A stretch of DNA of 64,000 nucleotides from Bryobacterales bacterium F-183 (GTDB taxonomy: Bacteria > Acidobacteriota > Terriglobia > Bryobacterales > Bryobacteraceae): positions 3,286,001 through 3,350,000 of the forward strand of contig AP025252.1 in assembly GCA_016865505.2 (NCBI GenBank). Reading direction: 5' to 3'. Both the position numbers and the translations under genes were made by a program. Numbering within the stretch: position 1 is the first letter of the stretch; each line of letters begins with the position of its first letter. Below, piece after piece: positions 1 through 64,000 of the stretch. A model generated the notes under the pieces. It did not search any database, was not told the DNA's origin, and was given only the letters and a program-made list of their open reading frames with translations.

Positions 1-1042
1 CCCACAGTTCGCCGTAGCGGCGATCAAACACCGCATTGCCATGCTCCTCGCCGTCCTGCAGCGAGATGCCCGCGAAGCTCACCGGCAGATCTTCCAGCTT
101 CGACACGCCATACTGCTTGAGGACACGAGCCTCCAGTTGCTTGGCACGCGCAGCGGGCGTGGCGTGACCGTCTCCCCCGGCGAGATCAGCGGCGATATTC
201 TGGGCAAAGTCGAAAGCCGTTGGAGTCGGACGTACAGCCTTCACCAAGTCGACGGCGGCGCGCGGCGCGACCAGACAGTTCACGATCCAGAAGCCGATGA
301 GCGCGATGAGTGAGAGGCGCGGCGTGCGTGCCCAGGCCGATACCGAGAGTCCAATGGCGGCGAACGTGAAGAAGTACAGAAGATACGCCAACGCCAGCCA
401 TATGGCCCGCGGAGCACTTGCGGCAGACTCCACGGTTCCGCTGGCAAAGAGGATCGCGCCGGCACCCAGCAGCACGGCGGGAACAAGATACACACCAAGG
501 CCTGCCAGCAATCCCAAGGCCTTTCCCAGCGCCAGACGCCGGGCCGGTACGCCAAGGCTGAGGAGCTGGCGAAGTGTCCCTTGTTCGCGTTCGCCGGCAA
601 AAGCGCCGAACGTCATAATGATGATCAACAGCGGGATGAGCAACTGCATTACCGCCGCCGCCGTGAGCTCTCCGAAGCGCGCCAGGATCGTAGCATCCTG
701 TGCGGGGCGGTACTTGAACTCGTTCTGCTTGTGCGCTTCGAGCCAGACGGCGACGCCGGTGTAAGGTTCCGTACCTGTGTCCAACACGGCAAGCGGGAGC
801 TTTGGTTTGAACGCGTAGATGCCATAGTGCGCAGCCGAATGCGGGTTCTTTTTGCCTTGTGTGAGCCAATGTTTGCGGGTGGCTTCCTGCGCGGCGCTGT
901 GTTGGCGGGTGAGTTCGTGGTGGCGTGTCCAGCCCGTAAGAAAGGCAACCGCAAGCAGTACGAGGACGATGCCGCCAGTCCAGCGGACGCGGCCGTCGCG
1001 CAGCATTTCAATGAATTCTTTACGGGCGATGACCTGAGTCAT
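1..1042 (-). CDS. ABC-2 type transporter permease, DUF3526-like (3' end outside window)
   Basis: The reading frame is open from the ATG at 1042 to the window edge, giving 347 residues with no stop. The protein starts MTQVIARKEFIEMLRDGR, followed by a first membrane segment at about residues 22-38. A periplasmic stretch follows, and then a cluster of hydrophobic segments preceded by AGEREQGTLRQLLS, which is the conserved coupling-helix region of ABC-2 permeases. The long loop between the first and second membrane spans is typical of the DUF3526-type permeases. It lies 15 nt downstream of the ATPase gene and is almost certainly its partner in an exporter. The substrate is unknown. The C-terminus and any second permease gene lie to the left of the window. 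Confidence 0.85.
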   Translation of the reverse strand, partial: MTQVIARKEFIEMLRDGRVRWTGGIVLVLLAVAFLTGWTRHHELTRQHSAAQEATRKHWLTQGKKNPHSAAHYGIYAFKPKLPLAVLDTGTEPYTGVAVWLEAHKQNEFKYRPAQDATILARFGELTAAAVMQLLIPLLIIIMTFGAFAGEREQGTLRQLLSLGVPARRLALGKALGLLAGLGVYLVPAVLLGAGAILFASGTVESAASAPRAIWLALAYLLYFFTFAAIGLSVSAWARTPRLSLIALIGFWIVNCLVAPRAAVDLVKAVRPTPTAFDFAQNIAADLAGGDGHATPAARAKQLEARVLKQYGVSKLEDLPVSFAGISLQDGEEHGNAVFDRRYGELW

Positions 1043-1057
1043 TTTTATATTCCTCAA

Positions 1058-1762
1058 TTAGTCGTGCATGTGTTGGAGGTAGAGCCGTTCGAGGTCCGCG
1101 TGCCCGATCTCGCTCGTCGATAGCGATGCCACCATACGACCCTGCTTCATGATCCCGACGCGCGTGCCACATTCCTTGGCCCGGAACAGATCGTGGGTGG
1201 CCATCAGAATGGCTACGCCGTCGCCGCTCATACGTTTCAGCAGTTCCGAGAATTCATTGGATGCCTTGGGATCGAGGCCTGAGGTCGGTTCGTCCAGCAG
1301 CAACGCACCCGCTTTCTTCGCCATCGCGATCGCAATGCCCACCTTTTGCCGCATCCCTTTCGAGTAGACTCCGACCCGCTTATCTTCAGCCTGCTGAGGC
1401 AATCCCGCGTCCCGCAGGAAGCCGCGCAGTTGGGCTTCCGAATACTTCTCAACGCCCGCCAGCGCTGTGAAGTACTCCAAGTTCTCAAGACCGGTGAGAT
1501 TGCGGTACAGCATCACGGTCTCTGGGATGTAGGCCACATGCTTCTTGCTCTCGATGCTTTGCTTGGTGACGTCCAAGCCAGCGATCTTTGCCTGTCCCGC
1601 TGTCGGCTCCACGAAGTTCAGGAAGAGATTGATCGTCGTGGTCTTGCCGGCCCCATTGGCTCCGAGCAGGCAGTACACTTCACCGGGTTCGATCTTCAGA
1701 TCGAGCGGATGCAAAGCGGTATGCGCGCCGTAGGTTTTGGAAAGTGCAATAGCTTCGAGCAT
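1058..1762 (-). CDS. ABC transporter ATP-binding protein
   Basis: This 234-residue ATPase powers an ABC-2 exporter at the inner membrane. Walker A (GANGAGKTTT) is at about residues 34-43, the signature region YSKGMRQKVGIA follows, and Walker B is LLLDEPTSGLDP, with the H-loop in ATHDL. The frame stays open further upstream to 1969, but the conserved family start MLEAIALSKTYG maps to 1762, so that start is chosen. No clear Shine-Dalgarno sequence is seen there. The permease gene starts 15 nt after its stop, so the two form an operon. Similar ATPases are paired with Nos- or DUF3526-type permeases. The cargo cannot be read from the sequence. Confidence 0.9.
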   Translation of the reverse strand: MLEAIALSKTYGAHTALHPLDLKIEPGEVYCLLGANGAGKTTTINLFLNFVEPTAGQAKIAGLDVTKQSIESKKHVAYIPETVMLYRNLTGLENLEYFTALAGVEKYSEAQLRGFLRDAGLPQQAEDKRVGVYSKGMRQKVGIAIAMAKKAGALLLDEPTSGLDPKASNEFSELLKRMSGDGVAILMATHDLFRAKECGTRVGIMKQGRMVASLSTSEIGHADLERLYLQHMHD

Positions 1763-2045
1763 GAGAAGTAGGGATCTCTGAGAGTACGGCGACTCTCCCC
1801 CAGGGAACCAGCCTTCCCATGCCGGTGGGTGTTGACGAACGGCGAACGGCCGAAATTTCTCCGCGAGCGGCAATCTGCTGTTTCCAGCGAAATCGCAGTG
1901 GATAGTCCCCATGGAAAAGGCCATCTGCGCAAGCGCAGGTCCGTCTGCAACCGGATGCAGGCCGCCCACCTGTTTGTCCTACGGAGCTGGCGGACCTGGC
2001 TGATAACTTCGACCAGTGTGCCTACGAATCCACCTCGGGACGCTG

Positions 2046-3089
2046 ATGTTTGTGGCCGTGGCCGGAATGAACCTTGGCTTGGCTGAGGACCTGGATATCG
2101 GCGGAAAACGCGTCGCCAGGGGTTCCCGTGCGGACTTCGACCTGCCCGTAGCTGCGAGTTCAGACCCGGCCACCTCGATACCCGTGACGGTCTTTCACGG
2201 CGCGGAACCTGGACCCCGAATCCTGATCTCCGCCGGTATTCACGGAGCGGAGTATGTCCCTGTGCTTGCGGTTCAGCGGTTGCTCTCGCAGATCGACGCA
2301 GCGCGGCTCAAAGGTACGGTCATCATTGCGCGGGTGGCTCACCTATCCTCGTTCCTTCGTGCGACCGTCTACTACAACCCACACGACCACAAGAATCTCG
2401 CCCGCGTGTTTCCGGGCTCTGCGTCCGGCACCCAATCGGAACGTATCGCCTACGTCTTCACCAACGAACTGCTCAAGAATGCGGACGCACTGATTGATCT
2501 CCATGGTGGCGACGCAACCGAGTCTCTTCATCCGTTCGTTGGCGTCTACGGAGGCGAACTGGCGGCAAAGCAATACCCATTGGCGAAGCGTATCGGACTC
2601 GCCCTCGGCATACCGACTCTCGTCCGCTATCGCATGGATACCAAAGCCCAGGTGGATGGAAATGGACGGTCGCCCAACCGGCAGGCCGTCGCCGATGGCA
2701 AGGCCACGGTCCTGGTTGAGGTCGGCGATCGCGGACGGCGAGATCCCAAAGACGTCGAGATGCTCACCAGTGGGTTGGTGAACGTTCTTCGCGTGCTGCA
2801 CATGCTGCCGGAAGCCGGCAAGCCGGAACCGGTTCCGGATGTTCGTTGGATCGCCGAAACGGCGTCTGTCGCATCCACCAAGACTGGAATCTTCTATCCG
2901 CTCAAAGAGGCTGGCATGGACGTTCGCAAGGGTGAACTGGCTGGCTACGTCACCGATCTGCTTGGAAAGACCATCGAGGAACTCCGCGCGCCGGCGGACG
3001 GCGTGATTCTGTACATGCCGTACGCTCCGCCGCTGAACGAAGGCCCATCCTCGCCGCTCGTTGTGGGCATCCCCAGTAAGCCGGAGTAA
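2046..3089 (+). CDS. AstE/AspA-like zinc-dependent deacylase, secreted
   Basis: This 347-residue protein belongs to the succinylglutamate desuccinylase/aspartoacylase branch of the M14 metallopeptidase fold, whose members hydrolyse N-acyl amino acids or related amides. Metal-ligand candidates are H66 and E69 in GIHGAEY and H153 in IDLHGGD. The C-terminal part (YPLKEAGMDVRKGE to the end) resembles the beta-barrel tail of this family. A GTG start at 2016 is possible, but the ATG at 2046 gives a clean hydrophobic leader (MFVAVAGMNLGLA), which argues for export. The truncated TonB receptor starts 6 nt after its stop, so the pair looked like an uptake-plus-processing operon before the receptor was broken. 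The substrate is unknown. Confidence 0.85.
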   Translation: MFVAVAGMNLGLAEDLDIGGKRVARGSRADFDLPVAASSDPATSIPVTVFHGAEPGPRILISAGIHGAEYVPVLAVQRLLSQIDAARLKGTVIIARVAHLSSFLRATVYYNPHDHKNLARVFPGSASGTQSERIAYVFTNELLKNADALIDLHGGDATESLHPFVGVYGGELAAKQYPLAKRIGLALGIPTLVRYRMDTKAQVDGNGRSPNRQAVADGKATVLVEVGDRGRRDPKDVEMLTSGLVNVLRVLHMLPEAGKPEPVPDVRWIAETASVASTKTGIFYPLKEAGMDVRKGELAGYVTDLLGKTIEELRAPADGVILYMPYAPPLNEGPSSPLVVGIPSKPE

Positions 3090-3095
3090 CAAAGA

Positions 3096-4667
3096 ATGAA
3101 CGCAACTATACGAACGCTGATTCTGGTCGCGTCCGCATCTGCCGCACTCGCGCAGGTAACCGTGAATGGGACTGTGGCGGGTACCGTCCTCGATCCCTCC
3201 GGACAGACGGTGCCCGAGGCGCAGGTCACCATCGTGCAGTTCACCACCAACTTCCGTACCCAAGCGACATCCGATGCCGCCGGACGATTCCAGTTCCCGG
3301 GTCTGCGGCCCGGCCTCTACACTCTGGAAACCGCCAAAGCGGGCTTCCGGCGCCTCGTTCGCGAAGGCATCACCGTGGAAGTCAACCAAACCACGAACCT
3401 CACCGCTACGCTTTCGCTGGGCGACACGGCGACCACCATCACCGTGCGCGAGGATGCCCCGGCTGTGCAGTCGCAGTCCTCCGACGTCTCGATGCTTGTG
3501 GATCAATCACGTATTCGCGATCTCCCGCTCAATGGCAAGGACTTTCAAAAGCTCGTCTACCTCGCGCCCGGCATGGGCAACTTTCGCGCCAACAATGGCA
3601 ATTCCAACGCCTCCACATCTGGTGCCCGCGAGAGTGCGAACAACTATGTGATTGACGGCATCACCGCCAACGACGAACGCGAAACTGCGGGCCTCGCTCT
3701 CGGCGCTTCTTTCCGCCAGCAACCCAACGTGATCTCAACAGAGGCTGTCGCGGAGTTTCGCGTCATTACGTCGAACGCCGACGCGACGTTTGGCCGCGGT
3801 TCCGGCGCGCAGGTGAACGTCATCACAAAGTCCGGTACCAACCAGTTGCATGGTTCCGCGTACGAGTACCTGCGCAACAGTGCGCTCGACGCTCGCGACT
3901 TCTTCAACCGTGGACCGTTCTTTACCTCCGACGGCAGGGCCAAGACGCCGCCGTTCCGGCAGAATCTTTTCGGTGCCACGGCCGGTGGACCCATCGTTCG
4001 CGACAGGCATTTCTTCTTCGGCAGCTATGAAGGCTTCCGGCAACGGCTGGAACAGACGGCCGCCCCGATCCTGCCTTCCGCAGATCTTGTGAGGCTGATG
4101 CCAGGGCAGGTTGGGTCGCTTGCTCGTGCGTACTACTTTGAGCAGGGCATTGTGCCGCCCCAAGGTTACTCGCCGGGCACGATTCGCGCCTTCTCCGCGG
4201 CAGATCGTACAGCAGCCGTGGCGGCGGGATTTCCTGCACCGTTGTTTGACGGAAATTTCGATAATGGCGAAGCGGCCACCATTGTGACCAGCCGTTCGTC
4301 GACTCGGGACTTCGACCAGGACTCGTTCCTGATCCGCTCCGACCACATTCTGGGCGAGGCATGGAGGGTCGGCATTCGTTACGCACAGGCTCGCAGTGAG
4401 TCCATCAGCAACACCTCAGGTTTACCGGGCAGCGGTGTCCTGATCCCGTCGCGCTTCTATTCACCGACGGTACAGGCAACCTGGACCATCTCTCCGTCGC
4501 GTCTTCTGGAAATTCGCACGGGCGTGATGCGGCGCAGCCAGAACTACCGCTTGAGTACGGATCTGCCGTCATCGATTCTGCCGGCGGTCTGCAATGCAAT
4601 CTTCGCCGCAACGGGAGAGCGGATCCGCACTTTGCCCATCACCAAACAAGGCTTCAACTTCGCCTGA
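3096..4667 (+). pseudogene. Truncated Oar-like TonB-dependent receptor
   Basis: The frame codes for 523 residues: signal peptide (to about residue 20, ...ASAALAQ), carboxypeptidase-regulatory-like Ig domain (about 25-105), plug domain (about 120-240, with PLNGKDF and VIDGITANDE), and the first part of a barrel. Intact members of this family, such as the 1149-residue neighbour at 7938-11387, are about twice as long and end in an aromatic residue. Here the recognisable receptor sequence fades near residue 500, and the end (KQGFNFA) is not a barrel terminus. The following 575 bp contain no continuation in any frame. Loss of most of the beta-barrel should abolish outer-membrane transport, so this is called a truncated gene, not a short functional receptor. 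Confidence 0.8.
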
Positions 4668-5242
4668 AGTCTCGGGATTGAGGATGGTTCAGCACGGCAT
4701 GCTGCGAGAGCGCCGAACACAGCATCGAAGTCGTCCTGCGCCGACCCCTTTGTGGCTACCAGGTCGAAGGTGTTGCGCGAGGCGTGATCCGACACGAGAC
4801 TCCGTACGAGAACGTGGGCGACCTGAAAACGGGCGACCACGGCGTCGCTCGAATTCCCAGCCTGGCATGTGTCACCTTGCAGGATACGAGACGGTGCATA
4901 TCCGGACCGTTGTAATCGAACCACCCATGAGGTGAACCCTTCTGTTGAGACACTTAGTTACATTACGCGGGTCGTTGGTGACCCGCCCACTTTTGAGACA
5001 GGGGGAAGGTTCAGACTCCGACGTGGACTCCCACTTCACGAGCTTCAGATCCAGCACGAAGAACGCATACACGACCGGCATGTACAGGAGCTTAGCCGAT
5101 CCCAGTAGTCTTACCGGCTTTGCAAAGATCGGCTCTTGGACTTCGCAAAGGCGATTGTCCGCCACCATGCCAAACATCGGTACTTCATCGAAGACTACCA
5201 TCGGCACGCGGGCACTTGGCCTCGATGTTTCGCCTTGAGCTG
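4668..5242. other. Gene-poor scarred region after the broken receptor
   Basis: No protein family was recognised here on either strand. A minus-strand frame (GTG at 5246, overlapping the stop of the 5243-6652 gene) runs to 4872. It contains one hydrophobic stretch (LLYMPVVYAFFVLDL), but it has no recognisable domain and its far half crosses the putative IS-end scar, so I do not call it a gene. The region contains a perfect 7-bp inverted repeat GCGGGTC/GACCCGC at 4967-4986 and IS-like end sequence at 4933. It most likely represents debris from the rearrangement that truncated the upstream receptor. Confidence 0.5.
4933..5013. repeat. Candidate IS3-type terminal sequence or small MITE-like scar
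   Basis: The segment opens with TGAACCCTTCTGTTGAGACA. This matches the layout of the ends of the IS3 remnant at 24995-25990 (TGAACCC, six variable bases, TGAGACA). It closes with TTTTGAGACAGGGGGAAGGT followed by TCA, a weaker and not simply mirror-image match. A hairpin (7-bp arms, 6-nt loop) lies in the middle at 4967-4986. This could be a solo IS end or an 81-bp non-autonomous remnant. The left-end match is direct; the element boundaries are inference. Confidence 0.35.
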
Positions 5243-6652
5243 TCACGGAAACAAAGTCACAATCACACGTCTGTATCGAGTTAGCGCCGGAGTTCCCTGA
5301 TCGGTGACGGCGAGTACGATATGCATGGTTTCGGGTTTGGAAACCTTAGGAGCGATAAACCAGGCTTCTGCCGAACGGTCTTGCTCGATCTTCAACGGGG
5401 CTCCCGTGCGGGCCGAAGCCAGAACGAAGGTCCCGGGCTCACCGTAATGAAACCAGTGGTAGCTGAGCGAATCCTGATCGGGATCTGTACTGGCGGTCGC
5501 GTTCAGGTCCACACGCGATCCGCTCTTTGCTTCCAGGCGGTCCGCATGCTTCAAGGCAGGCACGGGTGGATGGTTGGCTAGATGGCGAGGCTGGACGGTC
5601 CAATCCATGCGCGCGGCAAAATCGTTCTGATAGGCAGTTCGCCAGCGCCAGATGGTTACTTTGTTGCCGGAATGCCAGAGTCCGTCACTGCCCAGTGCTT
5701 CGTCCTCCGCATCGGTCCAGAAACTGCGAGTCTCCGGTTCCTGGAGAGACTTCTGCCAACGGGGTGTGTAGTACTCATAGCGCCCGCCCCAGCTTCCCCA
5801 GTCGGGATGCTCCGGCTCACCGAGTCCATTTGGAATCAGATACAAGAAACTTGGGGTGTCGCCCTCCATGAGGAACTTCGTAACTGGATAGAGTGCGCCG
5901 AGAGGACCTTTGGACCGGATATGCTTATCCAGCCAAGGATTGTCGACGATGGAAAAATCGCCGCCGGCAAAGCGACCATGGAATCGATCGCCGCTGATAC
6001 CGCTCCAGGTGGCCTTATGGTAAGCGCCGCCCGAGTGTATGCCTGGGCTCGCGATGTAAAAGAGGGTCGGAAAGGTCTTGCGGATCCAGGGGCCGCTGTC
6101 ATCCTGATCGGAAATTGTGTAGACCCGAAGGCGGGAGACAAACCGGTCGACCGCCTCAGGAGAACGCGTGGCGCGCACCTTCCACAAAGCTTGCGCGAGG
6201 CAATTCGGGCCGCCCCAAACTAGCACCCAAACCGGGCGTACATCATTGCGATCGACAGCTTGAATGATCGCGTCCGAGCCTGGGGAATCCATACGCTCGC
6301 CGATCGCAGACATACCAAAGTCCGGCCGCCCTTCCCGAATGCGCGAGAGCAAATCCTGTGTCTCGGGAAAGCCGGGCTCATGCAGCAGCAGGTTGGCGCG
6401 AACCTTGCCATAGGCTTCGACGATTTCGCGAATCTTGTGGGCAGCCGTTTTCTGCTTTTGATGGATCGAGGTTGTGGCAACCAGGGCCTCAATGTCCCAC
6501 TGATTGGAATAGGTCAGGAACCGGACCATCGACTGCGTATCGTCTGGTTCATTCTCGATATCGGTCAGTACGATCACACGCAGTTTGGCCGCGGGTTCGG
6601 CCGCCAGAGCCGCCGCGAGAACAAGGCTGAACAGCGCCAAGAGCTTTTTCAT
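5243..6652 (-). CDS. Secreted Sde182/nucleoside-hydrolase-like protein (DUF1593 type)
   Basis: This 469-residue protein has a signal peptide ([17 protein letters not shown]), an N-terminal nucleoside-hydrolase-like domain of the Sde182 type (about 25-300), and the Sde182 C-terminal domain (about 375-469, with [13 protein letters not shown]). The Asp cluster D31, D37, D38 (TDIENEPDD) corresponds to the calcium- and ribose-binding signature of nucleoside hydrolases. The ATG at 6652 is preceded by GGGAGGAAACC, a strong ribosome site. The longer frame to 6676 is rejected for that reason. It overlaps the upstream gene by 4 nt and so is co-translated with it. The likely role is periplasmic or extracellular glycosidic cleavage. 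The family is known as cellulose-binding or nucleoside-hydrolase-like, and its true substrate is not established. Confidence 0.85.
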
Positions 6653-7935
6653 GGTTTCCTCCCCCGGGGAACGCACCGCGCTGCTCGGCGCGCGAAGTCC
6701 TCCAAAAACTCAGTTCGCCACTGGTTGACGCTTTTTGCGCCGGGGTGGATCCCCTCCGCTCTGGCGGGATCTTGATCGTCACACCACCAATTGGGATGGA
6801 TCGTGGAGGCCACCCGATAGCGTTCCGGTGGTGGCGGCACCGCGGTGAACTGTCCAGAGACACCGTTGAGCGGTGCGAAGTCGCTTTCGATGCGGTAGCT
6901 CCAAGGCTTGGCATCGCGTGGGGCGAACCGGAAGCGTATCACTTGGCCGTCGAACTGCACCGCCGTTGGAACGCGGTTATCGAGCATCACACGGAGGCGG
7001 TGATTGGCCGTGAGGCCCGCTGGAGCGGGCAGAGCGATCTCCACCACGCCGAACACCTCCACGCAATCGGCGATGGTGGTGAGCCGGTTGAAACTGGACT
7101 TGCGGCCATCCCAAATTCGCTCGAACCTTCCGCCCCATCCCGGCTGTGCTGGATTCTCCGGATGGCCGTGGAGGAGCCATCCCACAGACGGGCTATCTCC
7201 CATCTTGATGACTCCCTTTAGATGGGTGGCGAAATAGGTGCCCAGTGCGCCACGTCCCGCCAGTCGCTGCTCGACGAACGACTGGTTCCCCCAGGTGCCT
7301 TGTTGCTCGCCACCCACGAACCAACCCCGATACGTGGAGTTCGCTTCAATCATCCAAAGGCGCGGATGGTTTTGCTCCACATAGTTATAGGCATCTACGC
7401 TCCACAGCTTGTTGGGGCCACCGATGAAGTAGACCCTTAGTTTCGGGAGAATTTCAGGAGCGTCGTGCAGGGCCTGCGCCAGGTCCTCGATTCCGCCCCA
7501 GACCAGCACGTGCAGTGGACGCGGATCGTTCCGTTTGGCACATTGCACAATCCAGCGGGAACCTTCCGTAGCAGGACCCACGCCCGCCGGTCCGGGGCTC
7601 TCCAGCGCTCCCTCCTTGGTGATGGATCGCAGGAGATTGGGCGCCGGGTAGCGGCGCGAGTGGGAACGCAGGGCGGGATAGTCTTTCTCGTAGTGGCCGA
7701 TGACTTCCAGAATGTGTGCCGCACGGCCCGGGCCGAAAGGAGAAGAAATGAGTCCTTCCAACTGGAGCGAATCGGCACACAGGAGCAAGTGCACCATTGA
7801 CTGAAAATCATCGGGATCAGTTCCGCCAATGTCGGTGGAGACAAGCACCCGCGGCCGCAGCCCCAAGCGCTGTGCAACCAGCCATTGGGAAGCAACCAAG
7901 CCACTCAGCAGACCGCGCCTGGAGAAGCAGTTCAA
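6649..7935 (-). CDS. Exported nucleoside-hydrolase-like protein (Sde182 N-domain type)
   Basis: This 428-residue protein starts at a TTG (7935) with GTGGAG about 10 nt upstream, just past the stop of the TonB receptor gene. Its N-terminus SRRGLLSGL resembles a twin-arginine leader. The nucleoside-hydrolase-like Asp cluster lies in D35-IGGTD-P-D42-D43. Later blocks include [14 protein letters not shown] and a [12 protein letters not shown] region, which aligns with the GWGGRYE block of the other Sde182-like proteins here. The C-terminal third diverges from its paralogues. It is the middle gene of a receptor/hydrolase/hydrolase operon. A decayed copy of this gene lies at 25991-27031. Hydrolysis of a glycoside taken up by the receptor is inferred from context. 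Confidence 0.8.
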
Positions 7936-7937
7936 TT

Positions 7938-10900
7938 CTAGAACTCCACTCGGAGAGCGTAACGCAATTGGCGCCCCGCGTTCCCGGCCACCAGCGAGTT
8001 GGTACGTCCGAAGTCCGAGGCGGCAATGTTCAGCGTGGGATTTGCCCAGTTGATCGCGTTGAAAGCGTTATAAGCCTCGAGGCGAAACTCCGGCCGGAAG
8101 CGTTCGAAGACGGCAAAACGCTTGCTGAGTACCGCATCCACATTGCGGAAACTCGGACCGCGGAGGTTGTCATAGTAAAGCGGATTGGCGCGGCGAGTAA
8201 AGGCCGGGAGGCGGCCGAAGCCAGTAACGTCGAACCAGTACTGACTGCTACCCGTGTTGTTGAGTTGAGTCACCGACGAGGGAGCGACCATCGCACCGAA
8301 GTTCAGCAGGCTGCCGTTGCGATAGGTGTAAATGCCGGACAACTGCCAGCCACCCAAGGCCATATCAACCACTTTGGGAGCCGAGGCTCCGAAACGGTGT
8401 CCTTTGCCGAACGGGATACCCCACGCGCCGACGCCCACAAAACGCTGGGTGGCGTTGGGGTCGCGCACCGTGGACAGCTTCATGTCGTACTGATCCTGCT
8501 CGTCGTAAAACTGCTGGGCATTCGCCGTTACGTACGCGTAGCTGAACATGTACGAGTAACCCTTATCGAAAGAACGCTGTAGGCGAACCTGGAAGGACTG
8601 ATTGCGGAAACGTCCCAGGTCGACGAAGTTCTGGGTAATGTTGCCGTACTGCGGGAAAGGTCTGAGCAGCGTGGCGATTGAGACCGTGGCTTGGCGCCGT
8701 AGCGCACCTGGGAACTGATCCACAGTGCCGTAGTTGAAGAAGGGGTTCGCTACGGTGCGGCTCAAATCGGCACCGTATTTGTAGGAAAGGCGCGGGTCCA
8801 TCTGGTTGAGATTGATCGACAGCAGATCGCGGCTGACGAAGTTCTTGAAGTAGGTGACATCCAGAACGGTCTTGGCGAAAATCTCATGCTGCACCGAGAA
8901 ATTGATACGGTCGCTGATGGGCGGGCGACGTTCGTACTCTGACAACGTGATGTTGTCGCCGAGATTGGTATTGCGGCCATACTGCTTGCCGTACGCAGGT
9001 GTCAGGCCCTGTGGAAAGGGATCGGAAAGAAAAGCCTGCGGAACGCCAACAAGCGAAGGTAGGGCCTCGGTGACGGGGCTGAACGCGGCCAGATTCAGAG
9101 AACCGAGCGGTTCGTTACCACTATCCGTAAGCGTGGTTGGCGTGTAGAATCGGCCGTAGCCGACGCGCACGGCGGTTTTGTCACCCAAGCGATAGGCAAG
9201 ACCGATGCGGGGCATGAACTGAAACTTATCGCTGCTCGTCTGGCGGCGGCTGCCATCTTCCGTGAAATAGAATGCACCGGTGTAGCTGTAGGTCTTGGCC
9301 CCTGCAGATTCAGCCATCCTGGCCTTCACATCGGCGGGAATCCGCGGGTCAATTGCAGCTTGCAGCCCGGGGATCGGGTCACTCAGATCCAGGCGCTGGG
9401 GCAGGCGATTCTCCGGGTCCCAGATGCCGCCTTCGTACTCGTAACGCAGGCCCAGATTCAGCGTCAGATTACGGCTCACTTTGAAATCATCCTGCACATA
9501 GAAGGCGTACATTTCGGTGTTGGATTTCTGGATGGGAACGGTCTGGGCGTTTGACGCGGCCGGATCCATCGCGCCAAGCAAAAAGCTAGCCCAGGGAGCG
9601 CCAGTGTTGACGGCGGCGCCGGCATTGGTGTCGGCGGTGTTTCCAGCATTGAAGGTCAAGTTGGCGATGGAGTTGAAACGTGCCGCCCAGCCGCGCTTGT
9701 AGCGCAGATCGGCACCGAATTTCAGGGCGTGTTTGGAATAGTATTTGTTCAGCAATCCGCTGAAGTTGTATCCGAGCGGCTGCTGCCACCAAAAGTTGCG
9801 GACGCCAAACGTGTCGCCACTGGGCACCTGCATGTTGGGAAAATACAGGATGGGCCGCTCACCGACATATTGCTGCCACCACTTGCTCGGCCAAAGGCTG
9901 GTGTATCCTTCCTGCCCGATATCCATGGCTGGGTAAGCTCGACGATCCTCTGTTTTGTAGTAAGAACCGCGGAAGGTGAAAGCAGTCGTTGGTGTGATGG
10001 TATAGACCAAGTCGCCAGCGATGTTCATCCCGTTGCGGATGCTGCCCTCGGTGCGTCGCAACTTCAGAACATCCGCGCCATTGGTATAGTCGGTGGCATC
10101 CTGGTTCGTCCGGAAGAAGCTCACACGTCCAAAGGTCTTCAGCTTGTCGTTCACTTGCCAGTCGACCCGATTCGACAGGTTGTAGTACCGATACGGCCGG
10201 GTCTCATCGTACTTGAAGTTATTTAAGCCTGTCGCGTCGTCACCGGCGTTGTTAGGTGCCCAGAGGTTCTTGAGAACCATCGTAGACACGCGGTCGAAGC
10301 GCTGTTGGGGAATCAGGTTACCTGCAAACGGGTCCCGGATGACGCGATTGTTCACAATACGCGAGGTAAGGGGATCGTAAATGGTACGCTGGCGCCGGTC
10401 GGTGAATAGCGACTGTGAAAAATCGCCCTGACGTTCCAGCGTTGTCGGTAGCGTATAGGTGCCGGTCAAATAGGATGAGTCTATTTGCCTTTCGTATGAG
10501 GTGAACAGGAAAAGCTTGTTCCTGATGATAGGCAAGCCAACCGTGGCGCCACCATTCCAGGAGGTGCTTTGCGAGTGTTGGCGGGTGATACGGTTGGTGA
10601 TCGCATTCCAGTTGCGGTTGCCGCCAAAGTAATAGGCACTACCATGAATCTCGTTAGTACCGGACTTCATCGACATCGTGATGACTCCTCCGGCATTGTG
10701 TCCGAACTCGGCGTCGATGGCGTTCTGCCGGACGGCGTACTCACTGACTGCCTCAACCGGCGGATTGTAGCCGAGTTTTGCCGAGTTCGCCAATGGGGAA
10801 CCATCGATCAGCACTTCGTTGCGGCCTTGTGTGCGCCCGCCAAGATCGTAGGCATTGGCGGCGTAGTGGTCAAAGTTGGCATTGCGGGTCCAGTCGCCAT

Positions 10901-11387
10901 TCACCGATGGATCCAGCGCGGCCAGCGTGGCCGGGTTCCGGCTGACTAACGGTAGTTCCTTGAACAGGCTGCCCTGTACCGTCATCGTCCGGTCGGCAGT
11001 GTTGAACTGTACCGCGACCGGACTGGCATCGACGGTGACTGTTTGCGTCAAATCGGCGACTTTCATCGCGACGTCCACCGTAACGTCGCCGCGCTGAGGT
11101 ACTTCGACATTCTTTTGCACCATGGTGGCGAAGCTGGCCTGTTTGACGGTCAATGTATATATGCCGGGGTCCACTTGGTCGAACAGATAGAGTCCATTGC
11201 CGCTGCTCTGCCGCACCACCGCAATGCCCGTGGCATCGTTCTGTAGCGTAATGCTGGCACCAGGTACCACGCCGCCGGACGCGTCTGTAATGGCTCCTTG
11301 AACCCGTCCGCGCGCGCTTTGCGCGAGCAGCGGAACGGTTGTCAGGAGAAGAGTGACTAGCAGTGCGAATGGAGAAAGTGTCTTCAT
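7938..11387 (-). CDS. Oar-like TonB-dependent outer-membrane receptor
   Basis: This 1149-residue receptor has a signal peptide (MKTLSPFALLVTLLLTTVPLL), a carboxypeptidase-regulatory-like domain (about 25-105: GRVQGAITDASGGVVPGASI), a plug domain (about 120-240, with VLIDGSPLANSA) and a long barrel ending RYALRVEF, with the C-terminal Phe expected for barrel insertion. In this phylum such receptors import large ligands, often glycans or peptides, with TonB energy. It heads a three-gene operon with two secreted Sde182-like proteins. It faces the sugar catabolic operon across a 168-bp divergent region that carries paired operator-like sites. Those neighbours, not the sequence itself, point to a carbohydrate or glycoside ligand. 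Confidence 0.92.
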   Translation of the reverse strand: MKTLSPFALLVTLLLTTVPLLAQSARGRVQGAITDASGGVVPGASITLQNDATGIAVVRQSSGNGLYLFDQVDPGIYTLTVKQASFATMVQKNVEVPQRGDVTVDVAMKVADLTQTVTVDASPVAVQFNTADRTMTVQGSLFKELPLVSRNPATLAALDPSVNGDWTRNANFDHYAANAYDLGGRTQGRNEVLIDGSPLANSAKLGYNPPVEAVSEYAVRQNAIDAEFGHNAGGVITMSMKSGTNEIHGSAYYFGGNRNWNAITNRITRQHSQSTSWNGGATVGLPIIRNKLFLFTSYERQIDSSYLTGTYTLPTTLERQGDFSQSLFTDRRQRTIYDPLTSRIVNNRVIRDPFAGNLIPQQRFDRVSTMVLKNLWAPNNAGDDATGLNNFKYDETRPYRYYNLSNRVDWQVNDKLKTFGRVSFFRTNQDATDYTNGADVLKLRRTEGSIRNGMNIAGDLVYTITPTTAFTFRGSYYKTEDRRAYPAMDIGQEGYTSLWPSKWWQQYVGERPILYFPNMQVPSGDTFGVRNFWWQQPLGYNFSGLLNKYYSKHALKFGADLRYKRGWAARFNSIANLTFNAGNTADTNAGAAVNTGAPWASFLLGAMDPAASNAQTVPIQKSNTEMYAFYVQDDFKVSRNLTLNLGLRYEYEGGIWDPENRLPQRLDLSDPIPGLQAAIDPRIPADVKARMAESAGAKTYSYTGAFYFTEDGSRRQTSSDKFQFMPRIGLAYRLGDKTAVRVGYGRFYTPTTLTDSGNEPLGSLNLAAFSPVTEALPSLVGVPQAFLSDPFPQGLTPAYGKQYGRNTNLGDNITLSEYERRPPISDRINFSVQHEIFAKTVLDVTYFKNFVSRDLLSINLNQMDPRLSYKYGADLSRTVANPFFNYGTVDQFPGALRRQATVSIATLLRPFPQYGNITQNFVDLGRFRNQSFQVRLQRSFDKGYSYMFSYAYVTANAQQFYDEQDQYDMKLSTVRDPNATQRFVGVGAWGIPFGKGHRFGASAPKVVDMALGGWQLSGIYTYRNGSLLNFGAMVAPSSVTQLNNTGSSQYWFDVTGFGRLPAFTRRANPLYYDNLRGPSFRNVDAVLSKRFAVFERFRPEFRLEAYNAFNAINWANPTLNIAASDFGRTNSLVAGNAGRQLRYALRVEF

Positions 11388-11555
11388 GGTTCACCTTGTC
11401 GAACGCGAGAGTTGCATATTTATGCGATAATGCGCGAGTATGCCACTAGTACTGTTATCACGCCGCGGCCCGGCCGTCAAGGACTTTGTGGGCCTTTTTC
11501 ACGGTTGACGCCTCGGCGCAGCCATGCTAGCATCCAGAAGCAGTAGCGCATAAAA
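11388..11555. promoter_or_regulatory. Divergent promoter region of the sugar locus
   Basis: These 168 bp separate the receptor operon (leftward) from the transketolase-kinase-transporter operon (rightward) and should hold both promoters. Two 15-bp operator-like palindromes sit at its edges (11412-11426 and 11547-11561). I cannot assign -35/-10 boxes with confidence. This is the only place where both arms can be controlled together. Confidence 0.6.
11412..11426 (+). promoter_or_regulatory. Operator-like palindrome, copy 1
   Basis: The sequence TTGCATATTTATGCG contains the inverted repeat GCATA-TT-TATGC. It lies 24 bp upstream of the receptor start. Copy 2 at 11547-11561 is the same motif on the opposite strand with one mismatch. 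The best candidate binder is the SorC-type regulator at 14851-15861. Confidence 0.6.
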
Positions 11556-11561
11556 ATGCAA
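11547..11561 (-). promoter_or_regulatory. Operator-like palindrome, copy 2, over the start codon
   Basis: On the minus strand this reads TTGCATTTTTATGCG, identical to copy 1 at 14 of 15 bases. The ATG of the transketolase N-subunit gene (11556) lies inside it, so a bound protein would block initiation or early elongation directly. The two copies are about 135 bp apart, centre to centre, close to 13 helical turns, which would permit DNA looping. Confidence 0.55.
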
Positions 11562-12413
11562 TCAATCGACCTACTCTCTCCTGCGCTGCCGGCGTCGATC
11601 GGAAACATTCAGGCGGCTGCCACACGGATTCGCCGGCACAGCCTGCAGATGACCCACGCGGCGGGCCTCGGCCACCCAGGTGGTGACTTCTCTGCGGCCG
11701 ACATTCTGGCCACCCTATATCTGTCGATTCTCCGCATTGATCCAGCAGCACCCAACTGGCCCGACCGCGATCGCTTCATCTTGAGCAAGGGGCACTGCTC
11801 GGGTGCGCTATATGCCACCTTCGCCGAAGTGGGACTGTTGCCGCCAGAAGCGCTAGCGACCTACATGAAGCCTTTGTCGATGCTAAACGGCCACCCCGAT
11901 CGCAACAAGGTTCCGGGAGTAGAAGCCAACACCGGGCCACTCGGTCATGGTCTGCCGATTGGCGTAGGTTGCGCCAAGGCAGCCAAGATCCTGGGACGGG
12001 ATTGGCGGACATTCGTGCTCACTGGTGACGGCGAGTTGCAGGAAGGCAGCAACTGGGAAGCAGCCATGGCGGGCGCTCAGTTCGGATTGGATAACCTGAC
12101 CGTCATAGTGGACCGGAATGGCTTGCAGCAAGGTGCACGCACAGAGGCGACCGTCGCACTGGAGCCGCTGGCTGACCGATGGAAGGCCTTCGGTTGGAAT
12201 GTTCGCGAGGTGAACGGTCACGACATCGGCGCGCTATTGGATGTTTTTCAGAGCATACCCTTTGCAAAGGGTATGCCGAATTGCGTCATCGCAAACACGA
12301 TCAAGGGCCGTGGGGTCTCGTTCATGGAGAACCGCGCCGAGTGGCATCACCACGTGCCGACCGACGCTGAGCTGCAAGCCGCCCTTGCGGAATTGACCGA
12401 GGCCGCGCAATGA
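11556..12413 (+). CDS. Transketolase, N-terminal (TPP/diphosphate-binding) subunit
   Basis: This is the 285-residue N-terminal half of a split transketolase. It shows HAAGLGHPGGDFSAADI near residue 30-45 and the thiamine-diphosphate/metal motif GDGELQEGSNWEAAMAG (D158). The partner subunit starts with a 4-nt ATGA overlap, so the two are made together. Two-subunit transketolases occur both as general enzymes and as specialised ones in sugar operons, for example apulose-4-phosphate transketolase of D-apiose catabolism. The location at the head of a kinase/isomerase/importer operon argues for a specialised cleavage step. No good Shine-Dalgarno sequence precedes the ATG, and an operator-like palindrome covers it. 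Confidence 0.93.
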   Translation: MQSIDLLSPALPASIGNIQAAATRIRRHSLQMTHAAGLGHPGGDFSAADILATLYLSILRIDPAAPNWPDRDRFILSKGHCSGALYATFAEVGLLPPEALATYMKPLSMLNGHPDRNKVPGVEANTGPLGHGLPIGVGCAKAAKILGRDWRTFVLTGDGELQEGSNWEAAMAGAQFGLDNLTVIVDRNGLQQGARTEATVALEPLADRWKAFGWNVREVNGHDIGALLDVFQSIPFAKGMPNCVIANTIKGRGVSFMENRAEWHHHVPTDAELQAALAELTEAAQ

Positions 12414-13345
12414 GCCTACATGACTGCCGAAAGGCTTTTTCCGAAGCGCTGATCGCGCTGGCTGTAGCCGACGAGAGGATTGTAGCGGTGGCGAACGACT
12501 CCATCGGCTCTTCCAACCTCAAAGAGTTTCAGAAGCGGTTCCCGGACCGGGTTGTGAACGTAGGGATCGCCGAACAGAACATGGTGGGTGTGGCCACAGG
12601 GCTCGCGAACGGCGGCCTGATCCCGTACGTCTGCGGAGCCTCGTGTTTCCTCACCGGACGCGCCCTCGAACAGGTAAAGGTGGATTTGGGCTACAGCCGT
12701 TCGAACGTGAAGCTGTGCGGGATGTCGAGCGGCGTGGCTTACGGCGAACTCGGACCCACCCATCACTCGATCGAGGATCTGGCCTGGACGCGAGCGATTG
12801 GAAACATGACGGTGTTTGTGCCAGCCGACCCGGCGGAGACGGCGGCAGCGGTGCGGGCGGCGGCGGCCTATGACGGCCCAGTGTTCCTCCGCATCAGCCG
12901 GTTGCCCGTTCCCGACCTGTTTCCACCAGACCATCGGGTCCACTTCGGCCGCGCCGACGTGATGCGTGAGGGCAAGGATGTAACGTTGATGGCCAACGGG
13001 ACCATGGTGTGCCGAGCGCTGGAGGCGGCGGCTCTCCTGGCAGCCGATGGAATTGACGCCGCAGTTATCAACCTGTCCAGCGTTCGTCCGCTGGATCGCG
13101 CCGCGATTGCCAGGGCGGCGCAGGCCGGGCCAATTGTGACGATAGAAGAGCACACCATAACGGGGGGACTGGGCGGCGCGGTGGCGGAGGCCGTGGTCAC
13201 TTCGCATCCGGTACAGATGAAGCTGCTGGGGATTCCAGGGGAATTCGCGCCGACCGGTTCGCCAACTTTTCTTTTCGAGCATTTCGGTTTGACTCCTGCC
13301 GCCATACGAGCGGCGGCTCTGGATCTGGTGGGTTCTGCCCGGTAA
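12410..13345 (+). CDS. Transketolase, C-terminal (pyrimidine-binding) subunit
   Basis: This 311-residue partner carries the pyrimidine-binding domain, with the catalytic-glutamate motif VGIAEQNMVG (E55) that activates thiamine diphosphate. The C-terminal transketolase domain follows from about residue 190 (GKDVTLMANGTMVCRALEAA). Its start overlaps the stop of the N-subunit by 4 nt. The active site should form at the interface of the two proteins. The downstream kinase is 12 nt away. The expected reaction is transfer of a two-carbon unit from a phosphorylated ketose to an aldose phosphate. Which ketose is used depends on the substrate of the locus and is not visible in this protein. Confidence 0.93.
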   Translation: MSLHDCRKAFSEALIALAVADERIVAVANDSIGSSNLKEFQKRFPDRVVNVGIAEQNMVGVATGLANGGLIPYVCGASCFLTGRALEQVKVDLGYSRSNVKLCGMSSGVAYGELGPTHHSIEDLAWTRAIGNMTVFVPADPAETAAAVRAAAAYDGPVFLRISRLPVPDLFPPDHRVHFGRADVMREGKDVTLMANGTMVCRALEAAALLAADGIDAAVINLSSVRPLDRAAIARAAQAGPIVTIEEHTITGGLGGAVAEAVVTSHPVQMKLLGIPGEFAPTGSPTFLFEHFGLTPAAIRAAALDLVGSAR

Positions 13346-13357
13346 GGTTTCACGGCG

Positions 13358-14839
13358 ATGCAGGCGATTCTCGCAATCGATCAGGGGACAACGAACACCA
13401 AGGCACTGTTGTTCGACCGTACGGGCGCTGTGGTGAGCCGGGCCAGCCAGCCCGTCGGCGTAACTTATCCGCAGCCGGGCTGGGTGGAGCAGGACGCCGA
13501 CGTGATCTGGCGGTCTGTGACTGCCGCGATCGACGCCTGTCTGCTGGCCAACCCTGGCGTGGAGGTGACGGCACTCGGCCTCGCGAATCAGCGCGAAACG
13601 GCGGTGGTTTGGGATCGCGCAACCGGCCGTCCCATCGCTCCAGCCGTGATCTGGCAGTGCCGGCGGACGGCGGCCGTTTGCGATCGGTTGCAAGAGAGTG
13701 GGCAGGAACCAGAGATTCGCCGCCGGTCTGGCCTGGCAGTTGATCCGCTGTTTTCGGCAACGAAGATTCGCTGGATTCTTGAACATGTGCCGGACGCGCT
13801 GGCTCGCGCCAAGAATGGGGAACTCTGCGCGGGCAACATCGACAGTTGGCTGTTGTGGAAGCTGACCGGTGGGCAGGTGCATGCAACGGATTTCAGCAAC
13901 GCCTCGCGCACACAAATACTGAACATCTCGACTGCGCAATGGGATCGGGAGTTACTGGAGGTCTTTGGGGTGCCGGTGGCGTGCCTCCCCACCCTGCGCG
14001 ATTCCAGCGGGATCTATGGCGTAACTGAGGGAACCGGGACGCTGCCGCCGGGCATCCCGATTGCCGGTGTGGCGGGAGATTCCCACGCGGCGCTGTTCGG
14101 CCACGCGGCGTTCGCGCCCGGATTGGTGAAGGCTACCTACGGGACTGGCTCGTCGCTGATGAGCCGCGTGAGTGGCCCGCTTGAGTCGGCGAACGGTCTT
14201 TCAACAACGGTGGCGTGGTCAATAGATCACCAGGTGCAACACGCCCTTGAAGGCAACATCACGAATACCGGCGGCGCGGTGGAATGGTTCAGCGGCTTCC
14301 TGGGTTTGCCGGGCGGCGCGCAGGAGGCAGCGGCGCTGGCGGCCTCGGTGGACGATTCCGCGGGAGTGTACATGGTTCCGGCGTTTGCCGGACTCGGCGC
14401 GCCTCATTGGGATGCGCATGCCCGTGGACTTTTTTCCGGTTTGACACGTGGCACAACCGCCGCGCATGCGGCGCGCGCCACGCTCGACGCGATCGCCTAT
14501 CAGGTGGCCGATGTGTTTCGCGCATTCCGCCAAGACAGCGGGATAGATTGCGCGGCGATGCTGGCCGACGGTGGCGCGAGTGGCAACGATCAACTGATGC
14601 AGTTTCAAGCCGACATCATCGACTGTCCGGTGATTCGCAACGAATCGGGCGACGTTGCCGCGTGCGGTGCCGCGTGGTTGGCCGGATTGGCCACCGGATT
14701 CTGGCAGTCCCTTGAAGAACTGGAGACACTGCCTCGATCGGTCAGACGCTTCGAACCCACCATGCCAGCCGGCCGCCGCGCCGCATTGCTCTCGGGCTGG
14801 GCCGATGCACTTCATCGCTGCCGAACGGCCAGCCGTTAG
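13358..14839 (+). CDS. FGGY-family sugar kinase, glycerol-kinase-like but with altered pocket
   Basis: This 493-residue kinase aligns end to end with GlpK: DQGTTNTKALLFDR at the N-terminus, NQRETAVVW, and the second domain with GTGSSLMS and ADGGASGNDQLMQ. It keeps equivalents of the E. coli GlpK glycerol contacts Arg83-Glu84 (here R79-E80) and the catalytic base Asp245 (here D241). It differs at Tyr135 (L131 in DPLFSATK) and Gln246 (S242 in GDSHAALFG). With two of five contacts changed, glycerol is unlikely. A ketose is more plausible because the gene sits between a split transketolase and a sugar regulator. In the D-apiose route the equivalent step is apulose phosphorylation; this assignment is inference. 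Confidence 0.85.
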   Translation: MQAILAIDQGTTNTKALLFDRTGAVVSRASQPVGVTYPQPGWVEQDADVIWRSVTAAIDACLLANPGVEVTALGLANQRETAVVWDRATGRPIAPAVIWQCRRTAAVCDRLQESGQEPEIRRRSGLAVDPLFSATKIRWILEHVPDALARAKNGELCAGNIDSWLLWKLTGGQVHATDFSNASRTQILNISTAQWDRELLEVFGVPVACLPTLRDSSGIYGVTEGTGTLPPGIPIAGVAGDSHAALFGHAAFAPGLVKATYGTGSSLMSRVSGPLESANGLSTTVAWSIDHQVQHALEGNITNTGGAVEWFSGFLGLPGGAQEAAALAASVDDSAGVYMVPAFAGLGAPHWDAHARGLFSGLTRGTTAAHAARATLDAIAYQVADVFRAFRQDSGIDCAAMLADGGASGNDQLMQFQADIIDCPVIRNESGDVAACGAAWLAGLATGFWQSLEELETLPRSVRRFEPTMPAGRRAALLSGWADALHRCRTASR

Positions 14840-14850
14840 CATGGACTCAC

Positions 14851-15861
14851 ATGGCACGCATCGATGAACTGAGACTCATGGCGAAGGTCGCCCGCATGTA
14901 CCACACGCATGGCATGCGGCAGACCGAGATTTGCAACCGGCTGAGTATCCACCAGTCCACGGTCTCGCGCCTCCTGGCTCGTGCCGAAGCGGAGGGAATC
15001 ATCCGCACGATGGTCACACTACCCTCCGGCACTCACACCGAAATCGAGGACGCGCTGCAAGCCCGCTTCGGCCTCGCAGATGCCATCGTAGTGGACTGCC
15101 TGAACAACAACGACGAGCAGATCGCCCGCGACCTGGGAGCCGCCGCGGCATTCTACCTGGAAAACACGCTAAAGCCGAGTGACGTGGTGGGTATCTCGGC
15201 CTGGAGTTCGGCTTTGCTGGCGATGGTGAACGCCATGCATCCAAGTAAGAAGTTTAAGAACACGGGTGTGGTCCAGATCCTGGGCGGCGTGGGCAATCCG
15301 AACGCCGAGGTGCATGCCGCGCAGGTGACCCGGCGCCTGGCCGACCTGATTGGGGCCCAAGCCTGTCTGCTGCCGGCCCCTGGAGTCGTAGGTTCGAAGA
15401 GCGCGCGCGATGTTCTGCTGAAAGACCGCTTTGTGCATGAGGCGATTGAGCAGTTTGCCGCGGTGACGCTGGCGTTGGTGGGCATCGGAACCGTCGAGCC
15501 ATCGCGTGGGCTGGCCTCAAGCGGCAACGTGTTTTCGCCCGCGGAAGTGCAGACGTTGGTGAGCAAAGGCGCGGTGGGCGACATCTGCCTGCGCTTTTTC
15601 AATCAGCAAGGGCAGCAGGTCACGAGCGAACTCAACGATCGGGTGATCAGCATGGAGTACGATCAACTGCGCCGTGTTCGCCGCGTGGTGGGGGTGGCTG
15701 GAGGGAAACGCAAGTGGGCGGCCATACGCGGCGCTGTTGCCGGCGGTCTGGTGAAGGTTCTGATCACCGATCTGGCAACTGCCGAGAACCTGTTGGCCGT
15801 TGCCGGGAACGAACCATCCGGTCCGGCCAAGCGCATCGTCAAAGGGGTGCGATCCCAATGA
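14851..15861 (+). CDS. SorC-family sugar-binding transcriptional regulator
   Basis: This 336-residue protein has an N-terminal helix-turn-helix (about 10-55: MRQTEICNRLSIHQSTVSRL). The SorC-type effector domain follows, a ribose-5-phosphate-isomerase-like fold that binds phosphorylated sugars (from about residue 60, with GVVQILGGVGNPNAEVHA). Regulators of this class sense an intermediate of the pathway they control. It is embedded in the operon 11 nt after the kinase stop, so it is probably autoregulated. It is the best candidate to bind the paired palindromes at 11412 and 11547. Whether it represses or activates cannot be decided, but overlap of one site with a start codon favours repression. 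Confidence 0.88.
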   Translation: MARIDELRLMAKVARMYHTHGMRQTEICNRLSIHQSTVSRLLARAEAEGIIRTMVTLPSGTHTEIEDALQARFGLADAIVVDCLNNNDEQIARDLGAAAAFYLENTLKPSDVVGISAWSSALLAMVNAMHPSKKFKNTGVVQILGGVGNPNAEVHAAQVTRRLADLIGAQACLLPAPGVVGSKSARDVLLKDRFVHEAIEQFAAVTLALVGIGTVEPSRGLASSGNVFSPAEVQTLVSKGAVGDICLRFFNQQGQQVTSELNDRVISMEYDQLRRVRRVVGVAGGKRKWAAIRGAVAGGLVKVLITDLATAENLLAVAGNEPSGPAKRIVKGVRSQ

Positions 15862-16469
15862 GGATTGGAGCGCACCTTTCATTGCTTTCCTTCGCACTGT
15901 TGCTGTGTGCGTGCGTGCCTTGGACCGTACGTCCGATCGATGGCGGCGCGGACCGTCCTGTGGAACTGAGTCCAGCAGCCTATGTGGAATCGATCTGGGA
16001 GAGCAAGCTGCTGCCGGCCATGCGTGCGCAGGCGTTGGACGTGAATGCTCTGTTGCGTCCCGCCACCGGTTTGCCAGCCACGGCCTCGGGCAAAGCGCTG
16101 GCCGTGAAGGGAACAGGCTCCATCATCAAGATTGACACGATCTCGAAAGTGGGTCTTGCTCATGTGGATCTGCTGCCGCTGGATGGCCGCGCCGATGTCA
16201 CGTTGCAGATCGGCCCGCTGCTGCGGGGCGTGGCGCTGCGCGATGCCACGGGTCTGATTCCGTTTTCCGCCTTCACCAACCAAGTCCAATTTGCCGATGT
16301 TGCCAATGAGCTGAATGGGCGGGCGCGGCGCTCGACGCAAGCTTTACTGAATGACAAGACGCCGGCCGGCACGCGTATACGCTTTCTCGGCGCGGCGGAA
16401 CGGGACGGCGACGCTGTGCGGCTGCCACTGCGCTGGGTGGCGCCTGTGGAGATCGAGGTGCTGCCATGA
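15858..16469 (+). CDS. DUF2291 family periplasmic lipoprotein
   Basis: This protein has 203 residues with a lipoprotein leader (SFALLLCAC, lipidated Cys about 19). It matches DUF2291 in several blocks: AAYVESIWESKLLPAM, AVKGTGSIIKID, ADVTLQIGPLLRGVALRD and FSAFTNQVQFADVA. Members are found almost only in Rbs-type sugar ABC operons, but their biochemical job is not settled. The start at 15858 overlaps the regulator stop by 4 nt. A longer frame begins at 15714 but would run through the regulator gene and lacks the signal peptide at its N-terminus, so the inner ATG is chosen. The ATPase gene follows with another 4-nt overlap. Confidence 0.85.
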   Translation: MRIGAHLSLLSFALLLCACVPWTVRPIDGGADRPVELSPAAYVESIWESKLLPAMRAQALDVNALLRPATGLPATASGKALAVKGTGSIIKIDTISKVGLAHVDLLPLDGRADVTLQIGPLLRGVALRDATGLIPFSAFTNQVQFADVANELNGRARRSTQALLNDKTPAGTRIRFLGAAERDGDAVRLPLRWVAPVEIEVLP

Positions 16470-17985
16470 ACGACTGTGTGCTGGAGGCGCGCGGAGTCTC
16501 GGTCCAGTATCCGGGCACGCTTGCGCTCAGTAACGTAACGTATAGCCTGCGGCGTGGCCAAATCGGGGCTCTGATAGGCGAGAACGGGGCTGGGAAGTCT
16601 ACCCTGGTGCGCGTGCTGGCCGGCATCACCCAGCCGACCTCGGGCCAACTCGTTTGCGATGGATCACCGCTGCCGCAAAGCGGCGTTGAGATGGCTGCCC
16701 GCCTGGGCATTGCCATCATTCACCAGGAACTGAATCTTTGTCCGAATCTTACGATAGAGGAAAACATTTTCTTAGGCCGGGAGCGAACCCGGTGGGGCTT
16801 GATCGATCATCGCGAGCAGAGACGTGTAACCTCCCAACTGCTGGGACGGTTGAATCTGGCCGTGGATCCGTCGCTGCGAGTGGGCGACTTACCGCTCGGT
16901 CAGCAGCAACTAGTGGAGATCGCCAAGGCCCTGGCGGGCAACGTCCGCGTGTTGATGATGGACGAGCCCACGTCGGCACTGAGCGCTCACGAAATTGTCA
17001 CCCTTTTCCGCATTGTTCGCGAACTGGCGGCGTCGGGCGTTGCGATCGTCTATATTTCGCACCGGCTCGAGGAGTTGCTGGAGATTGCCGACACGGTGAC
17101 GGTGCTCCGCGACGGGCGACTCGTGGCTGAAGCACCGGCCAGCGAGGTGGACGTGCCCTGGATCGTGGAGCAGATGACTGGACGCTCCGCTGCCAGTTCG
17201 CAAGCTGCCGGGGAAGTGGCAGTTACTGAACCGATCCTGACCGTAGATGGTCTGACGCTGTTTCATCCGCACGGTCGCGCGTTGTTGCGCGATGTTTCCT
17301 TGCAGGTACGGTCTGGTGAAATCGTTGGTCTCTACGGCTTGATGGGCGCTGGCCGGACTGAGTTACTCGAGAGCATCATGGGTCTGCGCGCCGCCGCGCA
17401 AGGATCCATCGCCTTGGGGGGCAAGGCGCTCGACAAGCTGGACACGAGCGAAAGAATCGCGGCAGGCCTGGCCATGGTGCCCGAAGACCGCAAGACGGCG
17501 GCGCTGTTTCCCGGTCATTCCGTGCTCTCGAACCTGACGATTTCTCAAGTGGGCGCACTGGCGCGGCGCGGCTGGCTGTCGCCAACAGCCGAACAAGTTC
17601 CGGGCCAGCAGATGTGCGAACGGCTGACCGTGAAGACGCCTGGGCTCAACGCGCCGATCGATTCGCTCAGCGGCGGGAATCAACAGAAGGTAGTTCTTGG
17701 CCGCTGTCTCATGACTGCGCCGCGAGCGTTACTGCTCGACGAGCCCACGCGCGGCGTCGACGTGGGGGCCAAGGAAGAATTGCATGAGAAGATCCGCCAA
17801 CTGGCAAAAGAAGGCGCCGGCGTGCTGGTGGCTTCGTCCGAGTTAGACGAGATTCGTGCCTTGGCGCATCGGGTCGTGGTGCTATCGCGAGGCCAGGTGA
17901 GCGGCGAGTTTGCGCACCACGCTGCCTCGGACGAGGCGCTTGCCTGTGCCGCCTCCGCCAACGGGGCGATCCAAGAGGTCCGTAC

Positions 17986-17989
<4 letters not shown>
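16466..17989 (+). CDS. Sugar ABC transporter ATPase, RbsA type (two ATPase domains)
   Basis: This 507-residue protein has two nucleotide-binding domains, as usual for the CUT2/Rbs class. The first has Walker A GENGAGKST (about residue 39) and Walker B MMDEPTSALS. The second has the typical degenerate P-loop GLMGAGRTE, the signature LSGGNQQKVVLGR and LLLDEPTRGVDVGA. Length and layout match RbsA/XylG/MglA. It works with the permease and lipoprotein encoded immediately downstream to import a monosaccharide, most often a pentose or related sugar in this class. It overlaps both neighbours by 4 nt. Confidence 0.95.
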
Positions 17990-19931
<1,942 letters not shown>

Positions 19932-19933
19932 CC

Positions 19934-21361
19934 ATGTCTGCCAACCGCAAACTGACCCTTGGGGTGATTATCGGGAATCGCGACTTTTTCCCGGACGTTC
20001 TTGTAAGCGAAGCCCGGCGTGACTTGCTGCAGTTGTTTCGCGAACTGGACATCGAGGCGGTGCTGCTCGACGAGGAAACAACCAAACTCGGGGCCGTGGA
20101 AACCTGGGCGCACGCCAAGCGCTGTGGCGAGTTGTTTCGCGCCCACCGGGATCGTATCGACGGTGTGTTGGTCTGCCTGCCGAATTTCGGCGACGAGAAG
20201 GGTGTGGCCGATACCATCAAGCTGTCCGGCTTGCGCGTGCCGGTTCTCGTACAGGCCTGTCCGGACGACCTGGAGAAGCTGCAGGTGGAACGACGCCGGG
20301 ACGCGTTTTGCGGCAAAATCTCGGTCTGCAATAATCTCCGCCAATACGGCATCCCGTACAGCCTGACGCGCTCGCACACGGTGGCGCTGCTTTCAGAGGA
20401 GTTCCGGGCAGACCTGCGGGCGTTTCTTGCCCAATGCCGCGTGGTGGGCGGTATGCGCCGCGCCCGCATCGGAGCCGTGGGCGCGCGTCCCAACGCGTTT
20501 AACACCACGCGCTACAGCGAAAAGATTCTGCAGGCGGCGGGCATCACGGTGAGTACGCTAGACCTGTCGGATGTGTTCGGACGCGCCGCGCGCGTCAAAG
20601 ACGATGATCCCCGCGTTCGGCAGAGGCTCGACGAGATTGGCGGTTATGCCGCCGCGCCGCAGGTGCCCGGATCGGCGTTGTCCAAAATGGCAAAGTTGGC
20701 TGTGGTGCTGCTCGACTGGATGGAGCAAAACGATCTGGACGCTTCCGCCATTCAATGCTGGAGTTCGATGCAGGAAAACTTCGGCGTCAACGCCTGCACC
20801 GTCATGAGCATGATGAGCGAGCGCTTGATGCCCAGCGCCTGCGAGGTGGACATTGCCGGGGTGGTGGCGATGTACGCCTTGCAACTGGCTTCCGGCCGCC
20901 CGAGCGCTTTGGTGGATTGGAACAACAACTACGGCGGAGATCCGGATAAATGTGTCTTCTTCCACTGCGGGAACTGGGCGAAGACGTACTTGCCGGATAT
21001 CCAGATCGGCACCGCGCCAATACTGGGCACGACCCTCGGCGAGCACAACACCTACGGCGCGGTAGCGGGCCGTACGCCTGCCGGTCCCGTGACGTTCGCC
21101 CGCGTCAGCACCGATGACCGGACAGGCACCATCCGGACGTATGTTGGCGAAGGCCGCTTCACCGACGATCCTTTGGCGACGTTCGGTAGTCGTGCGGTCG
21201 TAGAGGTGCCCCAGTTGCAGAAGCTCTTGCGGTACATCTGCCGCCATGGTTTCGAGCATCATGCAGCAATGAATGCCGCGCCTGTTGCAGCGATTCTCGC
21301 CGATGCCTTTGAGACTTACCTCGAATGGCCCACCTATGCCCACGGGTTGAATCGCGACTGA
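19934..21361 (+). CDS. L-fucose/L-arabinose isomerase family protein
   Basis: This 475-residue protein has the fucose/arabinose-isomerase fold. Candidate metal ligands are E281 (in MQENFG) and D306 (in ACEVDIAG). Their spacing of 25 is close to the E337/D361 pair of E. coli FucI. A C-terminal HGFEHHAAM region may supply the third ligand. It is somewhat shorter than FucI (about 590 residues), as is usual for the uncharacterised FucI-like branch. It starts 2 nt after the binding-protein stop. In the operon it would turn the imported aldose into a ketose for the FGGY kinase. The substrate (apiose, a pentose or a deoxysugar) is open. Confidence 0.85.
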
Positions 21362-21366
21362 GCGTT

Positions 21367-22803
21367 ATGCCGAAAACACTATGGATAGCCGCGCTGTTTC
21401 TGGCTGGCGCAACCGCTTGGTGCCAGGTCGAAGCGCAAAGCCAACGTCCCCGCGTTTTGGTCCTCACCGATATTGAGAACGAGCCGGACGACACACAGTC
21501 TCTCGTGCGATTTCTCGTCCATGCCAATCAGTTTGACGTGGAAGGCCTGGTGGCGACCACGTCGATCCATCAGCAGAAGAGGACCGCGGCCGCGAAGATT
21601 CGCCAGCTTGTGGAAGCCTACGGTAAGGTCCGCCAGAACTTGGCTATACATGAACCGGGGTTCCCAGAGGAGGCTCACCTTTTGTCAGTCATCCGCGAGG
21701 GGCGTGCCGACTACGGGATGGCAGCGGTAGGCAACGGAAAGGATTCATCGGGCTCGCAACTCCTGATTGAGGCAGCCGATCGCAACGATCCCCGTCCGCT
21801 CTGGGTCACTGTCTGGGGCGGTCCGAACGTATTGGCGCAGGCGCTCTGGAAGGTGCGCGCCACTCGGACCGAGCCAGAGTTGGCGAAGTTCGTCGCCAAG
21901 CTGCGGGTTTACACGATCTCCGATCAGGACGACTCCGGGCCGTGGATCCGCAAGAACTTTCCGAAGCTCTTCTACATCGTGAGCCCCGGTATTTCGGCCG
22001 GTGGCGCCTATCACTTTGCCACCTGGAGCGGCATCAGCGGCGACCATGTGCAGGCGCGCTTCACCGGCGCGGATTTTTCGATCGTCGACAATCCGTGGCT
22101 CGATGAGAACATCCGCAAGAAAGGGCCGCTCGGTGCCGAGTATCCGCGCACCGCCTATCTGATGGAAGGCGATACGCCGAGCTTTCTTGGCCTGATCGCC
22201 AATGGGCTCAATGCGCCTGAGCGTCCTGACTGGGGCGGCTGGGGCGGACGCTATGAACTCTACATGCCGCGCATGATGCGCTACTTTCTGGAACCCGAGA
22301 CGCGTCCCATCTGGACCGACTGCGTGGATGAAGTGCGCGGAACCGATGGAAACTGGCACACCACCAACCATGCCACCATCTGGCGTTGGCGCGCGGCCTA
22401 TCAGAATGAGTTTGCCGCCCGCATGGAATGGTCCATCCGGAGTGCGTACAAGGACGGCAATCACCCGCCGCTAGTGAAAATCAATCATGCCGAAAGGCTC
22501 AGAGCCAAAGCCGGTCAGACTGTATCTCTGAGCGCCGAGGGGACCGCCGATCCCGACGGAGACGCGCTGTCCTACGAATGGTTCTACTACGGCGAGGCCG
22601 GGACGTTCACGGTCTCCGCACGCGACTCGGGCAAACTGCTGGACATCCGGAATTTCGATCAGCCCACGGCCTCTTTCGTGGTGCCTACCCGGCGAGTGAT
22701 GCCGCCCGCCACTGGCACCATGCATTTCATCGTGGCCGTGACCGATCACGGCACGCCGCGACTGACGCGTTACCGCAGAGTGATTGTTGAAGTGGAACCA
22801 TGA
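21367..22803 (+). CDS. Secreted Sde182/nucleoside-hydrolase-like protein (DUF1593 type)
   Basis: This 478-residue protein has a signal peptide ([18 protein letters not shown]), a nucleoside-hydrolase-like domain with Asp cluster D35, D41, D42 (TDIENEPDD), and the Sde182 C-terminal domain (about 385-478, with [14 protein letters not shown]). It is very similar to the protein encoded at 5243-6652, including the blocks [15 protein letters not shown] and [10 protein letters not shown]. The ATG at 21367 follows the isomerase stop by 5 nt. An earlier in-frame ATG at 21325 would lie inside the isomerase gene and bury the signal peptide. The next gene overlaps by 4 nt. It probably acts outside the cytoplasm to free the sugar that the importer takes up. 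Confidence 0.87.
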
Positions 22804-24260
22804 GGAGCCTATCTGCGATGCCGCGAATTTTGTTGCCGGTGCTGGCCGCGTACTGCTCGATGCTCGCGCCGATCGCATCTGCGCAACCAGCGCACAAGCC
22901 AGAGCGATTATTGGTGTTGACCGATATCGAGGCCGACCCCGACGACACCCAGAGCTTGGTTCGGCTACTGCTGTACGCCAACGAGATCGACATCGAGGGT
23001 CTGGTCGCCACAACCTCCACCCACATGCGCACCCGCGTGGTTCCACAGTCGATTCACGCGGTGATTCAGGCCTATGCCAAGGTGCATACGTCGCTGCTGC
23101 GCCATGACCGCAAGTACCCGCCCCCGGCGGTTCTCCAATCACTCGTGAAACAGGGGCGCCCCGAATACGGTATGGGCGGCGTGGGAGCCGGCAAAGATTC
23201 CGAAGGCTCGAATTGGGTGATTCGAGCACTCGAAAGAAATGACGACCGACCACTTTGGATTTCCGTCTGGGGCGGCGCCAACACGCTCGCGCAGGCGCTG
23301 CACACGCTGCGCACCACCAGAACGCAGACTGAGTTGGATCGGCTGCTGCGTAAACTCCGCGTCTATACCATCTCCGATCAGGACGATTCCGGCCCTTGGA
23401 TCCGCAAGAATTTCCCCAAGCTGTTCTACATCGTCTCGCCCGGAGGCGACTACTCCGCCTCCACTTGGCAGGGCATTAATGTCGTTGTGCCCGGAATCGA
23501 TAACTCCACAATCAGCAACGCTTGGATCGCGAAGCACATCCAGCAAGGCCAAGGGCCACTCGGAGCCGCGTATCCGGATGTCGCCTGGGGCGTGGAGGGT
23601 GATACGCCGTCGTGGCTTGCCTTGATCCCCAATGGCCTCAATGCGCCGGAGCATCCTGAATGGGGCGGCTGGGGTGGACGCTACGAACTCTACCGCCCTG
23701 ACATTTCCGTAACCAATCCACGCACATTCATCGGGGGCGTGCCCATCGAAGCGGAAACCCGGCCAATTTGGACCAACGCCGTCGATCAGTACGTACCTCC
23801 CGTTCGCAGCGAGTATGGCCGCGCCACTCGTCCCGGGCAGGAATCGTTTCGGGACTTCAAATGCACACTTTGGCGCTGGCGGGATGATTTTCAGAATGAC
23901 TTTGCCGCGCGGATGCAGTGGACCGTAAAGCCCTATGCCGAAGCCAATCACCCGCCCGTGCCGCGACTGGATCATCCGGCGTCACTGACGGTTCAGTCGG
24001 GCGGGCCGATTCATCTCTCCGCCACGCGCACCAGCGATCCCGATGGTGACAGCTTGAGTTTCTTCTGGTTTCCGTACCCGGAAGCCGGTTCCCATAAGGG
24101 ATTGGTGACGATCAATGGCGCTGAGAATGCCACTACCGCCACCGCCACGGCGCCGAAGGTAAGCCAGCCTGAGACTCTACAATTCATCCTCAAAGTCACA
24201 GACAAGGGGCAGCCCGCGTTGACGCGATACCAGCGGATTGTGGTGACGGTGCTGCCTTAG
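22800..24260 (+). CDS. Secreted Sde182/nucleoside-hydrolase-like protein (DUF1593 type)
   Basis: This 486-residue protein is the last gene of the sugar operon. It has a signal peptide (ending about PIASAQ), Asp cluster D42, D48, D49 (TDIEADPDD) and the Sde182 C-terminal domain ([14 protein letters not shown]). It shares [19 protein letters not shown] with the upstream paralogue. It differs by lacking the histidine-rich [13 protein letters not shown] stretch, replaced by [11 protein letters not shown], and by an insertion near residue 300-345. These changes suggest a different bond or aglycone specificity. The ATG overlaps the previous stop. No obvious terminator hairpin follows within the next 50 bp. 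Confidence 0.87.
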
Positions 24261-24683
24261 CGCGCGAGACACGGCTGGCAGTCGAAGCTGCGAGGACTTT
24301 GTCGAATTCACGAGAAGTAAAACTTGGCTTGACCTTGGCATTCGAATCTATCGCGGCGGGTAAGTTATTCAGAAACAGAGAGGGGATCTAAAAGCTCTTC
24401 ACCACAGAAGATTCCCCAATGACGCCAGGATCAGAGAACCGTCAGGCGATTTGGAGCTTGGCCAAGTATTCGTAGCGGAAGGGATCGCGCGAATCTGAAA
24501 GCCCGACGCACCTTATGGCCTTATGGCAATGCTGCAAGAATGTATGTTTTGATGCCTGCGAGGAGCCCGGACGGGCTAGATTGAAGTCTAGGTCGGGGCA
24601 CCGTAGGCTTTGCAGCTAACGCAAGCAATAGCAATTAGATAGCGGATCCAAATGAAGAAACTTCCCACCCTGGTGGGACTGGA

Positions 24684-24693
24684 GTGGGACAAA
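24684..24693 (+). repeat. GTGGGACAAA, first of an inverted 10-mer pair around the tRNA fragment
   Basis: The exact reverse complement TTTGTCCCAC occurs at 24975-24984. The two copies bracket the tRNA-Leu fragment. Extra partial copies (GTGGGACT, TCCCACA) lie between 24670 and 24725. Clustered short repeats around an att core can be integrase or excisionase arm sites; that reading is inference. Confidence 0.4.
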
Positions 24694-24730
24694 TTTTCGA
24701 AACTTTCCCACACAGAGTCCCACAAAACCA

Positions 24731-24750
24731 AAAAAGACCTCCGATGGAGG
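24731..24750 (-). terminator. Rho-independent terminator-like hairpin
   Basis: On the minus strand CCTCC-ATC-GGAGG is followed by TCTTTTTT. This 5-bp GC-rich stem with a T-run lies 33 bp beyond the 3' end of the tRNA-Leu fragment and in the same direction. That is where the terminator of an intact tRNA-Leu gene would be expected. Confidence 0.5.
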
Positions 24751-24782
24751 GCTTCTGACTCTCCCTAACTTATTGATTTTAT

Positions 24783-24840
24783 TGGTGCGGATGAGAGGAC
24801 TTGAACCTCCACTCCCTTGCGAGAACTAGAACCTGAATCA
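24783..24840 (-). other. 3' fragment of tRNA-Leu (anticodon CAG), probable att site
   Basis: Read on the minus strand, the segment runs from the anticodon loop (GATTCAGGTTC, anticodon CAG) through the class-II long variable arm (CTCGCAAGGGAG). It continues through the T arm (GGAGGTTCAAGTCCTCT) to the acceptor 3' strand with encoded CCA (ATCCGCACCA). The 5' half is missing: sequence just upstream does not complete the anticodon stem, and no D arm is seen. It is therefore not a working tRNA. Such 3' halves, often starting in the anticodon loop, are the classic core repeats left by tyrosine-recombinase integration of islands or prophages. Confidence 0.85.
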
Positions 24841-25299
24841 GAAGGAGCTAGTTTTCCTGAGTTTGGCGGCGATTCCTCGAGGCGTTTAAGTTGTTGATGT
24901 GGCGTGGGATGTCCGCGTGTTCACTCCTTCTGCGATCCGCTCAGTTTCGGGCAGTTTGGCGCGTTTGTCACACTTTTGTCCCACCAAAGTGGGGTGAACC
25001 CCGTCATTGAGACAAACCGAATTAGGCACACTTGCCGTCTAACGGTTTTTCCTACTCAAACAGCCGCTTCTCCGCCACAATGATCCTCGGCTGGCGAAGC
25101 GGAAGCGGGCTCTGGTGGAGACCAACCCGCCGAGGAATAGCCAGCCGGAGACTCATCGAGACGATGGTCGGGGGAGCCGGTTTCGGTCGGTTCCCCTTCA
25201 GTCTTTGATCCTACATCAGATCGAAAGATCTCCTCATGCCTGAAAAAACTCAAAGTTGCGCCCTGCGACGTCGGCCCGGGCGTGACGGACTGCTCGAAC

Positions 25300-25670
25300 T
25301 CCTCGGGCGGCTTGTAGCCGAGGGCCGAGTGCAGCCGCACCCGGTTGTAGTGCCTGTCGATGAACGCCGCAGGGTTTCCCCCGCAGGTGATTCACGTCGC
25401 AGGATCACCGCCAAGTAAACCCTCTCTTGGTTCAGCCGGATGTAAAGTGATGTTGGCCACCCAGAGTTAGTTCACGCCGGTCAGTTTCATCCGGCTCTCC
25501 AGATTGAGGTATACCTCCAGTTCGTGATCCGAGTCGGTGGTCACCACGAACGCTTTGGGCTGGACGGCCAGCAGGTTGTCCCCGCGCATCAACCGGGCCA
25601 CGCGTTTGTGGTTCAGAACGTGGCCGCGCCGCCGAAGTTCGGCGCTGACCCTTCGGTAGCAGGCACGCTT
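25300..25670 (-). pseudogene. IS3 OrfB-like transposase fragments
   Basis: The minus strand encodes YRRVSAELRRRGHVLNHKRV, RLMRGDNLLAVQPKAF and ESRMKLTGVN, then a TAA and LWVANIT, the usual start of the integrase core. It then jumps to AFIDRHYNRVRLHSALGYKP, the usual C-terminal end of IS3 OrfB. About 100 residues containing the acidic catalytic residues are missing between these parts. Boundaries are approximate. Confidence 0.75.
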
Positions 25671-25796
25671 GAAAAAATCTACCTCCAGCGTCTTGTCAGC
25701 CAGCAGGCGCTTGGCCGTCGCCAGTTGGATGCGAAGGTCTCGTTCCTTGATATCTTCGGGTGGTCCGTCGCCGTCGTCTTTTGCCTCCAGTTGGTC

Positions 25797-25934
25797 TTAC
25801 CAACGGTACAGCATCCGCCGATGCACGCCAAACTCTTCGGCCAACGCGACGACGTTGTCGCAGCTCTTCAGCCGCTCTACCGCCTTCTTCTTGAATTCCA
25901 ACGGATATCGCCCCACGGATCGCTTCTTTGCCAC
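25797..25934 (-). pseudogene. IS3 OrfA-like transposase fragment
   Basis: A GTG at 25934 opens 45 codons reading AKKRSVGRYPLEFKKKAVE...GVHRRMLYRW, the helix-turn-helix start of IS3-family OrfA. A TAA at 25797-25799 stops it early. After that stop the same frame continues with recognisable OrfA coiled-coil sequence (DLRIQLATAKRLLADK) leading towards OrfB. Intact OrfA proteins are about 90-100 residues. It is inactive as it stands. Confidence 0.75.
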
Positions 25935-25990
25935 TCGCAGTGCCTTTCGCTGCCAAGTGTGACATTCGATTGTCTCAGTTTTTGGGTTCA

Positions 25991-27031
25991 GTCCATTGCC
26001 AGCTGCACCTTGTAACGATGGGAAATTACTCTCCCGTTTGTAGTTCCACACTTTTTGCATCGCGCGGCAAGAAACGAAAGCGAAGAGCTTGGCAGTCGAA
26101 GGCAACACCGGAGGGTATGCGATTGTCGAGAGGCGCTCGGACCTTGTTGGTTGAGTTGAACCCCGGGGCACCGGGATTGAGATCTCGATGATGCCAAAGA
26201 GTTCGACAATGTCTGCTTCTGTGGGGTGGTGATGGAAGGCTATATCGCGGCCATCCCAGAGGCGTAAGAACTTGCCACCCCACCCGGGTGGTGCCGGATC
26301 CTCTGGCGAGCCTTTGAGAAGCCGGCCCACGGATGGTGTATATCGCCCATTTTGATGACACCTCGAAGGTGCGTCGCAAAGTAGCGGCCAAGGTGCCCGT
26401 GATTGGCGATGTGCTCGGCAACGAAGGTCTGATTGCCCCAGGTGCCGTCCTGCTGTCCGCCGACGAACCAGCCCCGGTAGGTGGATTCGCTTCGATGATC
26501 GATAGCTTTGGGTGATTCTGCTCAATGTAGTGGAGGGCATCCACACTCCACATCTTGTTTGGGCCACCGACGAAGTATGCGCGGAGCTTTGGAAGGATCT
26601 CCGGCGCGTCGTGAAACGCCTGCGCGAGGTCCTCGATTCCACCCCAAACCAGCACATCCAGAGGCCGAGGGTCACGCTTTCTGGCCCATTGGATGAGCCA
26701 TCGGGAGCGTTCTGTCGCAGAGCCTAACCCCGCTGGACCGGGGCTGTCGAACGCTACTTGCCTGATGATCATGCGAAGTTCGTCCGGCTTTGGGTAGAGG
26801 TGCGAGCGGGTACAAAGTGCTGGAAAGTCTTGTTCGTAGTGTGCGATGACCTCAAGAATATGTGTGGCGCGTCCCGGACCGAAGGGAGGGGAGATCAGCC
26901 CAACGGCTCCGCCGATATCAGAAGAGACGACGACGCGCGGCCGCTTGCCCACAGCGACATCCTGCCCACCGAGATGCAGGCGCGGCGCCGATTGCCGGAA
27001 CAAGAGCCCTTCTGGAAAGTTGCCGCAAGAG
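25991..27031 (-). pseudogene. Decayed nucleoside-hydrolase-like (Sde182 type) gene
   Basis: Two reading frames together reproduce the protein encoded at 6649-7935. The first part carries PFGPGRATHILEVIAHYEQD, SPGPAGLGSATERSRW and [20 protein letters not shown]. After a frameshift near 26470 the second carries GWGGKFLRLWDGRDIAF and ELFGIIEISIPVPRG. The stretch that should hold the Asp cluster is deleted: the sequence jumps from SSDIGGA directly to VGLISPPFG, losing about 23 residues. The 3' end is cut by the IS3 remnant at 25990. With the catalytic Asp residues gone, a frameshift and an insertion, it is dead. It is a diverged duplicate, not a recent copy. Confidence 0.85.
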
Positions 27032-27032
27032 T

Positions 27033-27071
27033 TCAGAACTCCACTCGCAAAGCGTACCGCAAACTCTTGCC
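27033..27071 (-). pseudogene. C-terminal tail remnant of a TonB-dependent receptor gene
   Basis: Thirteen codons including the stop read GKSLRYALRVEF-stop, matching 10 of 12 residues of the C-terminus of the intact receptor encoded at 7938-11387 (GRQLRYALRVEF). The stop lies just ahead of the decayed hydrolase gene, exactly as the intact receptor stop lies just ahead of the 7935 start. The receptor body is absent. This shows that the ancestral receptor-hydrolase gene pair was duplicated here and then mostly deleted. Confidence 0.75.
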
Positions 27072-27118
27072 TAAAGGGACGCCCCAACTTCGCACGAAAT
27101 TGACCTACTGCGGCCACA

Positions 27119-27134
27119 TGACCATATGTGGTCA
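27119..27134. promoter_or_regulatory. Operator-like palindrome TGACCA-N4-TGGTCA, copy 1
   Basis: TGACCA-TATG-TGGTCA is a perfect inverted repeat; with one more base each side the arms reach 8 bp (CATGACCA/TGGTCATG). It lies 7 bp past the stop of the methyltransferase gene, in the scar zone. An identical half-site pair with the same spacing is at 35940-35955, upstream of the exopolysaccharide operon. The binding protein is unknown; GntR- or MarR-type repressors bind sites of this shape. Confidence 0.45.
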
Positions 27135-27141
27135 TGCGAAG

Positions 27142-28107
27142 TCAGGATGATTTGTTACGGATCGCCCAGCGGAAAGCCAGCTTGAACGCTCGATCCGAAT
27201 CATCTTCGAGGGCCGGTGAACCCGTATGCGCGAGGATGTTGAACTGGTCCGCACCCTCTAGATTCGTGAGAGGCCGATAGTGCGGCGTGAGCATGCAGAT
27301 TCTCCATGCCCGATAGCCCAAAGATTGGAGTGCTCCCCAAAGTTCCGCCGTGCTGATTCCAGCATCGCGTAGGGCACCTCGGTTCACTTCCATGAAGATG
27401 GCCGGCTTGAACTTGCGGAGAGTCGCAGCGGCACCCAGAAGGACGTTGCCCTCTGCGCCTTCGACATCTATCTTGATGATGTCTAACCGTTCGAAGTCCT
27501 TCGTATAGAGATCGAGCGTGGTCGCCTGGACCGCGGTGTTGCCGGTGGGTTGGACGGCATAGCTGCCAGAGTTCCTAACGAACCCCTCAGGCATGCCGAA
27601 GGTCAGTTCTGCAGGCTCGCGCCACAACGCAGTCTGGTTCGCGAACACGTTGCGGAGGCCATTGTTCGCAAGATTTGCGGTGAGCCTTTGGAAGTTGCGA
27701 GGCATGGGCTCAAAGCTGTGCACACGACCCTGCGGCCCGACCTTGGTGGCGGCGAGCATCGAGTATTGTCCGATGTTTGCGCCTGCATCGACGACACACA
27801 TCCCCGGGCGAAGCATTGAATAGAACAACCAGGACTCCAACAGTTCGTATACATTACGAAAGTAGATCTGGCGTTCGACGTGCTCAGAAAGATCACATTC
27901 GACCTTGCAGCCGTTCGGGAGGCGCCCCCAGGCGAGGTACTGCGTGTCGGGAGCCAGAGCTTCCATGGCGCGGTATTGGTAGCCAAGCGCGAAGCCCGAC
28001 CTCCACCAGGCGCGCAGCGGGAATCGCAGGGAGTGCATTAGGACGTTGTTCAAGATGGGAGTCTCTTCCTCTGCGTGGTCTATGGCACGTGTCATGCCAT
28101 GTCGCAT
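27142..28107 (-). CDS. FkbM-family methyltransferase
   Basis: This protein of up to 321 residues has the class-I SAM-dependent methyltransferase core: motif I VVDAGANIGQYSM, motif II SFEPMPRNFQRL and IIKIDVEGAEGNVLLG near residue 220. FkbM-type enzymes O-methylate sugars or polyketide hydroxyls. Many sit in surface-polysaccharide regions, which fits the exopolysaccharide cluster starting 9 kb away. The start is uncertain: ATG codons at 28107 and 28095 and one at 28038 are all in frame, and none has a clear ribosome site. A start at 28107 leaves only 17 bp to the divergent gene at 28125. It points away from the rest of the region. Confidence 0.8.
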   Translation of the reverse strand: MRHGMTRAIDHAEEETPILNNVLMHSLRFPLRAWWRSGFALGYQYRAMEALAPDTQYLAWGRLPNGCKVECDLSEHVERQIYFRNVYELLESWLFYSMLRPGMCVVDAGANIGQYSMLAATKVGPQGRVHSFEPMPRNFQRLTANLANNGLRNVFANQTALWREPAELTFGMPEGFVRNSGSYAVQPTGNTAVQATTLDLYTKDFERLDIIKIDVEGAEGNVLLGAAATLRKFKPAIFMEVNRGALRDAGISTAELWGALQSLGYRAWRICMLTPHYRPLTNLEGADQFNILAHTGSPALEDDSDRAFKLAFRWAIRNKSS

Positions 28108-28124
28108 CGCGGACAGTGTTTGAT

Positions 28125-28724
28125 ATGCAGTGTTCTCTTTATCTAGTGCTGGCTCTATCCTCTATCTCCGTTGCCCAAGCGCAGCAGCAGACTTCTCCAA
28201 CTGCCCTGGACGGCCGCCTCAAGGTGTTGGTACTTGAAGGCGTGGATGCGGCGAATGTGATTGAGGGGACTCGCGGCGTCATGACGGTGGTAGAGGTGCG
28301 CGACGCGAACGATCACCCCGTTCCGCAAGCACAGGTGACGTTTCGCTTGCCGGTGGCCGGACCAAGCGGCACCTTTACAGATGGACGCCTAATTCTTACG
28401 GTTCGAACCAATACCCAGGGACAGGCGGCGGCGATTGGATTTCGCCCCAACACGTCCCGAGGATCGTTCCAGATGTCGATTACGGCGCAGTCCGACAATC
28501 GCGTGGGAGTTACGGAAGTTCGCCAGTTCAACGTCGCGGATGAAAGCACTGCGTACAAGGCTGGCCAACCGTCGAAACGTTGGAAGGTTTATCTCGTGAT
28601 CGGAGCCGCAGCCGCTGGCGCTGCCACCGGGGTTCTTTTGACAAGGAACGGCAACTCGTCGGCCGTTGGAGGAACTCCTGTGTTGGTTAGCCCGGGAACG
28701 ATTGGAGTGACCTCGCCCAGATGA
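28125..28724 (+). CDS. Secreted single Ig-like domain protein with C-terminal membrane segment
   Basis: This 199-residue protein has a signal peptide (MQCSLYLVLALSSISVAQA). One bacterial Ig-like domain follows (about 35-130), of the invasin/Big_1 kind, with VVEVRDANDHPVPQAQVTF and NTQGQAAAIGFRPN. A hydrophobic segment VYLVIGAAAAGAATGVLL near residue 155-175 comes next, and then a short Gly/Ser-rich tail. A longer frame upstream to 27777 would overlap the opposite-strand methyltransferase; the signal peptide picks the ATG at 28125. The next gene overlaps by 4 nt. The function is unknown. The shape suggests a surface or periplasmic protein held in the membrane by its C-terminus. Confidence 0.7.
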   Translation: MQCSLYLVLALSSISVAQAQQQTSPTALDGRLKVLVLEGVDAANVIEGTRGVMTVVEVRDANDHPVPQAQVTFRLPVAGPSGTFTDGRLILTVRTNTQGQAAAIGFRPNTSRGSFQMSITAQSDNRVGVTEVRQFNVADESTAYKAGQPSKRWKVYLVIGAAAAGAATGVLLTRNGNSSAVGGTPVLVSPGTIGVTSPR

Positions 28725-29659
28725 AGCACATCGTAGGCTGTAGCTTAAGTCTCCTGGCCCAGTGGGTCCTGCACTCGCAAACCGCGGTGAAGAATCCGGA
28801 ATCCGGCTGGATATTCGATAAGGAAAGCTCGAGTATTCGGGCGATTCGCGGCACGCCAGGTGCGGCGACACTCGGCTTGCCAGTGTCCAACGATGTTGAG
28901 TTGGCCTACCCTTCACGTGATGGCAACCGAGGGATCGTGGTTCGTAAGCGCGCCGTAGGGTGGACGCATCTGCAGGAGGAAAGCTTTACGGCGTTACCCG
29001 TTGGTACGGCGGACCTCGGTTTGGTCAGTTGGAGCCGGCACGAGGCTACGGCTGCCGTCCATAACCTGCAGAGTCACATGGTATTGCTCGTTTCCGATGT
29101 CTCCGACGGTCTGAAGGTTCGAACACTTGCGCTGCCGGAGGGAACCGTTGTCGCCATTGGAGGTCCGGTCGGTGATGGCGTGTTTGTCGCAATCCGCGGA
29201 GGCTCTCTGCCGGGGCTCTATCGTCTGAATGACGGCGCTACACCGCAGTTGCTCATCGCGCATGACAATCTGGCGGCGATTGCCGTAACGGCAGAGGACG
29301 ATGCAGTGTTCGCCTTGTCGCAGGATGGCCGCAGGCTGTGGATTGTCGAGGAGTTGGCGGGGACGTCGGCGGTTCAGTCGCTAACTGTGGATGTGCCTCC
29401 CGCAGTGGTGGGGTTGGGAGTATCTGCGAATCGCGGTTCGCTATACGTAGCCCATGCCGATTCCCGCTCTTTGAGCGTAGTGTCGCCTGCCGATGGCTCA
29501 TTGATCGGGACACTACCGCTGGATGTGCCGGTTTCCGGGATGGTTCCACTTGGCCACGATTCCAACTACATTCTGACGACGCCTGGTGGCGATGCTGCTC
29601 CGCACTGGTTGTTGCAAACATCCAGTTCGTCCATCTTCTTTGTCCCGGCAGCACGATGA
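28721..29659 (+). CDS. Secreted protein with propeller-like repeats, function unknown
   Basis: This 312-residue protein begins with a hydrophobic leader (IVGCSLSLLAQWVLHSQ). The rest is built from repeated beta-rich units such as GDGVFVAIRGGSLPGLYRL, DDAVFALSQDGRRLWIV, NRGSLYVAHADSRSLSVV and DGSLIGTLPLD. These resemble NHL/YVTN-type beta-propeller blades. No catalytic motif is visible. It overlaps the Ig-domain gene by 4 nt and precedes a large anchor-D protein by 22 nt, so the three form one operon of exported proteins of unknown role. Confidence 0.6.
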   Translation: MKHIVGCSLSLLAQWVLHSQTAVKNPESGWIFDKESSSIRAIRGTPGAATLGLPVSNDVELAYPSRDGNRGIVVRKRAVGWTHLQEESFTALPVGTADLGLVSWSRHEATAAVHNLQSHMVLLVSDVSDGLKVRTLALPEGTVVAIGGPVGDGVFVAIRGGSLPGLYRLNDGATPQLLIAHDNLAAIAVTAEDDAVFALSQDGRRLWIVEELAGTSAVQSLTVDVPPAVVGLGVSANRGSLYVAHADSRSLSVVSPADGSLIGTLPLDVPVSGMVPLGHDSNYILTTPGGDAAPHWLLQTSSSSIFFVPAAR

Positions 29660-29681
29660 CGATTTTGAAAGGTAACTAGGC

Positions 29682-31886
29682 ATGCGCCCCTGTACGCTGC
29701 GGTTGTTGTGGACTCTAAGTGCAATTTCTCTCTCCGCCGTAGCGCCCGCGCAGACCTCTCCATTTACGATCTCCGTGCAGCAAACGGGAAGTCCATTAGT
29801 TATCGGCAACGGCGAGACCGTCAACATTACGGCTGCTGATATCGGCGCCAGCGCTGCAGTGGTATTCACCATCACCTATCAAGGTGAAACGGCGGTGGTC
29901 GTACAGGATCCGGCACTCTTTGGTTCCACGCAGTTTGCCATCAGCCAGAGTCCCGGTGCCACGCGTCTGAATCCGGGTCAGTCGCTGACCGTCACCGTCG
30001 TGTACCGGCCAGTTTCCAGCGCACTATCATCGGCACGCTTGACGCTGGGCTACGTGGAGCAGACGCAGAATCAGGCGGCTCCTGTCAGTGCGGCATTGTC
30101 CTTCATTCTCACCGGAGTCACGCCGGAGGTGACTCTGAGCTATGTGGCAGCGGGTACTGGAAACAACATCGCTGTACTGGACCGTGGCGCGATCACCTTG
30201 CCGGACACTCTTGTCAATGGCACGTCCAACACGACGGTGTCGTTGACCAATCGCGGTAGTGCGCCTGCCTCTGTGAGTGGAGTCTCACTCACCGGGTCCT
30301 CAGGCATCATTCTTACGGGCCTCCCCCTGTTTCCCCTTACGCTTGCCGCTGGACAACAACTGTCTTTCGGACTTCGATACTCACCCATGGAGCCGGGACC
30401 AACGTCGAGCGTCCTGTCGGTGCAACTTGGACCGCAGCGGACTCTTCTAGCCAATGTCAGCGGCGTGGGTGTGGTTAGCGCCTTCACCTATCGGATCTCG
30501 GAGGGAGCAACGCCAAGCTTGGTCAAACCCGGGGAGCCGATTGTTATAGCCGAAACGAACGTTGGAGGCCAAAGTACTTTTGTTGTCACTGCCATCAACG
30601 GCAGTAGTGTAGAAGGCACAATCTCCAGCCTTGCGATCTCCGGGAGTGGATTTCAATTATTGGATGTCCCGCAGCTTCCGCAAGGGGTTCGTCCGAATGG
30701 GAACGTGACGTTTACCGTCGCATTTGCGCCCACTGTAGCGGGCGACATTCGAGGCACCTTGCGAGTGGGTAACGATACGTTCCCGCTGCTTGGCCGTGCA
30801 CTCGGATCTCGGCTCACTTTCTCGTACACTCTGGCGAACAATACCTTCGCACTTCAACCGGCGGGGGCAATTCTCTTTCCGCCCGTTGCGGTAGGCCAGC
30901 GATCGAGCGCTGTTGTGCGCGTACAAAATGCCGGCACCGCCCGTGCGCTGCTGTCGAGCATTACTCTTGCCGACCCACGCGCACGCTTCTCGCTGTCTGG
31001 CCTGCCGCCGTTGATTGCAGCTTTGGAGCCGGGGGAGCAAATCGCGTTTACGGTAACCTACGAACCGGTCACGGTAGGCAATGCGTCGACCAACCTCCTG
31101 GTTGACACAGCCTCATTTACGGTAAGTGGGTCTTCTACCGAGCCACCGGCTTTGCCCGTTTACACGATTCGTATGTTGGACGAGTCAGCATCTGCGCCAC
31201 TACAACAGCGCGCTTTGACTGTCACTCTTGCCGAGCCGTACCCACTGGCGCTCACCGGGATTTTAACGATGACCGCCTCGACGGTTGATTCGTTTCCCGC
31301 CGATCCCGCAGCTGTCTTTTCCAATGGGACTCGCACTGCGGTCTTCAGCATTCCAGCCGGACAACGTGAGGCGGTGTTTGCCGGAGCGGCCCCGGTGATG
31401 CGTTTTCAAACTGGAACGATCGCTAGCGGACTATCGTTTGCTGCGACCTTCGCAACAGCAGCAGGAGGAGTGGACATCACACCCGGAGCCGTTGTTCTTT
31501 TTGTAGTGACTGTTCCTTCGGTAAGTCCAAGGATCGTTGGGTTACAAGTGACAGGCGTGACTGCAAGCGGATTGACGATCTCAGTGACAGGTTATGCCAC
31601 AACGAGGACATTGACGACTATGTCCGTGAGGTTTGAAGCCTTACCTGATATCCAGGTGTCAAGCTCCCAGTTTGACATTCCGGTAAGCGCCGTGATGTCT
31701 ACCTACTTCGCTTCCGCCAGCGGCCAAGCCGCTGGAGGTCAATTCCTGTTATCGCTGCCTTTTCTCTTCCGTACCGCGAGCGGTACTCCTCTGCCATCTC
31801 AGCTGTTCTCGGCAGTGGAAGTGACCTTGACCAACCCAACCGGAACCTCCACGGCCGTTCGGGCCGCGATTCTTCCCGGAACGTAG
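29682..31886 (+). CDS. Large secreted choice-of-anchor-D (ASPM-SPD-2-Hydin-like) repeat protein
   Basis: This 734-residue protein has a signal peptide (ending AVAPAQT). Three or four Ig-like beta-sandwich repeats follow in the first 500 residues, each with the pattern of the choice-of-anchor-D family (VQNAGTARALLSSITL, FTVAFAPTVAGDIRGTLRV, VTYEPVTVGNASTNLLV). The last 230 residues are a different beta-rich segment (LTVTLAEPYPLALTGILTM onward), possibly a Calx-like or Ig fold. No enzyme signature or sorting motif is seen. Proteins of this build are abundant in Bryobacterales and are thought to act at the cell surface. It closes the small operon starting at 28125. Confidence 0.7.
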   Translation: MRPCTLRLLWTLSAISLSAVAPAQTSPFTISVQQTGSPLVIGNGETVNITAADIGASAAVVFTITYQGETAVVVQDPALFGSTQFAISQSPGATRLNPGQSLTVTVVYRPVSSALSSARLTLGYVEQTQNQAAPVSAALSFILTGVTPEVTLSYVAAGTGNNIAVLDRGAITLPDTLVNGTSNTTVSLTNRGSAPASVSGVSLTGSSGIILTGLPLFPLTLAAGQQLSFGLRYSPMEPGPTSSVLSVQLGPQRTLLANVSGVGVVSAFTYRISEGATPSLVKPGEPIVIAETNVGGQSTFVVTAINGSSVEGTISSLAISGSGFQLLDVPQLPQGVRPNGNVTFTVAFAPTVAGDIRGTLRVGNDTFPLLGRALGSRLTFSYTLANNTFALQPAGAILFPPVAVGQRSSAVVRVQNAGTARALLSSITLADPRARFSLSGLPPLIAALEPGEQIAFTVTYEPVTVGNASTNLLVDTASFTVSGSSTEPPALPVYTIRMLDESASAPLQQRALTVTLAEPYPLALTGILTMTASTVDSFPADPAAVFSNGTRTAVFSIPAGQREAVFAGAAPVMRFQTGTIASGLSFAATFATAAGGVDITPGAVVLFVVTVPSVSPRIVGLQVTGVTASGLTISVTGYATTRTLTTMSVRFEALPDIQVSSSQFDIPVSAVMSTYFASASGQAAGGQFLLSLPFLFRTASGTPLPSQLFSAVEVTLTNPTGTSTAVRAAILPGT

Positions 31887-32307
31887 AGCTACCCTTCGCA
31901 CCGCCAACAACGGAATTGGCCTCAGCACCGTCGTAAGGCTGCGCTTAAGCGGAGCTATGCCCGGCTCACGCAGTAACATCTACCTGTAAAAGATTCCGGC
32001 CCGGAAAGATTGCCCGGGCCGTAATTATTGGTAAGCGGAATCGATTCAACCACATCCTGAATGGGGCTGGGCGTGCAACCAAGCGCACTTCGCAAAACGC
32101 AAGCCTTCTACCGCCGTGCTGGTGTTGGATCTGTCGGAACTCGTTTCGTTTAACGAACCCCCACAACACTGCTAAAAGTCACGCACGGCCTTAGTGTGCG
32201 AACCGCTGACCGCACAACAAAGTCAGCTACATCCGCTCGGCGGCTAAGGGACTGCCTCGTTCCGCAGCCCGACGCCTACCTTTACGCTGAGCCAGGAGTC
32301 CTACTTC
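31887..32307. other. Intergenic region with one hairpin
   Basis: About 420 bp lack a recognisable gene. A GC-rich hairpin lies at 31997-32021. The final bases carry AGGAG upstream of the ATG at 32308, a usable ribosome site. A promoter for the 32308 gene should lie here, but I cannot assign boxes with confidence. Confidence 0.5.
31997..32021 (+). terminator. GC-rich hairpin, possible terminator
   Basis: CGGCCCGG and CCGGGCCG pair perfectly over 8 bp with a 9-nt loop. Only a weak TAATTATT tract follows, so classic Rho-independent termination is not certain. It sits 110 bp after the stop of the anchor-D gene. Confidence 0.45.
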
Positions 32308-35300
32308 ATGAAGCCGTTCGAATCCTTCAGGAGGGCCGCAGTGCGGCTCGTCCTGGTTGGTATGGCCACCACAGTTGCATGCCTCGCGCAGAACTCACCA
32401 CCCACCCTGCGTATCTTAACTACCGGCCTTAGCGATGGCCGGCTTGGAAGTACATACGCCACAAGCCCAGAAGCAACGGGAGGACTTCCGCCTTACCGTT
32501 GGGTTGTGTCCGCTGGCGCGCTGCCCCCCGGAATCATCCTGTCGACACCCAGCGGTGCGTTGACTGGCGTTCCGACCACGGAAGGCATTTCCTACTTCAC
32601 TATGAAGGTCACAGACAGTGCGGGAACGGCCGTCAACAAGCCGCTGTCGATCTTTGTTGGACCGCCGTCGGTTGCCATCTCCACAAGTCTGTTGAGCGAT
32701 GGGCGCGCCGGTTCAAGCTATTCCGCTGTGCTCGCGGCGACGGGAGGGGCGCCGCCCTACCGTTGGGGCCTGAGTGCAGGCTCTCTGCCATCGGGGATCG
32801 TCTTGAATGCAGCCACTGGCTCCCTGACTGGAACCCCAACTGCGATTGGGAGCGTTCCCTTCACAATTCGTGTCACGGACGCCGCAAGTAACACAGCCAC
32901 AAAGCCACTCAGTATTTTCGTAGCGGCAGGATCGTTCGCAATCTCGTCTACTTCATTCCCGGCGGCAACAGTCGGTGTGCGCTACACCCGGTCAACGGTG
33001 TCGAGCGATGGAACATCGCCTGTAACTTGGTCACTCGCCTCCGGTGCGCTGCCAGTGGGCTTGAGTTTGGCGTCTACTGGGACAATCTCCGGGACACCAA
33101 CAGCAGCCGGCTTGGCTACCTTTACCCTTCGAGCAACGGACGCGACAGCTAGGTCAGTGACAAAGGCATTCACCATTAGCGTGGTTACTCCTTCTGTCAG
33201 TGTGTCGGCGATCACCCTTGGAACTGCGACTGCGGGAATCCCCTTTTCCAAAACGCTGACCGCGACCGGAGGCACAGGCCCCTACAGTTGGCGGTTGTCG
33301 GCCGGGGCGTTGCCAGCCGGACTTATGCTGAACGCAGCCACCGGCATCCTTGCCGGGACACCTTCCGCGCAAGGAACCTTTTCGTTCACCGTACAGGCGA
33401 CAGATAGCCGTGGGGCAAGCGCCGCGCGAGCCCTATCGCTGACCGTAAACGCCAGTGAATCGTCGGCGAACCCAAGTACGACCATCTCCGTCACATCACC
33501 CGGTGCGGGCTCGTCCGTTGCTGGGAATCTCTCGCTTACCGTCGCGGTGCAGGGTCCTGTTGCGTACGTGGACTACCTGTTAAATGGAAAGTCACTCAGT
33601 GGACCCGTCGGAGTGGCCCCCTACGCCTATCCTTGGCACACAGCCTTGGCATGGGATGGTGCCGCATCGCTCGTTGCTGTAGCGCGGGATTCCGCCGGTA
33701 ACGAACTGGCGAGAAGCAGTCGGATCGACTTCCTCATCGATAACGCGGGTACGACCACCGTCTCGCAAGCTTTGAGTGGCGCAAGTGGAATCGTCAACTG
33801 GTCTTCTTCGGCTTCCACGCCGGGCGGCGTTGAAGGTATCAGTTTCGTGCTGGATGGACAGTTCTCTGTCGTCTGGGGAACGGCAAAGGCGCTCGACTCC
33901 AAGACCCTCGCGAATGGAGATCATGACTTCTTCAATGGGATCTATACGAGGCTGGGCTCACACGCTCCCGTTGGCATGGCGCGACAGGTGGTGAGAATCG
34001 ACAACGGCCACTCGGTGCGAATGCTTCAGCCCCGATGGTGTACGCTGTTTCTGAAACCGGCGGGCTCGGCTGTGCTGTCTGCCAACATTCTGTACACCGA
34101 CAACCAGACATCTCCGATCACCTCAGGCATCACCTACAGCTCATCCAATCCGGCGGTGGCGACCGTGGATTCCTCAGGTACAGTTCGCGGTGTGGCGCCG
34201 GGTGCAGCAACGATCACAATGACGTGGGGTGCATTCCAGGCCCAAACCACGGCTCAAGTGAGTACATCGCTTCTGGTTCCCCATTTCTCTCGAGATGGGC
34301 AGATTATGACCAGCTACGATCCCGCCCGGTCTATTTTTGTACGCTCTCTGTTCGGATTGGGCAGCGATGAGGTGAATCGCGTTCCCGGCCTTGGCACCAA
34401 GGCGCAGGAAGCTGGTGTGAACGCATTAACGGAAGGCTTCTACCAGAATCCTGCGGACAACCCCTATCCGTCTCTTGCCGACTGGAAGGCGGGGTGGCAG
34501 CCATGGTGGAATCTCAAAGCGTCCACTGCAGCCTCTTTGAATATGAGCCTGTACCTCACCGGCGATGACATGGCCCGAACTGTGAATGAGCTGAGCTATA
34601 GCGTCACAAACCCGTGGGCTGGCGCGGCGATCACGCACGCCTTCTCCACACTACGCGACAGCAAGCGCGTCATCGCTGTCGACATGGTGGATGAGGTGAA
34701 CTTTATGTGGGGGAACACGCCCAAGCCGGCCGACAACCGGTGGGCTTCTTTCTCACCGCCGGTGCCAAACAATGCATTCACCAAACTGATGGGGTTCGTG
34801 AATGCGGCGGCCGGACGTCCGCCGGTCAGTTGGCCGGTGGCAGGTCTTTCGGGATCGACAGACGTGCGGAACTGGTTGGGCGATCCCACGATGTCTGACT
34901 ACACGAGCCAATTCTGGACTTTCCTGGACTGGCGCACCGCGTATCCGGACTCCGCTTCGTTGCCCCAATATCGCTCGAACATGGAGACGGCCATTCTAGG
35001 CCGGCTGCCGGTGCTGCAACCCGGAGTGCCTTCCATGGTTTTGACCACGGCTGCGGGACCGTTCTATACGAAGAATACGGCGGCGCCCGAGTATCAGCCG
35101 GGGCCCGACTTTCTGCAGGCGCCGGGCGCGTCACCTTCCGCGGTTGCCGCATCGATTCTGTTTGCCGCCGCGAGCGGACAGGCCGGTGTCCGTGTCTATC
35201 ATCTCGACACCAACCTATGGAAGACCGAACGGCTGGCCGCTCCACTCGGAAATCGTGACAACCAGACTGGCGCTGACCCCTTCCAGGTGGGGACTGACCG

Positions 35301-35907
35301 CTGGCAGGCGATCGCGACCGCATTCAATCTGGTGAAGCGCCTGGAACCGCACTTGATGCAAGACCAACTCCACTCGCCGGAACTCGGGTCGACCATAGTC
35401 AGTTGTGCCCGGCAGGGGGCAGGCAGTCGTCTGGTGATGGCGGTGAACATGTCTGAAGCAAGCCAACCCATTGCAGCGGATTTATCGCCGTACCTGTATG
35501 CTGGTGCGCCATCGATCCTGCGCTTCCGCTCGCAAGAGGCAGCGCTCTGGGTGGACCGGATCGCCGGATCTTTGACAAAGGACGACCTGGTTCTAGGTCC
35601 GGGGGAGGCGGTAGCGTGGCTCTTCACACCTTCTGCGGAGGGTGCCGCCGCGATCCGCATCGCACAGCCCCTCAATGCGGCTACGGTGTCGGGCGTTGTG
35701 AAGCTTGCCGCTACCAGCAGTGATGCGCCGACGAAGGTGGTCTTCCTTGTCGACGGCACTGTTGTTGGTACTGCCACATCGGCGCCTTACACCGTGAGTT
35801 GGAACTCCGCCAACGTGACTCGTGGGACCTCGCATTCTGTTGTAGCGCGAGCCTATAACGCCGCAGGAGCGTATGAAGAATCGAGGATCCGCATCGTGAC
35901 TCGTTAG
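32308..35907 (+). CDS. Large secreted putative-Ig repeat protein with glycosidase-like core
   Basis: This 1199-residue protein has a signal peptide (ending CLAQNSPP). Four He_PIG-type repeats follow (about 30-380, each with a PPYRW / SGALPPGI / TGTPT core), then an Ig-like unit (about 390-480) and a Big_2-like unit (about 585-650). A core of roughly 420 residues (about 660-1080) comes next, and a C-terminal Ig-like domain (about 1115-1199). The core holds YLTGDDMARTVNEL and IAVDMVDEVNFMWG (D795, E796), which looks like the strand-end acid of a TIM-barrel glycosidase. FWTFLDWRTAYP and VRVYHLDT are also present. The core is shared with the protein at 54770-57031. I recognise no named glycosidase family. 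Hydrolysis of the cell's own exopolysaccharide is inferred from location. Confidence 0.7.
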   Translation: MKPFESFRRAAVRLVLVGMATTVACLAQNSPPTLRILTTGLSDGRLGSTYATSPEATGGLPPYRWVVSAGALPPGIILSTPSGALTGVPTTEGISYFTMKVTDSAGTAVNKPLSIFVGPPSVAISTSLLSDGRAGSSYSAVLAATGGAPPYRWGLSAGSLPSGIVLNAATGSLTGTPTAIGSVPFTIRVTDAASNTATKPLSIFVAAGSFAISSTSFPAATVGVRYTRSTVSSDGTSPVTWSLASGALPVGLSLASTGTISGTPTAAGLATFTLRATDATARSVTKAFTISVVTPSVSVSAITLGTATAGIPFSKTLTATGGTGPYSWRLSAGALPAGLMLNAATGILAGTPSAQGTFSFTVQATDSRGASAARALSLTVNASESSANPSTTISVTSPGAGSSVAGNLSLTVAVQGPVAYVDYLLNGKSLSGPVGVAPYAYPWHTALAWDGAASLVAVARDSAGNELARSSRIDFLIDNAGTTTVSQALSGASGIVNWSSSASTPGGVEGISFVLDGQFSVVWGTAKALDSKTLANGDHDFFNGIYTRLGSHAPVGMARQVVRIDNGHSVRMLQPRWCTLFLKPAGSAVLSANILYTDNQTSPITSGITYSSSNPAVATVDSSGTVRGVAPGAATITMTWGAFQAQTTAQVSTSLLVPHFSRDGQIMTSYDPARSIFVRSLFGLGSDEVNRVPGLGTKAQEAGVNALTEGFYQNPADNPYPSLADWKAGWQPWWNLKASTAASLNMSLYLTGDDMARTVNELSYSVTNPWAGAAITHAFSTLRDSKRVIAVDMVDEVNFMWGNTPKPADNRWASFSPPVPNNAFTKLMGFVNAAAGRPPVSWPVAGLSGSTDVRNWLGDPTMSDYTSQFWTFLDWRTAYPDSASLPQYRSNMETAILGRLPVLQPGVPSMVLTTAAGPFYTKNTAAPEYQPGPDFLQAPGASPSAVAASILFAAASGQAGVRVYHLDTNLWKTERLAAPLGNRDNQTGADPFQVGTDRWQAIATAFNLVKRLEPHLMQDQLHSPELGSTIVSCARQGAGSRLVMAVNMSEASQPIAADLSPYLYAGAPSILRFRSQEAALWVDRIAGSLTKDDLVLGPGEAVAWLFTPSAEGAAAIRIAQPLNAATVSGVVKLAATSSDAPTKVVFLVDGTVVGTATSAPYTVSWNSANVTRGTSHSVVARAYNAAGAYEESRIRIVTR

Positions 35908-35939
35908 GCATGGGAGTCTCGCGACCACAGATCGCCGAC

Positions 35940-35955
35940 TGACCAAACTTGGTCA
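35940..35955. promoter_or_regulatory. Operator-like palindrome TGACCA-N4-TGGTCA, copy 2
   Basis: TGACCAA-AC-TTGGTCA is a perfect inverted repeat with 7-bp arms, in the 258-bp gap ahead of the exopolysaccharide operon. Half-sites and spacing equal copy 1 at 27119-27134. A further half-site (TGACCAAC) lies near 36098. It could govern transcription of the whole downstream gene train. Confidence 0.5.
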
Positions 35956-36165
35956 TACAAGCAGGTGACGCGGGACTTGCCCTTTGGGGCTAGGGATTTC
36001 ACTTATGCCCATCTAAACCAACAGGATTGCGGTTCGGCAGCGTTGTGCGGCCGTACTGGCTCTGCGAGTGCTTCGTCATTCGTACGAGACAGGGCGTATG
36101 ACCAACTGTCTCAGGGCGCATGGCCGGAGGGCTTGCGTCCGAAATCGCAATCCTGAGGGAAGATC

Positions 36166-37653
36166 TTGATCACGTCGCTATGCTTGTTCTTCGGAGCACT
36201 GGCCGTTGTGCTGTGCTTGACCCCTTTCTTAAGCCATCAGTTTCTGCCGCTCGGTTTGCTGGATTATCCGGACGGCAATCGCAAGACGCACAGCCTGCCA
36301 GTCCCAAGAATCGGCGGCATCCTCATCATGCTGGCCGTACTGCTGAGCTTGTCGGCGGGGCGGATGTTCGCCGAACCGGGCACTCTAGCGGCTTCTGCTC
36401 TTGCGCGCATCCCGTGGCTCTTGCCGGGGGTTGCAGCTGTGTTTCTGGGCGGTCTCCTAGACGACCTGTACGACCTGCGTCCATTACATAAGCTTGGTTT
36501 TCAGGTGCTGGGTGCCTGCCTACTCTATGCCGCTGACGTTCGGATCCACTCGCTTGCCGGTGTAGTGCTGCCGGAGTGGGTCAGCTTTGCGGCAACGATG
36601 GTCTGGCAGTTGGGCATGATTAACGCCCTCAACGTTGTGGATGGTCTGGACGGGTTGGCTGGCGGCCTGACGCTGATCGCTATCGCGACCATTTGTGTTG
36701 CCGCCTGGTCGAGCGGCCGCTACGAGCTAGCCGCGCTGTCCTTCCCGATTGCAGGAGCCTTGATTGGGTTTCTGATCTTCAACTCTCATCCCGCAACTAT
36801 CTTCTTGGGTGACTGCGGTAGCCAGCTGCTGGGTCTGATTCTGGGGTGTCTGGGGATACTGTGGGTGGATCGCGCGCCGACATTGCTCGCTGCGTCTATT
36901 CCCTTACTCGCGTTCTATCTGCCGCTGTTTGACCTCGCCATCGCCACCTCACGCCGCTTTATTCGCGGAAAGTCGATCTTCTCAGGGGACCGCAGGCACA
37001 TTCACCATCGGATTCGGGACTTGGGCTTTAGTCCGAGGCGCACCGTCTACGCGATGTACCTGCTGAGCGCCGCAGGTTCCGTTGCCGCGCTGGTTGAGCT
37101 TCTGACTCCGGCAAGGGGCTTGGCAATCGTCGTCTTTCTTCTTGGATTGAGCCTGCTCGTTCATCTGCTGGGGTACGCCGAGTTTGGCCTTGCGGCCCGA
37201 GTATGGTTTGGCGCGGTCGGTCGTCGGGTCGTCGATTGGGGTACCCACTTTTCGATGCTTGACCAAGCGCTCGACAAAACGCGCAACACCGACGAGATTT
37301 GGGAGGTTCTGCAGCGCGACGCCCCGGCTCTTGGCCTGACGCCAACGCGCATGTGCCTCGACGGAAAAAGCTACGAGCGGCCTGCTTCTGCACCGTCGCA
37401 TTCCTTTGAAATGCACGTTCATCTTTGTGCTGACCAGTACGTCACCTTTGCGCAACGCAGCTCCGACCCATTCGCGCCCGTTTGCGTGTCTTCCTTTGTT
37501 TATTCGTTGAGGCGGCAGGTGGTCCGGCTGAACCCCCTGTCGCCCGTTGCCAGCGCAATCATCAACGATCAAAGCGCAGTTGCTCCACGAACGCTCAAAA
37601 AAACACGACCTTCTGAAGCGTTGGACGTTCCCAGCGCAGCATCGCGTACCTAA
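36166..37653 (+). CDS. WecA/MraY-like undecaprenyl-phosphate sugar-phosphate transferase
   Basis: This 495-residue polytopic membrane enzyme starts the polysaccharide repeat unit by moving a sugar-1-phosphate to undecaprenyl phosphate. Family motifs are GLLDDLYDLRPLHKLGFQ, NALNVVDGLDGLAGG (N156, D159, D162), IFLGDCGSQLLG and GDRRHIHHRI (H278, H280, H281). The start is a TTG at 36166 with GAGGGA just upstream. An internal ATG near 36180 would cut the first membrane span. Residues after about 350 form a soluble extension of roughly 145 residues not found in typical WecA, including QALDKTRNTDEIWEVLQRDA. It is the first gene of the exopolysaccharide operon. Confidence 0.9.
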   Translation: MITSLCLFFGALAVVLCLTPFLSHQFLPLGLLDYPDGNRKTHSLPVPRIGGILIMLAVLLSLSAGRMFAEPGTLAASALARIPWLLPGVAAVFLGGLLDDLYDLRPLHKLGFQVLGACLLYAADVRIHSLAGVVLPEWVSFAATMVWQLGMINALNVVDGLDGLAGGLTLIAIATICVAAWSSGRYELAALSFPIAGALIGFLIFNSHPATIFLGDCGSQLLGLILGCLGILWVDRAPTLLAASIPLLAFYLPLFDLAIATSRRFIRGKSIFSGDRRHIHHRIRDLGFSPRRTVYAMYLLSAAGSVAALVELLTPARGLAIVVFLLGLSLLVHLLGYAEFGLAARVWFGAVGRRVVDWGTHFSMLDQALDKTRNTDEIWEVLQRDAPALGLTPTRMCLDGKSYERPASAPSHSFEMHVHLCADQYVTFAQRSSDPFAPVCVSSFVYSLRRQVVRLNPLSPVASAIINDQSAVAPRTLKKTRPSEALDVPSAASRT

Positions 37654-37681
37654 GCTGCCCAGGAGAGCAGCGCGACGACCT

Positions 37682-38674
37682 ATGACCCTAGCGAGCTTAT
37701 TCTATCGGCACGCCACCACTGCGGTATTCCTGCTCTTCGCAGCCATAGCTGCGGGGCAGGTGCAGCCAGCAGCGACGCCCGCCCCGCGCGGGCAATTGGA
37801 CACTTCGTACCGGCTGAAGCCGGGGGACCAGATCACTTTAAAAGCTGCCGAAATGGAAGAGCTGAGTGAAAAGGTACTCCGCGTTGCCGCGGACGGAACG
37901 CTGGTGCTGCCAGTTCTGGGTGTCGTCACAGCGGCGGGCCTTACCGTCGAGCAACTGGAGGCACTCGTTACTACACAGTTGCGCCGTTATGTGCGAGCGC
38001 CACAGGTCAACGTCTCGCTCGTGCAGGCCCGCAGTTCGCCCGTGTTTGTGTCAGGCGCTTTCAAGTCCCCGGGTAGCTACACCTTGACGGGTGACCAAAC
38101 GCTCAGTGGCATGATTGCCGCAGCGGGTGGCCTGCAACCTTATGCCAGCCGGACGATTCGGCTCACTCGCCTGCAGGACATGGGTCCGATTCCGCTGGCT
38201 GGCGCTATTGTCGACGCTCCCGGCAAGCGAAGCTTCGTCGACATCCGCCTTGCTGGTCCGGCAGATCGCGCTGCCGCGGCCGAAGACGACATTCTGCTAA
38301 CGCCTTACGACGTCATCAGCGCGGAGCGCGCCGAGATGATTTATGTGACGGGGCACGTCGCGAAGGCTGGTGCGATTGAACTGGGCGAGCGCGAGTTCCT
38401 TTCCATCACCAAGGTCATCAGCTTGTCGGGGGGCCTCTCGGCAGGCGCGCAGGCAAGCCGGATCAAGATACTACGGCCAGTGCTCGATACATCGAGACGT
38501 GCCGAGATCGTGGTCAACACAAATGACATCGCAACCGGCAAGGCGTCGGACTATCCGGTGTACGCAAACGACGTGGTGTTCGTACCGGAGAATGCGAAAC
38601 GTAGCGCTCTAACCAAGGCCGGCATGATCTCAGTGGGTCTCGTTCCGGCAATCATCCTATTGGGCGTGAGATGA
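37682..38674 (+). CDS. Polysaccharide export outer-membrane protein, Wza/GumB-like
   Basis: This 330-residue protein has an export leader (ending AAIAAGQ). The Poly_export domain follows (about 38-125, with SYRLKPGDQITLKAAEM and LPVLGVVTAAGLTVEQLEA), then SLBB repeats (about 130-210 VFVSGAFKSPGSYTL and about 225-310 IYVTGHVAKAGAIEL) and a hydrophobic C-terminus. It forms the secretion channel. Unlike E. coli Wza no lipobox Cys is obvious. The in-frame start at 37547 is inside the previous gene, so the ATG at 37682 with its signal peptide is used. It overlaps the Wzc-like gene by 4 nt. Confidence 0.9.
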   Translation: MTLASLFYRHATTAVFLLFAAIAAGQVQPAATPAPRGQLDTSYRLKPGDQITLKAAEMEELSEKVLRVAADGTLVLPVLGVVTAAGLTVEQLEALVTTQLRRYVRAPQVNVSLVQARSSPVFVSGAFKSPGSYTLTGDQTLSGMIAAAGGLQPYASRTIRLTRLQDMGPIPLAGAIVDAPGKRSFVDIRLAGPADRAAAAEDDILLTPYDVISAERAEMIYVTGHVAKAGAIELGEREFLSITKVISLSGGLSAGAQASRIKILRPVLDTSRRAEIVVNTNDIATGKASDYPVYANDVVFVPENAKRSALTKAGMISVGLVPAIILLGVR

Positions 38675-40935
38675 GACGTTACCAAAGTGACGACATAACC
38701 GGACGCGCGATTGCAACCGTCAACACGGACTCTGTTCGGCTGCTGGGGGCCGCGAAGAGTCCAGGCGGATCCAGTCAACCGCATGAGCTGATTCAGCATG
38801 CGCACCTCTTGCTGCGCAACGCACCTTGGATCGTGCTGCTAACGCTTGGCGGCGGTCTCACTGGGTTCTTCTACATGCTGACCCAGACGCCCGGATATCG
38901 CGCCAGTACGGTGATCGAGATTCAAGGGGTGAACGAGGCGTTCATGAACCTTGACCGTGCCGCTCCGCAAGGGGGCGTCGGTGACTACGGTCCGAATCTG
39001 ATCAACATCCAGACCCAACTGAAACTCATCGAAAGTCCATCGTTGATTGCCCGGACAGTTGCGAATGTGCGATCTAATCGCTCCGCAGATTCAGGCCCGC
39101 GCGAGGACCGTTACAGTGACCTGCGGAGCTTGCTCGGAATTAAGCTCGCCACTACGGCGGAGGAATCGCTGGAGATGGCCGCGAAGACCATTGCGGCGCG
39201 ACCCATCGCTGGCACTCGCCTTGTTGAGATCTCCGCCGATTCGTCCGATCCCGTCACTGCGGCCACCTTCGTAAATTCCCTTTCGGAGGAATTCATTACA
39301 GGCACGCTACGCGCCCGCACAAGTGGCGTTCTAACGACGTCGAAGTGGGTGGATCAGCAAGTGGTCGTTCTTCGGAATGAGCTCGCGTTGGCTGAAGCAA
39401 AGCTGCAGAGCTTTGTCCGCGGTAATGACGGGGTTTTCGCCTCGCCGCAGGACACGCTCGCGGAAGCTCGCCTGCATCAGTTGAAAGAACAGCAGGTCGC
39501 CATTCAGGCGGAGCGTATGGCCAAACAAGCGAAGTTCGAAGCGAACTCAGCGGGTGGCGTCGGTTCCATTGCGGAACTGCAAAACGACATCGTGCTGCAG
39601 TCGCTCGAAAGTGAGAAAGCCAAGATTAAGCTCCGCTGGAATGAGCTGGGGACAAAGCTAACGCCGCAGCACCAACGGATGGTAACCCTGCAGGCGCAAC
39701 TCGACGACATCCAGACGCAGATCGACACTCGCCGTGCGGGGATTGCAGCAAAGTTACGCACGGAGTTTGAAGCCGTACAGCGTAATGAGGCCCTGCTTGG
39801 CGAAGCCTACCGGAAGCAAACAAACCGGGCTATCGGGGAGACCGCCAAAACAGCAACCTACAACAGCCTCAAGCGGGAGGCCGAGCAGGCGCGTGAAGCT
39901 CTGAGTGCCATGCTGCAACAGCAACGGCAAACGGGCATCCTGGCGGTGCTGCCGACGAACAACATTCGGATTGTCGATGCGGCGTCGGCTCCTCTAATTG
40001 CCTTCAAACCTAGGGCGTCGGTCCTGGTTGGTTGGGGTTTAGTGAGCGGATTCATGATTGCCGTGATTTTTGCGTTCGCACGAGACAAGGTCCGGCAACG
40101 TGTTCATGCGCCAGGCTTCGTTGGCGACATTCTGGATCTGCCCGAGATTGCAATTATCCCTTCGCAGAGTCCTGTTCCTTGGAGCCGAAGAATCGCGGCG
40201 CGGGCGAACCCTCTGTTGCTGGACGACGCGGCGACGAGTGTCGAGTTGGCTTCGCACTATCAAAGGTCCACTCACCTGGCGGAATCGTTTCGTGGCGCCC
40301 TTGGGTCGTTGCTGTTTGGGGAAGGGGGACGAAAAGCTCCCAAGGTCATCGTGGTCACGAGTCCACGCAAGGGGGAGGGAAAGACCACCGTAACGAGCAA
40401 TCTCGCCATTACCCTCGCTCAAACTGGGCGGCGCGTGGTGCTGATCGACGCGGACTTGCGGGCGCCGCGCATGCACTCGATCTTTGGCGCGGAGAACAAC
40501 AGAGGTCTGGCAGAGTTTGTCGCAGCAGCTGAAGGCGAGATCCGAACGGCCGACGTGATTCATCCGACGGCCTACGAGATGCTCTCCCTCGTGCCTGCTG
40601 GATTCGTTCCGGCCAACATCAGCGCGACGGTATGCTCCCCGCGCCTAGCCGGGTTGATACGAGACCTCTCTAGAATCTTCGACACGGTCATCATCGATAC
40701 CCCCCCGGTTCTTGGCTTGGTGGATACGCGAATCTTCTCGCGGCTCGCAGATGGCGTCATTCTGGTCGTGCGCTCGGGTATGACGGAAGCGAACGACATA
40801 CTCGCTGCGCGCGACCTCTTCCGCCAGGACGGGGCACCTCTCATCGGTACGATCCTTAATGACTGGAAGCCCTCGTCACTCGATGGCGGTCGATACGGGG
40901 CAAGCTACTACTCACAGCAGGGGCCGTCCAAATGA
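38671..40935 (+). CDS. Wzc-like polysaccharide co-polymerase with tyrosine autokinase domain
   Basis: This 754-residue inner-membrane protein has a Wzz-type N-terminal domain, with the first membrane span at about 50-70 (NAPWIVLLTLGGGLTGFFYML). A long periplasmic coiled coil (about 200-420) and a second span near 450-470 follow. The cytoplasmic BY-kinase domain has Walker A SPRKGEGKTTVTSNLA (K571), Walker A' VVLIDADLRAPRM and Walker B VIIDTPPVLGLVD. The C-terminus holds only a few tyrosines (RYGASYYSQQ), fewer than in E. coli Wzc. It controls chain length and export together with the Wza-like protein encoded directly upstream. Confidence 0.92.
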   Translation: MRRYQSDDITGRAIATVNTDSVRLLGAAKSPGGSSQPHELIQHAHLLLRNAPWIVLLTLGGGLTGFFYMLTQTPGYRASTVIEIQGVNEAFMNLDRAAPQGGVGDYGPNLINIQTQLKLIESPSLIARTVANVRSNRSADSGPREDRYSDLRSLLGIKLATTAEESLEMAAKTIAARPIAGTRLVEISADSSDPVTAATFVNSLSEEFITGTLRARTSGVLTTSKWVDQQVVVLRNELALAEAKLQSFVRGNDGVFASPQDTLAEARLHQLKEQQVAIQAERMAKQAKFEANSAGGVGSIAELQNDIVLQSLESEKAKIKLRWNELGTKLTPQHQRMVTLQAQLDDIQTQIDTRRAGIAAKLRTEFEAVQRNEALLGEAYRKQTNRAIGETAKTATYNSLKREAEQAREALSAMLQQQRQTGILAVLPTNNIRIVDAASAPLIAFKPRASVLVGWGLVSGFMIAVIFAFARDKVRQRVHAPGFVGDILDLPEIAIIPSQSPVPWSRRIAARANPLLLDDAATSVELASHYQRSTHLAESFRGALGSLLFGEGGRKAPKVIVVTSPRKGEGKTTVTSNLAITLAQTGRRVVLIDADLRAPRMHSIFGAENNRGLAEFVAAAEGEIRTADVIHPTAYEMLSLVPAGFVPANISATVCSPRLAGLIRDLSRIFDTVIIDTPPVLGLVDTRIFSRLADGVILVVRSGMTEANDILAARDLFRQDGAPLIGTILNDWKPSSLDGGRYGASYYSQQGPSK

Positions 40936-42146
40936 ACATCGTGTTTGCCAGCGCAAGCGGTGCCCTGGGCGGTGCAGAAACTAGCCTTCTGGCGGTGATG
41001 AAGAGCGTTCGCGATGAGAATCCAACTTGGAAGTTGACCCTGCTGACGGGGGAATCCGGTTCTCTGGTATCCGAAGCGTCGAGGCTAGGTATTGGGACTG
41101 TGACGCTCCAGTTCCCGCAGCAATTGGGGCAGATTGGAGACTCCAGCCTCAAGGGATCTCGCAAGGGTCTCGGAAGGCTCCGGTACGTTGGGCGACTCGT
41201 CCGCGCGGGAGCATCCGCTATCGCTTATAGCGCAAAGTTGCGGGCGGCACTCTCTGCCGATCCGCCGGATCTCATCCATGCCAATGGGTTCAAGATGCAG
41301 TTGCTGTGCGCGGTCGCAAAGCCTGGCTCGGTCCGGCTGATCTGGCACATCCACGACTACGTTACCACTCGCCCGGTGGTGCGATGGCTGCTGGCACTCG
41401 CTTCGTTCCGGTGTGACGACATCATTGCGAACTCCGACAGCGTGGCTTCGAATGTGCGCCAAGTGGTCCGCTCAGGAGTGGACGTGACGCGAGTCTATAA
41501 CGCCGTCGACTGTACAGATCTGTCTCCTGCAGGTCCGGCCGCTGATCTGGATCGTCTCGCCGGAGCCCCCCCGACGGCGCCTGGAGTCATCCGTGTCGGG
41601 ATGGTTGCGACTTTTGCGACCTGGAAGGGACACGATGTGTTCCTGCGGGCGATTGCCCTCCTGGACAGCCGTCTCCCGTTTCGCGCCTACATCATCGGCG
41701 GACCGCTGTATCAAACCCAAGGCAGTCAACACACACTCGAAGATCTCCAAGCTGTGCGCTCGCGCCTGGGGTTGGAAAAGAGAGTGGGCTTTACTGGGTT
41801 CCTGAAGAACCGTGCGGAGGCGTTTCGATCGCTGGATGTGGTGGTGCATGCGAGCACAGAGCCTGAGCCGTTCGGCATGGTCATCATCGAGGCGATGAGC
41901 TGTGGCCGCGCGCTTGTGGCCGCTAGCGGGGGTGGTGCGAGTGAACTTACCGTTCACGACGTCGATTCCCTGGTGCACCGTCGCGGAGACGCCAAGGATC
42001 TCGCCGTTCAGATCGAAAGGCTAATCCGGGACCAAGAATTGCGGACTCGCATTTCTACCCAAGGTCGTGCCAAGGCCTTGAGTCGCTTCTCGATGACCGG
42101 GCTTGCCGGTCAGTTGCGTCCCATCTATCTGAGGACCTCGTCATGA
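40932..42146 (+). CDS. GT4-family glycosyltransferase
   Basis: This 404-residue GT-B fold enzyme has the N-terminal acceptor domain with MNIVFASASGALGGAETSL and the C-terminal donor domain starting about residue 215 (VIRVGMVATFATWKGHDVF). The GT4 E-x7-E signature lies in EPFGMVIIEAMSCG. It overlaps both neighbours by 4 nt. As part of the Wzx/Wzy cluster it adds one sugar to the lipid-linked repeat unit on the cytoplasmic face. Donor and linkage are not readable from sequence. Confidence 0.88.
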   Translation: MNIVFASASGALGGAETSLLAVMKSVRDENPTWKLTLLTGESGSLVSEASRLGIGTVTLQFPQQLGQIGDSSLKGSRKGLGRLRYVGRLVRAGASAIAYSAKLRAALSADPPDLIHANGFKMQLLCAVAKPGSVRLIWHIHDYVTTRPVVRWLLALASFRCDDIIANSDSVASNVRQVVRSGVDVTRVYNAVDCTDLSPAGPAADLDRLAGAPPTAPGVIRVGMVATFATWKGHDVFLRAIALLDSRLPFRAYIIGGPLYQTQGSQHTLEDLQAVRSRLGLEKRVGFTGFLKNRAEAFRSLDVVVHASTEPEPFGMVIIEAMSCGRALVAASGGGASELTVHDVDSLVHRRGDAKDLAVQIERLIRDQELRTRISTQGRAKALSRFSMTGLAGQLRPIYLRTSS

Positions 42147-43900
42147 CGCAGAACGGGTCGATAGAACGTAGCGCTGCTACCGCGGTGCAAGCGCCGACGC
42201 CAGAAGGTCCGCCGGTTCGTTTGCTGCATATCTGCGCAGGCAATCTATATGGCGGCGTCGAGGCCATGTTGATGACCTTTGTGTCAGCGGAGGGCGCCGA
42301 GCCACTTCTATCGCATGAGTTCTGTGTCTGTTTTGAGGGCCGCTTCTCGGAGAATCTGACCAAAGCCGGTCTACGGCCTCATCACCTTGGCGAGACACGG
42401 TTAAGCCGTCCTTGGACCGTGCTACGTGCGAGGCGTCGTCTTCGTCGCTTCCTGTTGGTCTCTGGACCTTATGACTTCGTCGTTTGCCACTCGGCTTGGA
42501 CCATGGCGGTGTTCGGTAGATCGTTGCACGCGACCAATGCCGGAGAACTCATCTTCTGGCTGCATGGGGCTCCAGATGGAAAGCAGTGGTTGGAACGCCT
42601 GGCGCGAAAAGTTCGTCCAGCACTCGCGATCTGCAATAGCCGCTTCACCGGCGAGTTACTGCCACATCTATATCCGAACCTAAGGCCCGCAATCGTCTAC
42701 TGCCCCGTGGCACCGCCCGAGAGCGTGGTATCGCGGCGGGACTGTCGCGCCGCTATCGGGACGGAACCTGCAGTTCCAGTGATCCTTCTTCTGGCACGCA
42801 TGGAGGATCGCAAAGGGCACCGCTATCTGGTCGAGGCGCTATCTCGGGTTCAGCATCTGGAATGGGAATGCTGGATCGTCGGTGGTCCGCAACGGCCGTC
42901 GGAGTTCGCTTATTTGCGTGCGCTTCGCACGCGCGTGGATGGACTGGGATTGAACGGACGCGTCCGATTTCTAGGTGAACGCACTGACGTGGGCGATCTG
43001 CTCCATGCGTCCGACATTCTTTGCCATCCGCACATTACTCCGGAACCCTTTGGGATCGCCATTGTGGAGGCGATGTCGAGCGGCCTAATAGTGGTCGCGA
43101 GCAACATCGGTGGACCTCGGGAAGTGCTCACCAAAGAGTCGGGGCTTCTGGTTTGCCCGGCAGACGCCGCAGGCCTTGCCTCCGCGATCGAGAATGTCTT
43201 GGACCTCCCGGAAGAGCAAAGGAGTCGCATGGCCAAGGCGGCTCGTGAGCGGGCGTCGGAGTTGTGTGCACCTACGACTGCGGTCACCCAACTGAACGAC
43301 GTGCTGCGCCTCCGGCGATCGTTGACCGCCGTTCCACATCAAAAGGTGCAGCCGTTCTGGGCTTGCCTTGCGAAGGACCTGCTTGCGCATATCCCGGTTC
43401 AACGTCGCCGAGACGGGCGGCGTTCGCGAACAGTCCAATACCTTCGCACGGTGGCTCTTTCCGCTGGTTTCCACCTCACGCTGCTGTATCGGGCCGCTCA
43501 TGCACTACGAGACCATTTCGGCGCCTTCGGGCGCGCGTTGGCTTTCCTGCTGTATTGGGTCACTCGCCATTGGTACGGATGCACCATCAGTCCGAAGGCG
43601 CGTCTTGGTGGTGGCCTGATCCTTCCCCATCCCCAGGGCATCGTAATTGGGCCAGACGTTACGGTGGGCGACCGCGCCTGGATCTATCAGAATGTGACTC
43701 TCGGCGGGGGCAATCACTCGGGTATGCCTACGATTGGCGACGACGCCCGCATCTATACGGGAGCTGTCGTGGCAGGGGGCGTACGCCTTGGCGACCGCGT
43801 GTCGATTGGGGCAAACAGTGTCGTGACTTTCGATGTGCCGGATGGCGCTCGGGTTCGGCAACCCGAGCCCGTGATGAGGTTGGATCGCACACATGAATGA
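42143..43900 (+). CDS. Fusion of GT4 glycosyltransferase and serine-acetyltransferase-like (LbH) domain
   Basis: The protein has 585 residues. Residues 1-400 are a GT-B glycosyltransferase with VILLLARMEDRKGHRYLVEAL and the E-x7-E motif in PEPFGIAIVEAMSSG. Residues about 430-585 form a left-handed beta-helix acetyltransferase of the CysE type (GCTISPKARLGGGLILPHP, VIGPDVTVGDRAWIYQNVTL, YTGAVVAGGVRLGDRVSIGA). CysE-like proteins are usually separate genes in polysaccharide clusters, where they O-acetylate sugars. Here the frame is open across the joint with no stop. It would couple sugar addition to acetylation. It overlaps the acyltransferase gene by 8 nt. Confidence 0.88.
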   Translation: MTQNGSIERSAATAVQAPTPEGPPVRLLHICAGNLYGGVEAMLMTFVSAEGAEPLLSHEFCVCFEGRFSENLTKAGLRPHHLGETRLSRPWTVLRARRRLRRFLLVSGPYDFVVCHSAWTMAVFGRSLHATNAGELIFWLHGAPDGKQWLERLARKVRPALAICNSRFTGELLPHLYPNLRPAIVYCPVAPPESVVSRRDCRAAIGTEPAVPVILLLARMEDRKGHRYLVEALSRVQHLEWECWIVGGPQRPSEFAYLRALRTRVDGLGLNGRVRFLGERTDVGDLLHASDILCHPHITPEPFGIAIVEAMSSGLIVVASNIGGPREVLTKESGLLVCPADAAGLASAIENVLDLPEEQRSRMAKAARERASELCAPTTAVTQLNDVLRLRRSLTAVPHQKVQPFWACLAKDLLAHIPVQRRRDGRRSRTVQYLRTVALSAGFHLTLLYRAAHALRDHFGAFGRALAFLLYWVTRHWYGCTISPKARLGGGLILPHPQGIVIGPDVTVGDRAWIYQNVTLGGGNHSGMPTIGDDARIYTGAVVAGGVRLGDRVSIGANSVVTFDVPDGARVRQPEPVMRLDRTHE

Positions 43901-45014
43901 TCGCAACCCTCATCCCGGCTACATCCCAACTCTGAATGGGTGGCGTGCCATTGCCATTCTGATGGTCCTGGTTGCGCATGGTGCCCCTGTCGCCGCACGT
44001 TCGCTTGGCTTGGCTGAGAGTGACGTCAGTGGCTGGTCGACACGTGCCGCGCTGGGAGTGGATGTCTTCTTCGGGATCAGCGGATTCTTGATTTGCTCTC
44101 GTCTTATACAAGAAAGGCAGCACACCAACAGCATCGATCTCCGCGGATTCTACATCCGGAGATTCTTCCGCATCCTGCCGCCTTTCGTAGTGGTCCTGGT
44201 CGTTCTTTGGCTGTTGACCGAGGGCGGTCTGATTCGCGTACGTCCTGCCGAGTGGCTGGGCTCGCTCCTCTTTTATCGAAACTACGTCGCTTCGCTGCCA
44301 GGCGGTTGGTACACAGGACACTTCTGGTCGCTGGCCATCGAGGAGCATTTCTACTTTCTCTGGCCCCTCATCCTTTACTTTAGGCGGCCGCGCATCGCAC
44401 TGAGCATTGCGTTTGTTGGCATCGTAGCGATCGCTGTCTGGCGCACCTTCGCCTATCGGGTTCCTGCGTTGAGGGAACCATTTGGGGACGTCAGCTTCTT
44501 TGCTCGAACCGACATTCGAATGGACGCATTGCTATTCGGCTGTGCCGCCGCCTTGCTGGTTGCACGCTATCGCACTCTACTCGAGCGCCACGCTTCGGCG
44601 GTGTGGACCATTGGAATCATTACCCTTTACGTCTGGTGTGTAGCCAAGGCGCCGCCGTTCTCGCTGAGTTGGCAGGGGTTACTCATCGCCGCAGCCATCG
44701 GTTCAACCTCCATCCATCCTTTGGGGTTTGTTGGAGCCGCCTTGGAATGGATGCCGCTCCAGCAGATCGGCAAGTACTCCTACAGCTTGTATCTCTGGCA
44801 GCAGCTCTTTCTGCCGCCGCAGTCTGACATAGCCTTCCCATGGCTACAGACAATGCCGCTTGCGCTGGTGGCGCTGACAATCTGTGCAGTCCTCAGCTAC
44901 CACTGGGTCGAACAGCCGTTCATTCGCTTGGGCCAGCGACTCGCGAAGGCGCCACGCAACCTGGGTCCGGCATCTCCGGCCACGGAGCCTTGCCTTGTGG
45001 AGGCATCACGATGA
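43893..45014 (+). CDS. Acyltransferase 3 (OafA/YrhL-like) membrane protein
   Basis: This 373-residue polytopic membrane protein starts with YIPTLNGWRAIAILMVLVAHG, the typical OafA/YrhL entry. It has the family motifs ALGVDVFFGISGFLICSRL, FYIRRFFRILPPFV and FWSLAIEEHFYFLWPL. About ten membrane spans follow. It should O-acylate, usually O-acetylate, sugars of the exopolysaccharide at or across the inner membrane. It is a second acyl-decorating activity next to the CysE-like domain of the preceding gene. Confidence 0.9.
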   Translation: MNDRNPHPGYIPTLNGWRAIAILMVLVAHGAPVAARSLGLAESDVSGWSTRAALGVDVFFGISGFLICSRLIQERQHTNSIDLRGFYIRRFFRILPPFVVVLVVLWLLTEGGLIRVRPAEWLGSLLFYRNYVASLPGGWYTGHFWSLAIEEHFYFLWPLILYFRRPRIALSIAFVGIVAIAVWRTFAYRVPALREPFGDVSFFARTDIRMDALLFGCAAALLVARYRTLLERHASAVWTIGIITLYVWCVAKAPPFSLSWQGLLIAAAIGSTSIHPLGFVGAALEWMPLQQIGKYSYSLYLWQQLFLPPQSDIAFPWLQTMPLALVALTICAVLSYHWVEQPFIRLGQRLAKAPRNLGPASPATEPCLVEASR

Positions 45015-46324
45015 CCGGCCTATTGCTGTGCCTTTGCGCCTTCGTCATGTCGTATCTGGCGGGAAGACACTCCCTGGTGCGAGGGCTCGCCGCGGTGTGC
45101 GGCGTCGGATACGTCTATGGAATCGCGCGCGCTTGGGTTTACTCCACGCCTGCTTACTTCCTCTTCGATGCCGCGTTGATCGGGCTCTATCTGGCCCAGC
45201 TGTTTCCACGGAGTCCAGTTCCGGGAACAGCTACGATGCGTCAACTCAAGATCTGGATTGGACTGCTGGTCCTCTGGCCGCTGTTGCTCTTGTTTGTTCC
45301 TGTGCAACCGTACCTGGTGCAGTTGGTTGGACTTCGCTGTGCCGTCTTCTTTCTGATGTGCGTCCTGTTGGGTGCGCGTTTGGCGGGTGAGGACCTGTAC
45401 GAGTTCGCCCTGTGGCTGGCTGGCCTGAATCTGATTGCGTTGGTGGCTGGAGCCGCCGAGTTCACGATGGGAATCGAGAGATTCATTCCGGTCAACGACG
45501 TGACCGCCATCATGTACGCCAGCAAGGACGTCGGCGAGGGGATGGCGCATCGCATACCGTCGATCTTTTCCAGTGCGCATGCCTACGGCGGAACCATGGT
45601 CGCGACCGTTCCGTTCCTTGTTGGCGCTTGGCTGCAACCCAGGCGTCCACTCTTACAGCGCGCACTTATCGTCGCTGGACTATTGGCAGCGATCCTGGGC
45701 GTGCTCATCTCAGCTGCCCGCATGCACTTTGTGATCCTTGCCGCGCTGCTGCTCGTCTTGAACATTTCACTCAAGATGCGAGCCGTTCACCGCTTCACCT
45801 TGCTCGCCGCGATGGCCCTGCTCGGATTCCTCGTGTCGCAGCAGGAACGCATGCAGCGCTTCACTTCGCTGTCAAAAGTGGAAGAGGTTTCCGACCGCGT
45901 TCGATTCAGCCTGAGTAGTGACTTCTGGACCCTGGCCCAGGAACTTCCCATGGGTAACGGCCTCGGTGGCGGTGGCACCAACATGCCGTACTTTCTTGCC
46001 GGGCAGATTCGGAACCGGCTCATCATCGAGAACGAGTACGCCCGGATCCTATTGGAAGAAGGATGGGTGGGCCTGTTGCTATGGCTCGCATTCATTGTTT
46101 GGATCTTCACGCGGCGCAGCCGGGGGTGTGATCCCAATTGGATCGCTGGCAGGAGAATGGCATGGGTGCTGGCGTTTCTTTCGAACGCCACGGCCTTTAT
46201 TGGAAACGGACTGCTCGTCTCCATTCCCCAAAGCGTGATTATGCTCGTGACCCTGGGCTGGATCGTCTCGGGCGGACCGTATTCAATCAGCGGTCGCAAA
46301 GGACAGGTGTCCCATGCGTGCTAG
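45011..46324 (+). CDS. Wzy-like O-antigen/exopolysaccharide polymerase
   Basis: This 437-residue, very hydrophobic protein has about eleven membrane spans. The large periplasmic loop near residues 150-200 contains RFIPVNDVTAIMYASKDVGE and RIPSIFSSAHAYGG. The late block ELPMGNGLGGGGTNMPYF and IENEYARILLEEGWVGLLLW is typical of the O-antigen ligase/polymerase family. It would join repeat units in the periplasm. The start at 45011 overlaps the acyltransferase stop (ATGA); the longer frame from 44840 is discarded because it runs inside that gene. Confidence 0.82.
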   Translation: MTGLLLCLCAFVMSYLAGRHSLVRGLAAVCGVGYVYGIARAWVYSTPAYFLFDAALIGLYLAQLFPRSPVPGTATMRQLKIWIGLLVLWPLLLLFVPVQPYLVQLVGLRCAVFFLMCVLLGARLAGEDLYEFALWLAGLNLIALVAGAAEFTMGIERFIPVNDVTAIMYASKDVGEGMAHRIPSIFSSAHAYGGTMVATVPFLVGAWLQPRRPLLQRALIVAGLLAAILGVLISAARMHFVILAALLLVLNISLKMRAVHRFTLLAAMALLGFLVSQQERMQRFTSLSKVEEVSDRVRFSLSSDFWTLAQELPMGNGLGGGGTNMPYFLAGQIRNRLIIENEYARILLEEGWVGLLLWLAFIVWIFTRRSRGCDPNWIAGRRMAWVLAFLSNATAFIGNGLLVSIPQSVIMLVTLGWIVSGGPYSISGRKGQVSHAC

Positions 46325-47489
46325 GGCGAATCAGGACCGAGAACCATGGGTGCTGGTGGCAGGTAGTTTCCATCGCCGAGGCGGCATGGACAAGCTGAAC
46401 GCAGCGCTGGCAAGCTATCTGCTCGATGACGGCCACGTCGTTCACCTTGTGGCTCATGAAGTGGAGCCTCTCCTTCAAACTCACCCGCGAGCAGTGGTCT
46501 GGAGTGTTCCGAGGCCAGCGTCGTCGTATCTTCTGGGCGAGTTTCTATTGGCCAAGCGCGGGCGAGAGATCGCGGGCGAAGTGCGTAAACGCTGGAACAA
46601 GGCTCGGGTAGTGGTGAATGGTGGCAATTGCGCATTCGGCGACGTCAACTGGGTTCACACTGTCCATCACCAGTGGCCATGCCGCGATGCTGAAGCGCCG
46701 CTGTCTTTTCGCATTCGGAACCGTCTTGCGAAGATGTGGGCGAAGCGTCAGGAACGCCGGTGCATCAACTTGGCGCGCATTGTGGTCGCGAACTCCGAAC
46801 GCACGCGCCAACATCTTCTGCAACAGTTCTCCGGACTCGATCCGAACCGTGTTTGTACAGTCCCTTTGGGGGCCGACCAGGAGTTCGTGCCCGTTACGCC
46901 CGGGGAGCGTCAACAGGCCCGTGAAGCGTTCGGCCTGGCACGCGACGAACGGCTGGTTGTGTTTGTCGGTGCCTTAGGTCACGACACCAACAAGGGTTTG
47001 GATACAGTGCTGGACGCGTGGGAGCGTCTGGTTGCTGTACCGGGTTGGAACACAAAGCTTGCGATCGCCGGCAGCGGTAGCGGCGTAAATCGATATCGGG
47101 CTCGCATCGCACAAAAAGGTCTTCAAGGCGGTGTCAGCTTCTTAGGCCAGACGGACCAAGTTCCGCAGTTGTTGGCGGGCGCTGACCTGCTGGTGAGTCC
47201 GGTCCGTTACGAAGCCTATGGCATGAACGCCCACGAGGCGATCTGCAGGGGCGTGCCGGTAATGATCTCCGCAAACGCAGGATTTGCAGAGCGAATGGGC
47301 GCTGCCATGGCGCCGATGCTGCTGCAAGACCCTACGGATGCAAGAGAACTGCAGACTAAGCTCGTTTGCTGGCGCCAGACGCCCGATGTGTGGTGCAGCC
47401 ACGCAAAGCAGCTAGCGGATGAGTTGAGAAATCATTCTTCGCGCAGGATGGCGGAGCAGATCGTGCGGCTCGTGCAAGGCTCATCATGA
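46314..47489 (+). CDS. GT4-family glycosyltransferase
   Basis: This 391-residue GT-B enzyme has donor-domain blocks VVFVGALGHDTNKGLDTVLD and GGVSFLGQTDQVPQLLAGAD. An E-x7-E-like motif lies in RYEAYGMNAHEAICRG. The N-terminal domain starts WVLVAGSFHRRGGMDKLNAA. It overlaps the polymerase gene by 11 nt, with GGACAGG ahead of the ATG. Role: one sugar-transfer step of the repeat unit. Confidence 0.87.
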   Translation: MRARANQDREPWVLVAGSFHRRGGMDKLNAALASYLLDDGHVVHLVAHEVEPLLQTHPRAVVWSVPRPASSYLLGEFLLAKRGREIAGEVRKRWNKARVVVNGGNCAFGDVNWVHTVHHQWPCRDAEAPLSFRIRNRLAKMWAKRQERRCINLARIVVANSERTRQHLLQQFSGLDPNRVCTVPLGADQEFVPVTPGERQQAREAFGLARDERLVVFVGALGHDTNKGLDTVLDAWERLVAVPGWNTKLAIAGSGSGVNRYRARIAQKGLQGGVSFLGQTDQVPQLLAGADLLVSPVRYEAYGMNAHEAICRGVPVMISANAGFAERMGAAMAPMLLQDPTDARELQTKLVCWRQTPDVWCSHAKQLADELRNHSSRRMAEQIVRLVQGSS

Positions 47490-48682
47490 CGAAAACACTT
47501 CGCATCGTGATGGTCCTTCCTGAGCCGCCCGTTCCATTCGGTGGGGCGGCCGCTCGATGGTTCTACGTCCTGCTTTGTGGCATGGTCGCGCGCGGGCATC
47601 GTGTCACCACCTTCTGCCCAGCACCGGACACTGACGGAGGACTAGAAACCCTCCGCGGGACGCTGCCGGCGTCGGTATATGACATTCGTGCATTCCCGTC
47701 CATTCAAAAGTCTGGTTGGAAAAGCAAGCTAGCAAGCCTGGCGCGACCGTACTCGTACATGTTCTCGAGCGAGTTTCAACAGCATTTGGATCAGGAGCTA
47801 GGAAAAGGATTCGACGTGCTGCATCTAGAACAGCTGTGGTCCGGTTGGACTGGGTTAGATCACTGTGCCAAGGCCTCACTTCACGTCCACTACAACCTCT
47901 TTCGTGACCTGGGCGGGGAGAAGGCCAATTCCTGGCGCGAATGGGTTCTACGCAAACGGCTCGCGCAGTCAGAACGATTCCTCCTGCGGCGTTACTCAAC
48001 GATTTCATGCCTGAGCGAACCCCTTCGAGACCACATTCAAAAGATTTCACCCCAGGCAGATGTGCATGTCGTTCCGCTTGGAATCGACTCAGCCTTGTAT
48101 CCCTATGCCGGCAAGACCAGGGCTTCAGACAGCGTCACCATCGGGTTGGTTGGTTCCTTTAACTGGCTCCCCAGCTTACAGGCGGGCCGTCGTTTGCTGG
48201 CATCTCTGTGGCCCGCGATCCGCGAGCGGATCCCAAACGCGAGACTACTCATTGCCGGACGCCAAGCGCGAACTGCCTTCGCAGGGCACACCGATCAGCC
48301 GGCGATCGACATCTTCGAAAACGTGGCGGACATCCTGCCATTCTTTCGTCAGCTCGACGTTATGCTGTACGCGCCACACGACGCAAGTGGGACCAAGGTG
48401 AAGGTGCAGGAGGCATTTGCACTCGGAGTTCCCGTTGTGACGACGCCCTCTGGTGTGGAAGGCCTGGAGGCCCGCGACGGCATCCATGTGTGTGTAGCGG
48501 AGTCAGATGGCGACCTGGTGGAGAAAACGATCGTACTGCTGCAAGACCCGGAACGTCGACATCGCCAGGCCCAAGCAGCTAGAGAGTTGATCTGCGCCAC
48601 CTGTAGTCCGGAAGTCACCACCAAGAAGATGGAAGCCGTGTTTCACAGTATTGCCTCCAAACAGCCTGGGGGGAACCAATGA
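47486..48682 (+). CDS. GT4-family glycosyltransferase
   Basis: This 398-residue GT-B enzyme has the N-terminal stretch RIVMVLPEPPVPFGGAAARW. Its donor domain carries VTIGLVGSFNWLPSLQAGR and ASGTKVKVQEAFALGVPVV. The first acidic residue of the usual E-x7-E motif is replaced by a DASGTKVKVQE arrangement, which is common in the WcaI/ExpE-like branch. It overlaps both neighbours by 4 nt. It should add one sugar of the repeat unit. Confidence 0.85.
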   Translation: MTKTLRIVMVLPEPPVPFGGAAARWFYVLLCGMVARGHRVTTFCPAPDTDGGLETLRGTLPASVYDIRAFPSIQKSGWKSKLASLARPYSYMFSSEFQQHLDQELGKGFDVLHLEQLWSGWTGLDHCAKASLHVHYNLFRDLGGEKANSWREWVLRKRLAQSERFLLRRYSTISCLSEPLRDHIQKISPQADVHVVPLGIDSALYPYAGKTRASDSVTIGLVGSFNWLPSLQAGRRLLASLWPAIRERIPNARLLIAGRQARTAFAGHTDQPAIDIFENVADILPFFRQLDVMLYAPHDASGTKVKVQEAFALGVPVVTTPSGVEGLEARDGIHVCVAESDGDLVEKTIVLLQDPERRHRQAQAARELICATCSPEVTTKKMEAVFHSIASKQPGGNQ

Positions 48683-49815
48683 AGGTAGGGATCAATGCCA
48701 GGCTCTTGAGTTCCCCGGACACCCGCGGCTGGAACCGATACGCAATCAACTTGATGCTGGAGCTGCAGAAGCTGAACTGCGAGCTTGTGCTGTACACCGA
48801 ATTCCCAATTCACAACGCGCATTTTGACAGGCTCGACCAGCGCCTGCTCGCTGTTCGTGAATCCGGACCGATGCTGTACCTGAAATGGGAGCAGATGTGG
48901 CTGCCCATGACAATGCGACGGGATGGGTTGGACGTCTTCCACAGTCCGTTTCACTTTGGTTTGCCCTTCTGGACTTCTTGCCCGCGTGTTCTCACGCTTC
49001 ACGACGCGATTGGCCATAGAAACGGCGCAAAGGGGCCATTTCGGTTTGCCGCGTTCCTCACGAACATATACGAGTGGATTGCACGAAGCTGCGCCGATCA
49101 GATTGTCACAGTCAGCGAGCATGCCAAGTTGGACCTTGTCGAGCAACTGTCGATGGTTCCGGAGAAATTCACAGTGGTCCATAACGCGGCGGACCCTGCG
49201 CTGGCTGCCTCGGACCCGGGAGCTCTCGAAGTGCTGCGAAAGAGCCATCAGATTGGTGACAGGTTCCTCTTCTACGTCGGAGGGTGGGAGGTTCGAAAGA
49301 ATGTCGACTTTCTGGTGAAGGCGTTCGCCCGGGCCACCGCAGACGACCTGTGCCTGGTTCTCGCGGGTGCAAAACCGGAGGAGATTGCTCGAGTTCGGAA
49401 ACTCATCGTCGAGCTGGGGGTGTCGACCCATGTCACTTTGCTAGGCCGGATCAGCGATGTCGAGCTTGCCGCGCTTTACGCCGGGTGCCACTGCTTCGTT
49501 TATCCCAGCTTGGCTGAGGGCTTCGGCCTACAACTGTGCGAGGCCATGCTCGCCGGTGCGCCAATCCTTTCTTCAGATGCAACAAGCCTGCCGGAAGTGC
49601 TCGGGGGTGGGGGTGCCCTATTCAATGCAACCGATGTGGAGGAGCTAGCGACTCTAATTCGCAGAGTTGCCAGTGATGAGGCATTTCGCCAAGACCTGGT
49701 TCGCCGTTCGAAGCAGCGGTCGCTGCATTTCGGATGGGATCGGACAGCTGCTGCAACGTTGCAGGTGTACGAGATGGTGGCAACGGCTGCGCAGAGTAGG
49801 GCGGTGGCGACATGA
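48679..49815 (+). CDS. GT4-family glycosyltransferase, mannosyltransferase-like
   Basis: This 378-residue GT-B enzyme shows the layout of mannosyl/rhamnosyltransferases of the MtfB/WbaZ kind. N-terminal MKVGINARLLSSPDTRGWNR is followed by VFHSPFHFGLPFW and VSEHAKLDLVEQL. The donor domain has FLFYVGGWEVRKNVDFLVKA and the E-x7-E motif in AEGFGLQLCEAMLAG. Substrate preference is only a guess from similarity. It overlaps the flippase gene by 4 nt. Confidence 0.87.
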   Translation: MKVGINARLLSSPDTRGWNRYAINLMLELQKLNCELVLYTEFPIHNAHFDRLDQRLLAVRESGPMLYLKWEQMWLPMTMRRDGLDVFHSPFHFGLPFWTSCPRVLTLHDAIGHRNGAKGPFRFAAFLTNIYEWIARSCADQIVTVSEHAKLDLVEQLSMVPEKFTVVHNAADPALAASDPGALEVLRKSHQIGDRFLFYVGGWEVRKNVDFLVKAFARATADDLCLVLAGAKPEEIARVRKLIVELGVSTHVTLLGRISDVELAALYAGCHCFVYPSLAEGFGLQLCEAMLAGAPILSSDATSLPEVLGGGGALFNATDVEELATLIRRVASDEAFRQDLVRRSKQRSLHFGWDRTAAATLQVYEMVATAAQSRAVAT

Positions 49816-51371
49816 AGCCCCAACTTCGGACCCATGGTGGCGTGGCAAGCGTCCTGAATTTCTCGTCAGGTACTGCTGCATCCATCCTCCTTCTGGCCGT
49901 GAGCGTGGTTGCAACCCCTTGGATCCTGCGCCTGCTTGGGAGCGAGACCTTTGGGGCCGCTCGAGCACTCGCCGATGTGATGGCGTACGCCGGACTGCTC
50001 GAATTGGGTCTCGCCCCTGCAATGCGAGGCGAGATTGCAATGGCCATTGGGAAAGGCGACGAACGCCGCGTGGCCACGATTCTGGCTACAGGCCTTCGGA
50101 TCTATGTGCTGCCGATTTCGATGATGGTAGCGGCGGGCCTCCTGCTCACGCTGCTACTCCCTAAGCTAATCCAAACGGCGCAGATCTCGCACCGCGACCT
50201 CTACTGGGCCGGACTTATCTCGATCATTCCATCACTCTTGGTTTTCAATCTGCCCTTCCGGATGCTCGCAGAGGCGCAGAACCGAGCGTATTTGTCCACC
50301 ACGTTGATCGCTATGCAGTTGCTTCTCGCGACCTTGCTAGCCGTGGTTTTCGCGTGGCTTGGATGGGGCTTAGTCGGTCAGGCGGCCGCACAATGCCTTG
50401 CGCAGATTCCGGTGTCGGTTGCTTTCATCGCAATCACGACCCGGCAGTTGCCGGGGTTCTGGAAGGCACTACCGGATGAAGCCGTCCGGAAGTCACTCTG
50501 GAGGCTGAACTGGCACAACTTCTTCTTCGCAGCGAGTGGACGACTGGCTCTTCTGAGCGACAACCTGATCGTGTCATGGATGCTTGGGGCCGCGTTGGTC
50601 ACGCCGTTCTACTTGACGCAAAGGCTTCTGGCGATTGTCGCCGGGCAATTGCAGCAGATCAGCAGTTCGACTTGGGCGCCACTCGCGCAGCTGTACGCTT
50701 CCGGGCAGAGCTCAACCTTCCGACGCCGCTTTCTTCAACTGTCCGCCGCTACCAGCGGATTGGGCATCGCGAGCTTAAGCGTCCTTGCTGGTTACAACCA
50801 GCACTTCCTCGCCCGCTGGGTCGGCGCACAATCCTACGGCGGCGATTCGATTACGGTTCTGGCCGCCGCGAATGCTTGGTTCCTTGCCGTCTATAGCCTT
50901 TGGGCGTGGCCCTTCGCTGGTTGCAGCAAGATGGACAAGCTTGCACCTTATGCCGCTTTGGCGATGGGCGTAAACGTCGCGGGCAGCTTCTCCGCAACCC
51001 GTTGGCTGGGGTCACCCGGCCCGTTGGTGGGAACCTTAATCGCAAACCTGTTAGTTGGCTCCTGGTCCTACACGCTTCTTCTGCAAAGGCATTTCGGAAT
51101 CGCACCCAGCGACCTATGGAGATCCGTTCTAGGCAACTTCGGATGGGGCGTACCATTTGGCTCGCTGACCTGGATCGCTGCCCATTCTCACGTTCCGCGC
51201 AACTGGATCTCACTTGCGGGAGAGATGTCATTTGCAGCGCTTTGCGGTCTGGGCCTGTGGTGGACCTTCGGCATGAGCCGGGACGACCGGACCTTTTGGA
51301 AAGATCGCGCTGGCACCATGTCGAATCGCTTCCTGCGGCAGCGGCGTCAGCCAGAGCTGGTGGAGAACTGA
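49812..51371 (+). CDS. Wzx-like lipid-linked oligosaccharide flippase
   Basis: This 519-residue membrane protein of the MOP/polysaccharide-synthase superfamily has about 12-14 spans. The entry GVASVLNFSSGTAASILLLA and the block LLGSETFGAARALADVMAYA are typical of RfbX/Wzx. It should flip the undecaprenyl-linked repeat unit to the periplasmic face before polymerisation by the Wzy-like protein. The C-terminal 35 residues are charged and cytoplasmic. The next gene starts 3 nt after its stop. Confidence 0.88.
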   Translation: MKPQLRTHGGVASVLNFSSGTAASILLLAVSVVATPWILRLLGSETFGAARALADVMAYAGLLELGLAPAMRGEIAMAIGKGDERRVATILATGLRIYVLPISMMVAAGLLLTLLLPKLIQTAQISHRDLYWAGLISIIPSLLVFNLPFRMLAEAQNRAYLSTTLIAMQLLLATLLAVVFAWLGWGLVGQAAAQCLAQIPVSVAFIAITTRQLPGFWKALPDEAVRKSLWRLNWHNFFFAASGRLALLSDNLIVSWMLGAALVTPFYLTQRLLAIVAGQLQQISSSTWAPLAQLYASGQSSTFRRRFLQLSAATSGLGIASLSVLAGYNQHFLARWVGAQSYGGDSITVLAAANAWFLAVYSLWAWPFAGCSKMDKLAPYAALAMGVNVAGSFSATRWLGSPGPLVGTLIANLLVGSWSYTLLLQRHFGIAPSDLWRSVLGNFGWGVPFGSLTWIAAHSHVPRNWISLAGEMSFAALCGLGLWWTFGMSRDDRTFWKDRAGTMSNRFLRQRRQPELVEN

Positions 51372-51374
51372 ACT

Positions 51375-52508
51375 GTGACGGAGATTGACATGATCACATG
51401 CGAGTATCCACCCGATACGGGAGGCCTGTCGGGCTACTCCTGGTCCCTGGTCGACGGCCTAAATGCTATGGGAGTTCGCGTGTCCGTCTGGACGCGCGGA
51501 GAAGGGTCCATGAAGGACTTCTCTCCAGCCGACCTTTGGCGCACTGGACGGGCGTTTCGAGAGCGGGACGGTCGCAACATTCTCGTCCAGTGGGTTCCGC
51601 ACGGATACGGCTTCCATGCTGTTAACTTTCCCTTCTGCTGCTGGCTGTTGTGGCGCAGAGTGCGGCACGGTGACCGCGTCGTGCTGATGGTTCATGAGAC
51701 GTTCCTGGATTGGACCACAGGTGGCCTCCGTCAGTTCGTTGCTGCCTTCGTGCAACGTGCCATGACGGCCGTACTCCTGCAATCTTCGCGACATGTGTTC
51801 GTTTCCATACCGGAATGGATACGCCGCCTGAAGCCGTTGGCCTTCGGCCTCAAGGTTCCCTTTGAATGGCTGCCGGTGCCAAGTAACGTTCCACTTGAGG
51901 GACGTGAGGAGGACATCCAAGTGGCTCGAGCTGCCTATGGCGATACTGACTCGATCTTGATCGGCCACTTTGGCACGTACAACAAAGAGCTACGACAGCT
52001 CCTTTGCGACATCCTTCCATCGCTTCTCAACCGTTGTCCTGACGCAAGGGTCGTTCTTCTGGGAAAAAACAGCGTTGAGTTCGCGCAAGAGCTACGATCC
52101 CTGGCTCCCGAGCACGGCGACCGGATTCGTGCCTCCGGTCTCCTGGATTCCAGGCGTCTTTCAGCGGCCTTGAGCGCTTGCGATGTGATGATTCAGCCCT
52201 ACTCCGACGGCATATCGACGCGACGTGGCAGCGCAATGGCCGCACTCAGCCACGGCCTGCCCACAGTGTCTACCCACGGCTTTTTGAGCGAGCCGTTCTG
52301 GACCGGTTGCGGTGCAGTGAGCCTCGTTCCGAGTGGTGACGCGGAAGCGTTTGTGAGATCCACCGCGGATCTGATTACAGATCCCGAGCGTAGGCAGAGG
52401 CTCGGCATGGCAGGCAGAAAACTGTACGCCGAACGCTTCGATGTCGAGCACACCGTCCGGGCAGTGGCAGCAACAGTCCGGCGATTGGAGCACATGAATG
52501 ACAACTAG
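51375..52508 (+). CDS. GT4-like glycosyltransferase
   Basis: This 377-residue GT-B protein has the N-terminal block CEYPPDTGGLSGYSWSLVDG. The donor domain has SILIGHFGTYNKELRQLLCD and DARVVLLGKNSVEFAQEL. The usual E-x7-E motif is not clear: the equivalent region reads YSDGISTRRGSAMAALSHG, so the catalytic details may differ. The start is a GTG at 51375; an ATG five codons later is possible. It overlaps the following gene by 11 nt. Confidence 0.78.
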   Translation: MTEIDMITCEYPPDTGGLSGYSWSLVDGLNAMGVRVSVWTRGEGSMKDFSPADLWRTGRAFRERDGRNILVQWVPHGYGFHAVNFPFCCWLLWRRVRHGDRVVLMVHETFLDWTTGGLRQFVAAFVQRAMTAVLLQSSRHVFVSIPEWIRRLKPLAFGLKVPFEWLPVPSNVPLEGREEDIQVARAAYGDTDSILIGHFGTYNKELRQLLCDILPSLLNRCPDARVVLLGKNSVEFAQELRSLAPEHGDRIRASGLLDSRRLSAALSACDVMIQPYSDGISTRRGSAMAALSHGLPTVSTHGFLSEPFWTGCGAVSLVPSGDAEAFVRSTADLITDPERRQRLGMAGRKLYAERFDVEHTVRAVAATVRRLEHMNDN

Positions 52509-54759
52509 AGCTCCCGCACCACAGCAACGTGTTTCGGACTACACGCAGCAGAAACTGCGTGGCGCGGTCATTTGCGACTTTCACGAGGAACGCTGGCCCA
52601 GTATGGATCTCACTGCGGACAGGCTAGTGCAGCATGCACAGCCCGAAGAGACTCACATAACGCTTGACCAAATCCGCCCGGCCATGCGATCGAGGCTCCA
52701 AAGGTTGCCCGGGTTACGCAGCAACCGGATGGCCCTCAATGCCGACCGCCTGGCCAATCGCTTCCTAGATTACCCGCGGTACCTGCGTGCCATTCGCGGC
52801 AAGTACGACTTCTTTCACATCGCCGACCATTCCTACGCCCACCTGGTGCACAGTTTGCCGCACGAGCGCACCGGAGTGTACTGCCATGATCTCGATATCT
52901 TCCGTTGTCTGGTCGATCCACCGGCGGATCCGCGGCCGGCTTGGTTTCGTAGCATGGCGGGCCGAGTTCTATCGGGCTTGCAGAAGGCGAGCATCGTGTT
53001 CCACTCCACGGACGCCGTGAGGGGGGAGTTGATGAAGCATGAATTGGTAGACCCGGCACGTCTCGTTAGAGCCCCGTTCGGTGTCTCCACAGCTTTTCAT
53101 TTCAGTTCCCAAAAGAACGTCGCGCATGAGTCTTACCTGCTCCATGTGGGCTCCTGTATCCCGAGAAAGCGAATGGATGTCCTGTTGGAGTCCTTTGCAT
53201 CCGCTCGCGGAACACACCCTGAACTTCGCCTGATCAAGGTAGGGGGGCAGTGGACATCCGGGCATCAGGCTTTCATTGAGTCCAAAGGCTTGTCCAGCCA
53301 TATCACTCACCTTCGCGATCACATCAGTGACGATGAGCTCGCCACGCTGTATCGGGGTGCGCGAATCGTGTTGATGCCCAGTTCGGCGGAAGGCTTTGGA
53401 CTTCCGGTGATTGAGGCGTTGGCATGTGGGGCGACCATCATTGCATCGGATCTTCCGGTGTTTCGCGAGATCGCAGGCAGCAAGATCAAGTACTGTCCGG
53501 TTGGCTCCGTGCGGGAATGGACAGATCGAATTCTCGAGCTACTGAGTCGGCCACCCGAGAGATCAACTGAGCAAGCATCCGCGCAGCCTTCATGGGAGAC
53601 CTACGCTGGCATCATCACCGATGCCTACCGTGCGAATGATGAAGCCAAACGGGGGCCCAAACGCCTTCGCGTATTGCATGTAGGGAAGTTCTACCCTCCT
53701 CATCGCGGCGGGATGGAAACCCATCTGGAGGGGCTAAGCGCACGGTTGAAGGATTCCGTCGACCTGGATGTCGTTGTATCTAACACGTCAGCAGATACGG
53801 CTACTGCGTATCCCGGCGGCGTGCGCGTTACCCGCCTGCGCAGCCTGATGGAGGTCGCGGGAATGTCAGTTTGCCCCGGTATGGTTGGCACAATTGCAAA
53901 GTCACGATCTGACATAGTGCATATCCACTGGCCGAACCCCGCCGCAGTTCTTGCTTTCCTTCTTGCACAAAGCAAGGCCAAGCTGGTCATCACCTACCAC
54001 AGTGACGTGCTCCGGCAAAGGTTCCTGAATGTTCTATTCCAGCCATTCCTGGCGCTGGGGCTTCGCCGCTGTCAGGCCATTATCGTTACGTCGCCTAACT
54101 ACGTTGCTCACTCGCCGTTGCTTTCCAAGTGGCAAGGCATCTGCCACACAGTTCCCCTTGGAATCGACCCTTCGACCCTGGATATGCCCGCTGATCACCG
54201 GGCCATTCAGCAAATACGCGACCGATTTGGTGATCGACTCATCCTGGCCGTTGGCCGGATGGTTGCCTACAAGGGGCTGAGCATCCTCATGCATGCGATG
54301 GTTGCGATCGACGGTACTCTTCTGCTGGCCGGCGATGGACCGTTGCGCGATGATCTTGAAGCTGAGGCAGTTCGCTTAGGGGTTTCAGATCGCGTCATGT
54401 TCCTAGGGGCCGTACCGAACGTCGTGCCTTACTATCACGCCTGTGATCTGTTCGTTCTCCCTTCCATCGAAAGAACTGAGGCCTTCGGTCTTGTCCAGCT
54501 GGAGGCGATGGCTTGTGGCAAACCCGTCGTGAACACCTCCCTCCGGTCCGGGGTTCCTTTCGTTTCGCCTCACGGCGTTACAGGGCTGACGGTAACGCCG
54601 GGGAATGCATCGGAACTCGCAGAGGCAATCAACACGCTGCTGGCGGACCGTAGCCTCCGCGACCGGTTCGGCGAGGCCGGGCGACACCGCGTCAATCGCG
54701 ACTTCACGCTGGAACGCATGGTGAGCGACACACTGCATGTCTACGAGTCGCTGGCGTAG
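52498..54759 (+). CDS. Tandem double glycosyltransferase (GT4-GT4)
   Basis: The protein has 753 residues made of two full GT-B enzymes. The first (about 1-370) has SYLLHVGSCIPRKRMDVLLE and E-x7-E in AEGFGLPVIEALACG. The second (about 380-753) starts RVLHVGKFYPPHRGGMETHL and has LILAVGRMVAYKGLSILMHA and E-x7-E in TEAFGLVQLEAMACG. Each half has the length of a normal GT4 protein, so two consecutive sugar additions by one polypeptide are likely. It is the last glycosyltransferase of the cluster. Confidence 0.87.
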   Translation: MTTRAPAPQQRVSDYTQQKLRGAVICDFHEERWPSMDLTADRLVQHAQPEETHITLDQIRPAMRSRLQRLPGLRSNRMALNADRLANRFLDYPRYLRAIRGKYDFFHIADHSYAHLVHSLPHERTGVYCHDLDIFRCLVDPPADPRPAWFRSMAGRVLSGLQKASIVFHSTDAVRGELMKHELVDPARLVRAPFGVSTAFHFSSQKNVAHESYLLHVGSCIPRKRMDVLLESFASARGTHPELRLIKVGGQWTSGHQAFIESKGLSSHITHLRDHISDDELATLYRGARIVLMPSSAEGFGLPVIEALACGATIIASDLPVFREIAGSKIKYCPVGSVREWTDRILELLSRPPERSTEQASAQPSWETYAGIITDAYRANDEAKRGPKRLRVLHVGKFYPPHRGGMETHLEGLSARLKDSVDLDVVVSNTSADTATAYPGGVRVTRLRSLMEVAGMSVCPGMVGTIAKSRSDIVHIHWPNPAAVLAFLLAQSKAKLVITYHSDVLRQRFLNVLFQPFLALGLRRCQAIIVTSPNYVAHSPLLSKWQGICHTVPLGIDPSTLDMPADHRAIQQIRDRFGDRLILAVGRMVAYKGLSILMHAMVAIDGTLLLAGDGPLRDDLEAEAVRLGVSDRVMFLGAVPNVVPYYHACDLFVLPSIERTEAFGLVQLEAMACGKPVVNTSLRSGVPFVSPHGVTGLTVTPGNASELAEAINTLLADRSLRDRFGEAGRHRVNRDFTLERMVSDTLHVYESLA

Positions 54760-54769
54760 AAAGAGCCAT

Positions 54770-57031
54770 ATGCAACTCTCACTCCTATCCATGTGGGTTC
54801 TTTCGCTAGCGGCACAAGACGCGGCTCTACGACTGATCGTTCCGGCTGATGGAGGCACGGTAAAAGGCACAGTCTTGATCTCTGTCGCACCCAGCCAGCC
54901 CAACGGTGTCGACAATGTGGAGTATTGGGTCAATGACCAGCCGATTAGCGGTCCCGTTGTTACTCCTCCATTCAGCTTTCTGTGGAACACCGCTTGGCTC
55001 TGGGACGGTCATGCTGCCATCCACGCCCTGGGAAGAAGCACCTCTGGTGCCGTTATCGCCTCCAGTCTGCCGATGTCTGTTCGCATCGCGAACGGAGAAG
55101 GGCGCATATCGTTAGAAGCTCCAGCCGCAGGGCGTACGCTTTCAGGACTTGTCCCCTGGAAAGTTCTGGCGACGCATTCAACTGGGATTGAGGCGATCTC
55201 ACACGTCGTCGACGGCGACTTTCAGGTCTATTTTCAGAACACAATTCCGTTTGACACAAGGGCGCTACGTAATGGCCCTCACCAAGTGTTCAACGCCGTC
55301 TACGCCAAGGGGCCACCCATTCTGCCGGTCGCCCAGATGCGAACAAGAGTGATGGTCGACAACGGCCATACATCGATGGGAATCCTTCCCAATTGGCGAA
55401 CTGTGTTCCTGAGGCCGAGCGAAAGCGTCACGCTTGCGGCGCGCGAACTTTACACCGACGGGCTCGACGGCGCGCTCAAGGAGGGACTCACCTTCAGCAG
55501 TTCCGACGATTCCGTCGCGACTGTAGACGAGCATGGCGCCGTACTCGGTGTCGCAACCGGTGTTGCATTCATCCGAATTGCAGCCAATGGCAAAAAGGTG
55601 CAGACCAGAGTGGAAGTGAGCGCCGAGCAAGTCTATCCGCACTTCTCAAGAAACGGCGACTTCCTGACCGTCTATGACCCGGACCGCTCCCTGTTTGTAC
55701 GCACCGTCTTCGGCCTGAACGCCGACGAGATTCAGGCGACACCGGGACTTGGCGAGCAGGCCCAGCGCGCTGGCATCAACGTCCTGACAGAAGGCCTTTA
55801 TGCCAACCCCGGGGATTCGCACGTTGCGACCCTCGAGGCGTGGCGTCAAGATTGGGATGAGACCTGGCAGGCCAAACTGCGAACGGCAGCGCGATATGGT
55901 TTCAGCCTGTATCTCACCGGCGACGACATCGCGCGCACGCCGAACGAGCTGAACAATAGCATCGCCAACCCATGGTCTGCCGAAGCGATCCGTCATGCGA
56001 TCTCAAGCGCAAGCGATAGCGGACGGGTGGTGGCAATCGACATGATCGACGAAGTCAACTTCCTTTGGGGTGACGATCCAACGCCCCAAGACGGTCGCTG
56101 GACAAAGCATAGTCCCCAGATCCCGGATGATGCATTCGAAAAGCTGATGGCCATCGTCAACGCATTGCCTATAAGGCCAGCCATTAGCTGGCCGGTAGCG
56201 GGAATTGCAAGCCTCGATAGTGTTCGCAATTGGCAGGGTGATCCTTTGTTCTCGGACTTCGCCAGCCATTTCTGGACCTTTGTGGATTGGCGCCCCGCGT
56301 ATCCTCATGGCCCATCGCTCAATCAGTACAAGCGAAACATGGACTTGGTTGCCCTCGACCGCCGCGCCAGTGTCCGTCTGTCCCGTCCGCAACTACTGCA
56401 GAACTCGATGACGGGCCCCTTCTATACCAAACGCAGCTCCGGTAGCGAGTTCAACCCCGCACAAGACTTCCTACAGAATCCTGGGATTCCACCAGTGAAC
56501 GTAGCTGCGCAGGTGATGTACGCGGCAGCTATGGGGCAAGCAGGCATCCGGATGTACCACTACGACACCCGAAGTTGGAAAACCGATCGCAGAAAAGCGT
56601 CTACCGGACTCGGCGATCTTCAGACGGGTGCCGAACCCTTCACGATTGGTGCGGACCGTTGGGATGCGATGGCCGCAGCTTTCCGCTTGGTGGAACGGCT
56701 TGAGCCGTATTTGTTACAGCCGCCATTGCATTCGCCTGAACTCGGCGCGAGCTTCGTAGCCAGTGTGAGGCAAGGGCCCTCCAGTCGGCTGTTGCTGATG
56801 ATCAACCTTTCGGAAGCCGACCAGACGGCACAACTTGATCCAACGCCCTATCGGTATGCCGAGGCGAAGAGCGCCACCGTGTTTCGATTGCTTGGCTCAT
56901 CTCTTACAACCGAGACGATCGACAGTGCCGCAGATCGGCCGGTTTCATTTCGACCCGGTGAGACGGTGGTTGTCCTCTTCACGGCACAGGATCCCGAGGC
57001 TGGGCAAGAAATCATCAGGAAACGGAGATAA
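54770..57031 (+). CDS. Secreted glycosidase-like protein, paralogue of the 32308-35907 product
   Basis: This 753-residue protein has a signal peptide (MQLSLLSMWVLSLAAQ) and two Ig-like units (about 20-110 and 115-200). A Big_2-like segment (about 235-285) precedes a core of roughly 420 residues. The core shares with the 1199-residue protein YLTGDDIARTPNEL, VVAIDMIDEVNFLWG (D427, E428), FWTFVDWRPAYP, GPFYTKRSSGSEF, IRMYHYDTRSWKTDR and HSPELGASF. It lacks the He_PIG repeats and the C-terminal Ig domain. The ATG at 54770 gives the signal peptide and follows the glycosyltransferase stop by 10 nt. No named glycosidase family is recognised. A role in trimming or releasing the exopolysaccharide is inferred from its place inside the operon. 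Confidence 0.7.
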   Translation: MQLSLLSMWVLSLAAQDAALRLIVPADGGTVKGTVLISVAPSQPNGVDNVEYWVNDQPISGPVVTPPFSFLWNTAWLWDGHAAIHALGRSTSGAVIASSLPMSVRIANGEGRISLEAPAAGRTLSGLVPWKVLATHSTGIEAISHVVDGDFQVYFQNTIPFDTRALRNGPHQVFNAVYAKGPPILPVAQMRTRVMVDNGHTSMGILPNWRTVFLRPSESVTLAARELYTDGLDGALKEGLTFSSSDDSVATVDEHGAVLGVATGVAFIRIAANGKKVQTRVEVSAEQVYPHFSRNGDFLTVYDPDRSLFVRTVFGLNADEIQATPGLGEQAQRAGINVLTEGLYANPGDSHVATLEAWRQDWDETWQAKLRTAARYGFSLYLTGDDIARTPNELNNSIANPWSAEAIRHAISSASDSGRVVAIDMIDEVNFLWGDDPTPQDGRWTKHSPQIPDDAFEKLMAIVNALPIRPAISWPVAGIASLDSVRNWQGDPLFSDFASHFWTFVDWRPAYPHGPSLNQYKRNMDLVALDRRASVRLSRPQLLQNSMTGPFYTKRSSGSEFNPAQDFLQNPGIPPVNVAAQVMYAAAMGQAGIRMYHYDTRSWKTDRRKASTGLGDLQTGAEPFTIGADRWDAMAAAFRLVERLEPYLLQPPLHSPELGASFVASVRQGPSSRLLLMINLSEADQTAQLDPTPYRYAEAKSATVFRLLGSSLTTETIDSAADRPVSFRPGETVVVLFTAQDPEAGQEIIRKRR

Positions 57032-57036
57032 CGCGA

Positions 57037-58950
57037 ATGTACCCGCACCAGGACCTGTGGACTGCGTTTCTGGCAACCGCCCGAGATCGTGAGTTGTGCC
57101 CCGCACTTGACTTTACCGCGGCCGGCCGTAGTTCCGGTGCCGAGACACTCACCTTCGGCGAACTGAAGACTGCGGCTCTCCGGGCGGCGGCGCTCCTTGT
57201 GCATTTGGGTGTCACACAAGGTGACGTCGTTGCGATTCAACTCCGAAAAACAAAAGAAACCTACGCGTTGATTCTGGGGTGCCTCCGCATTGGCGCGATC
57301 TACGTATGCCTGGACCCCAATAGTCCACCCGAACGACTGAAACGGATGCTGAACCGTTTGCAGCCGAAGATGCTCTTCGCCGAAACTGCAGCGGAGTCTT
57401 TAAGGTCCGGCCGGATCACGACGATCGATCGTCATCATTCCTATTTGCAGCTCGCTTCATGGCCAAGCCCTCTGTGCGAAGACGAGGCAAACCGCGATCG
57501 CTCTTTGTCACGGCCGGCGTACATCATGTTCACTTCCGGATCCACTGGTGAGCCGAAGGGTGCGGTGATTCCGCATACAGGCGTCCTGCAGCTCATGGAA
57601 TGGGGACGGCACGTTACCGATGGTCTAGCCGGCAACCATCGGTTTCTTGCGATCAGTCCCCTTCACTTTGATAACTCGGTATTTGACCTTTATTGCGGAC
57701 TCTTCAATGGATCCGCCCTCCTACCGGTCGAGACTGCTGAGTCGCCGAATCCGGCCGAATGGGCGCAGGCAATAGAACGCGGGCGGGCTTCGCTAATGTT
57801 TGCTGTCCCAACGCTATTCCTTCTACTCGACAAGGCCGGACTCCTGACCCCGGAGCGACTCGCGCCAATCCGCCATTTTCTATTCGGTGGGGAAGGATTC
57901 CCGATTCACACTCTTCGGACGTTTTACGAAAGATTCCATGGACGGGCGACCCTCACGAACGTATATGGCCCCACGGAGACGAGCTGCATCTGCGCGAGCC
58001 TTGCCGTCGACGCCTCTGCGGTCTCTCTTGCCGGTGATGGGTTCCTGTCGCTAGGGAGCATGCATCCTGCATATGAGTACTCGATACTCGACGTCGACAC
58101 CAATCAGCCTGTGGCGAAAGGCGTGACAGGTGAGTTGTGGATCGGCGGACCCAGCGTTGGCTTGGGTTACTACGCGGATCCGACGGAAACCTCGCGCCGC
58201 TTCTTACAGGACCCACGTCAGGGCCGCTATCGGTCCATCTGGTATCGGACTGGCGATCTTGTTCGACAAGACACAAGCGGAAAACTCTGGTTTGGCGGGC
58301 GAACGGACAATCAGGTCAAGCTGGCCGGCCACCGAATCGAACTCGAGGAGATCGACGCCATTGTGGAGTCACATCCGGCCGTCGATCGCTGCGCGGCAGT
58401 CGTCGCGACACTTGCAGGCGGCGACCGTACGATCGCTGTGGTGTTTGAGGGGAGTTTTCCCATCGCGCCCGGACAGTTGGCAGAGTGGTGTCGGACGCGG
58501 CTTCCGGCGTTTATGTTGCCGCGAAGGTATCTGTCTCTGCCGGCATTGCCTCGGAACGCGAATGGAAAACTTGACAGGCGGCAAGCGCAGGACATCGTAC
58601 AAGCGCATATCCAGGAGGAGGCCGAGGGAACCTTTGGGACACCGCCAACTACTAAGGCGGTCCTGATCGGCATTTGGGAAGAAGTCCTAGGTCACTCGGA
58701 CATCGACCCCAACATCAACTTCTTTGATCTTGGCGGAACATCTCTGCTGCTGCTGCGCGCACGCAATCTTGTTAACGATCGTCTGGGTATCGCCTTAACG
58801 TTGACGGACCTTTTTGCGAACTCTACGATTACCGCACTGTTAGCGCTTTGCGACGAGAAGGACGAGATACCCAAGCGGCAGCCATCGCTTCTGGACGCAG
58901 CTAAGAGCCGGGCCGAAAGAGCCTCGCGCGGTATGCGTCAGCAAGTCTAA
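57037..58950 (+). CDS. NRPS adenylation-carrier protein (A-PCP)
   Basis: This 637-residue protein is a stand-alone loading module. The adenylation domain (about 10-530) has A3 FTSGSTGEPKG (165-175), A4 region HFDNSVFD with the amino-acid-anchoring Asp (D212), A5 NVYGPTE, A6 GELWIGGPSVGLGYY, A7 YRTGDL, A8 KLAGHRIELEEID and A10 NANGKLDR. A carrier domain follows (about 545-620) with the phosphopantetheine Ser in FFDLGGTSLLLLR (S569). The Asp favours an amino acid over a fatty acid, but no residue-level specificity is claimed. GGAGA precedes the ATG. The PKS-NRPS gene starts 27 nt later, so this module probably feeds it. Confidence 0.92.
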   Translation: MYPHQDLWTAFLATARDRELCPALDFTAAGRSSGAETLTFGELKTAALRAAALLVHLGVTQGDVVAIQLRKTKETYALILGCLRIGAIYVCLDPNSPPERLKRMLNRLQPKMLFAETAAESLRSGRITTIDRHHSYLQLASWPSPLCEDEANRDRSLSRPAYIMFTSGSTGEPKGAVIPHTGVLQLMEWGRHVTDGLAGNHRFLAISPLHFDNSVFDLYCGLFNGSALLPVETAESPNPAEWAQAIERGRASLMFAVPTLFLLLDKAGLLTPERLAPIRHFLFGGEGFPIHTLRTFYERFHGRATLTNVYGPTETSCICASLAVDASAVSLAGDGFLSLGSMHPAYEYSILDVDTNQPVAKGVTGELWIGGPSVGLGYYADPTETSRRFLQDPRQGRYRSIWYRTGDLVRQDTSGKLWFGGRTDNQVKLAGHRIELEEIDAIVESHPAVDRCAAVVATLAGGDRTIAVVFEGSFPIAPGQLAEWCRTRLPAFMLPRRYLSLPALPRNANGKLDRRQAQDIVQAHIQEEAEGTFGTPPTTKAVLIGIWEEVLGHSDIDPNINFFDLGGTSLLLLRARNLVNDRLGIALTLTDLFANSTITALLALCDEKDEIPKRQPSLLDAAKSRAERASRGMRQQV

Positions 58951-58977
58951 GAGTCGGAAGTAGGAGGGAGGACCCAA

Positions 58978-61900
58978 GTGCACCAAACTGTTACCCCGGC
59001 GGTTCCGGGTATCGCAATCATCGGACTGGCGGGCCGGTTTCCCGGCGCAGCGACAGCGCGAGAGTTCTGGGCAAATGTAGCGGCCGGTGTGGAATCGATC
59101 CGCACGTTCGAGACTTCAGACCTAGGGGACATTGACCTAGAGCAAGCGTCCGAACCCAACTATGTCCGGGCAAGAGGGGTGTTGGACAACGTGGCAGGCT
59201 TCGACCCCGCGTTCTTCGGAATTCTGCCGGGCGAGGCCGCGCGAATCGATCCCCAGCATCGAGTCTTCCTCGAAAACTGTTGGGAATGCCTGGAAGATGC
59301 TGGTTATGACATCCGCCGCGTGGATGTGCCGGTTGGTATCTACGCAGGCTGCAGCTATCCCAGCTACCTGCTCAACCATGTCCTGCGAAACGGCGTAGGA
59401 ATGCGCGAGTATCTCGCAACATATCAGGTAGGTGGCTATTCCACGATGCTCGGTTCGATGACCGACTCACTGGCCACACGTGTCGCCTACAAACTGAATC
59501 TCCGCGGCCCTGCTTGCACGCTGCTCACTGCCTGCTCCACTTCGCTGGTCGCCGTCGCGCAGGCATGCAGTAGCTTAGCGACACACCAGTGCGACATGGC
59601 ACTTGCCGGTGGTGTTTCCATTACGTTTCCGCAAGAACGAGGCTATTTGTACCAGGAAGGAGGCATGGTTTCGCCCGATGGCCATTGCCGCACTTTTGAT
59701 GCAAAGGCCCAGGGCACCGTCTTCGGTTCCGGTTCAGGAGTTGTGTTGCTAAAGCGGCTCGATGACGCACGCTTCGACCGCGATCACATCTATGCCGTCA
59801 TCCAGGGCTGGGCTATCAACAACGATGGTTCGGCCAAAGCGGGGTTCACCGCGCCAAGCGTCCATGGGCAGTCAGAAGTGATCGCCGCGGCGCACGCGCT
59901 GGCGGGCGTTACCGCCAGACAGATCAGCTATGTCGAAGCTCACGGCACCGGCACTCCGCTTGGCGACCCGATTGAGATCGCCGCGCTACAGCGTGTCTTC
60001 GGGGAGACTACGGATGACCGAGGCTTCTGTGCCCTCGGCACAGCAAAGCCCAATGTTGGACATCTCGATGTCGCGTCTGGGGTCGCCGGCCTGATTAAGA
60101 CCGCTCTGTCGCTCGAGCGTAAGGTGATCCCGCCACTCTTGCATTTTGAGACGGCCAATTCAGACCTGAACCTTGAAAACAGCGCGTTCTCCATTAGTGC
60201 AACCCCGCGACCCTGGGAGCCGGGCGTTGACGGTGTTCGATATGCGGGGGTGAGTGCCTTTGGTGTCGGTGGAACCAATGCCCACGTAGTTGTGCGCGAG
60301 GCTCCGGAGCAAACCCAAGCGACACAGGAGAATGGGCAGGCTCGCAGTCACTTGCTGGTCTTATCCGCGAGAACCGAGGCTGCACTTGGGGCACAAGCGT
60401 CAAATCTCGCGGACCACTTGAAGTCCAACCCGGACGCGAATCTAACCGACGTCGCCTATACGCTCGCCGTTGGGCGAGGTGTGTTTCCCTGCCGGCGATT
60501 TGTTGTTGGTTCCAACCGGACTATCTTGCAGCAAGCTCTTCAGGCGCCTGCGGTAGCTCACAACAGAAGTGCGACAAAATCCGCTCCCGGTGGATTGCAT
60601 TTTCTGTTCTCCGGGCAGGGCAGCCAGTACCCAGGCATGATGTCGAGCCTGTACGAGTCCGAAGCCGTTGTGCGCCGGTTCGTCGACCAAGGTGATGAAA
60701 TTCTAAGGCCGCGGCTAGGCCGAAGTCTTCGTGACCTGATGTTCGAGACGGAAGACACCGGAGACCTGGACCAGACAATCTACGCGCAGCCAGCGATCTT
60801 CCTGACGCAAGTCGCCCTATCACAACTCTGGAAGAGCTGGGGCGTGAAGCCTATGGGCTTCGCTGGACATAGTATTGGCGAGTTTGCCGCTGCATGTCTT
60901 GCCGAGGTATTCACCTTCGAGGATGCCCTAAACTTTGTGGCGGCACGCGGCGCCCTGATGCAAGAACTCCCACGTGGTGCGATGCTGTCGGTGCGATTGC
61001 CGGTCTTCGACCTGCTGCCGTACTTGGCGAATCTCCGCCTATCGATTGCTGCGATCAATGCGCCGAACCTTACGGTAGTCGCCGGCCCAGTAGACGAGAT
61101 CGAAGATCTTGCGTTGCTGCTAAAGAACGGCAAGATCGCTTGCCGAGCCTTAAAGACATCGCACGCCTTTCATTCCCCAATGATGGATCCCGTCGTGTCG
61201 AAACTTACCGAGTTGGCCGCCGCGATTCGCCTACGGCCGCCAAACAAAACTCTGTATTCGTCGGTCACCGGCAAGTTGTTAGAGGCGGACCAAGCCATCA
61301 ACCCCGCTTACTGGGGAACTCACTGCCGCGAAACGGTCCGATTCTCTGCGATCCTTGCGCAGCTTCGCGCCGAGTCTGGACCTCTTCTGGACATCGGCCC
61401 GGGCCGCACAGGGGCAACGCTAGCCCGCCAGCATCCGGGGAGTTCGGAGCAGATCATTGTGAGTGCTCTTCCGGGAGTTGCGCGAAACGGACTCGACGAA
61501 TATGAAGCCGTCCTACACGCTGCTGGTTCTCTTTGGTGTTCGGGACTCGATCTAGACTGGCCCGGATTCTTCCGCAACCGAGCAGGTCAGCGTACTCCAC
61601 TTCCCACCTATCCCTTCGAACGAGTTCGATGTTGGATAGATCATCCCGAATCGCAGTCGGCACAAGGGCCGGAGATCCCTCCCATGACACAAAGATCCGC
61701 AGTACACCAAGCTTCCACTGAAAGCGCGACCGGCAGCCGCTTCATCGCAGAGCTCACAAGCTGTCTTGCCGACCTTAGTGGTCTAAAACCCGCAGAAATC
61801 GCGGCAGATGCGGAGTTCTTGGAGCTTGGATTCGATTCCCTGTTTCTGACCCAGGCATCGCAGGCCATCGCTGAGAGATTTCATGTCCCAGTTACCTTCC

Positions 61901-64000
61901 GTCAATTGATGGAGGAACTCTCCACCGTCGCGCTGCTGTCGAAGCATCTGGATAGCTTGCTCCCCAAGGGGATAACGCCTAACGTGCCGCACGTGGAAGC
62001 GCCAATCCGGAACGACGATGGGAGTACCGTAGAAAGTCTGGCGCGCGAACAGTTGCGCGTCATGTCGGACCTCATGGCTCGACAACTAGAAGCTATGCGG
62101 GGTGTCGCGCCAGCCGCCGTACCTACTAGTGCGACCTCTGAGGTCCACCAGCAAGGGCCATTCAAGCCGCCCCAAAGCAACAAAGTCGCCGTGAGCCCAG
62201 AACAGGCCGACTACTTAAAGAGCTTTGCGATCCGCTACTCAAAGAAGACGCGAGGTTCCAAGGCCTTGGCGCAGGAGTATCGACAAGTTCTGGCGGATCC
62301 TCGACTAGTATCTGGCTTTCATCCGCTTTGGAAGGAGATCACCTATCCCATCGCGGTGGAACGGTCGGCCGGCTCGCGCCTTTGGGATGTTGACGGGAAC
62401 GAGTATGTCGACCTGCTCAACGGATTCGGGCCCATTGCCTTCGGGCATCGTCCGGACTTCATACAATCAGCGATCACCCAGCAACTCCAGCGCGGGATGG
62501 AGATTGGCCCGATGACGCCGCTCGCCGGCAAAGTCGCCAAGCTTCTTTGCGACATGGTCTCGATGGATCGCGCGACCTTCTGCAATACCGGTTCAGAAGC
62601 TGTGATGGCTGCAGTGCGTCTTGCAAGAACCGTAACCGGACGCAAGAAGGTGGTGCTGTTCTCTGGCTCCTACCACGGCAACTTCGACGAAGTGTTGCTA
62701 AAGGCGAGTGGCAGCGGCGACCAGTCGAAGTCGAGGCCAGCCGCTCCGGGAATCCCCGCGGAGTCCATCGCGAATATGGTCGCGCTGAAATACGGAGCGC
62801 CAGAATCCCTCGAAACCATTCGCCGCTTGGGGCACGAACTTGCGGCGATCCTGGTCGAACCCGTTCAAAGCCGTCACCCGGATCTACAACCGAAAGCATT
62901 TCTCCACGAGTTGCGCGGTATCGCAGACACCTGCGGTTGCGCGTTGATCTTTGACGAAGTCGTTACCGGCTTCCGCATACACCCGGGCGGCGCGCAGGCG
63001 CATTTCGGTGTTCGCGCCGATATCGCGACTTATGGAAAGGTGCTCGGCGGAGGGATGCCGATTGGTGCAATCGCGGGATCTGCACGGTTCATGGATGCGC
63101 TTGATGGTGGCGCTTGGCGCTTTGGTGACGATTCACGCCCGGAATGTGGCGTCACGTTCTTTGCCGGTACCTTCGTCCGGCACCCCCTCGCCCTCGCTGC
63201 GGCGGCTGCGGTACTGGAACACCTCAAGGCCTGCGGACCTGCTCTACAGGAGGGGCTCACGAAGACCACGGCGGCCCTGGTAGCGCGCCTGAATCGAATC
63301 CTGGAAGCCAACGGAGTCCCGACGCATATTGAGAGTTTCGGCAGCCTGTTCTACTTTCCCGTACCAACCAGCCTTCCGTTTGGTGGCCTAATCTTTCACC
63401 ATCTTCGTTATCATGGCTTCCACCTTCAGGAAGGCTTTCCCTGCTTCCTCACAACGGCACACCAATCGAGTGATCTCGATCGGTTTGTGGACGCATTCGA
63501 GAGTTCCCTGCAGGACATGCGCGCCGGGGGGCTGCTACCAAGTACTGTTTCCCAACCTGAGCAACCCCCAAAGAGCGTCCCAATCACTGAGTCCCAACTG
63601 GAAATCCTTCTATCCGCCCGCATCAGTGACGAGGCGAACTGCGCGTTCAACGAGTCGGTCACGGTCACGTTGAACGGGCCACTAGACCAGGGCGTTCTCC
63701 GTAGTGCCCTCCAACAGGTGCTCGACCGCCATCGGACCCTCCACTCCCGGTTTGACTTCCAAACCAACCAAGTCCACTTTGCCGTGCCGCCACCCGTTGA
63801 CCTCGCGGTAGTGGAAGCGACCGAAGAAGGCCTCTCGCAGTTTGTTCAAGCGGATGCCGCCGCACCGTTCGACCTCGTAAACGGCCCGCTCTTCCGATTG
63901 CAGCTCTTGCGGGTGGGGGAGGCAAGCCACAGGCTGATCTTCTCGGCGCATCACATCGTTTGTGATGGATGGTCGCTGAACCTCCTGCTAGAAGAACTGG
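58978..64000 (+). CDS. Hybrid PKS-NRPS: KS-AT-ACP-aminotransferase-C (continues past window)
   Basis: The frame is open from the GTG at 58978 (AGGAGGGAGG upstream) to the window end, 1674 codons with no stop. KS domain: about 8-430, active Cys186 in TACSTSL, His322 in EAHGTGTP, His362 in KPNVGHLD. AT domain: about 545-850, Ser632 in GHSIGEF, His732 in SHAFHSP, the HAFH form linked to malonyl-CoA. ACP: about 915-990, Ser954 in LGFDSLF. Class-III aminotransferase: about 1110-1530, PLP Lys1354 in YGKVLGGGMPIG. Condensation domain: begins about 1545, HHIVCDG at 1658-1664. No KR or DH lies between AT and ACP, so the beta-keto group would be transaminated to a beta-amine, as in the iturin/mycosubtilin type of synthase. 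Confidence 0.93.
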   Translation, partial: MHQTVTPAVPGIAIIGLAGRFPGAATAREFWANVAAGVESIRTFETSDLGDIDLEQASEPNYVRARGVLDNVAGFDPAFFGILPGEAARIDPQHRVFLENCWECLEDAGYDIRRVDVPVGIYAGCSYPSYLLNHVLRNGVGMREYLATYQVGGYSTMLGSMTDSLATRVAYKLNLRGPACTLLTACSTSLVAVAQACSSLATHQCDMALAGGVSITFPQERGYLYQEGGMVSPDGHCRTFDAKAQGTVFGSGSGVVLLKRLDDARFDRDHIYAVIQGWAINNDGSAKAGFTAPSVHGQSEVIAAAHALAGVTARQISYVEAHGTGTPLGDPIEIAALQRVFGETTDDRGFCALGTAKPNVGHLDVASGVAGLIKTALSLERKVIPPLLHFETANSDLNLENSAFSISATPRPWEPGVDGVRYAGVSAFGVGGTNAHVVVREAPEQTQATQENGQARSHLLVLSARTEAALGAQASNLADHLKSNPDANLTDVAYTLAVGRGVFPCRRFVVGSNRTILQQALQAPAVAHNRSATKSAPGGLHFLFSGQGSQYPGMMSSLYESEAVVRRFVDQGDEILRPRLGRSLRDLMFETEDTGDLDQTIYAQPAIFLTQVALSQLWKSWGVKPMGFAGHSIGEFAAACLAEVFTFEDALNFVAARGALMQELPRGAMLSVRLPVFDLLPYLANLRLSIAAINAPNLTVVAGPVDEIEDLALLLKNGKIACRALKTSHAFHSPMMDPVVSKLTELAAAIRLRPPNKTLYSSVTGKLLEADQAINPAYWGTHCRETVRFSAILAQLRAESGPLLDIGPGRTGATLARQHPGSSEQIIVSALPGVARNGLDEYEAVLHAAGSLWCSGLDLDWPGFFRNRAGQRTPLPTYPFERVRCWIDHPESQSAQGPEIPPMTQRSAVHQASTESATGSRFIAELTSCLADLSGLKPAEIAADAEFLELGFDSLFLTQASQAIAERFHVPVTFRQLMEELSTVALLSKHLDSLLPKGITPNVPHVEAPIRNDDGSTVESLAREQLRVMSDLMARQLEAMRGVAPAAVPTSATSEVHQQGPFKPPQSNKVAVSPEQADYLKSFAIRYSKKTRGSKALAQEYRQVLADPRLVSGFHPLWKEITYPIAVERSAGSRLWDVDGNEYVDLLNGFGPIAFGHRPDFIQSAITQQLQRGMEIGPMTPLAGKVAKLLCDMVSMDRATFCNTGSEAVMAAVRLARTVTGRKKVVLFSGSYHGNFDEVLLKASGSGDQSKSRPAAPGIPAESIANMVALKYGAPESLETIRRLGHELAAILVEPVQSRHPDLQPKAFLHELRGIADTCGCALIFDEVVTGFRIHPGGAQAHFGVRADIATYGKVLGGGMPIGAIAGSARFMDALDGGAWRFGDDSRPECGVTFFAGTFVRHPLALAAAAAVLEHLKACGPALQEGLTKTTAALVARLNRILEANGVPTHIESFGSLFYFPVPTSLPFGGLIFHHLRYHGFHLQEGFPCFLTTAHQSSDLDRFVDAFESSLQDMRAGGLLPSTVSQPEQPPKSVPITESQLEILLSARISDEANCAFNESVTVTLNGPLDQGVLRSALQQVLDRHRTLHSRFDFQTNQVHFAVPPPVDLAVVEATEEGLSQFVQADAAAPFDLVNGPLFRLQLLRVGEASHRLIFSAHHIVCDGWSLNLLLEEL

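Follow-up and report, generated by a model that had tools for sequence, protein, structure and literature searches.

A predicted Wzx/Wzy exopolysaccharide operon of Bryobacterales bacterium F-183 encloses a PKS-NRPS assembly line whose peptide might decorate the glycan

A run of 20 co-directional genes in Bryobacterales bacterium F-183 combines exopolysaccharide (EPS) genes with a PKS-NRPS assembly line. The analysed DNA, called the window here, is 64,000 nucleotides long (G000:C1:3286001-3350000 of the 6.28-Mb genome). The run extends over about 36 kb from 36166 to 72104, with positions past 64000 given in window-equivalent numbering. The synthase set is located in the middle of the run and has polysaccharide-type genes on both sides. 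The best explanation, which we put forward tentatively, is that one operon serves a Wzx/Wzy EPS and a three-module assembly line, with the resulting peptide going onto the glycan.

Where neighbouring genes of the run do not overlap (many overlaps are of 4 nt), they are separated by no more than 27 bp, and this widest gap (58950/58978) is found directly before the synthase gene. A preliminary description had reported a rightward run starting at 36166 with gaps of at most about 30 bp, which agrees with these data. It had also let the run extend to the window end; the run exists but continues beyond this point. The synthase gene is interrupted by the window end; its complete product terminates in C-A-PCP. 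A promoter and terminator between 54.7 and 57.1 kb had been named as evidence that would speak against a single unit. A consensus scan of 50-60 kb showed no excess over chance, with 1 promoter-like site against 3.5 expected from shuffled sequences and 5 terminator-like sites against 9.1, the listed sites being intragenic. Such scans were likewise not above shuffles at 66-73 kb and about at chance in the operon-start region (1 against 1.0 and 5 against 3.6, respectively). The earlier claim of one transcription unit is well supported by the gene order, and more strongly than could be seen before because glycan-type genes resume 3′ of the synthase; the operon is very probably co-transcribed. The GC content of the synthase (0.58-0.59) matches that of the neighbouring genes, and recent acquisition of the synthase was rejected for this reason. 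The last operon gene is followed by a 235-bp gap, a ferritin-like gene immediately past the operon (L002:13341-13850) and a gene for a sigma-54 activator on the opposite strand. A search for sigma-54 -24/-12 sites yielded 41 matches against 36.5 expected, which is chance level, and the match at 36057 is weak.

Upstream of the operon lies a palindrome that is a candidate regulator site (Table 1). Exact copies of the pattern TGACCA-N4-TGGTCA occur only twice in the genome, and both fall within the window (27119-27134 and 35940-35955). When up to one mismatch is allowed, the genome has 12 sites, four of them within 48 kb here (simulated p 0.0007); the pattern was picked after being seen and the genome total is near that of the reversed control (11), so that only the clustering favours a regulator site. 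Two of the four sites are located just past the last operon gene (L002:13117-13132) and upstream of the sigma-54 activator (L002:16090-16105). The clustered palindromes are possible binding sites of this activator.

Flippase, polymerase, chain-length kinase and outer-membrane exporter, the genes of a Wzx/Wzy operon, are all present in the one locus, the Wzx match being exactly at the cut-off. Seven glycosyltransferase genes are located 5′ of the synthase set and one 3′. The operon is predicted to encode a Wzx/Wzy-dependent exopolysaccharide. Pfam matches confirm the glycosyltransferases and the A-PCP and KS-AT-ACP-AMT-C proteins that had been recognised earlier.

Table 1. Genes of the predicted operon and the upstream palindrome (window positions; those past 64000 are window-equivalent).
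Feature	Position	Strand	Basis
Palindrome TGACCAAACTTGGTCA, candidate regulator site	35940..35955	.	upstream of operon
WecA/MraY-type sugar-phosphate transferase, likely priming enzyme	36166..37653	+	Glycos_transf_4 125 bits; 8 hydrophobic segments; TTG start
Wza-type outer-membrane polysaccharide export protein	37547..38674	+	Poly_export 70 bits, SLBB
Wzc-type chain-length regulator with tyrosine autokinase domain	38671..40935	+	GNVR, AAA_31; TIGR01007 144.8, cut-off 108
Glycosyltransferase	40932..42146	+	Glycos_transf_1
Glycosyltransferase fused to hexapeptide-repeat domain	42143..43900	+	Pfam
Membrane acyltransferase	43893..45014	+	Acyl_transf_3, 98 bits
Wzy-type polymerase	44840..46324	+	Wzy_C 35, cut-off 31.7; 9 hydrophobic segments
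Three glycosyltransferases	46314-47489, 47486-48682, 48679-49815	+	Pfam
Wzx-type flippase	49812..51371	+	Polysacc_synt 28.2 bits, cut-off 28.2
Glycosyltransferase	51375-52508	+	Pfam
Double glycosyltransferase	52498-54759	+	Pfam
Ig-like-domain protein with N-terminal hydrophobic stretch	54737..57031	+	Pfam; 46% identical paralogue within 32308-35907
A-PCP loading protein	57037..58950	+	Pfam; A code DNFFLGVCIK
KS-AT-ACP-AMT-C-A-PCP synthase, 2579 aa	58978..66717	+	A code DILQLGMVWK, Gly-like
C-PCP-TE protein	66714-69167	+	
Glycosyltransferase 3′ of assembly line	69143-70270	+	
PAF-AH-like hydrolase	70204-71301	+	
TIGR04325 methyltransferase	71298-72104	+	160.9 bits, cut-off 80

The gene preceding the A-PCP gene had been labelled glycosidase-like. 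This label is not borne out: Pfam finds only Ig-like domains in the protein, and the best hit of a PDB sequence search has an E value of 0.93. An AlphaFold model based on a three-row alignment was too poor to be of use (mean pLDDT 35.9). Homologues occur in two of 61 genomes, F-183 included, and in F-183 only among 297 genomes of the phylum. Just 5′ of the operon, 32308-35907 encodes a 1199-aa protein with He_PIG and Ig-like domains, the C-terminal part of which is the 46% identical one. The 734-aa protein encoded at 29682-31886 has ASH/HYDIN-type Ig domains, which are best known from eukaryotic cilia proteins. Sugar-type ABC transporter genes, a fucose-isomerase-like gene and two Sde182 nucleoside-hydrolase-like genes are located at 16466-24260.

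All motifs looked for in the KS, AT, carrier, AMT, C, A and TE domains of the assembly line are intact. The AT of the synthase carries HAFH, which is presumably malonyl-specific. The best PDB match of the AMT is the AMT of MycA (6kfm; 408 residues aligned, E 1e-127), and the suggestion of a beta-amino-acyl group made in the preliminary description fits the domains, with an AMT of the MycA type. The A-domain codes were obtained by motif alignment. We take the loading code to be aliphatic-like; it is not known to match any established code exactly. The same procedure yields codes in relatives that we regard as exact Thr, Gly and Val codes, in support of the reading. The second A domain is Gly-like in 27 of the 34 read rows of the 35-row clade to which F-183 belongs. 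Where a third A domain is kept, it is Gly-like in G464, G536, G585, G261 and G308 and not Gly-like in G033, L159, L166, L176, L118 and L150. Since it is Gly-like in some relatives, a Gly domain was possibly lost from the A-less C-PCP-TE protein of F-183, and the Gly-specific A domain that is left could charge both carriers. No PPTase was recognised in the operon; two are encoded elsewhere in the genome.

Fusions of A-PCP to the KS occur in many relatives, among them G585, L156, Lysobacter concretionis and Bacteroidota loci, and on this ground we take the A-PCP protein to be the loading module. This protein might instead charge the A-less terminal module in trans, as is reported for SyrB1 and SyrE of syringomycin. 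A stand-alone A-PCP indeed often accompanies an A-less terminal module, and in its A domain 14 of 30 relatives have the code DFWNIGMVHK, which we assume to be a Thr code. However, G261 and G308 have both a stand-alone A-PCP and a terminal module with its own A domain, and the fusions to the KS in G585, L156 and the Bacteroidota loci argue against a trans-loader of the last module, a role that we consider highly improbable and rejected because of these fusions.

With A-PCP as the loading module, this protein would load an aliphatic amino acid and KS-AT-ACP would add malonate, the beta-keto group of which would be converted to an amine by the AMT, giving a 3,4-diamino acid. C-A-PCP would then add Gly, and the A-less C-PCP-TE would probably add one more residue, which would again be Gly if both carriers are charged by the Gly-specific A domain, and release the product. 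Read from the domains, a fairly probable skeleton is [aliphatic 3,4-diamino acid]-Gly-(Gly), that is a beta,gamma-diamino acid followed by Gly and probably by Gly again. This short di-cationic acyl-peptide would most likely be put on a repeat-unit sugar before or around Wzx export, and the hydrolase and the TIGR04325 methyltransferase might carry out tailoring steps. The lipopeptide-like product proposed earlier does not agree with the A-PCP loading, and no separate fatty-acyl ligase was found among the 20 genes; a lipopeptide was rejected, as acyl loading was not found.

Among the closest known systems is the iturin/mycosubtilin family, with which the line shares KS-AT-ACP-AMT-C and the MycA-type AMT. 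MycA has the same ACP-AMT-C order and is loaded by a fatty-acyl ligase, whereas the F-183 line has aminoacyl A-PCP loading, a short chain and an EPS-operon setting. The fatty-acyl ligase loading of that family was not found among the 20 genes, and a lipopeptide is not the predicted product. Exosortase-associated EPS clusters with an acyl-CoA ligase (TIGR03098) likewise combine an EPS locus with acyl activation, but the A domains of F-183 score 178 and 242 bits against the TIGR03098 cut-off of 592.

The pairing of EPS genes with an AMT synthase recurs in several phyla and is not unique to F-183. Among 13 plasmid records of unrelated genomes with related synthases, 11 have polysaccharide genes around them, with export genes no farther than about 18 kb from the AMT synthase; the sample comprised 11 records with at least 80% synthase cover (of 23; 20 under a stricter limit) and two with less. 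Rhizobium CCGE531, two Loktanella salsilacus records, Rhodobacter CZR27, Variovorax paradoxus and Aliiroseovarius are linked by annotation. R. jaguaris, Ensifer canadensis, S. fredii, S. americanum and Rhizobium AB2/73 show no annotated feature in the stretch and count as linked because they have homologues of the CCGE531 neighbours. In the annotated polysaccharide loci of CCGE531 and Loktanella, A-PCP, synthase and condensation protein have the same order as in F-183, and related synthases sit in such loci in Rhodobacter, Variovorax paradoxus and Aliiroseovarius. The plasmid locus of Rhizobium sp. CCGE531 resembles that of F-183 in its A-PCP, KS-AT-ACP-AMT-C-A-PCP and condensation proteins, its flippase and its TIGR04325 methyltransferase; the condensation protein is C-PCP-TE in L122 (R. 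lusitanum SEMIA 4060) and L129 (Rhizobium freirei PRF 81), near relatives of this locus. The sugar genes of the CCGE531 locus differ from those of F-183 and include pyruvyl transferase, DegT aminotransferase and GH16, and the locus is linked without forming one co-directional run. Those three genes, a PPTase, the methyltransferase, the flippase, a sugar transferase, a glycosyltransferase and Wzz surround the three assembly-line proteins. The CCGE531 neighbours are present in all 11 further rhizobial loci, six of which were checked for near neighbours only. With 10-kb flanks, these six share pyruvyl transferase, GH16, PPTase and DegT with CCGE531; in two of them, L123 and L283, the gene for the GMC oxidoreductase was not found. 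In Maribacter (L166), synthase and polysaccharide genes form a co-directional unit with a weak Wzy match. The TIGR04325 methyltransferase and hydrolases also recur with the synthase in relatives.

The AMT-C didomain was found at E <= 1e-90 in 24 of 396 genomes of the phylum and in 14 of 200 of the family, F-183 included in both. In the family genome G585, a synthase of the type A-P-KS-AT-P-AMT-C-A-P and C-A-P-TE comes after Wzz, a short protein that matches Wzc weakly, Wza, Wzx and two glycosyltransferases; behind it lie a sugar transferase of the priming type and a beta-helix protein. The genes of this locus are all co-directional with gaps of at most 49 bp, so that this is a second EPS operon with the synthase mid-operon. 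G033 has its synthase and PPTase in divergent orientation to Wza and Wzc. Ten of the eleven other family genomes with an AMT-C match (partial sequence, several on short contigs, G004 left out) showed no EPS linkage within the stretch scanned for the revised tally described below; in one of them, G502, genes resembling Wzc and glycosyltransferases are located on the opposite strand at a distance of about 20 kb. Other assembly-line genes were also seen near polysaccharide genes in the family. In G009 (L209:1-13569 with L237), an EPS operon with Wza, Wzc, Wzy, sugar transferase and glycosyltransferase lies directly before a different NRPS with the order A-PCP, P450, C, A-PCP-TE. In G028, a C-PCP-TE protein stands by itself, flanked by an NAD-synthase-like gene and a flippase (L197:8724-13670), and no other assembly-line module was called in the joined 60 kb around it.

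The pairing is not obligatory, since in one acidobacterial clade eight genomes have the assembly line without EPS genes found. In these genomes (G388, G292, G396, G215, G154, G223, G163 and G429), HMM searches and tblastn with queries from linked loci revealed no polysaccharide export or glycosyltransferase gene in 59-60 kb. A-PCP, synthase and C-PCP-TE occur in the same order as in F-183, together with the hydrolase. The eight count as one evolutionary case because they form a single clade in the tree; they indicate that the assembly line can work without an adjoining EPS locus. Among ten genes around the G388 synthase, Pfam identified an alpha-galactosidase and a sugar transporter and no EPS gene. 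About 4.4 kb 5′ of the A-PCP gene, the G388 locus also has a gene for an MbnB/TglH/ChrH-type RiPP enzyme (L062:5280-6230). In a ninth genome, G418, the terminal protein is longer (C-C-PCP-TE), and a single weak HMM match of the Wzc-like kind lies about 22 kb away. The two unlinked plasmid records, Spirosoma linguale and Variovorax RA8, are the two with lower synthase cover. Relatives with unlinked synthases, which the preliminary description had regarded as speaking against its proposal, are thus found in one clade and in two of the 13 plasmid records, but the other 11 are linked.

Locus tallies were made with home-made HMMs, some of the genes used to build them coming from the very loci that were tallied. 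The best 79 loci of a contig scan that gave at least 79 were taken. In the first tally (+-8 kb), 25 of 98 listed AMT loci had at least one EPS-type gene, compared with 4 of 20 controls (8 of 162 non-NRPS genes), which still included L199. This control (genome G033) is an AMT locus and was dropped, leaving 19. In the revised tally, 21 of 109 listed AMT loci are linked, F-183 included, and in 12 of them synthase and EPS-type gene share one co-directional run. Both tallies are too low for rhizobia because the HMM labels missed six rhizobial loci whose flippase and transferase genes are beyond the scanned stretch. On the tree, 19 of 97 listed rows are linked, with 12 changes, at least nine of them forced, against a shuffled mean of 17.6, the labels being partly wrong. 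L131, L169 and L182 (no synthase picked), L173 and L179 (no AMT called) and G611 (no AMT on its contig) were left out; L139 and G135 are identical in sequence and were counted twice.

Glycan decoration leads narrowly, and a free peptide is its close rival. The peptide might be a secreted small molecule (defence, signal or matrix additive) that is co-expressed with the EPS for the biofilm state and has no covalent link to it, which is possible, if somewhat doubtful. The eight genomes with the three proteins and the hydrolase but no EPS genes fit such a molecule, the TE suggests release, and in Variovorax RA8 the synthase and TIGR04325 methyltransferases lie near RND/TolC efflux genes on the other strand, with no annotated EPS gene in the stretch. 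However, none of the 20 genes was recognised as a dedicated small-molecule exporter, and the linkage recurs with different EPS backbones. No peptide-to-glycan transferase of a known kind was recognised either, and attachment of the peptide to the glycan is suggested with caution.

The adjacency might also lack any functional link, if EPS loci and thiotemplate clusters merely share variable genome regions. Among Acidobacteriota, 10 of 40 AMT loci and 2 of 19 other NRPS loci are linked (p=0.30), an enrichment that is not significant, and the two linked controls (L197 and L209) likewise lie in polysaccharide loci. Against this stand the position of the synthase inside an operon with short overlaps, the composite locus in the 11 further rhizobial loci (six for near neighbours only) and the frequency of EPS-type genes among non-NRPS genes, which is 53/656 near AMT synthases against 2/242 distal in the loci listed (p 6e-6), the near and distal sets coming from different locus sets. 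Hitch-hiking is regarded as unlikely.

A literature search, with subscription journals mostly outside its coverage, found no description of a composite EPS and AMT-PKS-NRPS locus, that of CCGE531 included. The earlier remark that no counterpart is described holds for the literature, but the arrangement itself recurs in several phyla. In the accessible part of PMC3102044, EPS and NRPS are treated in separate sections; that of PMC9723581 never mentions polysaccharide, and that of PMC3557214 (R. tropici and PRF 81) makes no mention of polyketide, nonribosomal or peptide synthetase. The EPS of Vibrio alginolyticus is similar to the proposed product in that amino acids are amide-linked to it; these are single amino acids (D-Ala and D-Ser on galacturonic acid), and the accessible text reports no assembly line and lacks the word biosynthesis (PMC4663550).

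The locus might represent a class of EPS in several phyla with PKS-NRPS-built 3,4-diamino-acyl-glycine (or Gly-Gly) substituents that give a patterned cationic coat, the line being an exchangeable Wzx/Wzy accessory that sometimes stands alone; we regard this wider reading as conceivable rather than probable. If the peptide is glycan-bound, soil Acidobacteriota and rhizobia would have a modular route for bringing non-ribosomal chemistry onto surface polysaccharides, and clusters called stand-alone small-molecule loci may serve a polymer. Rhizobial EPS matters for plant infection, and the Rhizobium and Sinorhizobium strains with the locus make the question directly testable there.
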